A stretch of 64,000 nucleotides of DNA, taken from contig OX419343.1 in the NCBI GenBank assembly GCA_948470475.1, forward strand, positions 3,347,333-3,411,332, written 5' to 3'. The notes beneath the pieces were generated by a model that searched no databases, was not told where the DNA came from, and saw nothing but the letters and a program-made list of their open reading frames with translations. The translations under genes and the position numbers were made by a program. The number at the start of each line of letters is the position of its first letter. The stretch's first letter is position 1. Below, in pieces: positions 1 to 64,000 of the stretch. The DNA comes from Galaxea fascicularis. Lineage: Eukaryota; Cnidaria; Anthozoa; Scleractinia; Euphylliidae.

Positions 1-592
1 AAATCAAACTGTGTTTAATGTTTATCTATGGTTAAGGCACCCTGTAGGTCAGGGTCCCTACAGTGAAGTACTGTAAAGTACGGTATAACCACATTTGGGG
101 CCATTAGAGAACACAGAATTTTAAGAACAAAATAAGAACATTTTGAGGCTGAAATGGCCGAAAAAATAAGAACATCGAGCCTGAGCTAAATTTTACTGGT
201 TCTTATTAAAAAAAAAAGAGTGTAATGGGTACTAACATCAGTCTAAGTAGCTTATAGCGGCGATAGAATCGTTTTACGAGATCCAAAAGCTCTGGAGAAA
301 AGGCAGTATTGTACTCATGCATAAGGCGGATACATCTTAACAATACTGATCTCGTTTATGGCATATTCAATCTGAAGAACTCATACGACCACAGAATCGA
401 GAAATCGCTGACCTGCTGTATACGGTTTTCTTGACTTTGTTACTTACTTAGGCCTCTTTACGTCATGGGGCACCCACTGGCTGAGAGGATAGCAGGTCAC
501 TTTGAATATACAGTAATTTTTCCAGTCTCTGTGCCGGTGTTTATTTACACTTCCTTCTGCTCTTTCCCTTATTTTTCCAAGCCCCCTTATAT

Positions 593-680
593 ACGTTGTG
601 TCTGTGAAAGGAACATGGAAATTTCCAAGCCCCTTTACGTTGTGTCTGTGAAAGGAACATGGAGATTTCCAAGTTCCTTT
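593..680 (+). repeat. Two-copy tandem repeat, 44-bp unit
   Basis: Two consecutive copies begin with ACGTTGTGTCTGTGAAAGG at 593 and 637 and differ at only a few positions. A fragment of a third copy (TTCCAAGCCCCCTT) precedes the first. The open frame of 102 codons across it is explained by the repeat. Confidence 0.8.
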
Positions 681-3084
681 GCATACCTTGGCTGGATGGA
701 AAGTGGAAATTTCAAGGTCCTTTACTTTCATTTCTCACTACGTTCACCTACCTTCGCTAATTTTGACAGATAGTTTGTGAATTTAACATTTTATCTCATG
801 CATTGGAGCACCTTACACAAAATTGGTTCTAATTTACCAGCTGAATTAAAATTTCGGCAAACCAGTGGGTTTCTTAGTTGATTTTAACAGGTTTTGTAGG
901 GAAATTAGTAAGGTAGTCATAAAAATAGGAAAATATTGCCTGAAAATCATAGTTTTAGAATATCCCAAATGGTTTTAGAACGCGTTAAATATTGCAACGA
1001 ACCGAGATGGCTGCATGAATTCGATCTTTGCTAAAATAATAATTCAGCTTTCTATCATGTGCTAACCCCCATGTTTTCTGAAGGTTCTGTCTTTGAATTT
1101 AGCCAGTTCATGAGAAGAACAAGCCATTAAAATAAGTTAAATGGCTCCAATGAATTAACCTAATCCTTTAATTAATGAACAAGCGTGATCCATACAGTAG
1201 AACATGTTCTAATTTAAACGCCGACCCACATCAGCCTAGCCTGGTGAAGACTCTAATGCAGTCATTTCTTTCCAACTACCTGTAAATACACTCCTTAAAG
1301 TAAGCAGTAGAATTGCAAATCGTTTTAGTCATGAGTGAACTCTCATCCAACTATGTGCCAATGGCAATAAAAGCTACAGTCATTCGTTCGCCCAAACCTG
1401 CATTGTAACTGACTCTTATCGAAGCTTACATTATGATACAAGAACACTGGCTACTTTGAGTATCGAAAGCGATTTATCAAAACTTTTTAATTTTTAGGGA
1501 AACGTTTCCGTGGATTGTTTTACGTTTCGCTTTGGGAAGCCTCAATTCACGATAACCCCTCTCCTCAAACCCGGTCATGCATGAGACCTTTCTTAGTATA
1601 ACCGCATTTATGTTGAGCCTGCTAATAACGTCCCTTGTAAATTGCCAAGCAATAGTTTAAAGCGGTCTCCTTTTTACCGTCCGCTTCATTAATTTGGTTA
1701 ACCAAGACCCGAACAAAATTACTACAGGGTCAAAATAAGTTGTTTGTTCACAGAAACTATACTGATATATATATACTGATGTTGATATACATCGTTTTGG
1801 TCCACTATCAGAAATTCTAGCTAGAGTGCATGGACATTTTTACTTATGTGAACACATGTTTTTATTCGTTGCATTTAGATTATTCTCCCTAAGTCCGAAA
1901 CGTCTACCCAATTTGTCCAAAGTTAGGGAATGCTGACGGAAATCGCTTTCGGAAGCCGAATGGCATGGGCGAGGCCGGGACTAAAGACCACGCCGACGAA
2001 TTTGCGATCTAAGCGCGCCGACTGTTAAGTGAATATTTTTCTGTTAACTGATGGAAGGCCGAGAGCAGCATACATGTGTTAATTAGCTTGTTATTTTTTT
2101 TGCTGTACAAAGAGAATTTGTTTGAGACATTGGTAATATAGAGACAGAAGTCGTTTTCGTCATATGAGTTTCTTCTGGAAACAAACACTGATAAACGAGG
2201 GTTTAGCTGGATAATCGATTTGTAATGGCAGCATTTGTACATTTAGCTATACCATGTGATTCCTTCCGATGTTTTTCATATGTTATTTACATTAGCGAAT
2301 GGTACGCCTGTGTAACATGTATTGCATATGCATAAAATACTAACCAGAGAAAAAACACGATCCATTTTCGTATAAACTGTTAATCAGGCACGTATTATTT
2401 GTTTGTTCTGTAAGACAGTTAGTGTGTTTCTCTAGATTATATGCATTTTTTTTTTGTTGGTTTATTCCTTTCTCTGTTATTTGTTTGTTAGGAAAGTTAA
2501 GTTAATCTGGAAGATCAATGAATAATCTGACTTCCATGTTTTCGGAATCAAACTAAACACCCCAACAAATAAAATACCTGACCATGAAGTGTCCAAAATT
2601 AAAAATTAAAATGTGTAATGACGAAGGTTGATTTGAATTTAGCTCTCATATTGCACGCCGAAGTCCCAGCTATGGTTATGCTTGTACGAAGTTTGGACAG
2701 AGCCCTACTGGGAGGCCAATTGCCGTGTTGGCAGACTTTTGGGAGTGTTCGCCTTTTTCCGTTTCCTTTGTGCAATTCTAAAAGCTAATCATCCAAAGAG
2801 GGTCTCTTCACGGGGGGGATATTCGTAGGGAGTGGTTTCAGGGAATGGTCCCAAAGACCAATTCGCTTTGTGTGACCTAAAACAAACCTATATGCAGGGA
2901 CTGAAATATGTTCCCCGCGAATGGGGGCATTCGCCCAAGTACGTTTCTTGAAAGTAACTCTAAAAGTAATTTTGGTTGATTTTATGAGGGGTAGTCCGTG
3001 GAGTAGTCCGGGGGGTAGTTCACGGAGGGGGTTCAGTGGGTAGTCCGCGGAGCGGAGGTCAGTATTTTCAAGTCTCCCAAGATC

Positions 3085-3198
3085 GGAACTTGCGGAAGTT
3101 TGTAAGGCGAGCGGGAGAGCCCCTGGGTACAGAACCCATTAAAATCTATGTTACTGATTGGGCTCTCCCGCTTGCTGTTTACAAACTTTCACAAGTCC
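3085..3198. repeat. Inverted repeat, ~38-bp arms
   Basis: The left arm (3,085-3,122) and right arm (3,160-3,198) are reverse complements with a few mismatches. The core GCGGGAGAGCCC pairs with GGGCTCTCCCGC. A spacer of about 37 bp separates them. This looks like a small foldback element or MITE remnant, with no clear target duplication. Confidence 0.7.
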
Positions 3199-4767
3199 TG
3201 GTCTTCGTCCCATCTCGACTATCTGCCACTGGGTCTCCGAGGATGGATAGAACCAAATTCGTGATATCGAGGATTTGCGTAAAACAAGACAAGTACATTA
3301 TTGCAGGTTTTCACTGTCACACCATCATCAAAACCATTCAACAAATTAAGTCAAGAATCAAAGAGATGAGGATGAATATTTAAACAGTTACGCATAGATT
3401 CAGGTCAGTGCAATGTTTCGTGCGGGAGATATTCGAAGAAATGTGCTTTGTAAGGAGACGCCATGTTTGTGTCCCTCTGAGGGGCTCAAATATGGCGGCC
3501 GGAAGCTAACAAAAACATATGACATCGACTTTTGCTATAAAATGCCTGTATGTCGTCTTCTGAGGGTTCATAAACATCTATATGAGTACTTATTCTCATA
3601 CAAGGACTATTCACTATAGATTGCGAAATGTCAGCGCATACCTTACTTTTTTTTAACCTACATCTAACACAAAATGGCGAACCCGTAGAGTGACGTAGAG
3701 CGCCAGACGTTTAAAAATGACCCCCAGTTCGTACAGAAAAATGGTTGGGGAAAATAGAAAAAGTAAAAATTTCAGATCTCTTGTAACTGGTTCTACACAT
3801 GCCGACCTCTAAATCAAAAGTGTAGGTATCAAATAATTTTTTACGGCCGGGCCTATTTTACAGGTCACATTCCACAGGCAGAGGAACTGAGGTGGCTGTT
3901 TTATCGATTGATAACTAAGCCAAACAGTTTCACACCGATCAAAGACAAATTTTGGATAGTAATTAGGGCTAGGAGACTCTTTTGGGCTTGTTTATTAATC
4001 TGTAGCACAGTGACCTGTACTTCCGGGTGTACTTTGACCTGTGGAATGGCACTGGAATGTGACCTGTAAAATAGACCCGCCGATTTTTACAGTAGATTTG
4101 ATTGCTCGAAAGCAAGTTCTCGACCGCCAACTCTCTTTTTGTAATAACGGCCGTAACTGTTCCTAGTCCTCTTAAATTCTCTCTAAAAGGTCTAGAGGTG
4201 CTTACCTTTCCGTGGTGCCGACCTTGCTAAACATTGATGAATGTTCGAACTTAAGGCACAGAAAAAATCAGCTCTGATCCGCTGCTTGAATGGCCGCCCA
4301 ATCGCCGAGAAAAAAGGGGAAATGGCGTCCATTTCTGGCATTTAAGTGGCAAGAAAAGCACTGCTTCGCTTGTTATTTCTGGCGAAAAATACGTTTCTCT
4401 TACAGTTTGTTTTCGTCGCCATCTTAGGCTGAGAACCTGGCCTTTTATTGCGGAATATCGCTGTTTAATTGTACTGTGGGCCTCAATTCTTCTACTCGTG
4501 AGGCAAGAATCGTTGTTTCTTCCTTCCTAAGTCATGACCATCATTTGAACAATTATTTGAACTCTAATTTTGACCTTTGACCTCCTAGGGAGGATATGCT
4601 AATAATTTAGATCCTTTGTTCTAGTACAATTTAACTAATCTTTCTTCTGCCTTCATGCCACCATCTCCCCTTGAAAAACCTGAAACCGCGTACCACCTGA
4701 TTTGCGGGCGCAAGATGTACTTCATGTATCCCCTATTAGTTTGTATTTAGAGGTTAAATATAAATAT

Positions 4768-4883
4768 CCCTGCATACCCCTGTTTACCACAGTATAGTAT
4801 ACCATGGTATACTCCTGTTTACCCCTGTTTATACCCCTGTATAACCTTGTATACCCCTGTGTATCCCTAAATACCCCTGTATA
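4768..4883 (+). repeat. Degenerate tandem tract based on TACCCCTGT
   Basis: Variants of ATACCCCTGTTT or ATACCCCTGTAT recur about eight times with irregular spacing. This is an old, diverged minisatellite, in contrast to the two near-perfect arrays elsewhere in the window. Confidence 0.65.
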
Positions 4884-4940
4884 AAAAAATTAGAAAACAA
4901 ACTGCGGATATAAACATAACAAAATTAAATTCACTTAACT

Positions 4941-4973
4941 TGACGTTTCGTATGTTACAACATACATCTTCAG
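4941..4973 (-). ncRNA. Hammerhead-like core motif, possible retroelement end
   Basis: Read on the minus strand, the segment has CTGAAGA (fits the hammerhead core CUGANGA), then a hairpin in which GTATG pairs with CATAC, then GAAAC. Such motifs are known in the terminal repeats of Penelope-like retroelements. Stems I and III are not evident, so catalytic ability is doubtful. A second copy of the same layout lies at 63,651-63,678. Confidence 0.3.
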
Positions 4974-5735
4974 AAGGGGCAGTTATAAAAATGTTGGCGA
5001 ATTTAAAACATAAAGCAAAGTACTGGTACAGAGGTAAAAATTAACTACTCAAATAGGCTTTATAGTTTTAAATAACAGGCAAGGAAGGGTTAAAGGAAAA
5101 ATGACAATCGTTCGTGGACCCTCCAAGAGTCAAAAGGGACTTTTAGCACGACAGTTTTGTGGACGGCTACAGCGACTTCGATCGCGCGGGAACTGGGGAA
5201 ACCAGGCTCCGTCCGTGCGAGAGCCCGCAAAAACGAAAATAGTTTCACAATAACAACAAAGCGTCACTACGGCGTGAAACAAGCTGAACAAGATAGCAAA
5301 AATCTAGGCAAAAAATATCCCTAAAGGAGACTACAATCAGTATAGTTTCTCTATGCATCCGAGGATGGCTTAATTTCAGATGAGGAGTGTTTATTCTTGT
5401 ATGATGTGAATAGGTCAACTAAGTTAGATATTCCTTACGAGCAGTATCCACTTTTTGATCTAGAAGAAATGCAAAATGACGAGTGCTTGCCCGAGATAAG
5501 AGTCCATAAAACGACCTTCCTATTCTGGCAGAGGTTTTAGGGATCCCTGAGCAGATGGAACAAAGAAGTGTTGTTGGAGGAATGGAGGCGCTATTTATGC
5601 TGCCGAAGAGGCTGACATCCCCTTGTCGATACAGTGACATAATGCACAGGTTCGGAAAACGACCTTCATTGGTACTGTGCCTAGCTACAAACTGTGTTGT
5701 GGACTTTGTTTACGTCGCCCATCATCGAAGAATTA

Positions 5736-6086
5736 GGCCCACGTTAAACGCTGCAATTCACACGAGCCGAACTTATTTGCACTTTACGTCGACCCAAAGT
5801 AGTCGCCTGTTGAGTCAAGCGCCGAACTTAACTAGATAATGAAAATAAACCGATCGAGGTTAACTCATACATTGATATACATCAACATGATTATGCATTC
5901 GGTTCGGCTCATGCGAAGATCGGCGTTTGACCAAAACTTTATCTTCAGCGTGGCCGGCCGTGAAGAACACCACAGTCGATCCAAATGAAATCAATCGAAC
6001 TTAATTCGGTCAAACGCTGTACTTCACATGAAGTTAATGATTGAGTTTAGTTCGGCTCATGTGAAGTACAGAGTTTGACCTCGGCC
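5736..6086. mobile_element. MITE with GGCC-ended inverted repeats and TTA target duplication
   Basis: The left end reads GGCCCACGTTAAACG. The right end, reverse complemented, reads GGCCGAGGTCAAACTCTG. Both continue into TTCACA-GAGCCGAAC. Flanking TTA is present at 5,733-5,735 and 6,087-6,089. A 3-bp TTA duplication is the rule for the PIF/Harbinger superfamily. Internally the GTTCGGCTCATG motif recurs in both orientations (near 5,901, 6,020 and 6,047). No transposase is present. A related end lies near 14,551-14,585. Confidence 0.65.
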
Positions 6087-6089
6087 TTA

Positions 6090-6796
6090 CCGACTGAAAT
6101 CTGGCCGTATTCAATCCACCTGCCCTGCAAACTTTAGATCTTTGATGAATGGGTGTGAGAAAAAACGTAACAATGGACAAAGTCTTGCAAATAAACTTCA
6201 CGAACGAAGAGCTCTCTCTCAAACATTGGGAAGTAATTTAGATAAAGAGTGTAAGCGATTAGTGTCAAACGGGAACCAAAACAAAACGATTTAAACAAAC
6301 GTCCTTGGTACACTTTTGGACCAACGTGTCTCATTAATGCGTGTGGAAAAAGAGGCGTAAATAACCGTCAAAAAATATTATACCAATTGTTAAGAACACA
6401 AGCCAAAAAATATGAATAAAAGTAAAAGAATTACTTTTCTCAATGGCAAAGCATTGAAATGTTTAAAAAAGGGTCCGCAAAAACTCCCGTAGTAAGTACT
6501 ACGTAAAACTACTCTGTTTGCCATAAAAGGAAAGCCCACTGCAGCAGCTAAAAAACGAAAGCGTCACTCAAGCTTCCGCAAGTGTTTGACTTTATTTCCT
6601 GTTCTCGCACTCATTCAAAAATACTACCAGTGATAAAGCCCTTAAAATAAACAACCTAAAACCTAGAAACAACAAAGTTCGAACGTCACCCTAAAAAAAA
6701 TTCACCACATCCCGTGACAAGAGCTTCGTTCAACTATACAAAACATTCCAACCTCAACAGTCATAATCTCCGTTACCAGTCCAATAACAAAGGAAT
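6090..6796. other. Unique spacer before the 20-bp minisatellite
   Basis: No gene, tandem repeat or clear inverted repeat is seen. The last 80 bases run directly into the first satellite unit without a degenerate edge. Confidence 0.5.
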
Positions 6797-9700
6797 GCAA
6801 CCACTCCCTCACACTTGCAACCACTCCCTCACACTTGCAACCACTCCCTCACACTTGCAACCACTCCCTCACACTTGCAACCACTCCCTCACACTTGCAA
6901 CCACTCCCTCACACTTGCAACCACTCCCTCACACTTGCAACCACTCCCTCACACTTGCAACCACTCCCTCACACTTGCAACCACTCCCTCACACTTGCAA
7001 CCACTCCCTCACACTTGCAACCACTCCCTCACACTTGCAACCACTCCCTCACACTTGCAACCACTCCCTCACACTTGCAACCACTCCCTCACACTTGCAA
7101 CCACTCCCTCACACTTGCAACCACTCCCTCACACTTGCAACCACTCCCTCACACTTGCAACCACTCCCTCACACTTGCAACCACTCCCTCACACTTGCAA
7201 CCACTCCCTCACACTTGCAACCACTCCCTCACACTTGCAACCACTCCCTCACACTTGCAACCACTCCCTCACACTTGCAACCACTCCCTCACACTTGCAA
7301 CCACTCCCTCACACTTGCAACCACTCCCTCACACTTGCAACCACTCCCTCACACTTGCAACCACTCCCTCACACTTGCAACCACTCCCTCACACTTGCAA
7401 CCACTCCCTCACACTTGCAACCACTCCCTCACACTTGCAACCACTCCCTCACACTTGCAACCACTCCCTCACACTTGCAACCACTCCCTCACACTTGCAA
7501 CCACTCCCTCACACTTGCAACCACTCCCTCACACTTGCAACCACTCCCTCACACTTGCAACCACTCCCTCACACTTGCAACCACTCCCTCACACTTGCAA
7601 CCACTCCCTCACACTTGCAACCACTCCCTCACACTTGCAACCACTCCCTCACACTTGCAACCACTCCCTCACACTTGCAACCACTCCCTCACACTTGCAA
7701 CCACTCCCTCACACTTGCAACCACTCCCTCACACTTGCAACCACTCCCTCACACTTGCAACCACTCCCTCACACTTGCAACCACTCCCTCACACTTGCAA
7801 CCACTCCCTCACACTTGCAACCACTCCCTCACACTTGCAACCACTCCCTCACACTTGCAACCACTCCCTCACACTTGCAACCACTCCCTCACACTTGCAA
7901 CCACTCCCTCACACTTGCAACCACTCCCTCACACTTGCAACCACTCCCTCACACTTGCAACCACTCCCTCACACTTGCAACCACTCCCTCACACTTGCAA
8001 CCACTCCCTCACACTTGCAACCACTCCCTCACACTTGCAACCACTCCCTCACACTTGCAACCACTCCCTCACACTTGCAACCACTCCCTCACACTTGCAA
8101 CCACTCCCTCACACTTGCAACCACTCCCTCACACTTGCAACCACTCCCTCACACTTGCAACCACTCCCTCACACTTGCAACCACTCCCTCACACTTGCAA
8201 CCACTCCCTCACACTTGCAACCACTCCCTCACACTTGCAACCACTCCCTCACACTTGCAACCACTCCCTCACACTTGCAACCACTCCCTCACACTTGCAA
8301 CCACTCCCTCACACTTGCAACCACTCCCTCACACTTGCAACCACTCCCTCACACTTGCAACCACTCCCTCACACTTGCAACCACTCCCTCACACTTGCAA
8401 CCACTCCCTCACACTTGCAACCACTCCCTCACACTTGCAACCACTCCCTCACACTTGCAACCACTCCCTCACACTTGCAACCACTCCCTCACACTTGCAA
8501 CCACTCCCTCACACTTGCAACCACTCCCTCACACTTGCAACCACTCCCTCACACTTGCAACCACTCCCTCACACTTGCAACCACTCCCTCACACTTGCAA
8601 CCACTCCCTCACACTTGCAACCACTCCCTCACACTTGCAACCACTCCCTCACACTTGCAACCACTCCCTCACACTTGCAACCACTCCCTCACACTTGCAA
8701 CCACTCCCTCACACTTGCAACCACTCCCTCACACTTGCAACCACTCCCTCACACTTGCAACCACTCCCTCACACTTGCAACCACTCCCTCACACTTGCAA
8801 CCACTCCCTCACACTTGCAACCACTCCCTCACACTTGCAACCACTCCCTCACACTTGCAACCACTCCCTCACACTTGCAACCACTCCCTCACACTTGCAA
8901 CCACTCCCTCACACTTGCAACCACTCCCTCACACTTGCAACCACTCCCTCACACTTGCAACCACTCCCTCACACTTGCAACCACTCCCTCACACTTGCAA
9001 CCACTCCCTCACACTTGCAACCACTCCCTCACACTTGCAACCACTCCCTCACACTTGCAACCACTCCCTCACACTTGCAACCACTCCCTCACACTTGCAA
9101 CCACTCCCTCACACTTGCAACCACTCCCTCACACTTGCAACCACTCCCTCACACTTGCAACCACTCCCTCACACTTGCAACCACTCCCTCACACTTGCAA
9201 CCACTCCCTCACACTTGCAACCACTCCCTCACACTTGCAACCACTCCCTCACACTTGCAACCACTCCCTCACACTTGCAACCACTCCCTCACACTTGCAA
9301 CCACTCCCTCACACTTGCAACCACTCCCTCACACTTGCAACCACTCCCTCACACTTGCAACCACTCCCTCACACTTGCAACCACTCCCTCACACTTGCAA
9401 CCACTCCCTCACACTTGCAACCACTCCCTCACACTTGCAACCACTCCCTCACACTTGCAACCACTCCCTCACACTTGCAACCACTCCCTCACACTTGCAA
9501 CCACTCCCTCACACTTGCAACCACTCCCTCACACTTGCAACCACTCCCTCACACTTGCAACCACTCCCTCACACTTGCAACCACTCCCTCACACTTGCAA
9601 CCACTCCCTCACACTTGCAACCACTCCCTCACACTTGCAACCACTCCCTCACACTTGCAACCACTCCCTCACACTTGCAACCACTCCCTCACACTTGCAA

Positions 9701-9798
9701 CCACTCCCTCACACTTGCAACCACTCCCTCACACTTGCAACCACTCCCTCACACTTGCAACCACTCCCTCACACTTGCAACCACTCCCTCACACTTGC
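6797..9798 (+). repeat. 20-bp minisatellite, ~150 perfect copies
   Basis: The unit CAACCACTCCCTCACACTTG repeats for 3,002 bp with no mismatch that I can see. Both edges are abrupt. Because 20 is not a multiple of 3 and no reading of the plus strand makes a stop, all three plus frames stay open for about 1,000 codons and encode the same 20-residue period. These are artefacts, not genes. The unit is homologous to the 24-bp unit at 25,899-35,446 in inverted orientation: CACTTGCA, ACCA, C and CCCTCA match in order, with 4 extra bases in the longer unit. Confidence 0.97.
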
Positions 9799-10232
9799 GT
9801 GTTGTTTGTCTTTAATGGAAGGGGAAGTTATTTAGTTTTTATTTAATAATAGGTATTCGTTTTGTATTGTCGTGGTTATTTTAGCAGGTTTAGTAGTAGT
9901 GAAAACAACGCTTAGTAAAATGTCCTTTTTTAAATAGTGTGTAGTGAATGCTCGTACACTTTGTCATCTTGCACATCTGATGTTTTATACCCTTTAAATA
10001 ATTTGTTTGCATATTGACTGGTAGCTGTTTTTTTTGCCTGAGAAAACGTTTTCTTTACCTGTTATTTGGATGTGATATTTAAATGGTATTGAAAACGAAA
10101 GCAATTTTAGTGCGTTTTCCAGTTTCTTTCTTGAAGTTAATTTTTTTTACTTGTATTTTTTATGAATTTCAGTTAATTTCAGCGGTCTACTGACTTTGTT
10201 AATCAGCGGTTCCTGTAAAGGTTAACAAGTAT

Positions 10233-10530
10233 TTGATCGAAACTGTAACCGGAGCTTACATGCCTGTTAGTTTGCATGCACCAGCCCTAACAGTTTCTTT
10301 ACTTTTCTTGGCGTTGCTTGCGGATGCAACTCAATGTGTTTGTAGGGTGACAAACATGTTTAATACACCATCTCGTTTTTATCTCCATTTGATGGAACAT
10401 TCTTTTGTATTTTTGATTGGTAGGTATCACTGGCGGGGAATTTGACAATTAGCCACCAATTATTCTTTAAAGCACATGGCCGTGACGTGCCTGAGGCTCC
10501 TTTAACTGATTCTTCAACCTGAAATTCGAA
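10233..10530 (+). repeat. Left copy of inverted block flanking the two satellites
   Basis: Anchors such as CCGGAGCTTACATGC, TAGTTTGCATGCA, TGGAACATT, AGCCACCAATTAT, GTGACGTG and GAGGCTCCTTTAAC occur here in order. They recur in the same order on the opposite strand at 25,360-25,665. Similarity is roughly three-quarters by eye and fades at both ends. It shows that the sequences inside the two minisatellites are inverted relatives. Confidence 0.85.
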
Positions 10531-10963
10531 AATAGGCGTTTCAGTGATTAACAGATTAATAACGCAACAACTTGTTACTTTTAAAAATTTGGCATAATAT
10601 TAATCTGAATTAGGATCGTAGGTAATATTTGCCATTAAATCATATTTGAAAACAATCATAAGTATAAAAGATAAGTATAATGATTATGAAACTGAAATTG
10701 CTAGAAATTGATATTGCTATTGCTTATAGCTCCCGAAAAGCTACCTTAATAAACTCCCTGGTTCTGGTGTAGCTAATCTCATGACCATGGAACTTTCTCT
10801 ATTGACCTTGGGTTGGCAAAGGCTCTAAACAAAAGGTAAATGTGAGCAGCTGCGATGTATTGCTTCAAGGCCTTCACAGGAGACGTTGCTTGGTTTGTTC
10901 TTGCAATCGCAATCCATGCCCAGTCATGAAATTGAACAGTCGATTCTTGAAATAAAATTTATG

Positions 10964-11043
10964 GGACATAATTATAAGAGTGGGAAAATTTAACACCAAA
11001 AGCGGACATAATTATAAGAGTGGGAAAATTTAACACCAAAAGC
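10964..11043 (+). repeat. 40-bp tandem duplication
   Basis: Two exact copies of a 40-bp unit starting GGACATAATTATAAGAG lie head to tail. The exactness suggests a recent slippage or repair event. It is followed at once by a small hairpin, CTTCAATGAG-loop-CTCATTGAAG (11,043-11,068). Confidence 0.9.
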
Positions 11044-12827
11044 CTTCAATGAGGCATAACTCATTGAAGTGAGAATAAACTGGCATAACGACTGACATAA
11101 AGCAACTGTCCTCCATCTGACAAGGATTGCACAAAGTACAATGAATTATTTGCGTAGATTTAGATAATCTAAGATCTAGAAGCATCCCCTGATAAATACA
11201 GTCAGTGGTTACTATTCTCAGGACTATTTCTGTTGTTGATGTTGTTACGTTACCGTTTGGACAATTGTTATTGTGTGCCTTCAGTCACTTTGCATTCTTT
11301 ACCATTCCCTACTTTGCCATGCTTGGCGAACATTCAGGAAATTTCCCCAAGTAAACCCTGAGCATGAGGTGTGGCATTGGATGGGGCAAGGAGCATTGTC
11401 AATCAAAGCTTAAGTCAATCAAACGACGTCAGATCAAATAACACTGGGGTTGCTTACTGGACTGCCGCATGTTGATCAGCTTTTGAAATTTGCTCTTTTT
11501 TTGCTGTTTAGTTGTTGTTGTTTGTTTTTACTCAGTACCCAATGTAGTCAGTGTTATGTAGTCTTTGCAACCTCACCATCATTGTGAATTGATGCGTTGG
11601 AAACATAAGCAACCTTATTACATGATCTGCCATTTATATGATCTAGACAAAATTAATGCCCTTACACATAACGCGGGCATATATTTCAGAGTTATCTTAG
11701 ATTCAAAAAAGGTATTTATAAACAGGAAGCAAACAATTTCTCTTGATTAGCACTTGGGCAGTTTAAATATTTTTTGTGTGCCAGTTGATCAAGGTTTTTA
11801 CTAAAATTTCCAAGCTTTTTAGCTCTATCTTAAGTTTTCTGGTGCTTTGAGGTTGATGATGAGGAGGTGTGATCACCTCGCCCATTATCTTTTTAATGGT
11901 TTAAGAACAGCAAGATGTGTTCAAGAACAATAACAAGTTGTGATAAATAATAACAGGAACTTGCGACCAAGAAACAATGAAAGTTAAGTGTCAATGAGTT
12001 ATGAACTATGAGTCAATCAGTTAAACGATAAAATTTGCAATTATTTTTTTGATTGCTGCGCTTATCAATGAAATTAACAAAAGCTAATCACAAGCAAACC
12101 AATGGAACAAAGTGGAAGCCAATCAGAGTAGAATGGCAAGTAAACTGGGGTTCTTGTAAGCTTGGCAATTCGTGGTTCAATATTGATAATAACTTATATT
12201 CTGGAAAAAACACCTTAAGTGATGAGGGTTATTTTACTCATAAAACAGAGTTGAATTTACTTTCTTCAATCCTAATATCGTTTTCCGCTCTAGTCTGTTG
12301 AATAACAGGAGCTATTAGTCTTGATCCAGTTATTGTTTTCGCGTCGAGGTCCAGTTGTCGAGAAAAACAGGTTTATGTTCTGCATTTGTCAACCATTTTA
12401 ACATCTGATATAAATTGGGCATGGACTTCAGTTCTAGAAAAAGTAGTAGTAGTATTCCTGTCGATGCTTTGCCGCATTTCTTCACAATTTCTATTTCATT
12501 TTCATCCAACATCCCTTTTACAGTATATTTCGCTGGCAATTTCTTCTTTTCAGTCCTTTTTTTTTTTAAATTCCCATTTTAATTTTTTTTATTCAGTCAT
12601 TTCTAACATATCTATCTTGATTTCTTTTTATTATTATTATTATTTCTTTAAAAATATTTTTCATAATTTTTTTCTATCCGCATTTTTCCATCCACCATCA
12701 GCAGCTATCCGGTCCTCGTTTTACAGACACCCCGCTGGAAAGCCAGATGCTTTGGTAACGCAAAGGCAGCACGCACGCGCCTCGACCCAAAGGGTGCGGG
12801 TCCAAATCTCGGAACGCGGCAGTTGAA

Positions 12828-13886
12828 AAGGGAGATGTATTTTGGGGTGCCGAACCAGTCAATATTCTATATTAATTTCTACTATGGTCAACTTACTTTT
12901 TATATGGTCAATTGCTACTTTTTATGTGGTCATCGATGTTCAGTGCGTTGTTTTCATTCTGAGAAAATGCAAGGGGCGATAGACCGCGCAAACGGCACTT
13001 GCTATAACTGAGTAATTTTTTTTAGGACTTTGCTTTCTTATAAGTAAGAATTGGTGTCAGATTGTTTAAATATTAGCGCGAAGTAACAGCTGATTTTGCA
13101 GAAGATGCAATTTTTTGCCTGTCAAGTTTTTTTTTTTTAAGTTTGACATTGACGGTTGGTATGGTATTACAAAAGGCAACATTGCTTTGTTGTTTACTTA
13201 ATTTTGTGTAAGCACAGAGATCCTTTCAGTGAATTTTATTCCTGATAGGGCTTTCCCCATTAGATTGCGTCGACGCGGTAGCGTCTGTTTAGCCAAGCTG
13301 CTTGAAAAATTCGCTGTGTTTTCGCGAAAGTAGGTTCCGAGGAATTCGTTCCAAGGATCCTTAGGCTTTGCCTTTCACGAATCGAACTTTAACACTTGGT
13401 GGGTAATCGAGATGAAATTAATGTGTGTCCTAAAAGGTTTCCGTTGGCTTAAAATGTGTATTTACGTGGGCCCTCGAGACCATTTGGAAAGCACTATTAA
13501 ATCCATGGCCGATACCAAGGACACTGGGAATGTGTTTCCAGAAACATGTCATAAACAAAATCATAAGAGGCGTTAGAGCCAAAATATAAATTTTTTCAAA
13601 AGGTTTCCACGGAAGTGAGTGTGCGGAATGAAGAATGAAAACTACCCGTGTTCGTCGGGTTGCTATGCAGAGTTTAACCATAATTCACCCCACTTCTACA
13701 CCCGGCCATCTTTGTTTGAGTTTGGGCGCGATGCATTCTGGACATCGTTGACCGTAGAAAAAGTATCAAGTTGACCATCTATGAAATACTTGACCACAGA
13801 AATAGTAAAGTTGACCATATAAAAAGTAAGTTGACCATAGAAATAAATATAGAATATCGACTGCTTCAACGCCTCATACTTCCCGC
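12828..13886. mobile_element. ~1-kb inverted-repeat element with iterated GGTCAA arms
   Basis: The arms at about 12,840-12,960 and 13,735-13,870 are inverted copies. Each is built from degenerate repeats of about 25 bp around TATGGTCAACTTACTTTTTA or its reverse complement. The spacer between them (12,960-13,735) has no recognisable transposase; the 83-codon minus frame at 13,430-13,681 is not convincing. I read this as a non-autonomous foldback-type element of unknown superfamily. Confidence 0.65.
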
Positions 13887-13912
13887 GGGAAACGGGGTAC
13901 GGAAAACACTGC

Positions 13913-14299
13913 AATAGAGTTCTAAAGTGTGACGTCACAAAAAATTAAATTTGTGAAATTATGGGATTTGGCGCCATTTTCGAATAGAGCATCCTTAAAA
14001 AAGGGGCCTTGCCAAAAATTAGCTCTTAACTGTGATTCCCAGCCGAAATATAAAGGATTAAAATTTGATACTGCCCCACACAAATCTCTTAATTTGAGTC
14101 AGTTCTAAACTGACGGAACTGAAACAAATTTGTATGGGATGCCATCAAACTTTGTTCCCTTATATCTCTACCGGCAATTGCAATTCAGAGCTAATTTTTG
14201 GGATGAGGGCGTCTTTTAGGATGCTCTATACGAATATGGCATCATATCCCATAATTTCAAGAAATACTTTTGTGACGTCATCACTTTAGAATTCTATTT
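13913..14299. mobile_element. Palindromic MITE, ~387 bp
   Basis: The ends AATAGAGTTCTAAAGTG and CACTTTAGAATTCTATT are inverted. They are followed inward by TGACGTCAC, ATTATGGGAT and GAGCATCCT, which are mirrored on the other side. The arms almost meet in the middle near 14,110. It has no coding capacity. Confidence 0.8.
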
Positions 14300-14914
14300 G
14301 GGACTACGATGAAGTAAAAAAAGAAACCCGATCGAATTTTCACCGTGGTTGCCACAGGCATCTCACGGAATAAAAACGAACTGAGTTTTCGTCGACTTCA
14401 TACACTAACCACGTTGTTGTCTGCCATATTGGATAACAAGCTGTCCGAGAGGAGACTAGGTATATTGGCGGGGGACGGAGTTAAATTCGACGTCTGAATC
14501 AAACGCCGTATTTAATTATTTCAGTGGACTAAAATAGGAATTTAAAAATTCGGCACATGTGAAGTGCGACGTTTGAACCGGGCCTCAATACTGCTTGCTA
14601 TGTAAAGACTACACAAGTGTTGGGTGTTTATCAGTCAAAACAAATATGGTATTGACATATTGGGGCGTAGTGCCAAAATTTTCTAGGCGGCCTGTACCTC
14701 TTATTTCACTGGCAAATGCCGTTGCCAAAAATGTACTGAAGAAAGATTGGCTATCGCTAATTAAATTAAGACTGTAAATAAAATCAATATTTGAGGCTGT
14801 GCCGCGTAAAATAATTTTGCTAATGGAATGAATAATAAACATACGGACAAATGCAAAAAGTGAATGGGTGGACAGAGAGGCACCCACAGAAAAAGGAAGC
14901 GTTAATAACAGTTC
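14300..14914. other. Spacer with a partial MITE end
   Basis: No gene. The stretch ending GTGCGACGTTTGAACCGGGCC near 14,583 is the same terminal sequence family as the MITE at 5,736-6,086, so a diverged member probably ends here. Its other end was not found with confidence. Confidence 0.4.
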
Positions 14915-17900
14915 AAAATTTGGCAATGGCAATTGTTCTGAAACAAATCTAAACTTTTGGTACTAACTTGAAATTTGTTTTGCGCGATTTTGAATCAAAA
15001 GGAAAACCCCGAAAGCTGTTCTGTTTAGCGATTCCTGTCAGCTGGAATATACTTGTTTCCACCTCCATTTCAATGTTATAGTTTTCTACAAAAATTCCCG
15101 AAGTAGACAAAGTTGGTTTCCTAGCCGAACCTGCAAAAAACGCGCACCCTTAATATTTCACTTGAATTTGAAACAATCTGTGGGCTTGTCATCACAAAAT
15201 ATTCATGGATCAGTTGCCTTGTCCTATTAAATACATCACTCAATGTTAGAATTCGTGTATTAAGACTTATCTGAATCAGCTGGGGCTGGAGACGCAGAGT
15301 GGAAAATTCTTGTGCTTCGCGTTCCTCAGTCGCACACCCTAAAAAGATAGAAAAGCAATTTGTCAGGCAAGCACAATAAAAATCATATGTAGCAGGGTCA
15401 CTTCACCACTTATTGAACTGCATTTTGAGTGATATAAATAAATTTGACGCCATATGCGTGAGGTCACTATAACAACATTAATAATCAGTTTCGGGCCGGG
15501 GTTACCGTTCGTGTATCGTTCAAAGAAACACATGAAGACAAACCCAGCCAGGCCGTACCTTTTAAAACCAGTGATGTTTACCGAACGCCTTTGGAGGCGC
15601 CAGTCATCGTGTAACTTTCATCCATCCTTGACAACATTCAACGGGAAATACAGAAATAAACCAATTACTTGTATATGTACACTCTAGTCTCGATAAGAAA
15701 TGTTGCTTAATTTTGGTCAAACAAAATCGTGCGAAGTACACGTCATGTTCACATGTCTCGAAACAATAATTGAAGCTGCCGAAATCGTCTGCTAACGAGA
15801 TTCAAGGTCAATGATCAATTGCAAATTATGAAGAAAACTTTAAGCGCTAGCGTTCATTTTATGTTGCAGCCAATAACTCGGAAACACAAACTCGTATTTA
15901 ATTAAAATAATAACTGAGCGAGAACTAACCTGCTGACTCTTCTGATCTTTGTTGTTCAACAAGAAGACACCACGCCAAGGATTTCAAAATGAGCTTTCAC
16001 AGTATGTGGCAAACACCACAAGAACTTTGGGCTCTGCCGTAGGTATCACCACTTTTTATACTGTATTAAAAAATTCGCGACGTACTGTACGATGAAAAAA
16101 TATTTGATTTGCTAGTGAACTTTACGCAATCAACACCTTAACGCAGCTCTCTTGTCAGAATCGTTCATGTTGCTTTCGGAATTTTTTGGCAGTTGAGTGT
16201 TATTTATTTCACAGTGCAATGAGAAGACTAAGGCGGCATTTTTTCAGTGGGCGTAATTAGTATCGCATTTAACGAATTGTTCTTAGTTTTCTCAGCGAAA
16301 CGACAGTAAGCATGCAATTAACACGATAACGTGGCTCTCTTGTCAGAATCGTCCCATGTGCATTCTGATTTGTATTTATGTTTCATGAGGCAGTGTGGAG
16401 ACCAACGGGGATCTTGATCTCGATTTATACTAATCACATCTTATCAGTAAGTGCGATCGATCGTTTTAACCGAATGCTGCGTGCACCCTCTTTTGAGCAT
16501 GAAAATGTCGACTTCTTAATAATTTTCATAATTTCTAGGAAAAAAGGAATACTTTTCGGTTGTTGCCTTAAAAAAATTAGATGAAATTGTTTTGCAAATT
16601 AACTGAATATTTCAAGCAATTGATTATAAATACAATTACAGATCAACATGTACACTCAACTCTGAAGCAGGGTCGCCTCGGCATAACATATGTCACTCCA
16701 TGATAATAAAAGAAGGCTGAGGCATGGTGCCTGGAAAAGAGCTTCTCTATGATAGGAAATTTTCTTTTTATGTCTGCAGAAAAACGAATTTTGAGTACCA
16801 AGCCGGGGAAAGGGGAAAATAAAACAGTTGACCTTTGATTTTTCTCAACAAGGAAGTAACGTTATTGTTATTAACAGGAGCCCATTATTTATGGGCTCCT
16901 GTTATTAAGAATTATTATGTAGTTGCATTTTATATTGTAATCACCTGATGAATTTGATTGATTAACTTCGCTCTTGAAAACAGAGTTATCAGTTTTTGTT
17001 TGTTGAAAACGAGAAATTTATGTTTCTAGCTGGAGGAAGTAAGACTGGGGTTTCGCAAAAGGAGAACATTTTTGCCCTCAAATAATTATAAGTGAACAAG
17101 GAAATTTGAATTTTAGAGATATGAGGAAGTCGGCATTTTCATGATCAAAAGAGGATGCATGCACAAGATGAAATTAGTATAAATCGAGATCAAGGTACCC
17201 GTTGGTCTCCACACCGCCTCATGGAACATAAATACAAATCCGAATGCACATGGGACGATTCTGACAAAAGAGCCGCGTTAACGTGTTAATTGCATACTTT
17301 TTTTTGTGTGTTGTTTCGCTGAGAAAACTAAGAACAATTCGTTAAATGCGATACTAATTGCACCCACTGAAAACATGGCGCCTTAGTCTTCTCACCGCCC
17401 TGTGAAATATATAACACTCAACTGCCATAAAATTCCGAAAGCAATATGGATGATGAGAGCTGTATTAAGGTGTTAATTGCATGAAGTTCCCAGGCTAATC
17501 CAAACATTTTTTCATCGTAGATTCCGTTGTGAATTTTTGGTACAGTATAAAAAGAGGTGATACATATACGTACGGCAGAGCCCAAAGTTCTTGTGGTGTT
17601 TGCCACATACTGTGAAAGCTCATTTTGAAGCCCTTGGCGTGGTCTCTTCTTGTTGAACAACAAAGATCAGACTGAGACTCTGCAGGTTAGTTCTCACTCA
17701 GTTATTTGGATTAAGTATGAGTTTGTGTTTCCGAGTTATTGGTTGCAACATCAAATGAACGCTAGCGCTTAATATTCAACATTCCGCTCTGCGACTGCAG
17801 TTCCAGCTAGTTCAGATAAGTCTTATACGAGTTCTTACATCGAGTGATGTATTTTAATTAATAGGACAAGGGAATTAAATGCAAATGATACAGTCGCACA

Positions 17901-18030
17901 CTGATCCATGAAGATTTTGTGGTAACAAGCGCACAGGTTTTGTTTCAAATTCGAGTGAACTTAAGGGTGCGCCTTTTTCCCGGTTCAGCTTGTAAATCTA
18001 CTACTGCCATTGCCAAATTTTAGAACACAA
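14915..18030. repeat. Long imperfect palindrome at the centre of the foldback locus
   Basis: The left arm (about 14,915-16,800) and right arm (about 16,900-18,030) are inverted copies. Matched anchors include GCGCACCCTTAA, TTCATGGATCAGT, TAAGACTTATCTGAA, AAGCGCTAGCGTTCATTT and CATACTGTGAAAGCTCATTTTGAA. A matched pair near 16,381 and 17,226 is GATCTCGATTTATACTAAT and its reverse complement. The left arm carries an extra ~520 bp (about 15,313-15,838) that is missing on the right. A tight hairpin at 16,872-16,904 (TAACAGGAGCCCAT, 5-nt loop, complement) marks the centre. No protein-coding region was found in either arm. Confidence 0.85.
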
Positions 18031-18632
18031 GATCAAAAGAAAATCAAATTAATCTATCCAAATTGTAATTGTCATCAATGGCAATCAAATTTGGAGAAAA
18101 ATATTTAGTCAGAATGGGGGGAAGGAGGGAGAGCGCTTAATTGAGTACTTAGTTGGTTGATCTATCCATACTGTCATTGTTATCAATGACAATCAAACTT
18201 TGACAAAACTATTTCTGGGTTGTCATTCAAAAGCATAGAACACAACAACAACAACAACGAACAAAAATAACAACAAAACAATAATAACAAGAAGGGAAAA
18301 AGTATTTAATTTGCGTCCATATCTTGCGGAAGCGGCTTAGAAACATTTGGGTAATCTGTATGCATGCATATGTGTTCAACGGATAGGCCATTACCAAACC
18401 CGAATGTTTCAAAATGTGAACCGTCGACTACCGCCAAATTGTATTAGCATGCCAAAAACGTTGAGCTTTAAGTCCTTAACGATAGCAATCGATGCAAGTC
18501 GAGGAATCTCCTTACCGTATTGTGATGATTTTTTTTCTGTTTGTTTCAAGGTTTTCGTTCTAGTGTTAATTATTCATTGTCAGTAGTATTCAGATCTTGT
18601 TATTAGGGGTGTTTTGTAATTAGGATTTGTAA
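18031..18632. other. Spacer with a local direct repeat and a CAA-rich tract
   Basis: Two diverged copies of a ~57-bp sequence (ATCTATCC...TCATCAATGGCAATCAAA) lie at about 18,052 and 18,160. An imperfect (CAA)n tract follows at 18,240-18,290. No gene is evident. Confidence 0.55.
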
Positions 18633-19386
18633 GGGCCGATTTACACGATACAATTTGCAGGGTTTTCAACTGTTTTGTAAAGTAGCGGACATACTTCGGA
18701 AAGTACCGGACGTGAATGTTTTCTTGGCGCCGTAAGGCGCAAGCACCTAGGGGGGTCTGGGGGCATGCTCCCCCAGGACATTTTTAAAATAGAATACTCA
18801 GAAATGCCATTTCCAGCGTTTCTGGAACCAAGGAAACAGTTTCCGAGGCAATGCTGGAAATTCTCTATTCTCTATCCTGACCAATAGGAGTCGTGTTTGG
18901 CCTGTCTACACCTTGAAACATCATAAAATATCCCGCCGCTCAATAAGCCGTTGGCCGTTTTGAAGAATGTAATTGATTATTCTGTTATCCTGTATATGTA
19001 TAATACAGTAGTATAATACAGTAGTCAAAAATCGCCAATATTGATCTCAAAGTACCGGACGTGGAATGGCAAACGACCGGACGAAACGTCCGGCCTCCGG
19101 CTTCAAATGAAAACCCTGCAATTTGTCGCGCGCGTCTTGGCGTATGCGACATAACGTAGAACAAAGTTGTGCCGTGTGAATGCTCCTACAACTTCTCTAC
19201 CACAGACGCACGCGGCCTAAAATTTGTCGTAGGATTTTGAATCATGTTTTAAAACCATACGACAGTCGTAGGTATAGGTAAATTGAATGACAAGTGTCGT
19301 ATACGATTTTTTGCATGGCGCGAGAAGCGCGCTACAGAAGTTGCATGCGACAGTCGTAAGCAAAAATCGTACCGTGTAAATCGGCC
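18633..19386. mobile_element. MITE with GGGCCGATTTACACG ends, split by another element
   Basis: The ends GGGCCGATTTACACG and CGTGTAAATCGGCC are inverted repeats. The body from 19,126 onward matches, with few changes, an uninterrupted 289-bp copy at 56,596-56,884. The difference in length is explained by the insertion at 18,658-19,118. Confidence 0.85.
18658..19118. mobile_element. Nested 461-bp insertion with CAGGGTTTTCA ends
   Basis: The insertion starts CAGGGTTTTCA and ends TGAAAACCCTG. It is flanked by CAATTTG on both sides (18,651-18,657 and 19,119-19,125), so the target duplication is about 7 bp, allowing for end ambiguity. Ends starting CAGGG are typical of hAT-superfamily elements, whose duplications are usually 8 bp. 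The inner GGTCTGGGGGCATGCTCCCC hairpin also fits hAT-like non-autonomous elements. The absence from the copy at 56,596 shows it came in second. Confidence 0.8.
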
Positions 19387-19940
19387 TTTAAGAATAGCCA
19401 ATACGTTAATTGGTCTTAAGTGTTGATTCAGTAAGGTGTTATCGTAGGAGTGTAAGGTATCGTGTTTAAACAATATGTATGTAGGTTAAGTGTTGTAAAA
19501 AACAAAATTAGCATGAATGTATAAATGTTATTCGAGCAAACGTAGTGTGCAGTAGGTTTTGGTGAAGGACGTAAGCAAGGAAAAAGAGGGACGAATTTAA
19601 AGGGCAGAGGGCAGGAAAAGAAGACAAGAGAATTCACTGCCAAGAGCCATCGGCAAGCGGCAGCCAAATAACCTGACAAAAACCATTTGTCATTGGTAGC
19701 GATAGAGCAGAGCTTGAGCTTGATGCAGTGTTGAAAGACTACGTGCTGAGTAGAAAACGTCGAAGATGAAGCAAAGCATGGGAGGACGTGGAGCTGGACG
19801 TGGGGCTTGGTTTGAACTGAAGAAAACGAAGTTTGTGGCGTTGGTTCTGGTTTTGTGGTGTTGGTTTTCGGAAGGTCAAAGATTTCAAAAAAGAACTGAA
19901 CTGCAAATAATTAACTGTAAATTAGTTTCGTAGTTAGTTT

Positions 19941-22900
19941 TTAAGAGCGCCTGTCCGTAAAAATCAAACATATCGCGGCAAGGGTGGAAAATTCGATTTC
20001 TTTCACATTTTAATGTTCGATAGGCTAGAATACAACTAAAATCACTCTATAGTTTTTTCGGTGAAATATCCTTTCGTTTAAAAGAAAAATGCAAATAACG
20101 AAAATTCGTTAAAATCGTTGTTTGAAGCTCTAAATTATTGCACGGGTTTGAGAGCCTCGCGCGCAAAAACAAATCATTCTACCGCCTTTACAACACTCAA
20201 ATCTTTTTTTACAATCTCTAAATATCTGTTGGAATGATTTTAGGGAATGTGGCGTTGTTCTTTGCATACGAAAAAATTCAATTTCAAAGGCATACAATTC
20301 ACTACAGTAAAAGTACTTCATGGATGAAATTAATTTTCAGCATGTGCGAAACCTTCAAATCGACTAAGCTTCCGGTGGTTGAATTGTAGAAGGATGATCT
20401 ATAGATTCCGGTGAAAATATCTTTGGGCAAATGATTAAGAGCGACGCGAGAGCGTTTCAAAGTTCGTAAAAAAATGCAAATATTTGAACTTCGGCGGTAA
20501 ACTTTGAAGTTGCTGGTCAAACATAAATTTTTGGTCCGTGTCCATATCAGGTTAAAATAGGCACTGAGAAAAACATTTCGAAATGTTCTAACCTTATAAT
20601 ATTCTGTAAAAGACTGGTCCAAGGGCCATTGAAGCACGATTCTTTGGTCGTTCGTCGCTCTTTTTTTGATTCCTGCTGCCCGCTGTTGGTAACGGCCGAT
20701 GTACACCGCGCAACATGTCAACGTATTCAATGGTGGAATACCAACCTTTGATCAATTTTAGGCGCATTTTATCACAACTGCATCTTCCTTGACGGCTTAG
20801 TCATTTTTTCAGTATTGCTTGGTTTATAGTACACGAAAATAATACATCTGATCGCTGCTAGAATAGCAAAAATGTCGGCGTTTACAGTCTATACTGCATT
20901 ACAGGCAGCCGTTTGTTCGTCACGCAATACTGTCACGGGCATTTTAGAGGGGAGGGCTAGGGCTAAGATGCTTGAAAGAGTACATACTAAGGCCATCCCC
21001 TTTTTTTTTCTCCGTTTAACGTCGTCGACCGACCCAGATTTTCGCGTTTTCAAAAAAAAAAAGTTATGCAAAAGGCAATGAAGGCAATTTCAAACAATTG
21101 TCACTTTAATCTGAAACATAAGCAGTTTTTTGCCTTACAAAGTTTTAGTTTTTACTTCATACTTCAACTACATAAACAAAAAAAAAAAAGAAAAAGAAAA
21201 GAAAAACGGTTTATTTAAGGAATTTCGTCTTTACTTGCCTGCTTCATCTTTGCTAAACTTGGCTTGCACTATTCTTAGGTTGCGTTCGACTGACCGTACT
21301 CCGGAATCTGAGAATAAGCGGAACAGTCTTCTTTTTAAGTAAATTTGGGAAGACATTTCTACAAACTTTCGCTGACACATAATAATTTAAAAGCCTTTTT
21401 TTACTCCAGTAACTCCAAAAACCTTGAGCTCTCAGGAGGGATTTCTTGTCTTCACTGCATGTACATTCTTTTTCCGAAAAGAATAGGGTCAATTAAACGT
21501 TCCCTTAGTTCAACAGCTTTTTGAGCCTTTATTTTTCTTAATTAATTGTTATCTATGCGAACCTGTCTACAAAAACTCGAAAAAAGTTATACCTGGTTAT
21601 AACAGCACGTCAGTGGTAGGTTAATCGACTGATCATAACTTATCGCTACAAGTAACAGTGCTGTTCTTGACGGATGGATGGGACTTATAACAGGATATGG
21701 TGCTCTGTTCATACAGATGTAGCTAAAGGGAGGAGCAGAATCAGCTCCTGTTAACTAATGAATGCAGTCTGAAATGTGAAAGAGTACTCTGTTTCCAACA
21801 TGGCTGGTGACACTTTAGGCACTGGTAAAATGTTACTATTTATGGACCGGGGAATGAGTGGGGTGGGGGATGCGCGTGGGAGGAGATTGGTGTAAAACCA
21901 GCCCGTACCTTTCTTTTCTTGCCTAACTCATAAACCAATCATCATGCCACATACTGGAAACAATTGGTTTCAACATCAAATTTTTTTACGCACTCCTGTC
22001 CATTTATCTAATTTTGAAAACAAATAAGCACCCTATTTCCTCCCTCCCTCCCCTGGTAGCCCCCCTTCCCCTATAATCTCTTTCAGTTGATAAATAATAA
22101 CCGGTGTTTCTGTTTTAAAAAATAATTGCCCTGATGGGGCCTCTGACAGAAGGGGTGCTCTCGAGAAGGATGATGTTGTGGCCCACGCGCGGCACGTAAC
22201 ACCATCATTTCCTTCCGGTGGCATCCAGACATGTAATGGCTTAAATAAGAACTTTAAATTAGTTATTGTTTAATTTAGTAATCATAAATTTGATGGTATC
22301 TAAAAACCTGCACCCCCAAAAAAGTACTTTGTAACACGCAGATGAATAACCATCCGAAGCTACAGGTCACCCAGACTTAAGGTAGGCTCCTGGGTGATTC
22401 ATTGTTCTCTTAGGATTACCCTCCCTCAGGAAGCAAAAGAAAGGCAATACTTTTCGTAGGGGTACGTTGATTCCTTGCTATCTATCAGGGGCACTCAACG
22501 AGAAACTTCGATGAAATATCTGTTCGGGAGAGTCTACCCGTTCTAAGACTTTCGGATAATGCATTGCCAAAAAGTTACTGATTTCTTAACTAAAACATCA
22601 CCTAAAAGATTTGCAACCAGGGAAATCCAGGAGAAAATAGTCACTTAGATTTTCAGAAGGGATATTTTTGCAATTTTTCACTCTTGAAAAGGTCGCCTAG
22701 CATTTTCGGGTTCGCAGAGAAGTTCTTCGAAGGTGACATTCAGCTAGCAATTTCTGAAATGAGGATTTCATTCCCTAAAATTTTCGGGCACTTCAATTTT
22801 CAGCTAAGAAATCCGAACAGATCAAATTTTTCTAGCTGATTAAAACAACTCTTTAAACAGTCTTTAAACGTTACAAGGAACCTAGAAATATCCCTCTAAG

Positions 22901-24302
22901 GTTTTTTTTGCTTAGTTTGCTCGTTGGGTGCCCCCAATCTATAAACCCTTTAAATTGGAAATGCGGGTCATCTGCGTTCAAACGAATAAATAAATGAATA
23001 AATGAAATAAAGTAAAATAAAACTAGATATGTCATTTCTAACTAGCATTTATTGTATTTAAAAAAAGGATAACATTAGGTAAAAGATGAGGTGATCTTCA
23101 TCAATAAGTTTTGTAAAATGTAGCACTCCCCCACTCCCACCACTACTGCCAACGCTCCTAACAACCCACCCCACGCGCACAATCGAATTCGCTAATAAAT
23201 AAATTATTACTTGGATTTTAGCAATGGAAAAATAACGCACTTAAACTATCACTATCTTAATTCCTGCTGCTGTTGTTGGTGTTGCCTTGAGTATGTACTT
23301 GTTCAATCAAGCATTTTCGCATTTCCACCCTCCTCAACCCCGCTAAAATGTCCATGACATTGCATTGCGTGACAAACAAACGGCTGATGTAATATTTTCG
23401 TGCCCTACAAACCAAGCAATACTTAGCAAGCCGTCGAAGAAGATGCAGTCGTGATGTTGATCAAAGATTGGTTTTCGACCATGGAATAACTTTGACAGTT
23501 TAAATAACGGTCTTTGCGCGGTGTACACCGGACGTTACAAACCGAGCTCATACTTATGCGACGAACAACCAGAGAATCGTGCTTTAATGTCGATTAAATG
23601 GCCTTTGGACCTGTCTTTTACAACATGTTTGAGGTTAGAACATTTCGAAATGTTTTTGTAAGTGTTTATTTTTTGATCTTATATCCATTAAGACATGGGC
23701 ACGGACTAAAATTAAAGTCTGACAACTTCAAAGTTTACCGCCGAAGGTCGACGATTTGCATTTTTTTACGTACTTTGAAACGTTCACGCATCGCTCTTAA
23801 TCATTTGCCCAAAGAAATTTTCACCGGAATCTATAGACCATCCTTCTAACATTCTACAACCAGAAGCTTAATCGATTTGAAGGTTTCGCACATAGTGAAA
23901 ATTAATTTTATTCATGAAATACTTTTACTGCATTGAATTTTATGCCTTCGAAATTAAATTATTTCGTATGCAAAGATCAACGCAATATTCCATAAAATCA
24001 TTCCAACAGATATTAAGAGATTGCAAAAAAAGATTTAAGTGTTTTAATGACGGTAGAATGATTTGTTTTTGCGCGCGAGGCTCTCAAACCTGAGTAATAA
24101 TTAAGCGCCTCAAATGGCGATTTTAAAGGAATTCGTCATTTACATATTTCTTTGAAATGAAAAGATATTTCACCGAAAAAACTATACAGTGATTTTAGTT
24201 ATACCCTAGCCTATCGAACATTAAAATATGGAAGAAATTGAATTCTCCGCCCTTGCCGCGAAATTTGGAATTTGTCTGATTTTTACAGACAGGCGCTCTT
24301 AA
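19941..24302. mobile_element. 4.4-kb element with ~790-bp terminal inverted repeats
   Basis: The left end TTAAGAGCGCCTGTCCGTAA and the right end, reverse complemented, TTAAGAGCGCCTGTCTGTAA match. Similarity continues inward to about 20,715 and from about 23,515 at a lower level. Shared inner anchors include TTTTTTCGGTGAAATATC, GAGAGCCTCGCGCGCAAAAAC, AAACTTTGAAGTTG and GTGTACACCG. The 142-codon minus frame (20,302-20,730) and the plus frame at 23,598-23,849 encode the same peptide in the two arms (a shared segment is RTLKRSR), so they mirror each other as arm sequence. The interior 20,740-23,510 has no transposase I can recognise. Confidence 0.8.
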
Positions 24303-25898
24303 GTCTTAAAAGTTACTCGCATTAAAGTTACTCAAGAATTGAATAAGTCAGAGTTAAATCAATTTAATTAGTACTCGTTGTCTCAGGCCATAATTTGTGA
24401 ACATAAGTTTAATATTTAGTATTAGTGTTACTTAATACTTTCCCATTTAATAAACATTAGTTATTTTAATTCGATTCATGTTGTGTTAGGAGATTGTGGG
24501 AAGGTGTTTGTTTCGCTTTGTTTCTACCTCCTTTCGTTGTGTGTACCGGGGAAAATCGCCGGACTCACGTCACACGGTTGTCGTTACTTTTCGGACACTC
24601 TGCGTCTCCCATTTTTCGGTTATTTTTTAGAATATACAAATAAAATCCCCATATTTTATTTCGAGAAATTGAATAGTCTACCGTGACTAGCCGGTTTTAC
24701 TTTAGACAAGGATTTTCGTCTCCTATAAGAGCGGCAAAACTAAATTCTTGCGACTGAACCAAGTCCACTTTTCGACTCTTAGTATTACTAATTTTAAATG
24801 TTAGAGGGTAAGAAATATTAAATGTTCTAAATGTTACACCTTGGTTGCATTTGGGGCAATTCCTCTCGAAATAACCAACGTACAGAAAAAGCTAGTTTTG
24901 CGAAATGTTACCGGAAAACAACTTCCTCATTGCGTCAGAATCATTCCTGAAAAGGCGAAAATTTATTTTTTTATAAAGAGAGTTTGAGGTTTCAGTCTCC
25001 ACGTCAAAGAGTACAATGTATGTAGCACATTTGCCACTGGAGTGAATTTACACGTATTTTAAAACTACTTGAGAATTAGAGGTGATTGCATAAAAATAAT
25101 ACTAGTTCATGTGTATCCTGAATATACACGTGATACCACTAAATCTTTCTAACATTAGAACATTTCCATAATGGCGTGAAAAGTTCACTTTACCTCACCA
25201 AAAACTACAACATTTTTGAAAATGTCACGAAATTCGTGGCATTCTTAAACACAAGTTCACTCAAGATATTAAAGCGTATAATTTTTCCCTTTGTTATTCA
25301 ATTGTCCCGCGTTAACGTAGATATAAGTCATCACCTGAAATTAAAACGACTATTTTCGCTTTTCAGGTTGAACAATCAGTGTTAAAGGAGCCTCGGCCAC
25401 GTCACTGACATATACATTAAAGAATTATAATTGGTGGCTGATTTTCAAATTCCCGGCCATTGGTACTTATCGATCAAGAAAAGCAAAATAATGTTCCACC
25501 TGATAGAGATACGAATGAGTTGTTCTATTCACTGCAAAACGTTTGTCAGGCTGCAAAAACCCACTGAGTTTCCTTAGCAAGCCATACAGAGCGAATTAAA
25601 AAAACTGTCAGGGCAGATGCATGCAAACTATACAAGCATGTAAGCTCCGGTTCCAGTTTCCATCAAATGTGCCTTCCCGATTAAAAAAAATCCGTTACTG
25701 GACAAAGCCTACCAAGCATCAAAAAACAAAACTAGAAAATAAACTCTCCACCATCAGTACCTGCCTCCAAATTTTTTTTCTTTTTAATAAGGTCTGACCG
25801 TCTCCTAAACACTCAGTTCTCCGATTCTCATAACTCAAACACGAAAAAAATATTCTCAGCCAGCAACAAACAAAACTACTAACCAAAAACCACTCAAC
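24303..25898. other. Inner flank of the right satellite, no gene
   Basis: AT-rich DNA without a credible gene. It contains the inverted homologue (25,360-25,665) of the block beside the left satellite. The last ~230 bp before the array have no clear counterpart on the left. Confidence 0.5.
25360..25665 (-). repeat. Right copy of inverted block flanking the two satellites
   Basis: On the minus strand this matches 10,233-10,530 anchor by anchor. It sits about 235 bp inside the 24-bp array, while the left copy sits about 435 bp inside the 20-bp array. The flanks have therefore changed in length since the copies diverged. Confidence 0.85.
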
Positions 25899-28800
25899 GT
25901 CTGGTGTGCAAGTGTTGAGGGGGTCTGGTGTGCAAGTGTTGAGGGGGTCTGGTGTGCAAGTGTTGAGGGGGTCTGGTGTGCAAGTGTTGAGGGGGTCTGG
26001 TGTGCAAGTGTTGAGGGGGTCTGGTGTGCAAGTGTTGAGGGGGTCTGGTGTGCAAGTGTTGAGGGGGTCTGGTGTGCAAGTGTTGAGGGGGTCTGGTGTG
26101 CAAGTGTTGAGGGGGTCTGGTGTGCAAGTGTTGAGGGGGTCTGGTGTGCAAGTGTTGAGGGGGTCTGGTGTGCAAGTGTTGAGGGGGTCTGGTGTGCAAG
26201 TGTTGAGGGGGTCTGGTGTGCAAGTGTTGAGGGGGTCTGGTGTGCAAGTGTTGAGGGGGTCTGGTGTGCAAGTGTTGAGGGGGTCTGGTGTGCAAGTGTT
26301 GAGGGGGTCTGGTGTGCAAGTGTTGAGGGGGTCTGGTGTGCAAGTGTTGAGGGGGTCTGGTGTGCAAGTGTTGAGGGGGTCTGGTGTGCAAGTGTTGAGG
26401 GGGTCTGGTGTGCAAGTGTTGAGGGGGTCTGGTGTGCAAGTGTTGAGGGGGTCTGGTGTGCAAGTGTTGAGGGGGTCTGGTGTGCAAGTGTTGAGGGGGT
26501 CTGGTGTGCAAGTGTTGAGGGGGTCTGGTGTGCAAGTGTTGAGGGGGTCTGGTGTGCAAGTGTTGAGGGGGTCTGGTGTGCAAGTGTTGAGGGGGTCTGG
26601 TGTGCAAGTGTTGAGGGGGTCTGGTGTGCAAGTGTTGAGGGGGTCTGGTGTGCAAGTGTTGAGGGGGTCTGGTGTGCAAGTGTTGAGGGGGTCTGGTGTG
26701 CAAGTGTTGAGGGGGTCTGGTGTGCAAGTGTTGAGGGGGTCTGGTGTGCAAGTGTTGAGGGGGTCTGGTGTGCAAGTGTTGAGGGGGTCTGGTGTGCAAG
26801 TGTTGAGGGGGTCTGGTGTGCAAGTGTTGAGGGGGTCTGGTGTGCAAGTGTTGAGGGGGTCTGGTGTGCAAGTGTTGAGGGGGTCTGGTGTGCAAGTGTT
26901 GAGGGGGTCTGGTGTGCAAGTGTTGAGGGGGTCTGGTGTGCAAGTGTTGAGGGGGTCTGGTGTGCAAGTGTTGAGGGGGTCTGGTGTGCAAGTGTTGAGG
27001 GGGTCTGGTGTGCAAGTGTTGAGGGGGTCTGGTGTGCAAGTGTTGAGGGGGTCTGGTGTGCAAGTGTTGAGGGGGTCTGGTGTGCAAGTGTTGAGGGGGT
27101 CTGGTGTGCAAGTGTTGAGGGGGTCTGGTGTGCAAGTGTTGAGGGGGTCTGGTGTGCAAGTGTTGAGGGGGTCTGGTGTGCAAGTGTTGAGGGGGTCTGG
27201 TGTGCAAGTGTTGAGGGGGTCTGGTGTGCAAGTGTTGAGGGGGTCTGGTGTGCAAGTGTTGAGGGGGTCTGGTGTGCAAGTGTTGAGGGGGTCTGGTGTG
27301 CAAGTGTTGAGGGGGTCTGGTGTGCAAGTGTTGAGGGGGTCTGGTGTGCAAGTGTTGAGGGGGTCTGGTGTGCAAGTGTTGAGGGGGTCTGGTGTGCAAG
27401 TGTTGAGGGGGTCTGGTGTGCAAGTGTTGAGGGGGTCTGGTGTGCAAGTGTTGAGGGGGTCTGGTGTGCAAGTGTTGAGGGGGTCTGGTGTGCAAGTGTT
27501 GAGGGGGTCTGGTGTGCAAGTGTTGAGGGGGTCTGGTGTGCAAGTGTTGAGGGGGTCTGGTGTGCAAGTGTTGAGGGGGTCTGGTGTGCAAGTGTTGAGG
27601 GGGTCTGGTGTGCAAGTGTTGAGGGGGTCTGGTGTGCAAGTGTTGAGGGGGTCTGGTGTGCAAGTGTTGAGGGGGTCTGGTGTGCAAGTGTTGAGGGGGT
27701 CTGGTGTGCAAGTGTTGAGGGGGTCTGGTGTGCAAGTGTTGAGGGGGTCTGGTGTGCAAGTGTTGAGGGGGTCTGGTGTGCAAGTGTTGAGGGGGTCTGG
27801 TGTGCAAGTGTTGAGGGGGTCTGGTGTGCAAGTGTTGAGGGGGTCTGGTGTGCAAGTGTTGAGGGGGTCTGGTGTGCAAGTGTTGAGGGGGTCTGGTGTG
27901 CAAGTGTTGAGGGGGTCTGGTGTGCAAGTGTTGAGGGGGTCTGGTGTGCAAGTGTTGAGGGGGTCTGGTGTGCAAGTGTTGAGGGGGTCTGGTGTGCAAG
28001 TGTTGAGGGGGTCTGGTGTGCAAGTGTTGAGGGGGTCTGGTGTGCAAGTGTTGAGGGGGTCTGGTGTGCAAGTGTTGAGGGGGTCTGGTGTGCAAGTGTT
28101 GAGGGGGTCTGGTGTGCAAGTGTTGAGGGGGTCTGGTGTGCAAGTGTTGAGGGGGTCTGGTGTGCAAGTGTTGAGGGGGTCTGGTGTGCAAGTGTTGAGG
28201 GGGTCTGGTGTGCAAGTGTTGAGGGGGTCTGGTGTGCAAGTGTTGAGGGGGTCTGGTGTGCAAGTGTTGAGGGGGTCTGGTGTGCAAGTGTTGAGGGGGT
28301 CTGGTGTGCAAGTGTTGAGGGGGTCTGGTGTGCAAGTGTTGAGGGGGTCTGGTGTGCAAGTGTTGAGGGGGTCTGGTGTGCAAGTGTTGAGGGGGTCTGG
28401 TGTGCAAGTGTTGAGGGGGTCTGGTGTGCAAGTGTTGAGGGGGTCTGGTGTGCAAGTGTTGAGGGGGTCTGGTGTGCAAGTGTTGAGGGGGTCTGGTGTG
28501 CAAGTGTTGAGGGGGTCTGGTGTGCAAGTGTTGAGGGGGTCTGGTGTGCAAGTGTTGAGGGGGTCTGGTGTGCAAGTGTTGAGGGGGTCTGGTGTGCAAG
28601 TGTTGAGGGGGTCTGGTGTGCAAGTGTTGAGGGGGTCTGGTGTGCAAGTGTTGAGGGGGTCTGGTGTGCAAGTGTTGAGGGGGTCTGGTGTGCAAGTGTT
28701 GAGGGGGTCTGGTGTGCAAGTGTTGAGGGGGTCTGGTGTGCAAGTGTTGAGGGGGTCTGGTGTGCAAGTGTTGAGGGGGTCTGGTGTGCAAGTGTTGAGG

Positions 28801-31800
28801 GGGTCTGGTGTGCAAGTGTTGAGGGGGTCTGGTGTGCAAGTGTTGAGGGGGTCTGGTGTGCAAGTGTTGAGGGGGTCTGGTGTGCAAGTGTTGAGGGGGT
28901 CTGGTGTGCAAGTGTTGAGGGGGTCTGGTGTGCAAGTGTTGAGGGGGTCTGGTGTGCAAGTGTTGAGGGGGTCTGGTGTGCAAGTGTTGAGGGGGTCTGG
29001 TGTGCAAGTGTTGAGGGGGTCTGGTGTGCAAGTGTTGAGGGGGTCTGGTGTGCAAGTGTTGAGGGGGTCTGGTGTGCAAGTGTTGAGGGGGTCTGGTGTG
29101 CAAGTGTTGAGGGGGTCTGGTGTGCAAGTGTTGAGGGGGTCTGGTGTGCAAGTGTTGAGGGGGTCTGGTGTGCAAGTGTTGAGGGGGTCTGGTGTGCAAG
29201 TGTTGAGGGGGTCTGGTGTGCAAGTGTTGAGGGGGTCTGGTGTGCAAGTGTTGAGGGGGTCTGGTGTGCAAGTGTTGAGGGGGTCTGGTGTGCAAGTGTT
29301 GAGGGGGTCTGGTGTGCAAGTGTTGAGGGGGTCTGGTGTGCAAGTGTTGAGGGGGTCTGGTGTGCAAGTGTTGAGGGGGTCTGGTGTGCAAGTGTTGAGG
29401 GGGTCTGGTGTGCAAGTGTTGAGGGGGTCTGGTGTGCAAGTGTTGAGGGGGTCTGGTGTGCAAGTGTTGAGGGGGTCTGGTGTGCAAGTGTTGAGGGGGT
29501 CTGGTGTGCAAGTGTTGAGGGGGTCTGGTGTGCAAGTGTTGAGGGGGTCTGGTGTGCAAGTGTTGAGGGGGTCTGGTGTGCAAGTGTTGAGGGGGTCTGG
29601 TGTGCAAGTGTTGAGGGGGTCTGGTGTGCAAGTGTTGAGGGGGTCTGGTGTGCAAGTGTTGAGGGGGTCTGGTGTGCAAGTGTTGAGGGGGTCTGGTGTG
29701 CAAGTGTTGAGGGGGTCTGGTGTGCAAGTGTTGAGGGGGTCTGGTGTGCAAGTGTTGAGGGGGTCTGGTGTGCAAGTGTTGAGGGGGTCTGGTGTGCAAG
29801 TGTTGAGGGGGTCTGGTGTGCAAGTGTTGAGGGGGTCTGGTGTGCAAGTGTTGAGGGGGTCTGGTGTGCAAGTGTTGAGGGGGTCTGGTGTGCAAGTGTT
29901 GAGGGGGTCTGGTGTGCAAGTGTTGAGGGGGTCTGGTGTGCAAGTGTTGAGGGGGTCTGGTGTGCAAGTGTTGAGGGGGTCTGGTGTGCAAGTGTTGAGG
30001 GGGTCTGGTGTGCAAGTGTTGAGGGGGTCTGGTGTGCAAGTGTTGAGGGGGTCTGGTGTGCAAGTGTTGAGGGGGTCTGGTGTGCAAGTGTTGAGGGGGT
30101 CTGGTGTGCAAGTGTTGAGGGGGTCTGGTGTGCAAGTGTTGAGGGGGTCTGGTGTGCAAGTGTTGAGGGGGTCTGGTGTGCAAGTGTTGAGGGGGTCTGG
30201 TGTGCAAGTGTTGAGGGGGTCTGGTGTGCAAGTGTTGAGGGGGTCTGGTGTGCAAGTGTTGAGGGGGTCTGGTGTGCAAGTGTTGAGGGGGTCTGGTGTG
30301 CAAGTGTTGAGGGGGTCTGGTGTGCAAGTGTTGAGGGGGTCTGGTGTGCAAGTGTTGAGGGGGTCTGGTGTGCAAGTGTTGAGGGGGTCTGGTGTGCAAG
30401 TGTTGAGGGGGTCTGGTGTGCAAGTGTTGAGGGGGTCTGGTGTGCAAGTGTTGAGGGGGTCTGGTGTGCAAGTGTTGAGGGGGTCTGGTGTGCAAGTGTT
30501 GAGGGGGTCTGGTGTGCAAGTGTTGAGGGGGTCTGGTGTGCAAGTGTTGAGGGGGTCTGGTGTGCAAGTGTTGAGGGGGTCTGGTGTGCAAGTGTTGAGG
30601 GGGTCTGGTGTGCAAGTGTTGAGGGGGTCTGGTGTGCAAGTGTTGAGGGGGTCTGGTGTGCAAGTGTTGAGGGGGTCTGGTGTGCAAGTGTTGAGGGGGT
30701 CTGGTGTGCAAGTGTTGAGGGGGTCTGGTGTGCAAGTGTTGAGGGGGTCTGGTGTGCAAGTGTTGAGGGGGTCTGGTGTGCAAGTGTTGAGGGGGTCTGG
30801 TGTGCAAGTGTTGAGGGGGTCTGGTGTGCAAGTGTTGAGGGGGTCTGGTGTGCAAGTGTTGAGGGGGTCTGGTGTGCAAGTGTTGAGGGGGTCTGGTGTG
30901 CAAGTGTTGAGGGGGTCTGGTGTGCAAGTGTTGAGGGGGTCTGGTGTGCAAGTGTTGAGGGGGTCTGGTGTGCAAGTGTTGAGGGGGTCTGGTGTGCAAG
31001 TGTTGAGGGGGTCTGGTGTGCAAGTGTTGAGGGGGTCTGGTGTGCAAGTGTTGAGGGGGTCTGGTGTGCAAGTGTTGAGGGGGTCTGGTGTGCAAGTGTT
31101 GAGGGGGTCTGGTGTGCAAGTGTTGAGGGGGTCTGGTGTGCAAGTGTTGAGGGGGGTCTGGTGTGCAAGTGTTGAGGGGGTCTGGTGTGCAAGTGTTGAG
31201 GGGGACTGGTGTGCAAGTGTTGAGGGGGTCTGGTGTGCAAGTGTTGAGGGGGTCTGGTGTGCAAGTGTTGAGGGGGTCTGGTGTGCAAGTGTTGAGGGGG
31301 TCTGGTGTGCAAGTGTTGAGGGGTCTGGTGTGCAAGTGTTGAGGGGGTCTGGTGTGCAAGTGTTGAGGGGGTCTGGTGTGCAAGTGTTGAGGGGGTCTGG
31401 TGTGCAAGTGTTGAGGGGGTCTGGTGTGCAAGTGTTGAGGGGGTCTGGTGTGCAAGTGTTGAGGGGGTCTGGTGTGCAAGTGTTGAGGGGTCTGGTGTGC
31501 AGTGTTGAGGGGGTCTGGTGTGCAAGTGTTGAGGGGGTCTGGTGTGCAAGTGTTGAGGGGGTCTGGTGTGCAAGTGTTGAGGGGGTCTGGTGTGCAAGTG
31601 TTGAGGGGGTCTGGTGTGCAAGTGTTGAGGGGGTCTGGTGTGCAAGTGTTGAGGGGGTCTGGTGTGCAAGTGTTGAGGGGGTCTGGTGTGCAAGTGTTGA
31701 GGGGGTCCTGGTGTGCAAGTGTTGAGGGGGTCTGGTGTGCAAGTGTTGAGGGGGTCTGGTGTGCAGTGTTGAGGGGGTCTGGTGTGCAAGTGTTGAGGGG

Positions 31801-34800
31801 TCTGGTGTGCAAGTGTTGAGGGGGTCTGGTGTGCAAGTGTTGAGGGGGTCTGGTGTGCAAGTGTTGAGGGGGTCTGGTGTGCAAGTGTGAGGGGGTCTGG
31901 TGTGCAAGTGTTGAGGGGGTCTGGTGTGCAAGTGTGGGGGCTGGAAGGTGAGAGTGTGGGAGGGGGGGGGTCTGGTGTGCAAGTGTTGAGGGGGTCTGGT
32001 GTGCAAGTGTTGAGGGGTCTGGTGTGCAAGTGTTGAGGGGGTCTGGTGTGCAAGTGTTGAGGGGGGTCTGGTGTGTGCAAGTGTTGAGGGGGTCTGGTGT
32101 GCAAGTGTTGAGGGGGTCTGGTGTGCAAGTGTTGAGGGGGTCTGGTGTGCAAGTGTTGAGGGGGTCTGGTGTGCAAGTGTTGAGGGGGTCTGTGTGCAGA
32201 GTGTGTGAGGGGGGGTCTGGTGTGCAGTGTGAGGGGTCAGTGTGAGGTGAGGGGGGGGGCTTGGTGTGCAAGTGGGGGGTCTGTGTGCAGTGTTGAGGGG
32301 GTCTGGTGTGCAAGTGTTGAGGGGGGTCTGGTGTCAAGTGTTGAGGGGGTCTGGTGTGCAAGTGTTGAGTGGGTCTGGTGTGCAAGTGTTGAGGGGGTCT
32401 GGTGTGCAAGTGTTGAGGGGGTCTGGTGTGCAAGTGTTGAGGGGGTCTGGTGTGCAAGTGTTGTAGGGGGTCTGGTGTGCAAGTGTTGAGGGGGTCTGGT
32501 GTGCAAGTGTTGAGTGGGGTCTGGTGTGCAAGTGTTGAGGGGGGTCTGGTGTGCAAGTGTTGAGGGGTCTGGTGTGCAAGTGTTGAGGGGGTCTGGTGTG
32601 CAAGTGTTGAGGGGGTCTGGCTGGTGTGCAAGTGTTGAGGGGGTCTGGTGTGCAAGTGTTGAGGGGGTCTGGTGTGCAAGTGTTGAGGGGGTCTGGTGTG
32701 CAAGTGTTGAGGGGGTCTGGTGTGCAAGTGTTGAGGGGGTCTGGTGTGCAAGTGTTGAGGGGGTCTGGTGTGCAAGTGTTGAGGGGGTCTGGTGTGCAAG
32801 TGTTGAGGGGGTCTGGTGTGCAAGTGTTGAGGGGGTCTGGTGTGCAAGTGTTGAGGGGGTCTGGTGTGCAAGTGTTGAGGGGGTCTGGTGTGCAAGTGTT
32901 GAGGGGGTCTGGTGTGCAAGTGTTGAGGGGGTCTGGTGTGCAAGTGTTGAGGGGGTCTGGTGTGCAAGTGTTGAGGGGGTCTGGTGTGCAAGTGTTGAGG
33001 GGGTCTGGTGTGCAAGTGTTGAGGGGGTCTGGTGTGCAAGTGTTGAGGGGGTCTGGTGTGCAAGTGTTGAGGGGGTCTGGTGTGCAAGTGTTGAGGGGGT
33101 CTGGTGTGCAAGTGTTGAGGGGGTCTGGTGTGCAAGTGTTGAGGGGGTCTGGTGTGCAAGTGTTGAGGGGGTCTGGTGTGCAAGTGTTGAGGGGGTCTGG
33201 TGTGCAAGTGTTGAGGGGGTCTGGTGTGCAAGTGTTGAGGGGGTCTGGTGTGCAAGTGTTGAGGGGGTCTGGTGTGCAAGTGTTGAGGGGGTCTGGTGTG
33301 CAAGTGTTGAGGGGGTCTGGTGTGCAAGTGTTGAGGGGGTCTGGTGTGCAAGTGTTGAGGGGGTCTGGTGTGCAAGTGTTGAGGGGGTCTGGTGTGCAAG
33401 TGTTGAGGGGGTCTGGTGTGCAAGTGTTGAGGGGGTCTGGTGTGCAAGTGTTGAGGGGGTCTGGTGTGCAAGTGTTGAGGGGGTCTGGTGTGCAAGTGTT
33501 GAGGGGGTCTGGTGTGCAAGTGTTGAGGGGGTCTGGTGTGCAAGTGTTGAGGGGGTCTGGTGTGCAAGTGTTGAGGGGGTCTGGTGTGCAAGTGTTGAGG
33601 GGGTCTGGTGTGCAAGTGTTGAGGGGGTCTGGTGTGCAAGTGTTGAGGGGGTCTGGTGTGCAAGTGTTGAGGGGGTCTGGTGTGCAAGTGTTGAGGGGGT
33701 CTGGTGTGCAAGTGTTGAGGGGGTCTGGTGTGCAAGTGTTGAGGGGGTCTGGTGTGCAAGTGTTGAGGGGGTCTGGTGTGCAAGTGTTGAGGGGGTCTGG
33801 TGTGCAAGTGTTGAGGGGGTCTGGTGTGCAAGTGTTGAGGGGGTCTGGTGTGCAAGTGTTGAGGGGGTCTGGTGTGCAAGTGTTGAGGGGGTCTGGTGTG
33901 CAAGTGTTGAGGGGGTCTGGTGTGCAAGTGTTGAGGGGGTCTGGTGTGCAAGTGTTGAGGGGGTCTGGTGTGCAAGTGTTGAGGGGGTCTGGTGTGCAAG
34001 TGTTGAGGGGGTCTGGTGTGCAAGTGTTGAGGGGGTCTGGTGTGCAAGTGTTGAGGGGGTCTGGTGTGCAAGTGTTGAGGGGGTCTGGTGTGCAAGTGTT
34101 GAGGGGGTCTGGTGTGCAAGTGTTGAGGGGGTCTGGTGTGCAAGTGTTGAGGGGGTCTGGTGTGCAAGTGTTGAGGGGGTCTGGTGTGCAAGTGTTGAGG
34201 GGGTCTGGTGTGCAAGTGTTGAGGGGGTCTGGTGTGCAAGTGTTGAGGGGGTCTGGTGTGCAAGTGTTGAGGGGGTCTGGTGTGCAAGTGTTGAGGGGGT
34301 CTGGTGTGCAAGTGTTGAGGGGGTCTGGTGTGCAAGTGTTGAGGGGGTCTGGTGTGCAAGTGTTGAGGGGGTCTGGTGTGCAAGTGTTGAGGGGGTCTGG
34401 TGTGCAAGTGTTGAGGGGGTCTGGTGTGCAAGTGTTGAGGGGGTCTGGTGTGCAAGTGTTGAGGGGGTCTGGTGTGCAAGTGTTGAGGGGGTCTGGTGTG
34501 CAAGTGTTGAGGGGGTCTGGTGTGCAAGTGTTGAGGGGGTCTGGTGTGCAAGTGTTGAGGGGGTCTGGTGTGCAAGTGTTGAGGGGGTCTGGTGTGCAAG
34601 TGTTGAGGGGGTCTGGTGTGCAAGTGTTGAGGGGGTCTGGTGTGCAAGTGTTGAGGGGGTCTGGTGTGCAAGTGTTGAGGGGGTCTGGTGTGCAAGTGTT
34701 GAGGGGGTCTGGTGTGCAAGTGTTGAGGGGGTCTGGTGTGCAAGTGTTGAGGGGGTCTGGTGTGCAAGTGTTGAGGGGGTCTGGTGTGCAAGTGTTGAGG

Positions 34801-35446
34801 GGGTCTGGTGTGCAAGTGTTGAGGGGGTCTGGTGTGCAAGTGTTGAGGGGGTCTGGTGTGCAAGTGTTGAGGGGGTCTGGTGTGCAAGTGTTGAGGGGGT
34901 CTGGTGTGCAAGTGTTGAGGGGGTCTGGTGTGCAAGTGTTGAGGGGGTCTGGTGTGCAAGTGTTGAGGGGGTCTGGTGTGCAAGTGTTGAGGGGGTCTGG
35001 TGTGCAAGTGTTGAGGGGGTCTGGTGTGCAAGTGTTGAGGGGGTCTGGTGTGCAAGTGTTGAGGGGGTCTGGTGTGCAAGTGTTGAGGGGGTCTGGTGTG
35101 CAAGTGTTGAGGGGGTCTGGTGTGCAAGTGTTGAGGGGGTCTGGTGTGCAAGTGTTGAGGGGGTCTGGTGTGCAAGTGTTGAGGGGGTCTGGTGTGCAAG
35201 TGTTGAGGGGGTCTGGTGTGCAAGTGTTGAGGGGGTCTGGTGTGCAAGTGTTGAGGGGGTCTGGTGTGCAAGTGTTGAGGGGGTCTGGTGTGCAAGTGTT
35301 GAGGGGGTCTGGTGTGCAAGTGTTGAGGGGGTCTGGTGTGCAAGTGTTGAGGGGGTCTGGTGTGCAAGTGTTGAGGGGGTCTGGTGTGCAAGTGTTGAGG
35401 GGGTCTGGTGTGCAAGTGTTGAGGGGGTCTGGTGTGCAAGTGTTGA
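25899..35446 (-). repeat. 24-bp minisatellite, ~398 copies, with a degenerate core
   Basis: The unit on the plus strand is GTCTGGTGTGCAAGTG plus TTGAGGGG. Blocks 25,899-31,141 and 32,626-35,446 look uniform. The stretch 31,142-32,625 carries many single-base insertions and deletions in the G run, missing A or G bases, and a few badly garbled units (31,930-31,970 and 32,190-32,290). Because 24 is a multiple of 3, frames on both strands stay open for 945 to 3,181 codons with an 8-residue period. None is a gene. The array ends 231 bp before the SPAG16 start codon. G5 runs every 24 bp lie on the plus strand. Confidence 0.96.
31142..32625 (+). repeat. Degenerate core of the 24-bp array
   Basis: Within this 1.5 kb most unit changes are one-base indels: G4 or G6 to G9 instead of G5, GCAGTG for GCAAGTG, or duplicated TG or CTGG. 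Real divergence would give mostly substitutions. The pattern resembles uncorrected single-molecule reads bridging two assembled blocks, but a genuinely unstable zone is possible. Confidence 0.85.
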
Positions 35447-35489
35447 ATATTTCACTGTTATAATAGTTATATACTAAAGCAACTTTTAC

Positions 35490-35585
35490 CTCGGTGTAGA
35501 TGGGCAGTGGTGGATATTTACCTCGGCGCTTTGTGGGTTGGTATCCACCACCAGCCACCTCCACTTCGGTGTTCTTTGAATAACC
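35490..35585. repeat. Fragment of an interspersed repeat upstream of SPAG16
   Basis: The segment CAGTGGTGGATATTTACCTC and its inverted partner CCACCTCCACTTCGGTG match the repeat at 45,635-45,720 (GTGGAGATGAATAGTGGTGG). It lies between the satellite end and the first SPAG16 exon, so it is part of whatever promoter the gene uses. No TATA box is evident. Confidence 0.55.
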
Positions 35586-35676
35586 AATTTATTTTGCAGG
35601 CAAACCGCTGATCAATGACCACTGGTCGAATGAGCCTGCAAGTCGCCAGGGTAGCAACGCGAAACTTAGAGAAAAC

Positions 35677-38600
35677 ATGGCGGACGATGAAGGAGCCTTT
35701 TTCTTGGAACGTATCCTTTTTGAATAGCATTTTACAACGTAACTGACGTTTGTGGGTTTTCAAACGGACAAGCTTTCAGATGGTCAAAGTATTGCTCAGA
35801 ATAGTTTTAAGAAATAGACGATGGCTTCTTGGTGCCACTCGTAATTGAAGTTGTTAAATTTAAGCTTAACTTACCAAGCACATCGCAAAAACAAGTTGTT
35901 TGTGATGGAAATGAGATTCGCTTCAAGCCTAGATACAGTGTATAAGCCTCTGGTGGGTCATTAAGTCCTCTAATTTTGGTCCAATTTTAAGTTTCTGCCA
36001 AGATCTAGATTAAAAAAAAAGCTTTATGTTCTGTTTTATGTCAATCAATATAAGCTTACATTATATTGTAGATGTGAATTCAGGTCATTGATTTTGTTTG
36101 TACACAACAACGTTGGAGCAGCATGCAGTAGGACCTTTTGTCCAAAAGTGCCATCAAGTAGGTGTCGGGTGTTTGCTGAAGTTATCTTTATCTTACATGT
36201 AGGTTGAGTGCACTGTGAAATTTGTTATAATGCATTTGGGGATAGCTTTTCTTGGTTCTTCCTTTTGCTTTCTTGCATCGCTTTTGCATGCTTTTTCTTT
36301 AACTTGCACCCAACAGAGGTGACTGTTCCAGAGGACAGTGATGATGAATTTGCCTATGAAGAGGTCTGGTCTTTCCATAAATGTTTACATACCTACATGT
36401 ACAAATTATGTATAATAGTTACAATCAGCAGATTAGAGCAGGAATGATTTCTGCACAGCCTACTAAATGAATGTTACAATAATTTGTTACTCTCTGCATG
36501 CTACTTTAACTAGTTGTCTAGGTGGTTTTTACGCCATCACTGCCATGTTGATGGACAGTAAACAATGTTGATCTGTCATTGGCTCATGTTTATTGCCCTC
36601 TGACCAGTATTATTTTGTTTGTTTCACCATTGTTTTCTCTGTCTCTCGAGATTGTCTGCAAACCACCTACTCGTCACAACAAACAGCAAGCATGAGTGGA
36701 ATAGACCTTTCCATGGTTCTTTTTTTAACATTTCTGTATTAGCAGTGCTGGAAAGAGCACCTTGAAATTAGTTAAACAGCCAGATTTTAGTGGTGATCAG
36801 TAACTTTTAAAATTGCAAATTTACAGCTGTGCAAAGTAGGGAAATTATTTTTACAGACGTTTTTACAGATATACCTAAGGTACCACCATGTCTTTAATAG
36901 CAAGTCTTGATGTTTCAGAAAAATCCTTAATACAAATTATTTTACCACTGTCCTTTTTTTTCTCTGATAGGTTCCTCTAGAAGATGAATATTCTGTTGCA
37001 GGTACATGTAATAATAATTATTATTATATAAACAGACTGGCTTTTTTATTAAAGTTACAGACAAAGTTTATTATTTAACATTCGTACTGGAAATCGGAAT
37101 GAGTCCATTATTCACTCATGATCACTAGGTACTAGGGTAACAGATTTAAAGCACATGCAACAAAATTTCAAATTGTAGAATGGAGTAATTTATTAACCTT
37201 TGCGGAGCGGACACGAAGAATGCTTTTTACCCTGGAATGCATAAAAAGATTGTTGAGTACTGGTACACCCTTGTGTTAACCCTCGTTGACAAGCAGTTTT
37301 AATTTCTTTGAAAAACAAACTTCTTTCTGCACTCTTCTAACCAGAGGGAGATGAAGATCTGGATACAGCATTCACGACTGTGCAGGAGAAAACCAATGAT
37401 GATTTATTGGCAGTATGTATTATTGATATTTTTCTCTAGACATTTTAATTGCTAACCACTCACCGTAATTTGTTGGAAAGCTGGGTTCTGCCCTGATCCT
37501 CGTTATATATTAAAGTATACCTGGTGTGGTTTAAATTTTAAAAATTTAAATTTTGTTTTCCTCTGTCTCAGACTATCGCTCTGGGACAAAGGAAAATCAA
37601 AATTAAAACACTTAACTCACAGTTTAACTGACTTAAAGTAATCTATTGATCAACCACCATTTTGACTTCCTGTTACAAAGATCTCCTTGTACAACAACAG
37701 CCACAGAAAAACCTCTCAGAGGAGAGAAAAGAACCAACGAGAAATTCAATCCACATACAGCGGATTCAGGTTGAGCGGTTAATGACGTCAGTTATCACGT
37801 TCGTTATCACGGTTGATTGGTTACATTGCAAGGCAAATTGTCACTGATGTTGTTAGGTGGGGATGATAGCGTTTTGTCCATTCTGTGACAGAACACTATC
37901 AACCCGCCTAGCAACGTCTGACAATTTGCCTCGCAACGCAACCAATCAACTGTGATAACGAATGCAATAACTGACATCATTAAATGCTCAACCTGAATCT
38001 GCTGTATGACTTTGAGTCCGGGGATCAAACCGGGCCACATCGGTGGCAAGAATCTGTTATGGATGAGCTTTCACATTGTACTGTATCTCTTGTAATGCAA
38101 ACAGTCCACTTTAAATCCCAGTTGAGATTATAACTTTAAAGGAGATCCCCTGGAAATTTACAGTTTGATGTTTGCTCTGAGTGTCCAGTTGCAGATCATG
38201 CACTCTCAGGTGCTTTTATTATTAGGATTACAGGATTTTATACATGTAATTATTTTGTTATTTTAGCAAAAGTCTGAACCAGTCAAGCCATCAGTGACAA
38301 CTGTAAGTTCATCCACATTACATTCTTACTTAATAATACAATTAAAGAATGCACATACATGTATGTAGCACATGCAGAAGGGGTGTTTTGAAGAAGTGCA
38401 TTGATGTATCTCTTGAGGAACAATTTGGAAATTGTCATTGAAGAAATATTATTCTTGAAATTGTTGGGTTATTTTTCAGTGAGCCTTACTATTAATCTTG
38501 TAGGTCTCTACATTTTTTTACTTTGTTTAATTTGTAAAGCTACATTTATTTAGTAACCTTCTAGGATAGCAATATTGTTATTATTATTATTCTTTTGTAC

Positions 38601-41600
38601 GTATCTTTTGCTTACACACATACATACATGTACAGTGTATATAATAATATATTGTGAGTCTCATGCTTGAACTTTAAAAGTTTGAACTCTGGTACAATAC
38701 ATATATGTTCTAAGGGATTCTTCTTGTTACCTGCATTCAGTAAAGCACAGATAACTGGCAGGAACAGGCTGTTTCAGTGACTGATGCTGATTATAATTTT
38801 TTTTTACTGTACATGTACTTTTTCAGAGACCAGAGATTGTTGAAGATTTTGTGAGAAACTTTCTTGTTAAAATGGGGATGATGAGGACTTTGGATTGCTT
38901 TCAAACTGAATGGTAGGCAATTGAGATTTCTGTGAATATAAATACATGTACCCTGTGAGCAGTAACCACCCCAATGAGCAGCTGCCAACAGGCACCATCA
39001 CACTGAAAGAAATTCAGTGAAATACTTACAACTTACCAAACTTACCAACCTAATGACCACTAATGGGTGGGAGGGAATGCGACCAGAATCCGCAAAAATT
39101 TGCTCAAAGAATTAAGCAAAGGATGAATTAATCTGCAACGATTTGCAACGACTGAATGAATTGGCAAAGATTGGCAAGTGATGATCCACAGTGTTTGCCC
39201 GAAGCCAAGGCTGTACATGTAATCCCTCCCTACAAATTCCACGGGTGCCCACCCTGGTGACCGGTAGCCAGTAACCAGGTTTTTTAGTCAATTACTACAG
39301 TAAAATCAGCCAGCTTCTCTCAGTCAGAAAATCAGTAAAACATAACAGCTAAAGGAAGATTTGTTTGATTTTTGACTGGCTACTTTCCCTAAGAGACCAG
39401 CTTCTAACAATCTTAATGACAGCCCTGCTGCAGATTACATACAGTACTTGCACAAATGAGGAAGACCACTGGCAGCATTGGCTTGAGTTTAACCTCACCT
39501 AAATTGCAGTTAGCCACATTCAATTACATGTAGTTAAGAATTGAAAGTGACAGAAAGTGTCATATTATTTGAGTGTTAAAAAATCTTGTCAATTACAATA
39601 ATATTACTGTGAACTGGCAAAACCATGACCACTAAGTCAGTCATTAATCTCTGGAATGTGTATTGTTGTTCAGCTAATCAGATACATGATGAAAATGCAA
39701 GAAGAAGTGATCATCATTTACTACAGTTTGTGGTCTTGCATCATGTGTCTGATTGGTTTTCTTTTGCAATACAATAGACATTTCAGAAATATTTGTAGTG
39801 TTCATGTTTTTTTGAGTTTCACAGTCATACTTAAGGTGGATATTTGTACAACAGGTGAGCACTGTAGTCCACTCTTAAGTGATTGAGCCACTGTAAGTGT
39901 TCATTTTGAAGGGACCCAGATATTTTGACTGATTACAATGTATGTTAGCATGTCTCTTTTATGGCTGTTTGTGATGACTCCTGTAGCGACTTTGAATCCC
40001 CTTTCAGTTAGACTGACCTTTTGCACTTCTAGAACTTGAGGGTATAAGTCAGCTAATTAAGACTGAACTATTACTGTACATGCAAATACATGCATGTACA
40101 TTTCTACACTTTGATGTTTGCAAACAAATTTATGCAGCCATAAATCAATCCATTCATTTTGTCAGCAGCATTGGGTCATGGTCATTATGTGTCTTCCAGG
40201 TATGAGCTGTTACAAAAAGGAATGCTTAGTGAAGAAGATACCAGAGTTGTTCCAGATATTTATGTAAAGTAAGTATTTAATATTCAATCTGTACATGAAT
40301 TTATTGATTTTACAGTAGCACTATATGTCAGTAAATTTAGATGTAGTTGTAAATGTATCATTCTTTATTGTATTTTAGTTTATTAATATATATAGCTTAT
40401 AATTTAATTTGTTTTGTATCACTGTTTTCAAGATTTATAGTTGTTGTTGTTGTTTGCTTGTTGCCTAGAAACCAGCAGTTAGATGATCTGGTGCTTCAAC
40501 TACGCAAAGATGTAGCAAAGTTTAAAGATGCAGCTGAGTAAGTCTGAGTCATGTTTACTAATGGTGCCTCAATAATGCCAACAGTATTGTGTGTTACTGC
40601 AGTAGTTAATTAGTGACGTGTGTTTTGAATGCAACACTATAGATGTAGTAATTAAAGTGAATAATGTAGTTTAAACAGTAATGCTTTCTCACAGCCAAAT
40701 TTCAAAATACAGTGTAGCATTTTTTCTTTTTTTTTTTTTTTAGGATAGGAACCTTGTTGTCATAATCTCTACCTCTTAATAATTAAGAAGTAGAGATTAT
40801 GACAACCATTGAGGCTCATGGTATTATTTGGTTCATTTTATCTGATGTTCAGCCAAATAACATACAGTGTATCAAAATCTACACAAAATTGTTCTGCTGT
40901 ATAGAGAAACAAACATCTTGGCTGATCAAGAACCCTTCAAATATAGTGCTTTGCTGTAGATCACAGTGAATGCACTGTAACTACAGTACTGTACCCATGA
41001 GTATGGATTTAGTAGGTGATCTTCCTTCAAAGGTTAAAGAAGATAAAACAGAGGCTTGGTACTGTAGCTGATAATAACAACAGTTTGGCTTATTATTATT
41101 CCACAGAAAAGCAAAGCAAACTTTTGTGCGTCTGAAGAAGGAAAGAGATTTTCATCGAATGCATCACAAAAGAGTTGTTCAGGAAAAGAACCGGCTCATT
41201 ACTGACATCAAAAGGTACAGTGTGTGTGAGCATTCCCCAAGTAAAGTTATCAGATTATTTCATTTTGTTGCTACAGTAGTAATTTCACGACTTTGTGTTC
41301 AGTTTAAGATTCAAAAAAAAGTGTGATTACTATTTCCATGTAATTATTTGATAAATGTCATTTGACAAAATTAATTACATGTACAATGTATTATTGTTTA
41401 ATTATAAATGTACTCTTTGTTCTCAACTATTAATTTTTTTAGTCCCTTCAAATTATGTACAGCTGTACATACACTGTACATACACTTATTTATTATGGGT
41501 AGTGATCTGTTGTATTGAATCCTTGATTACCTATGTCTCATTTGTTTTTGTTTGTACATACATGTACATACATGTATGAATGGTTCATATAGTAATTATG

Positions 41601-42065
41601 TTTTTTAAATTATTATTTCAGGCTGAAAAAGCACTATTCTTCCTATGAACCTACTCTTCAAACCCTGAAACATAAATATGAGGTAAATACAAAGTAAGGG
41701 GGGTAATACAGTGTATGGTGCTGCAGAAAATTAATAGAAATTAACTGAAGGGGCTGTTAACAATGTTTCAAAAAATTAAATGTCCATCTCTCAAAGTTTG
41801 ATTCAATTTCACATGGTCTCACAAGCCTGATTTTTGCTGTGCTGGACTGCTAGTCTCTCCGATTCTTGAACAAGGCTCAGAGAAACCTTTTTTCTTTTAG
41901 TTCCTAGAGATGTTTGAAGTTCTGCTGTTAATTTTGTTGTTTTTGTGAAGTGTATATGAAATAATTCATATTTGTACTGCGGTTGTAGATCATGCAAGTG
42001 AAGAGTGATCATCACAGTAAATTTTCCAATTTAAGCAACTGGAAAGAAGAAGCCTGAAAAAATCA

Positions 42066-42099
<34 letters not shown>

Positions 42100-42363
42100 G
42101 ATACCGGTGCGATGCTCTACCAACTGAGCTATGAAGCCACACATTGGGAGCGAGGTCAATTTATTGAGTTCATACTTTCCCGCACAGTGAAGTGATGTGA
42201 AGTGAAGACTCTTCACTTGCATCTACAACCGCAGTACAAATATGAATTATTTCATATACACTTCACATCACTTCACTGTGCGGGAAAGTATGAACTCAAT
42301 AAATTGACCTCGCTCCCAATGTGTGGCTTCATAGCTCAGTTGGTAGAGCATCGCACCGGTATC

Positions 42364-42397
<34 letters not shown>

Positions 42398-42432
42398 TGA
42401 TTTTTTCAGGCTTCTTCTTTCCAGTTGCTTAA

Positions 42433-42463
<31 letters not shown>

Positions 42464-45400
42464 ACTTGCATTTGTTGTTTTTCTTTGACCTTGACTTGCA
42501 ATTAATGCACTTGTATATGTTTGAAATTCTAATAAAAGTTATACAAAGTTCACATGGGCCACTATTGTTGTCTGTTTCAAACATGACTACATGTTGTAAT
42601 AAGCGTGTAAAATTTGTACCTTTGTGTAGGTGGCTATGAAAGAAAAAATGCTGACCAAACTGGAAAGAGACAGAGCTGTTGGGCAGGTGAACTTAATAGA
42701 ATTATAATTTCCTATTACTGTATCAATTTTATTGTACACAGTTAATGGATTGATTAATTTATCAACATGGGTTGTAGTTATTATCTACTAGTGAAAATTC
42801 CAAGTATGAGGACAGGCCAGGGTTGGAAAAGCAAATGTTTTTAAAGAAAAGTATGGAGCTCAATTGGAATTTCCAGAGGGGTGGGGAGCTTCAATTCAAA
42901 AAAACCTTGGGGGAAGTATGGATATTCATTTTCTGGAACCTCACAATATTGAATTCATACAGTACCACAATAGCTCAGGATCCCCCAGTTACTTTTTCAC
43001 ATCTGCACCTACATGATTGTATTTGACCTTTTTGTCACAGCCATGTTCAGTGAAATAATCGCTTTGTTGCACAGTGTTATTTAGTGCATACATCTGCAGT
43101 GTACATCATTATAGTATATACACTGTTGAGGTGGTACGGTAGCTAGGATTTTTGTAAAGAGGGCATGCACTTTCACAAGTGACAAAGGGAGGATCCTTGT
43201 AGGACATTTTCAAATTTGGATGCCCTGAAAGTCATGCTATTTTCATCACTCGATATGAGATATGTCGGAAAAGTCTGAAAAGACAGGTGTTTACCCCTCT
43301 GCTAGCCAAGGCCCTGACTGCATGTTGGTGTATAAAATTCATTTTTGTTGACATTCCAGATGGCAGGACTTCAAACAACTCTTCATCATGTTGGAGGGAG
43401 TCAACAAGAAGTTGTTCAAGGTTGGTGTCTGGTCCTCCCTGAAAGGGAGGGGGGAAGTGGGGGGGGGGTATTTGGTCCATTTTGGGGTATGGGGGTGCCA
43501 CTGGGGGTTTGACACTCTGACCCTGCTGAGGACACAAATCTTAAAATACTTACATTATGTAGCCTGACAATGACTTGGAAAAGGGAAAGTGAATAGATCC
43601 GTAATTTCATGTTTAACCCATTTCAGATTACTAAACTACACTTTATACCCTGATTAGGACAGACTCATTCGAAATTATTACAGGGCAGAGTCGATTATTA
43701 CCAGTAACAATAAACAAGCTAGAAAATAATACTGTATGGTGCAAAAAGGGAGTAAATGACAAGCTTACCTACCATGCCATGCAGCAGTTAATTTTTTAAA
43801 CACAGCCCAACTTATTTTCCTGTTGTAGCCACCCTCTTTCAACAAATTCCATTGGTAAAGGCTAAACAACTGGCATTGAATTCTCTGACTCTCTGGTTGG
43901 TAGCGAAAGAAATACTATTCCCAATTCATTTGTTTAAAATGAATTGTAACCCAATGCTGCAGGACCAGGGAATGTTTCCCAGATATTTGTAATTAGGCAG
44001 GTGCTCAGTTGTACACACATGTACAAGAGTACCTGACTACTTCTTGTTGCTGCCTAATACTGTACTTCAAAAACTGGTGACAGTTCTGTAAGCCATATGC
44101 AAATTGCATCTCTAAGGGGAAAATTAATATATTATTAACACAGCGAAAACAATAGTTTATGATCATGAATGGAAAAAATTATTTGAAGCAAATTAAACAT
44201 AATCATTTTGAACAGTTAAATTGAAATAATTACATGTACATATTTTTTCTTTCCATGAAGGGGAGGAGGCTGTGAAAAAGGTGTCGCAATATCGACCTGC
44301 GGCAGCTGAGAAAACTATACCTGGGCCTCATCCGGTTTCTCAAAGTAAACATCCTAAGGTTTGTACAATTTGCCATCTACAAGGGACAAGTTGAAGTTCC
44401 AAGACTAATTCATAACAACTTGCATTTTGTGCATACCGGCCGGCGGGTATTTGCATGCAACTCTTGACAGCTTTCAATTCCTGTGAATACTGTACGTAAG
44501 CCTGTAGAAATACCTCTTACTAACCGAGTTCATCCCAGGTTTGTACTGTAAATTATGGTTCATTCGCTTATGGCCCAAGCACGAAGCACGCGCGCCATAA
44601 ATCAACGGGAAAAAACAAGAATTCTTAACTTACAGTACAGACCGAAAAAAGGAGGTTAGTAAGATATTATTTTATTATATCTCTGAGGTTATTCAGATGA
44701 AAAAAGGTAAAGGAAACTTTTAAATTTAGCGGGCCATACAGTGAAGTACAGCCTGCTAAACTGACCAATCACAGCGCGCTCAGAGATATAATAACAAGTG
44801 TTATTTTTGTGTTTTACAGGTAAGCACAGTCAAACGCAAAGCAAATGCAGAATGTGAGTCATGTGCAAAGGAGGGGTGCTTGATTCGTGCTAAATTCCTC
44901 ATGCTTCACTCCACTTGCAAGGAAAACAAAACAAAATGATGCATGTTCTGCAGGCTATATCAGATTATTGTGAGAGTTAAAGGGCTAAAAATGAGTTAGT
45001 CAGCCATTTGTCTCACCTGCATTTTTGCACTTGCAGGATTCTGAGTTTCCTGTGGACAGTCAAGTAAATCCCCTACTTGCTCATTACAGAGGACCATCAG
45101 CACACTTGACGAGATCAGGAGGATTCAGGTTGACGCACACAATTAGTGCTCACACTTTGCCAGTTAGTGGGTGAGAAAAATGTTTAGCAATGTTTAATAA
45201 TAATTTTTATTGTATTAGAATTTTATTACGTGGCGGTCTGTCATAAACTGTCTCCATGGAGATTTAAAGTCTGCTGATTGTCATAAGCAATCAGAGGTGT
45301 GTGATGGAGCCAGAGATCGGATAATTTCCTCACATGACAACATGCATGCAAACAGGGAAAAACTACCTTTGCTTTACTGTCTTGAATCAAGACTATCCTT

Positions 45401-46423
45401 TGTGTACTGTATTTGTATATTTTAGGAACTTTATTCTTTGCCTACCAACAGACTGGCTCTGCATCCAAGGAAACAGGTTTTGGCTACAGTAAGTGATGAC
45501 TGGAGCTGGAAGATGTGGGCAGTGCCCAGGTAACTGGACAGTGGACATGCATGTACTGTAATAAGAGGTTCTAAAAGCTGATTTAATCCAATATTTAACA
45601 TTTATTCCACAAGTGTGCATTGGATATTTAACAATGGTTCACCGAAGTGGAGATGAATAGTGGTGGATATTTAACTTCACTTTCACCGACACTGAGGTGA
45701 ATAATTGTTTTCATATGCTGTATAATATTATTATAGTATATATACCACAGAGCTAGATAACTAGCTGTTATTCAAATCATTTTGACTTCGGCAACCGAAA
45801 AAGGAGGCCGTTTTGTTTCTCTGCGGCTGCTTGGAGATGAATAGTACTTTGCTAATCACCCTGGAGTTGACCAATCATAATGCTCAAAAAGCACCATTCA
45901 CTTGTGTGATATGATATACTAATATGAGATGATAGATAGCCAATGAGGTTCGTAGCGTTGAGTCGGCTACGGGGAGTAGGGTTGGTGCAGTGGTGAGAGC
46001 ACTCGCCTTCCACCAATATGACCCAGGTTCGATTCCCTGACTCGGCGTCATAAGTGGGCTGAGTTTGTTGGTTCTCTACTCTGCTCCAAGAGGTTTTTCT
46101 GCGGGTAATCCGGTTTTCCCCTCTCCTCAAAAACGAACATTTGATTTGATTTAGAGTTTACATGTATTTGATTTACAGTCTCCCCAATTAGTAGAGCACT
46201 TGTGTTCACCCCAATTAGTAGAGCCCTCGTGTTCACCCCAATTAGTAGAGCACTCGTGTTCACCCCAATTAGTAGAGCACTCGTGTTCACCCCAATTAGT
46301 AGAGCACTCGTGTTCACCCCAATTAGTAGAGCACTTGTCTTCACCCCAATTTGTAGAGCACTTGTCTTCACCCCAATTAGTAGAGCACTCGTGTTCAGCT
46401 AGAACGATTTGAGACTTAATTAA

Positions 46424-46455
<32 letters not shown>

Positions 46456-49400
46456 CTCATTATCCAACAAGCGCAAGTGCAAAAATAATTATTGTTTTAT
46501 TGAAAATGTCCTCAAGTTATGGTTAAATCTTCCCTACTTATATTTTATTGCAGTTACATAGATGTTATTTCTAGAGCATGTTATATGCTGGGAACCATTC
46601 AATGCTTGGTTGCAAAAAATTGGCATGTTATCATTGTATGTTTTTTTTTTTTCAGTGGTGATATCATTATGACTGGTGAAGGCCATAAGGACTGGTTATC
46701 AGACTGCGACTTCCACCCAGGGTACGTGGGAGGTTCATTTAACACGTTGTTGTTGTTGTTTGTTAGTCTTCCTACAGTTGTATGTATGCCACAAAGGGTA
46801 TGGTTTTGATCTGTTCTGCCCTAGCGTAAGCTACAAATTTTGAGCATGTGAGTACAAAACAATGTATACAGTAGCCTTTCTGGATAATCGAGACGAGGGC
46901 AAACGAAAAGGCAAGGCCTGGAATTAATGACCTGAGGGGGTAATGTCTTCCGTAATTATATTACAGGTAAAACCAGGAGCCCATCACCAGGAGCGTACAA
47001 CTCCCATACTAAGCCTATGTCACGGCATTTTTACAGAGCGATTTATTTTTAGACCTTTTTTAGACCTTTTTTTTTTAGATCTTTCCCGTGAAAAAAAGAC
47101 AGTTCCGGTACACGTGATACCGCATCATCATCACCTTTCTTTTGTTCTTAAGTTTCTTAGCTTCGCAGAGAAACTTTAGAACAAAAGAAAAGTCAAGGAA
47201 AAGTTTGCACTGGAGAATGGGACTCCTGAGGGAGTCCCATATTTGCGGAAAATTCAATCTAAAAAAAAATCGGTCTGTGAAAACGCCGTGACAGGCTAGG
47301 AATATAGGGCAGTTGTACGCTCCCAGTGATGGACTCCCGGTGAAACTTGACGCCAAAACTGTTTTACAGTTTAGAATGTTTATCAACATGCCATTATTTT
47401 TACAGAGGCGCTCGCCTGGCTACATCCTCCGGAGATGGGACAGTAAAGATCTGGGATTTTTCCAAAGCAGAATGTGTGCTAACATTCACGGACCACACCC
47501 ACGCTGTGTGGGGATGTTCGTGGCACTCGTGTGGGGACTTTCTGGCCTCCTGTTCTATGGACAATACTTGTAAGGTCTGGGATGTCAACAGGTGCGCTTG
47601 ACAAGCTGATTCCATCGATAGTTTGGTATCTTTAGTTTGAATGGTCACTTTTTAGGATTTCATCCACAGACTCAATAGTTGGAGCCATCTCGTACCGTGG
47701 ACGAGAAGAAAAAACACCACAGGATAGTGCCGCTCAATAGCTGTTGTTTGCATGGTCACAATTCTTTCACAGTTGTACGGCATAAAAAGGCGAACAAACA
47801 AAATTTCCGCCATAAAGTATTGCTCAATGGCTTTCATTTGAATGGTTACACTTAAAAGATTAAATCCATGGGTTTAAAAGTTTTAAAAGAACCAAACGTA
47901 ACAATCAGTTCTGCAGGAAAGTACTTATCACTCGCCATTAATCAGTTGTAACTGTGATCAGCATCAAATTTCTCCTTGTAATTTCAATGCCTTATAAAAC
48001 AGAGTGGTCTCGAGAATTAGGGACTCAATCACATAATAGTGGAATTCGTATATTTTAACAACTTCTCCCCACTATTTCTGTAGGAATTTTGTGGTAGCAG
48101 CAAATGAGAATTTAAATTTTCATCTGTAACAGTTACAACCATCTTTTGGAGGATGCTGAACGGTACCACAGGGAAGCCCTCGTTTGGCGTTCTTAACGCA
48201 GAGCACTTCCCTCCTTTGGGAGTTTAAGAAATGACCACGCGAAATAGACGAACAAAATTGTAATCAAGATTGTGTTTGGCTTTCAGTGAACGCTGTCGAC
48301 ACACGTTAAGAGGCCATGCAGACTCTGTGAACAGCATAGTGTTCTTGCCCTACGCGAACACGCTGTTGACCTGCTCGGCGGACAAGACGCTTTCCCTGTG
48401 GGACGCACGAACGGTAAGAAAGGGGAGGGGGGATCGTAAGGCAAGTGACAAAGCGTAGGCATGCGGTCTAAAATTTCCTGCAGTGTACGCAATTTACAAC
48501 AACAACAAACGAAGAACATTTATTGGAGAACTGGCCCCGGTTGTTCAAACATTGGATAGCGCCATCCACCGGATAAATCACTATCCAGCGGATAAGTAAT
48601 GGGAAAGCTAATTGCACTATCCACTGGATAGATATTTATCCGGTGGATTGCGCTATCCAGCCTTTGAACAACCGGGGTCTCTATTATAGTCGTTGCTAGT
48701 ATTCAATAAAACAGTAGATAGCGTTTTTCGCGTACTCTGATTGGCTACCCCAACTTGGGATAGCAAGTGCTATTCACTTCCGAGCAATAGGCCATTTCTG
48801 AGTTCATGTCTGCCTCCTCTTCAAAGCGAGTCTAAGTGCGAAGTTTTTGTGATGGTAATTAGTTCTACTTTACATATGAATGAAAACTAATTTTCATAAC
48901 AAAAACTTCGCACTTAGACTCGTTTTGAAGAGGAGGCAGACATGAACTCGGAAATGGCCTATTCGCGCGAAAATCGTAATTGTTGACAGGATAAATGAGT
49001 TCAAAATCATAATAATTCACTGCTTTTAAATATTCATAGATTGCTTGACTGTGTGGCTGTTGAAAATGGGTTCACGGTCGTGCTTGTTTGCTTTTAGGGT
49101 CTGTGCGCTCAAACCTTTTATGGACACATGCATTCTTGTAACCATGTGATGTTCAACTTAAAGGTAGGTCTTGTCTCTCCATGGTGGCCTATCTACTCAG
49201 CTGATAAAACCAAACATTTGTTTTATCAGTGTTTCTTTTTATCCATCCAGGGTGATACAGTGGCCTCCTGCGACGCTTACGGTGTGGTCAAAATGTGGGA
49301 TGTGCGCACTGTAGCTTGCATGACCACAATAGACCTTGGACCTCATCCTGCGAACCGTCTGGACTTTGATCCCAGCGGCACCGTCCTTGGAGTCGCAAGT

Positions 49401-49553
49401 AATGATGGGACGGTGAAGATGATCGAGGTGGCAACAGGTCAGGCTACTGAGCTGACCGCTCACGAGGACGCTGTGCAAAGCGTGCTGTTTGATCGGCTTG
49501 GCGAGTTTCTGGTCAGCGGGGGATCGGATGGGACCGTCCGAATTTGGTCATAG
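35677..49553 (+). CDS. SPAG16: Sperm-associated antigen 16 (PF20), axonemal WD40 protein, complete
   Basis: PF20/SPAG16 is a structural protein of the central-pair apparatus of motile cilia and flagella. Exons: 35677-35710, 36317-36363, 36971-37001, 37345-37412, 38267-38302, 38827-38912, 40200-40268, 40469-40537, 41107-41214, 41622-41682, 42630-42686, 43360-43420, 44261-44358, 45037-45170, 45452-45529, 46656-46721, 47406-47591, 48287-48413, 49098-49163, 49251-49553. All join by GT-AG in frame: 1,785 nt, 594 residues (human is about 630). Domains: acidic start (MADDEGAFFLEQVTVPED); LisH-like VEDFVRNFLVKMGM near residue 76; charged coiled coil about 125-222 with the conserved KERDFHRMHHKR; linker; seven WD repeats from about 311 to the end (for example HADSVNSIVF, SADKTLSLWD, SGGSDGTVRIWS). 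An optional 24-nt exon at 44830-44853 also keeps frame. The start is the only ATG that joins exon 2 in frame. Exon ends were read by eye, so one or two may shift. Confidence 0.95.
37692..38051 (-). mobile_element. tRNA-derived SINE in SPAG16 intron 4, split by a MITE
   Basis: On the minus strand the pieces CCGATGTGGCCCGG, TTTGATCCCCGGACTC and GTTGGTTCTTTTCTC follow the same order as in the better copy at 45,980-46,455. The SINE is diverged. Its middle is interrupted by the inverted-repeat insertion at 37,755-38,007. Confidence 0.6.
37755..38007. mobile_element. Palindromic MITE nested in the intron-4 SINE
   Basis: The arms ATACAGCGGATTCAGGTTGA and its partner ending CTGAATCTGCTGTAT are inverted. 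They continue inward through TTATCACG, TGATTGGTT and CAAATTGTCA on both sides. The spacer in the middle is about 75 bp. Confidence 0.8.
38913..40199. other. SPAG16 intron 6, nothing recognised
   Basis: AT-rich intron with several TACATGTA runs. The open frames at 39,656-39,886 (+) and 39,674-39,862 (-) are short and show no family resemblance. Confidence 0.5.
40756..40806. repeat. 51-bp near-perfect palindrome in SPAG16 intron 8
   Basis: GTTGTCATAATCTCTAC is followed by a short AT core and the complementary GTAGAGATTATGACAAC. Only one pair is mismatched. A poly(T) tract lies just upstream. It may be a minimal foldback MITE or an RNA hairpin in the intron. Confidence 0.85.
42067..42138 (-). 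tRNA. tRNA-Thr(GGT)-like, minus copy
   Basis: The 72-nt sequence folds as a cloverleaf: acceptor GGCTTCA/TGAAGCC, D arm GCTC/GAGC, anticodon loop CCGGTAT (anticodon GGT), T arm ACGGG-TTCGAAT-CCCGT. It has no CCA and no intron. It has C at position 33 where nearly all elongator tRNAs have U, and an A.C pair closing the anticodon loop. These defects and the repeat context favour a tRNA-derived repeat over a working gene. Confidence 0.7.
42325..42396 (+). tRNA. tRNA-Thr(GGT)-like, plus copy
   Basis: Sequence identical to the copy at 42,067-42,138, in the opposite orientation. The A box (TAGCTCAGTTGG) and B box (GGTTCGAATCC) are intact, so RNA polymerase III could transcribe it. Downstream, TGATTTTTT at 42,398 could end transcription. 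The same C33 and A.C oddities apply. Confidence 0.7.
42687..44260. other. SPAG16 introns 11 and 12, nothing recognised
   Basis: Besides exon 12 (43,360-43,420) this stretch contains only AT-rich intron. A G-rich patch at 43,441-43,500 makes the proline-rich minus frames at 43,232-43,537 and 43,416-43,610, which I do not accept as genes. Confidence 0.5.
44512..44800. mobile_element. MITE-like repeat in SPAG16 intron 13
   Basis: CCTCTTACTAACCGAG near the left and GGAGGTTAGTAAG near 44,653 form inverted ends of a foldback. GCGCCATAAATCAACGGG lies between them. A related copy lies at about 56,330-56,600 in the receptor gene. The right boundary is uncertain. Confidence 0.6.
45635..45720. repeat. 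Interspersed repeat fragment in SPAG16
   Basis: CACCGAAGTGGAGATGAATAG, GTGGTGGATATTTAAC and CACTGAGGTGAATAATTG form an imperfect foldback. The same motifs occur just upstream of the gene at 35,490-35,585. Confidence 0.55.
45980..46455 (+). mobile_element. tRNA-derived SINE with an expanded 3' minisatellite
   Basis: The head GGTTGGTGCAGTGGTGAGAG contains an A box, and GGTTCGATTCC is a B box. It is followed by the unrelated body (GTTGGTTCTCTACTCTGC, TTTCCCCTCTCCTCAAAAAC, ATTTGATTTGATTT) and an (ATT)n tail at 46,425-46,455. The part that should read once as CCCCAATTAGT is repeated eight times (next entry). It sits in the intron before the exon at 46,656. Confidence 0.75.
46182..46397 (+). repeat. 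27-bp minisatellite inside the SINE, 8 copies
   Basis: The unit CCCCAATTAGTAGAGCACTC plus GTGTTCA repeats eight times over 216 bp with a few substitutions (for example GCCCTC, CTTGTC, ATTTGT). Frames of 66-107 codons on both strands come from the period being a multiple of 3. Confidence 0.95.
46972..47341. mobile_element. Palindromic MITE, ~370 bp, in SPAG16
   Basis: The left end ACCAGGAGCCCATCACCAGG and the right end, reverse complemented, ACCGGGAGTCCATCACTGGG match. They continue inward through GAGCGTACAACT, GTCACGGC and ACAGA-CGATTT. The right arm ends about 60 bp before the WD-repeat exon at 47,406. Confidence 0.8.
47592..48286. other. SPAG16 intron between exons 17 and 18, nothing recognised
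   Basis: Only AT-rich intron sequence with loosely similar ATGGTCAC-containing phrases at 47,641, 47,752 and 47,842. Confidence 0.45.
48533..48679. mobile_element. 147-bp palindromic MITE (GGCCCCGGTTGTTCAAAC family), copy 1
   Basis: The two halves are inverted copies with ends GGCCCCGGTTGTTC and GAACAACCGGGGTC and inner ATCCACCGGATAAATC. A second member lies at 51,821-51,967 in the receptor gene and differs at only a few bases. Confidence 0.9.
48786..48963. mobile_element. Palindromic MITE (AATAGGCCATTTC family), copy 1
   Basis: The ends AATAGGCCATTTCTGAGTTC and GAACTCGGAAATGGCCTATT are inverted. Further inward AAGCGAGTCTAAGTGCGAAG is mirrored. A relative with the same ends but a different middle lies at 59,763-59,960. 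Confidence 0.9.
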
Positions 49554-49555
49554 TT

Positions 49556-49561
49556 AATAAA
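49556..49561 (+). promoter_or_regulatory. SPAG16 polyadenylation signal
   Basis: A canonical AATAAA begins 3 bases after the SPAG16 stop codon, implying a 3' untranslated region of only about 20-35 bases. Confidence 0.7.
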
Positions 49562-50312
49562 CAAGGACAGAATTCATTGCTGCGATCATTTTATGCGATT
49601 TCTAAAAAGTGTTTCTCCAGCTTGTCTTTACCGGCAAGGTCAAAGGAATTTGATAAGGACTCTTTAAGGAAGAAGTCTTGCTAAACAACCGCGAAGTTTG
49701 TCAGAAGCGAATCGCTTCTGAGTTTATAAATAGTCCAAATGATTTAACTTTGGACAAAGTGTATTATACTGAAACAGGTCCGCTCCTTGTACGCTTCAAA
49801 GTGTTTGTCGTTTCGTTTTGGTTTCTTTAGAAACTACCCCCTTCATTCATTTGTCGTTGCGTTATTTGTTTGTTTGTTTTTTAAAGGTAAGCAGCTGTTG
49901 GTATGTCAACGATATTTTGTTTTGTTTGTTAAGCATTCACCATTTTTACCCAGTAAATTTGTGAATTCTCTGAGTTGGTTTGATTGTAGTAATCTTCTTC
50001 GACAATTATGCATTCATATAGACAGTTCGGGGGTGAGGTGTTGAAACATCAAAAGATGAAAATCAAAAGGAGGGACTCGAAGCGTCAGAATAACCTACGC
50101 AAGAAATAAAATTAAGCATACCGTTGCAACTGGCAAAAGAGGGTTACCCCGAGATTTGGTGTGTTTTAAGGCTTTCCTTCAGCGAAACAAAACGAAAACG
50201 AATAAAAACATCCGTTGTAAAATGTCTATCAAATTGACTGGACCTAAGTTGGTAGCTTTTCGAACCATTCTTTCTTATCCTGTAGTCCATGATGACATAC
50301 TACGAACATAAG
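49562..50312. other. Intergenic spacer, nothing recognised
   Basis: Sequence between the SPAG16 3' end and the minus-strand open frame. Apart from a small hairpin (CAGAAGCGA/TCGCTTCTG near 49,702) nothing stands out. Confidence 0.5.
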
Positions 50313-51107
50313 TCATTTTGCTAAACATACGCCAAAATATTTTGTAACCCTGCCATTGTGTTTGCTGTAATTTATAAGCTGTTTTGTTTTTGTAACGTAA
50401 AATTGAAAAATTATTGTGTAATAATATATTTTAAGTACCAATGTGGTTACCAGAACCGAGTGGACAACGTAAATGACAAATCCATGAGCCAACATAACTC
50501 CCAGCTGCCAGGAAGGGAGGTCGAGGTCGGAATCTGATATTTCTCCCTTGAAACATATTGTGTTTTCGACCAAAGGCATAAGATCATCTTGTTTACGGCT
50601 TCTGCTAGTTAACAATGGCAATTCCATAACACGTGCTCGATAATTCCGCTTTGTTTCCAGAACACATGTAGTATCGTTAAGTTTGATTGCCATTGTATTG
50701 ATTCGTTGCCACCTCAATGCACTGAATTTGAATACAGAGCAATGCACCAAAAGTATGACTCGGTTATGTGAATTGTTTGTTCCCCAGTTTCCTTTCAAAC
50801 AACGCAAAACATTGGATATTTCCATGTAATTCGTAGACTGCACGGGTGGCTTTATTGTGTTTAAATGACTGGCTTTTTGAAACCTGTACCCTAATTCTGA
50901 TTGGATAGCCAAGGTCGAAAAACCAAGAGAATAGAGAACCGTTTTCGTAAGTCCTTGGACTTGCTTTATCCCATCTTTTTGTACTGAATGTTCTCCAATA
51001 GAGATACAGATATTAAATCTTTCGAAAACAGCAGTGTAAATTTGATATTTGCCTTGAAAACACTTGTGGTAAAGAAAAATTACAAAAAAGCACCGTGCCA
51101 GGCACAA
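50313..51107 (-). CDS. Hypothetical 264-residue single-exon protein
   Basis: An uninterrupted frame of 264 codons in AT-rich DNA, much longer than other non-repeat frames here outside the two genes. I do not recognise the family. Visible features are a hydrophobic start (MCLARCFFVIFLY), NDT and NNS glycosylation-type sites, an acidic stretch (GEISDSDLDLPSW) and a strongly hydrophobic region near the C-terminus (GFVIYVVHSVLVTTLVLKIY) that would cross a membrane. It lies between SPAG16 and the receptor gene on the opposite strand. No splice signals are needed. No poly(A) signal was seen downstream. It could be a young gene, the last exon of a gene, or a chance frame. Confidence 0.35.
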   Translation of the reverse strand: MCLARCFFVIFLYHKCFQGKYQIYTAVFERFNICISIGEHSVQKDGIKQVQGLTKTVLYSLGFSTLAIQSELGYRFQKASHLNTIKPPVQSTNYMEISNVLRCLKGNWGTNNSHNRVILLVHCSVFKFSALRWQRINTMAIKLNDTTCVLETKRNYRARVMELPLLTSRSRKQDDLMPLVENTICFKGEISDSDLDLPSWQLGVMLAHGFVIYVVHSVLVTTLVLKIYYYTIIFQFYVTKTKQLINYSKHNGRVTKYFGVCLAK

Positions 51108-51595
51108 GTCATTGAGACAATGGAGAAACAGACCACGGGAGAGTTCAAGAGGTCGCGCTTCTCAGTGTACTTTGCAATTTAGAATCTATTTCCCTGAGCT
51201 ACTTCTCATTTTTAGTCAACTTTGGTTCTCCTACACAAATTGTTTTGTTCAATTTCTGCTAGTTCGTCGCCCAAAAATCGCGTGGCGCTTGTTGCGGTAA
51301 ATTCACTCACGCCACTAACTGGCGTCCTAGCCCAAACTAATCGCGCCGTTTAACACCTATTTATCCTGCCACGCGTTAGGCAGTGTCGCTATTGTCTTGT
51401 GCATAAAGAAAAAAATAGAAAATTCTGTCCGTTAAGAGATTAAATAAGATGTTATTGAATGACAAAAACGTGCCACTTTTTCTGTAAACTTAATAATTGA
51501 AAGTCAGACTAAGGCCGTTGGAGTGTCTAAACATATAATAGATCATTCACATATCCAGACTGTGTAGTGTCGAACTCTTCCGTAGTTAAATCATA

Positions 51596-54500
51596 ATGCT
51601 GAGTAAGAAGTGTGTCTGTTTAATTACAAAATTCGCACTTGCAATATTCCTTGGATCTGTTGGTGAGTATTTGTTTGCTTTTCAATGATAGCAGTTTCGT
51701 TGGTGTTGCGTTTTATAACTGTCTACTGATATATAGAGCGTCCACGTTGCAAACTAAGCTTGCAAGCAAACTTGTTACCATCTCTGGGGTCGAATCTAGC
51801 TGAAGCCTGAATATTGTTCAGGCCCCGGTTGTTCAAACGTTGGATAGCGCTATCCACCGGATAAATCACTATCCAGCGGATAAGTATTGGGAAATCTAAT
51901 TGCACTATCCACTGGATAGATATTTATCCGGTGGATAGCGCTATCCAGCCTTTGAACAACCGGGGCCAGGCCGCTTTACTGCCATTCAGTATTCAGGAGT
52001 ATTCATAACACTGATGATTTCCCATATTTATATCTTTATTTTGGTGTTCCAGAAAGGTAATTTGGTTAGTAATGGTACTTGAGGGTAATTTGACATAAAA
52101 ATCGTCATGGCATTGCCTCTTTAAACAATGTTTTAAAATGTGACTGTTTTTAAATCGTTGTGAAACGTTCCAGGAATGATTTTCCTTGTCTTCGCAGGCG
52201 CGGACGATCTTCCCGCCAGAAGCTTGCCAAAAGAACGCACTTTTCCATTGTTCCTCGTATTCGGAGCACACCATGCTCTTTTTATTCGTTGCCCTTTGCT
52301 ATCAGAGGGCAGAACAAGAATGCTACTCTGTTCAATCATTCTAAAAATCAACAAGGTTCCAAAAGGACAATTAAATACAATTATATCGTCCATTCCGAGC
52401 ATTTCCTATTTCGGAAAAGCCGTCACCAAAACAGTTCCCAGCACTTTTCTAGACGTAGATTTTGATGGGTCATTATTGCAAATATTAATCAGTTGATGTT
52501 ATAATCATAATATCAAAAAACTGCCCAATCATTGGTGAATACGTTGGTATTATTTTTGTGACACTATAGGTTACCATAACAACACTATGACCTGCTAAAA
52601 ACACCCTTAATTTCAGCTTTAAGCGCTTATATTTCAAAATCGGCACCGTGAAATTTTTTCTTATTATAGAATTTTGATGAACAGGATAAGATGCAACTTT
52701 TGGCAAAGTTTAAATAAATTCTGTGCATGGAGTTCAGAGCCACCTTAAATTTTCGAAATTCGAATTCTAATATTTTTTGATAATCTTTAAAGGAAACATG
52801 GTGTGAAATTGAGAAATGTATTGTGCTACTTTGTTGTAAAAGTTAGTACCAGTCGATAGAAAACAGACTGGACTCGAACAATGCTTTTCGGGCCCGAAAT
52901 TAAACCGCTATTTCTGGAGTATTGAGAAACGCGCGCCTTGGTCCGAGGAAGACTTTGACGGATCCTTATGGCCAATTTATTCGAAATCGCAAAGTTTGGT
53001 ATATAAAAAATGCCATTGTATTTTCAGGTATAATAAATGTACACTGCAGACAATCGTGTGCTTCCTGTAGAAAATCTTTCCCTAAATGTGATTACGCAAC
53101 TGGCGTCTGTGACAGCAACTGCCGACGAGTTAAACTCTGTAAAAAAGAAGACGATTTGTGCCTCGCTACATGGAGCTGGAGAGGGAAGAAGCTCGTCATG
53201 TACACAAGCTGTTTTCGCCTCCCTCCGTTTTCTAACTCCTCTCAATACAAAGTGAAATGTGAAGCGGAGATTTTGAATGGGACAAGAACTTGTCTGTGTC
53301 GAGCCAGTGGCTGCAATAGAAATCCTAGCGAGCCGGTGATGATGAAAAAGCGACAGGCATCTGATACTGGCCATGAGGAACAAAAACAGATCCAACTCCG
53401 GCAAAAACGTGAGTACAAAGTGAGTCCCAAACTCACAACCGTTCAGATTCAATTCGGTTGCGAGCGAGGGAGGTATGAGGAGAGTAAATGTAGGTTGGTG
53501 GTGGAGGCATACAGCAAATGTCAGAAATCAGTCAAACTTAACGAAAAGTTAACAGGGGGAACTTCAACGGCGAGTCGCTTGTTCTGTCTAAAATTTTACA
53601 TATTTGACAAAACGCTAACAGTGGCGAAAGAAAATTGTATGATGCGTGAAAACTTGACGTGCAGTTGGTATACCCATAACTCTGACACAACCACAGCCTA
53701 TTTTAACTAATAAGCCGGACTCTGAGATGTATTGAATTAGGGCATGCTTACATGGAGGTGGGGGACCTCAGGTTGGTAAGGTAACCCGCCTAGCTGTGGT
53801 CGAAAAATAGCCCGCGCTTACTTGCAAACTCACTGAACCCCAGGGTCCCGGGGTAAAGGTTCTAGAGGTTGTTGGGTGGTAGTTCTCAGAGGCTTTTCTC
53901 TTGCCTTGCGCTGCTTGTGCTATCGACGGCCGACTAGGCAAAGCGTTGTTGACAGTGTGTGCGTGAGACTCCATCGGGTCTTCTTCACTCCCACTCCCAG
54001 AATATGCTTGATTTCCTTCACTCTGTTCCACGTTACGCAGATGAAGCCGGCGAAAAAGCTCGCCGGGTTTGTAAGCGCGGGCGGCCGTATTGTTCTGGTT
54101 CGAATTTGGCTGGTTGCAAATGTAACGTACATGAACTCGACCCCGGCTAGGCGGGTTACCCCACCTTGAGACGTTTATATGGCAAACTTTGCGACCCCGG
54201 CTGACAGGGATACCCTACCTGGCAGACCGGGCAACGCGACTAGGCGGGTTACCCCACCTATCATGTAAACATGATCAAATAAAAATGAGAGATTATAGGG
54301 ATAGGCGGGTTACCTCACCTGACGCACCTACCTGGGGTCCCCCACCTTCATGTAAACATGATCAAATAAAATGAGAGATTACATGGAGAGGTGGATTACC
54401 CCTCCTAGGTGGGTTACCTCACCTACCTGGGGTGCTCCACCTTCGCGTAAACAGGCCCCTGGTTGTTTCCCATTTACCAAAAACATTCGGTTGGAATGTA

Positions 54501-57500
54501 AATGGTAAGGCTATTTTGGTGTTCCCGAACGGAATTTTTCATAGGGGATTTTTGCTTACCATTTGTACAAACCGTCGACCAACCTGTTTTCCCATGTAAA
54601 TGGTAAACAACCAGTGTTTCCGTTATTTCTGGCCAACAGTTCGGCCCCATACGTGTAGCCCTACGTTATAGTGAATCTATTTACATAGCGCGCGAGTGCA
54701 GCTGCAAGGCGAAAAACAGCTTGGGAGAAACTTTGAGGAAGTTTAATTTGAGGAGAGTGTTGACAATATCCCAAGCGAATTAGCCTTTTTCACTTCTTCT
54801 GCTTTGCTTTTAAATGCGCTTTGTTCCTGTGAATTACTCCAACTCTTTATTTTCTCTAAGACAATTTAACGGATGGATACTCTAGCGGAGAACATGTAGC
54901 GACACTTTTAACTGAAAGTCCAGTGAAAATTGAAAGATCTAAAGCAGTGCCCATGGTTGTATGGATCAGTCTGACTGCAGTTTTGTTGCTGTTACTCCTT
55001 GTTGGTTTGATACATCGCCTTCACACGTGCCACGGCCATTTAAAGAAGACGCTGTTGCACAGTACTCCCAGCAAACTGGATGAAGACTTTACGAACTCTC
55101 TTGATCTGAATAGCTCCTTGTCATCGGAGGCAATGATCACTCAAGGGAGATATACTGTTGTTTGGAAAGGCTATTCAAAAAACCCTTTAGCAAATGGTGC
55201 ATCTTCAAAGGACCTAAGAGAAGAAAGCATGAAAAGCCCAATCAAGGAAAACCTGTCCGTGAGACGAGAATGCGTGACGCTGGGCGAGCTGGTTTTTCAA
55301 GGAAAATACTCCAGTGTCTGGAAGGGGCACTTGCGGGAGCAGAACGTAGCAGTGAAGATATTTCCAGAAACGGCAATTTCCTCGTGGCGGAGGGAGCTTG
55401 ATATAAACAGTCTTTTGTCCGAAGGGCATTCAAACATCGTAACACTCATAACTTGGAATGAAGCGCGAGCTTCACACCGAAACAATGATTTGTTATGGTT
55501 GATGATGGATTTTTACGAGAACGGTTCTTTGAGGGATTATCTCAAAAGCAGGGTAAGTAACTCAAGGAGGCAGGCGGAAGCGGCTATTTTCACAAATTGA
55601 TTGACGCAGCTTCACTTGGGCAAATTGGGAACGCTGCAACTTTAAGTTAGCCTGTGTGGCAGGTATTCAAAGGGGAAGGGGAGGGGAGGGGAACGGAGCT
55701 TAGGTGGAGGGGAGAGGAAGGGTATCGGAAGGTGAAGGGAAAATTCGTGTGCATGAGAAAGCGAAAGGCGCGCGAGGAGAGAGGGAAAAGTACCCCTCTT
55801 TCCTACTCCATTTACGTTTCGCGCTCTTCGTTTTCGCCTCTCCCTCCCCTTTGAATTCCACACAGGCTAACTACACCTGAAAATTACAAAATAAACACAG
55901 AGCACATAAAACTAAGGGAAGGAGGGGCGAGAGCTAAGTTCTCACACGTATACTCCGAGTACACCGAGTTTTTCCTTTACGTTCTACCACTGCACCTACA
56001 CACCCCACTTGAGGCTCGTTAGAGAGTTAGGCCATCAAACTATGTTCATGTGGGAAACTTCCCGTGCATATTGCTAGGATCTGAACCATGCATTGTTACT
56101 GAAGGATTTTGATAGATGTTATTTCTTATAACAGTTTTGGGCAACTTTCTTAGTTAAATATTTAAGGGTGAGTTTTTGAAAATTGTCATTGCCATTGCCA
56201 ATTGACATTGTAAGTCTAAAGTCTCCACTCGTGAGAGAAGAAAATTCTTAAAGCTCGGACAAAAGAATGAGGAGCTACGATTATTTCTGGGAAACAAGAT
56301 ATTTCATCCTTCTTTAGAAGCTGCCATAAACACCTCTTACTAACCGGGTCCGAGGTCCGTACTGCAAGTCACGGACAGAGGTTTTTCGAGCGAGGACCAT
56401 AAATCAACGGGAAAAAAGAGGATCTGTAACTAACACTACGGACCGAGAAAACTAGGTTTTTAACTTATTAAGATATTTATAATGGGGCGCGTGAGGAAGG
56501 AAACTAGTTGAACTCTAGAGGCCACTTTCAAATTTAGCGGATCGCACAGTGTAATACAGCCCCCAAAATTGACCAATAACGGCGAGATATACTGAGGGCC
56601 GATTTACACGATACGATTTGTCGCGCGCGTCTTGGCGTATGCGACATAACGTAGAACAAAGTTGTGCCGTGTGAATGCTCCTACAACTTCTCTACCACAG
56701 ACGCACGCGACCTAAAATTTGTCGTAGGATTTTGAATCATGTTTTAAAATCATACGACAGTCGTAGGTATAGGTAAATTGAATGACAAGTGTCGTATACG
56801 ATTTTTTGCATGGCGCGAGCAGCGCGCGCTACAGAAGTTGCATGCGACAGTCGTAAGGAAAAATAGTACAGTGTAAATCGGCCCTAAGAGAGAGAAAAAT
56901 ACAGGCCCTTTGCAGTTAGCGGACACATGTTACAAAAAAAGCCTTGCTGGAGAAGAAATTTTGCACTAGGACATCCAAAACTAAGAAAATTTAAATGAAC
57001 TTGCTTTGTTTTGGATGTCAGAGGTGCTACTCTGCTCTCCAGCAAGGTGTTTTTTGTACCATGTGATCACTAACTGCAAAGGGCCTATTGTAAACAGTCG
57101 TGATAATGCTGCTAAAGAAAATGTCCAAATTCACGTGCACGTATTTCCGTCATAACTTCTATAATAATGCGGATTTCAAGAAATCGATGACGTACCACTT
57201 GGCAAAAGTCAGTACGCAATTCAACAAGTTTAGGCCTTTTTCTGTTCAGGTCACATGATTTACTGAACATGATTCCGACTCAAAATTCTTGAAAAGTTTT
57301 CCATTTCAGAGTAAAGCCAAAAATCGTGTCTGTGCAAGTAATATTTTCTGAGGCCCCATCAACACTACTGATACGTTTTCGTTCATCATTTTTGATGTGT
57401 TTTCGCCTATCATCCCTACAAAAACGCCCCCGAAAGTGCCGACGAAAACAGATTCTTTTGAAAATGGTTTCCAAAGTAGAGACTTTTAGGCACTGTTTAC

Positions 57501-60053
57501 ACGGACGCGGTTTCATTTGTAACCGTATCGGTTTCAATGCGGTTACGCCTTTCGTTTACACGACGCCGGTCGAGTTCGTTATCAGAACCGGGTCGATTTA
57601 AAAACGCTTCAAAAGTGGAGCGTTTTCAAAATGATACGGTTTCATTGGTCGTGTAAACGGCGAAACCGCATCAATTTAAAAACGGTTACTTATTTTGGCG
57701 CGAAATTGGCTGCCTCGCAAAGAGTAAATATGGTGAACCTTGCACGGAGTGTAACGCTTTGTTGCACAATCACAACTTTGATCTGTGGTTTAACTTCGCT
57801 TTTTCAGCTTTCATGTATTTTACTCTCTATAAACCGAAAGGCATATCGTAATAACAGGTAGAGATGTCTTGAAATGTTGATTTTTTTCGTCGATACGCTC
57901 CAGAGTAACGAAGAGAAAAGCAAAAGGACGATTCTGGATTCAGCCTGGGAGAACTCATGTTTGGTGGGACAACGTTTTGGACGGTGTCATACTTGCAGAA
58001 TAATGGAAGAAAAACTTTATAATGACGAAAGGAAAGCAACGAACATGCGACTTCCGGTCTCGGTAGAAACACAGGTCGCCTTGACTTTGTATTATTTGTC
58101 AGACGGAGGACGACACCAAGAAAACAGCAAACGCTTTTGGTCTCTCTCGAACATGTGTTTCTGTAATTATACGAAAAGCAACGAGAGCAATGACTGTTCA
58201 TTTGGGTACAAATTACGTCAAACTTCCCATTACCGAGATGGCGGTAAAAAATTGCGTGACCATTTTTTTTTAATGCGTTTTGTTTAAGCGCCATAGACGG
58301 AGCACACAATGCAATATAACAGCCTCAAGAAAGCTCATTAACAGATTCAATTGACGAAGCGCAAGGGCCTGAGAATGAGATCGCCATGACGTTAATGGTC
58401 GGATAGGTTCCGTGTGGTTTTTAATGCGGTTTCGAGGTCATGAAACCGCTTCGATTGGAGACTGCGTCCATGTAAACGATGCCTTAAAAAACAATCGTTT
58501 TGAAAACGCTTCGATTCGGGTGTGGACAGGTGAAAACGAACCCTCGAGTTGAAAACGGTGACGTAAAACGGGTCACATGCCATCGGTTCCAGTCCAAATC
58601 GGACCATCTATCCATTTTCACTCATGCGCAATGCCAGGTCCCAGTCGTTTTCATTGTTTTCGAGCGTTTTGGTGTGCATAGCTGAAATCGATACAAAAAA
58701 CGCCAGTGTCGATAAAAATATTTTGCTCAGTTTTAATTTTCTCGGAGATGAAAACCGTCAAACACTTTGAACACGTGGTAGTTTGGATTGGGCCTGAGAT
58801 GTGAGGATTTGGAACTTTCCGCAGCAGCAATATGGTGTTTTAGTCAGTACCCCTTACCATGCAGCAAAATCTTGGACCTCAGGTGAAAATTCTAATCAAT
58901 TCTTTTCGATTTTACATAACAGCGCTCTTTGCTGAGATGGAGAGGTGCTCTAGAGATGTTGAGTGGTATAACCAGTGGTGTGGCCTTTCTGCATTCAGAT
59001 GGTGATCAGTATGGAAGAAGGAAGGTCCCAGTTACCCATCGAGATTTAAAAAGCCCGAACATCCTGGTGAGAAGGGATGATACGTGCGTCATCTCAGACT
59101 TCGGCTTAGCATTGTCGCTGCACTCCATTGAAGACGAAAGCAAAAATGTAAGTCTCTTCGATTTCATTTGTTAGCGAACTTTTAACCGAAAATAGATTCT
59201 ATAAAATGGCGTTATAAGTTTATGACAAGCAAAAACCAAATGCCAAAAGTAGAATTATGGGTTGTGATTTCAGACGTTTTCGTGATCGTTATGAGAGCGA
59301 TGACTGAAATTAAGCCGCTAAAGCCTGGTTCTCATATGCCGCAGATCTACCTGCGACATAGCCGCCGGTAATGCCTGGGACACTGTTTCGATATAGGAGA
59401 ACATACGCCGCCGGCATTAAAAACCATCGCAGGTCTTTACCGCCGGCATGCCTGCGAAGTTGGACTCACGTCAGCTTTGCAGGCGTGCCGGCGGTAAACA
59501 CCTGTGACGGTTCTTCATGCCGGCGGAGTATGTTCTCATATGACGGAACGATAATGTTTTATCCCAGGCATTACCGGCGGCTATGCCGCAGGTAGGTCTG
59601 CGGTATATGAGAACCAGGCTAAGGGTTGCTGTTATTTAGGTTAGGTTTAGAATTAGGGTAGGGTTACTGGTGAGTGTTTATCATAAAAAGAACGCGTATA
59701 AAGAGGTTTTCGAAAGACGTACGGCTACGTAGTACTAACAACAGTCCCATTTGATTAGAAAAAATAGGCCATTTCCGAATTACCTTAGGCCTCTTTTTCA
59801 AAGCGAGTCTAGGTTCTCATCTTTCCTATGCAAAATCAATTTTCATTCACACGCAAATTAAACTCATTTTCATGTGAATGAAAATTGATTTTGCATAGAA
59901 AAGATGAGCACCTACACTCACTTTGAAAAAGTGGCCTGAGGTAATCGGAGATGGCCTATTATGAAAGTAGAATGAACTGAGAACAAAACAACGCTGATCA
60001 GTCATATAAGGACGTTCGCGCCCAAAATGCTCCCACGTACAGATAAATTTTAC

Positions 60054-60084
<31 letters not shown>

Positions 60085-60540
60085 TTGCCAAAAAGGACCA
60101 AAAAAATGGGGGGTCACTGTGCTCATTTTTTAGATGAGGTGCATTTTTAGAAGCTTGCGTTATTTTAAGACCATCTTAGCTTACAACTGTCAACAGTAAA
60201 AAAAAAAGCTACATTAGTGAAATTTAGATCAGGTAAAGGTACTCAATTCAACATAACTAATATAACTATTAAAATAAACTTTTGCAGCTGATGTCTTTTT
60301 CTGAGGTGAAATAAACCTTGAAAAACAATACATATTAGTCTAAGAAAGAAGACATCGGTCGTACAAGAGCATAAAAGGCGAAATAGTTGTAACTTCTCAC
60401 CTACAGAATTTTTTTTGTTAAAATGGACAAAATCAGGAAAGGAAGTGATTTATGAAAAGACAAATGGGGTCACCGAGCATTTAAGAGAGTAACATCGCTG
60501 CGAAATTCTCAAAGCGATTGTCTATTAGCACGGTCACGTC

Positions 60541-60575
<35 letters not shown>

Positions 60576-62590
60576 GCTATATATATCCCGTGATGCCACA
60601 CGCTTTCACGTTCCATTCTTGTGGAAAACGTTTGCACCTTTAGCGGTCATGCTTTGTTGATATTTCATGGGCTTTTACAAATAATGCATGCCGTGTGCGT
60701 CACATGCGCGAAAAAATGCACAGTAGCAATCGGCGCGAACGTCCATAATTCCAGTTCCTGGTAACTAGGAATGGAGAAGTAGCTTAAAAGTAAACTGTAT
60801 TTTTTTTCATAGATGCAGGTCGGCACCTATCGTTACATGTCCCCGGAGGAACTCCTGACCACAGTGGGTTTGAATAGTTCTGAGGCATTCAAACAAATGG
60901 ATATTTATTCCATGGCGCTTGTGCTCTGGGAGGTGATTTCACGTTGCGAGGCTGCAGGTGAATACTCTCAATTTACTTTCTGGATGATTTGTTAATATAT
61001 GCAAAAAATAGTCCTCATCTGGCGCGAAAATAAGCTCGGATATTTGTCCGTGGATATCATCTGTTCCAAGAAGCAAACACAGGAGGAAATCATAGGAGAA
61101 AAAGTTATTTGCTTTGATATACTCGAAGATCTTGACCATCCAATCACTCTTAACTTCGTTTTACGCTAACCTCGCCTGGTGTCGCAGATGGGTGCAAGAC
61201 ACAAACGCTTTGCTGAGTGTATTTCGTGTACGCCTTTTCAACTTTCCAATAATCTTTTTTTTTTTTAACTTTATACTAACTCGTTGAGGGTTTCGTAATT
61301 CGTTCAATAATGCAACTATGATCAAGCTGAATCTTGGCATCGCTCTTGGAACTAGGAGTGTTTGACAATAAGCGCGGCGGAAGATGTCAATCAAAAGGTG
61401 TTGCTTAGAGACCAAGCCGTGCCCTCGTTTATAGACAGAAAAATTGTTCCACTTCGTTTTGTTTAATATAAGCATCACGTAAAACACTAACATAGCATTA
61501 TCTATTACTAGTGGTTGTGGGATTGGTGATAGCTGGTTTCAATTTGTATTCGACTCGTGATAAAACATTTTTCCTGTAAGTTGAACGTTCCTTAGTGCCA
61601 AATGACGAATAGGGCCTCATAAGAAGTTCCTGTGAATAACATGAGTCTCTTACGGACAGGTGATTAGTCCATCACCCACCCTCCACTCATCCCTATGGTG
61701 TATGTGAAGACAGACCACGGCACCGGGAACTTCGTTCGTTATCGATCACGTTCTGTCCGAGTTTTACGTGTGGAGTTGAAGGAGAGAAGTGACAATTACC
61801 CGATCATCTGACCTGATCAAAGCAGTTGTTGCGCATATAACCAGCATGATCTTACCAACTATCTTCCGTCTCTAGTTTGTGGCTCAGGCTGGGGTCTGAG
61901 CATGTGACGCTCCTTCACAGTCTGGTGCTTTACCAACTGAGCCAACCAGTCGGCGGTCTGTAAGTTTCTCCCTGACTAAATACGCTCCGGCTCACCTTTA
62001 GTTTCAGATTCCTCTCCGGAGTACCAAATGCCATTTGAGGACATGGTTGGAGCTGAAGCAACCTTAAATAACATGGTGGATATTGTTGCACTGAAGAATT
62101 GCAGGCCTCAGCTTCCAGATAAAGTCACTGACTACGAGGTAGGTAAATTGTCCCGCATCCCGACAGAGATAGGTGCTAACTACAAACGTCAGCACATACA
62201 GGCAAGTGTCTTAACAATGATGCAGAACAACTTGCAAAACGTGTTGCACATTGTAAAGCGATTCTCGCACCAATCTAAATATTTGCAAACAAGATTTCTA
62301 GCGCAATGAAAATTAAAACAGATTGGGCTGATCAGGCTGGTAAGAAAGTGTTTAAATTTTGGCGCTAAGCCTCCTAAAATGATGACTACATACATCTACA
62401 TAGGCAAATTCAGGACCTATTGTTTGTAATTGTTCATTAATGAGAATAATCTTCGTTTTCCTCAACACAGGGATTTGAACTCGTTTGCCAGACAGTGCGG
62501 GAATGCTGGGACCCAGACCCCGAGGCACGACTAACTGCAGACTGCGCGCAAACGAGGCTGAAAGAATTGATGACTACGTACTGCAGCTAA
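51596..62590 (+). CDS. TGFBR2: TGF-beta receptor type II-like serine/threonine kinase, complete
   Basis: Type II receptors bind TGF-beta-superfamily dimers at the cell surface and phosphorylate the GS box of type I receptors, which then activate Smads. Exons: 51596-51662, 53028-53408, 54861-55552, 58923-59147, 60813-60957, 62008-62138, 62471-62590. They join in frame to 1,761 nt, 586 residues. Residues 1-22 are a signal peptide ([14 protein letters not shown]). Ectodomain cysteines at 33, 36, 43, 50, 54, 60 and 67 before W71 copy the spacing of vertebrate TGFBR2 (x2, x6, x6, x3, x5, x6). It closes with CLCRASGCN (111-119). The membrane segment is about 182-201. The kinase has its glycine loop [11 protein letters not shown] near 294-305, K315, E328, HRDLKSPN (D421), DFG 439-441 and SPE 465-467. 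There is no GS box, as expected. Some kinase stretches (YQMPFED) resemble ACVR2, so orthology is less sure than the class. Confidence 0.9.
51821..51967. mobile_element. 147-bp palindromic MITE (GGCCCCGGTTGTTCAAAC family), copy 2
   Basis: Near-identical to 48,533-48,679 and even more symmetric, with ends GGCCCCGGTTGTTC and GAACAACCGGGGCC. It lies in intron 1 of the receptor gene. Confidence 0.92.
51968..53027. other. Rest of receptor intron 1, nothing recognised
   Basis: AT-rich. Overlapping frames at 52,133-52,496 on both strands show no family resemblance. The open frame that enters the ectodomain exon from 52,922 is intron upstream of the TTTTCAG acceptor at 53,021-53,027. Confidence 0.5.
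53409..53710 (+). other. Open-frame extension past the ectodomain splice donor
   Basis: The exon can splice at 53,408 (AAAAAC then GTGAGT), which gives the phase needed to join exon 3. If that donor is skipped, the frame continues for about 100 codons to a stop at 53,708-53,710. The extension contains eight cysteines and an NLT site but no membrane segment. A retained form would encode a soluble ectodomain. This is inference from frame and splice signals only. Confidence 0.35.
53739..54458. mobile_element. ~720-bp inverted-repeat element with GTAACCCGCC motifs
   Basis: The left end GGGCATGCTTACATGGAGGT and the right end, reverse complemented, GGGCCTGTTTACGCGAAGGT match and go on through ACC-CAGGT-GGTAAGGTAACC. 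Inside, AGGCGGGTTACC recurs about five times and CATGTAAACATGATCAAATA twice. It lies in receptor intron 2 and has no coding capacity. Confidence 0.8.
54459..54614. mobile_element. 156-bp MITE with CTGGTTGTTT ends
   Basis: The ends CTGGTTGTTTCCCATTTACC and TAAATGGTAAACAACCAG are inverted, and GGTTGG near 54,491 pairs with CCAACC near 54,580. It directly abuts the preceding element. Confidence 0.85.
55646..55871. mobile_element. 226-bp MITE with GTTAGCCTGTGTGG ends
   Basis: The ends GTTAGCCTGTGTGGCAGG-TATTCAAAGGGG and CCCCTTTGAATTCCACACAG-GCTAAC are inverted. The middle is purine-rich on the left and pyrimidine-rich on the right, so the whole sequence folds back. It sits about 95 bp after kinase exon 3. 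Confidence 0.88.
56330..56594. mobile_element. MITE-like repeat, relative of 44,512-44,800
   Basis: CACCTCTTACTAACCGGGTC, ACCATAAATCAACGGGAAAA and AAATTTAGCGG follow in the same order as in the SPAG16 intron copy. The boundaries are approximate. Confidence 0.6.
56596..56884. mobile_element. 289-bp MITE with GGGCCGATTTACACG ends, intact copy
   Basis: The inverted ends GGGCCGATTTACACG and GTGTAAATCGGCCC enclose the same body as 18,633-19,386 without the nested insertion. Similarity to that copy is high across the whole length. Confidence 0.9.
56903..57086. mobile_element. 184-bp palindromic MITE with AGGCCCTTTGCAGTTAG ends
   Basis: AGGCCCTTTGCAGTTAG and CTAACTGCAAAGGGCCT are perfect inverted ends. 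Inside, CCTTGCTGGAGA and TCTCCAGCAAGG are also mirrored. It lies in receptor intron 3. Confidence 0.92.
57489..58483 (+). mobile_element. PIF/Harbinger-type element with decayed transposase fragment
   Basis: The ends GGCACTGTTTACACGGACGC and, reverse complemented, GGCATCGTTTACATGGACGC are flanked by TTA at 57,486-57,488 and 58,484-58,486, the 3-bp duplication usual for this superfamily. The plus frame 57,874-58,287 contains [20 protein letters not shown], which resembles the conserved segment before the catalytic domain of HARBI1-like transposases. The DDE catalytic part is missing, so the element is non-autonomous. It sits inside an older repeat whose left end is near 57,352 (GGCCCCATCAACACTACTG). 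Confidence 0.75.
57874..58287 (+). pseudogene. Fragment of a HARBI1-like transposase
   Basis: An open frame of 137 codons with the stretch [20 protein letters not shown] followed by [13 protein letters not shown], like the helix-turn-helix-proximal part of PIF/Harbinger nucleases. The rest (the DDE domain, roughly 200 residues) is absent. It lies within the terminal inverted repeats of the element above and in an intron of the receptor gene on the same strand. Confidence 0.5.
59322..59620. mobile_element. 299-bp MITE with AGCCTGGTTCTCATATG ends
   Basis: The ends AGCCTGGTTCTCATATGCCG and TATATGAGAACCAGGCT are inverted. CGCCGGTAATGCCTGGGA is mirrored by TCCCAGGCATTACCGGCG, and GCCGGCG-type motifs recur throughout. 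It is GC-rich against an AT-rich intron. It lies in receptor intron 4. Confidence 0.9.
59763..59960. mobile_element. 198-bp palindromic MITE (AATAGGCCATTTC family), copy 2
   Basis: The ends AATAGGCCATTTCCGAATTA and TAATCGGAGATGGCCTATT are inverted. The inner AAGATGAG and TGCAAAATCAATTTTCATTC are mirrored. It shares its ends with 48,786-48,963. Confidence 0.88.
59961..60812. other. Rest of receptor intron 4, with a promoter-like patch
   Basis: No gene. At 60,533-60,550 GTCACGTCATTGCGTGAC is an 18-bp inverted repeat resembling a cAMP-response-type site. A TATATATAT run follows about 28 bp downstream (60,578-60,586). I cannot show that it is used. Confidence 0.35.
60958..62007. other. Receptor intron 5, mostly unrecognised
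   Basis: Contains a degraded tRNA-like piece near its end (next entry). The 110-codon minus frame at 61,161-61,493 shows no family resemblance. Confidence 0.45.
61880..61960 (-). repeat. Degraded tRNA-derived repeat
   Basis: On the minus strand, GGTTGGCTCAGTTGGTAAAG contains a good A box. Downstream, the B-box region (GGAGCGTCACATGCTCAGAC) has decayed. This is probably the head of an old SINE. Confidence 0.5.
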
Positions 62591-64000
62591 CTTTTCACAC
62601 TTGTCACCGAGTGGTGACTCCAAGCCACACTTAAATTCCCTGGCGAAACTGTTTTCAGTTTTGCTTTGTCTCTTGCTTTCGTCTTAATGGCAAATAGATC
62701 ACTAAATATGATTTCAAGAACGAATAGCATTTGAACAGACTCCTCGAATGCACCACCTCTAAATGGGCTGGCTCCTAATTATCTTCGATCTAGATTTGTC
62801 AAGAGTAGCACCAACTATTTCCTTCACAACACTTAAGATAAACTTAGTGCTGTTCCCTTCCCCCGCACCAGCTACCTTAATCACCCAACCATTAAACTGT
62901 ACACTGACCAAAACTTGCATGCGGTCAAGACAATGGCCACATGAAAAACAAAATTTCATCAAGATACTAAAAAAGAATGACGAAAGATGTCCAGAGAAGG
63001 AGAAACTTACTTTTGATAATCTGGGATAAACGGAACAGAATTGTAATATATTCTCACCAGGACCATCCGCAAGCAAATGCCTTAGACTAGATAGAAGCGA
63101 GGAGCTCCTGTAGGAGTGCTGGTTCATAGCTGCGGCGAGGTGGGTGGGACGCGAGGAGTATTCGTAAAACCGAAAAGACTGGACGAGCTATCGTGATAAG
63201 GGAGTGGCCTTATATAAGAGCCCCATACCATTGAGACACGTGATCGATTGCCACGGACTGCACCCGGTAAGCTAGGGTTACGAAATCAGCGTTCTAAGAC
63301 TATTTTGTGTGGAGCCCCAAGAGAGAATAGCAAAGCGCTATTTGTTTTGGAAGAGATGCGTGGGAGTCCACAAAGACTTAATCACGCGTAAAATGTAATG
63401 GAACTGCCACAAAACCACATAATTGCGACTGTTTTAAAATGCATTTCCGAGTTCAGTAGCCCATAACCACTTTCGATTAATTAAAATATTACTAAAATTC
63501 CGTCGTTTTATTTTCATACGGCAAGACATTTCATGTAGAAACAGAGTGTGTGTGCTTTCACTGATAACGACAATGATGTGAAGACTCTTCTTGCTTGTTT
63601 AGACATTATCACTTATAAATTCAACTCCCAATGCTTTGCATACTATTCAACTGAAGATGACTAGTTTCTGTCGAAACATGTTTTGTAAACTGAAAAGTTT
63701 TGTCGTTTTCTTTAAATTTCTGATTTATTTGTTAATATCAAGACCCGTTAGACATTATTCTTTTCACAAAACGAAAGGAAGGAAGGAAGGATAACTTTAT
63801 TTATACACGGTAGTTCCATCAGCTTAATTAATTGTTACTACTAACTCACTATCTACTTAATTACAATCACCAGAGAATAAAAAAATAAAAATAGTAAAAA
63901 TAATAATATAGGCTGCTTTTCTTGGAGGCCGTGTTTAAAATCTTATTTAAACTACTTAAAACTTACTCAAAACTGTGGCGACTCAATTCATTCTTAAAAT
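62591..64000. other. 3' flank of the receptor gene, no gene recognised
   Basis: Short frames on both strands at 62,759-63,127 show no family resemblance. A hammerhead-like motif lies at 63,651-63,678 and a (GGAA)n tract at 63,775-63,791. No close AATAAA follows the receptor stop codon. Confidence 0.5.
63651..63678 (+). ncRNA. Hammerhead-like core motif, second copy
   Basis: CTGAAGA, a short GAC/GTC hairpin and GAAAC follow in the order of a hammerhead core, as on the minus strand at 4,941-4,973. Flanking stems are not obvious. It is probably the end of a Penelope-like or related retroelement. Confidence 0.3.

What the first reader, a model, noticed from the sequence alone, without database searches (positions are those of the whole stretch)
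6797..35446. Giant foldback-like locus with minisatellite outer arms
Three independent inverted relationships share one rough axis. First, the outer minisatellites have homologous units in opposite orientation. Second, the blocks at 10,233-10,530 and 25,360-25,665 are inverted homologues. Third, the centre (14,915-18,030) is a long palindrome with a hairpin at 16,872-16,904. Foldback elements of Drosophila (FB, Galileo) have long terminal inverted repeats made of tandem repeats, but at a far smaller scale. A ~28.6-kb version with 3.0- and 9.5-kb tandem arms would be a new kind of element, or a chromosomal inverted duplication that trapped a satellite. No transposase is visible.
Basis: partly seen in the sequence, partly recalled or inferred. 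Interest (0 to 1): 0.8.

Follow-up and report, generated by a model that had tools for sequence, protein, structure and literature searches.

The report
Giant inverted-repeat element growing minisatellites
The locus is one of about twenty copies found of a large non-coding, inverted-repeat, transposon-like element in one animal genome, and in most copies two tiny sequence seeds have grown into long, almost perfect tandem arrays, with nearby mutations suggesting that the DNA there keeps breaking and being repaired.

Summary
The inverted relationships are real and recur elsewhere. In the same 416-Mb genome, 18 of 21 left-type block copies (window included; lists capped at 40 scored) have the right-type block inverted 4.7-17.6 kb away, none in another arrangement. 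Of 30 right-block loci examined, 27 have a 20-26-bp array near the block.

The stated limits are wrong: the left array is internal and the element continues out to 4663. Two pieces are later insertions; the 4.4-kb one is absent, with an empty TTAA site, in other copies. No transposase was found. The nearest known thing is Tetris, a Drosophila foldback transposon whose tandem repeats seeded satellites.

Copies carry the same seed as 1-5 units or as 43 to over 300 near-perfect ones. The array-edge unit is nearly fixed (4 of 528 differences), though the adjacent spacer differs by 8-10% from consensus. Substitutions rise from ~2% to 5-13% toward arrays on three flanks; the strand pointing at the array gains A and C, and this flips across the left array. 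I infer recurrent double-strand breaks repaired by array copying. Copies crowd at one contig end.

The parts
4663..6795 (+). Left outer domain of the element, outside the 20-mer array
   Evidence: 4663-6660 recurs at 17 places at 89-100% (window included; partial 86% hit at C4:13.16M and weaker pieces left out), all within ~10 kb of a left-type block (my count). The match starts at 4663 in many copies; at 10 other places another foldback with TGTATGCCC repeats adjoins there, whereas the window flank differs.
6796..9798 (-). Left array: 150 identical 20-bp units; G-rich strand runs outward (minus strand)
   Evidence: TRF; all 150 units identical; same unit in C1 and C3 copies
9799..10154 (.). 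Left spacer, fast-evolving zone between array and block
   Evidence: Homologous in C1, C2, C3 copies; 5-8% substitutions within 200 bp of the array
10155..10574 (+). Left inner block
   Evidence: Inverted homologue of 25299-25740; 21 left-type copies at 95-100%, window included, one partial
10575..14910 (.). Non-coding interior, left part; contains a TIR-bearing piece (12852-13867) and a palindromic piece (13913-14298)
   Evidence: Aligned at 90-92.5% in the C2 copy, both pieces included; no Pfam domain
14911..18026 (.). Central palindrome, part of the element
   Evidence: Inverted arms 86%; core 16000-17000 gives 103 matches among 40 scored candidates, many at loci that also hold the blocks
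18630..19390 (.). E4: later nested insertion with short terminal inverted repeats
   Evidence: 18632-19374 missing in the C2 copy; TIR; 97% copy of part at 56616-56883
19941..24302 (.). E5: later nested insertion, ~950-bp inverted repeats, TTAA at both ends
   Evidence: Inverted pair; absent in six of six other copies compared; of four junctions displayed three carry a single TTAA and one a changed base there
25299..25740 (-). Right inner block
   Evidence: 26 right-type copies at 80-100%, window included
25741..25898 (.). Right spacer, fast-evolving
   Evidence: 8-10% from consensus against 3.4-3.5% in the block
25899..35446 (+). Right array: ~398 24-bp units; G-rich strand runs outward
   Evidence: TRF; 219 and 116 consecutive perfect units; 31155-32642 noisy, mostly indels
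35468..35571 (+). Possible remnant of a right outer domain (or a common short repeat)
   Evidence: 82% to the region outside the 24-mer in L020, shorter match in L016; genome search for it did not complete

Best explanation
The locus is a copy of a non-coding, foldback-type composite element whose two arms each carry a short G-rich seed (20-bp unit left, 24-bp unit right in this close family). SHOWN: the element recurs in about 20 copies; different copies hold the same seed at 1-5 units or at 43 to over 300 near-perfect units; the array-edge unit is nearly invariant while the sequence beside it is the most diverged measured within the first kilobase; that divergence decays over a few hundred bases on three flanks and has a strand bias that flips across the left array. 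INFERRED: the seeds and arrays are recurrent double-strand-break sites. Broken ends are resected and repaired by copying array units from the same or another copy. This lengthens arrays, resets units to the common sequence and damages the exposed flanks. The element itself was probably spread by a trans-acting transposase, not identified, and by duplication within one end of each contig.
For: Pairing 18 of 21, other arrangements 0. Arrays near 27 of 30 right-block loci. C2 copy aligned over 9799-18631 at 90-92.5% and over 4663-6664 at 89-94%. Left seed series: 1 unit (L062), 1.5 (L058), 1.55 (C2), 2-3 diverged (L061, L051), 57.5 (C3b), 150 (window), >=283 up to an N run (C3a), ~331 (C1). Right: 2 (L020), 3 (L017), 5 (L016), 43 or more in the other 20 of 23. 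First unit located by periodicity alone: 4 of 528 differences over 22 loci, P 6e-5 against the block rate and 6e-14 against the spacer rate. In L010 and L028 the first unit is canonical and nearly all later units share one private variant, so growth was local. Halo: right inner 12.7% to 2.5%, left inner 7.9% to ~2%, left outer 7-10.6% to 2%; with a gap buffer 4.8-6.2% near against 1.4-2.4% far. Asymmetry on the strand pointing at the array, each change counted once per column: C>A 63/147 vs G>T 4/60, p 8e-8; T>A, A>C, G>C and G>A also in excess. Singletons only: C>A 37/140 vs G>T 2/55, p 1e-4; far 23/332 vs 15/307, p 0.3. A+C on that strand is 0.52-0.55 at 651-900 bp and 0.69-0.71 within 60 bp on the three flanks. 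A 27-mer minisatellite elsewhere in the window shows no such rise. Strand-asymmetric mutations either side of breaks are reported for human meiotic breaks (PMC7615360, passages read).
Against: No break, repair or expansion was observed; all is inferred from one assembly. Copies with short seeds also show the halo (L016, L017, L020: 10, 15, 14 changes within 200 bp against 7-35 in the others). Divergence rises again beyond 900-1200 bp (right 5-8%, left inner 12-16%, left outer 6.4%); I ascribe this to copies lacking homologous sequence or misaligned, but did not prove it. G>C and G>A asymmetries also occur far from the arrays, and C>A weakly so (p 0.04); among singletons G>C is not asymmetric near arrays. 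The A+C rise is uneven on the right flank, and the window's right outer flank has none. Interlocus copying is not seen directly, and private variants show that at least some growth is local. No target-site duplication or complete terminal inverted repeat was found, so transposition is inferred from dispersal.
Confidence: 0.55

Rival explanations
1. Segmental duplication among contig (chromosome) ends: a large repeat-rich segment with two minisatellites was spread by ectopic recombination rather than by transposition.
For: 26 right-type blocks all lie on one side of each of nine contigs, mean 0.09 of contig length from the nearest end; 0 of 20,000 random placements as extreme. No target-site duplication was found. 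Ten other copies share further sequence left of 4663, and L016 and L020 share ~500 bp outside the right array at 82%.
Against: The outer right flanks of L010, L017, L034, L036 and L037 differ from one another and from the window by eye. The C6 relative abuts a frame that looks like a LINE reverse transcriptase and is a near-symmetric foldback. Copies reach 14.6 Mb from the contig end.
Confidence: 0.32
2. Neutral in-place minisatellites: seeds expand by slippage or unequal exchange, and the flank gradient merely reflects weaker constraint near the arms.
For: Private variants fixed within single arrays show local growth. Unexpanded left seeds in L051, L061, L062 and C4 are diverged.
Against: Neutral in-array turnover should let each unit drift at the flank rate; 4 of 528 is far below expectation. 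Short seeds in C2, L058 (left) and L016, L017, L020 (right) are canonical. Weaker constraint does not predict an asymmetry that flips across the array, nor an A+C gradient on both sides.
Confidence: 0.25
3. Assembly or polishing artefact: arrays were homogenised, and flanks corrupted, by misplaced reads.
For: Perfect units are suspicious; 31155-32642 is rich in indels; several arrays run into N.
Against: Private variants survive inside arrays. Edge units are anchored in unique sequence. The A+C gradient is in whole flanks of many copies, not in single bases.
Confidence: 0.1
4. Telomere-like ends: arrays added to ends from an outside template (G-rich strand runs outward on both sides).
For: Polarity of both arrays; variable junction positions; near-canonical unit in 22 right arms.
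Against: The left array is internal, with element sequence on both sides. No unit-like 16-mer with 3 or fewer mismatches elsewhere in the window.
Confidence: 0.05

Closest known systems
Tetris of Drosophila virilis (PMC4079207; abstract, part 1 of Results and part 1 of Discussion read)
   Same: Non-coding foldback-type element; tandem repeats inside the inverted arms; the same repeats short in some copies and grown to satellite arrays in others; no transposase found; enrichment in a chromosome region.
   Different: Tetris inverted repeats are up to 1.7 kb, units ~220 bp, arrays of up to 66 copies, one repeat for both arms, target-site duplications of 8-10 bp. Here units are 20 and 24 bp and differ between arms, arrays reach hundreds of near-perfect copies, the window copy is ~31 kb (about 13 kb without arrays and nested insertions, my arithmetic), no target-site duplication was found, and a mutational halo is seen.
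Galileo (P superfamily foldback; PMC3688188, abstract read)
   Same: Long, internally repetitive inverted repeats; the tandem repeats contain transposase binding sites.
   Different: Galileo has an identified transposase; none was found here and no binding was tested.
Drosophila FB elements (recalled, no call)
   Same: Inverted arms built of tandem repeats.
   Different: Much smaller; the TGTATGCCC foldback in L044 resembles FB more than the main element does.
Cg_HINE Helentrons of oyster (PMC7492417, abstract read)
   Same: Non-autonomous mobile elements that carry satellite-like arrays through a genome.
   Different: Central arrays in a Helentron; here there are two arrays in inverted arms.
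Mutation footprints of human meiotic breaks (PMC7615360, passages read)
   Same: Strand-asymmetric substitutions that change to their complement across the break; minisatellite instability mentioned.
   Different: Human flank footprint extends ~2 kb and differs in detail; here ~300-500 bp, C>A strongest, centred on arrays.

Membership tests
Foldback (FB-like) element | Long inverted arms | tested here: met
   Blocks 77.5% inverted; 18 of 21 paired; C6 relative has arms 94-97% identical over 1.6 + 2.05 kb. In the window the rest of the arm has no detectable homology.
Foldback (FB-like) element | Arms contain tandem repeats | tested here: met
Foldback (FB-like) element | Several dispersed copies | tested here: met
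Foldback (FB-like) element | Terminal inverted repeat at the very ends with target-site duplication | tested here: inconclusive
   Left boundary 4663 shared, but a further repeat adjoins it in other copies; right end not reached in most copies; no duplication seen by eye.
Autonomous DNA transposon | Encodes a transposase | tested here: not met
   Six frames of 10500-25475 (window copy): one sub-threshold Imm11 match only; the same method found WD40 exons elsewhere. L043, most of the C2 copy: no open frame over 126 codons. Autonomous copies elsewhere not searched.
Tetris | Sequence relationship to Tetris | not tested
   No Drosophila sequence was compared
Helitron/Helentron carrying satellites | Central array without inverted arms | tested here: not met
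   Two different arrays in inverted arms
Telomere-like terminal arrays | Arrays at the ends of the element | tested here: not met
   Left array has element sequence on both sides

The most novel reading that the evidence does not exclude
The seeds act as self-renewing break sites: breaks recurring in the unit are repaired by copying array sequence between many loci, so that arrays at some 20 separate places stay canonical while their flanks are mutated on a strand-specific pattern. A transposon family would thus carry a dispersed satellite kept young by its own fragility, perhaps programmed (meiotic, or cut by a sequence-specific nuclease).
Probability: 0.3. Interest if true: 0.85.

Novelty: new variant of a known kind. 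Interest (0 to 1): 0.62.

Why it matters
How satellites are born and kept uniform is an old open question. Here one element gives a natural series of the same seed at 1, 1.5, 2, 3, 57, 150 and over 300 copies in the same flanks, and the flanks appear to keep a record of past repair. That makes local growth, interlocus copying and break-induced mutation separately testable in one genome. If the break reading holds, a strand-flipping A/C gradient beside tandem arrays could mark unstable minisatellites in other genomes.

Tried and rejected
First reading, rejected: that the central palindrome (E3) is an unrelated nested transposon on another axis. Searches show that it travels with both blocks.

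Rejected: arrays as termini of the element. One search aligned the sequence outside the left array to another copy and one search found it at 17 places.

Rejected: arrays made from a template inside the element. No unit-like 16-mer with 3 or fewer mismatches lies outside the arrays in the window, and private variants indicate local growth.

Led nowhere: viral-contig scans for both units and for the block (0 hits). Protein search with an array frame (890 candidates, none at E 0.001). Rfam at gathering threshold found only two tRNAs. A protein search with the TGF-beta receptor-like exon gave 15 unnamed relatives. Papers: nine searches (listings, with the papers named under Closest known systems opened) showed no title or abstract start on such an element in a coral or other cnidarian; the held library is open-access only.

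Dropped before counts: right inner flank, the near-identical L027 always, and the window too (21 and otherwise 22 of 23 copies). Left outer flank: 13 of the fetched loci entered, four (L054, L055, L057, L061) lost because an anchor was not found, nine used; L052, L063, L065-L069 not entered. Left inner flank: nine or ten copies with a readable junction. Far bins beyond 900-1200 bp were left out of the near/far tests (values under evidence against). In one search units were located with a motif that fixes part of the unit; one search repeats this by periodicity alone (22 of 23 loci; L020 too short). An earlier count said 26 of 30 array loci; the table gives 27.
Full report
What was checked. The window is G000:C9:3347333-3411332 in a 416,610,142-base genome of 170 contigs, an animal by its gene content: WD40 exons and a TGF-beta type II receptor-like ectodomain, the latter below Pfam's cut-off. 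The left array is 150 identical 20-mers, the right array ~398 24-mers. The units are related in opposite orientation and the two blocks are inverted homologues.

One element, many copies. The right block matches 40 scored places of 131 candidates; 26 are right-type. The left block matches 40 of 126, of which 21 are left-type at 95-100%, the window included. Eighteen of those 21 have a right-type block 4.7-17.6 kb away in the same inverted arrangement, none in another. The core of the central palindrome gives 103 matches among 40 scored of 183 candidates, many in the same loci. The C2 copy aligns to the window over 9799-18631 at 90-92.5%. So blocks and palindrome are parts of one repeated element. 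E4 is absent from the C2 copy. E5 is absent from six of six other copies compared; of four junctions displayed, three carry a single TTAA and one a changed base there, where the window has TTAA at each end.

The arrays are internal and grew from seeds. The sequence outside the left array (4663-6795) belongs to the element: it aligns to the C2 copy at 89-94% and recurs at 17 places, window included, all near a left-type block by my count. The C2 copy has only 1.55 units there, L062 one unit, L058 1.5, L061 and L051 two to three diverged units, the C1 copy ~331 and the C3 copy at least 283 before a run of N. On the right, L020, L017 and L016 have 2, 3 and 5 units and the other 20 of 23 at least 43, most reaching the locus edge. 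Of 30 right-block loci 27 show an array of 20-26-bp units within ~500 bp of the block. Left arm 20-mer and right arm 24-mer holds for the close family; more distant relatives among the right-block hits have their own unit (20, 24, 25 or 26 bp), again near-perfect inside each array. The C6 relative is a ~15.7-kb foldback with arms 94-97% identical that end in 25-mer arrays of 5.5 and 6.1 copies, each array with its own fixed variant.

Arrays are far more uniform than their surroundings. Over 23 right arms the block differs from consensus at 3.5% of sites; over 22 (window left out) the spacer differs at 8.0-8.5% and its last 60 columns at 9.7%. The first array unit, located by periodicity alone in 22 loci, differs from the canonical 24-mer at 4 of 528 sites. 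In L010 and L028 the first unit is canonical and nearly all later units carry one private change: growth started inside the array, yet most arrays are canonical. Neutral turnover within each array does not explain this. Copying between loci, or growth allowed only from the canonical sequence, would.

Mutational halo. Substitutions from consensus fall with distance from the array on three flanks: right inner 12.7, 6.5, 5.9, 3.9, 3.9, 2.7, 2.5%; left inner 7.9, 7.4, 5.3, 2.2, 2.6, 1.8, 2.6%; left outer 7.0, 10.6, 5.7, 6.3, 4.3, 1.9, 2.0%. With changes near gaps left out, near against far is 5.7 vs 2.4%, 6.2 vs 1.4% and 4.8 vs 1.7%. Beyond 900-1200 bp values rise again, which I attribute to misalignment or missing homology without having proved it. 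On the strand pointing at the array, new A and C predominate: C>A 63 of 147 columns against G>T 4 of 60 near, 50 of 440 against 29 of 403 far (p 0.04); among singletons 37 of 140 against 2 of 55 near, 23 of 332 against 15 of 307 far. On the same DNA strand the bias is to A on the inner flank of the left array and to T and G on its outer flank: it flips across the array. A+C on the array-pointing strand goes from 0.52-0.55 at 651-900 bp to 0.69-0.71 within 60 bp on the three flanks, unevenly on the right. In the window alone, 200-bp pieces at three of four flanks lie within the top 0.4% of random pieces; the right outer flank and a control 27-mer minisatellite do not. Human meiotic breaks show flank mutations whose strand bias reverses across the break (PMC7615360). 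I therefore infer recurrent breakage in the arrays with resection and error-prone repair; this was not observed.

Where the copies lie. All 26 right-type blocks sit on one side of each of nine contigs, mean 0.09 of contig length from the nearest end; none of 20,000 random placements did as much, and with clusters counted once 19 of 20,000 were one-sided. Against a strict rule: more distant relatives lie near the other end of C3 (1.02M and 3.31M), and a left-type copy lies on C12, whose length I did not see. Whether that end is centromeric or subtelomeric is unknown. Tetris expansions were placed in beta-heterochromatin by their authors (PMC4079207).

Filing. In structure it is a foldback-type element close in kind to Tetris. 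I call it a new variant of a known kind. The unusual parts are two different seeds per element, near-perfect arrays of hundreds of units, the frozen unit beside fast-changing flanks, and the strand-flipping halo. On recheck I lowered the best explanation slightly (0.58 to 0.55) and raised segmental duplication (0.30 to 0.32), because L016 and L020 share sequence outside the right array.

Noticed in passing
41992-42471: A ~480-bp palindrome (93%) holding two inverted copies of a tRNA gene (42066-42138 minus, 42325-42397 plus), equal score.
   Followed up: no
31155-32642: Indel-rich stretch inside an otherwise perfect array (50 indel bases against 12 substitutions); looks like poorly read sequence, but a real old core is possible.
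   Followed up: partly
L044:1017-4062: A second foldback beside the element in other copies: inverted arms of 10/20/40-bp TGTATGCCC-type repeats, FB-like in build.
   Followed up: partly
L041+L042 (G000:C6:4433000-4451999): A ~15.7-kb foldback relative with 25-mer ends, a gypsy gag/protease-like piece (names from recall) in one arm, abutting a LINE reverse-transcriptase-like frame.
   Followed up: partly
19941-24302: E5, a 4.4-kb insertion with ~950-bp inverted repeats at TTAA, absent in six other copies compared; no coding domain above cut-off.
   Followed up: partly
48533-48677 and 51821-51965: Two palindromic 145-bp repeats, 96.6% identical, in or near the WD40 gene region.
   Followed up: no
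L039:4100-5480: Another degenerate ~40-bp tandem repeat (GGGGTATATGAACCCAAATGAACG type) outside the right end of the C3 copy.
   Followed up: no
19121-19386 and 56616-56883: Part of E4 has a 97% identical copy elsewhere in the window.
   Followed up: no
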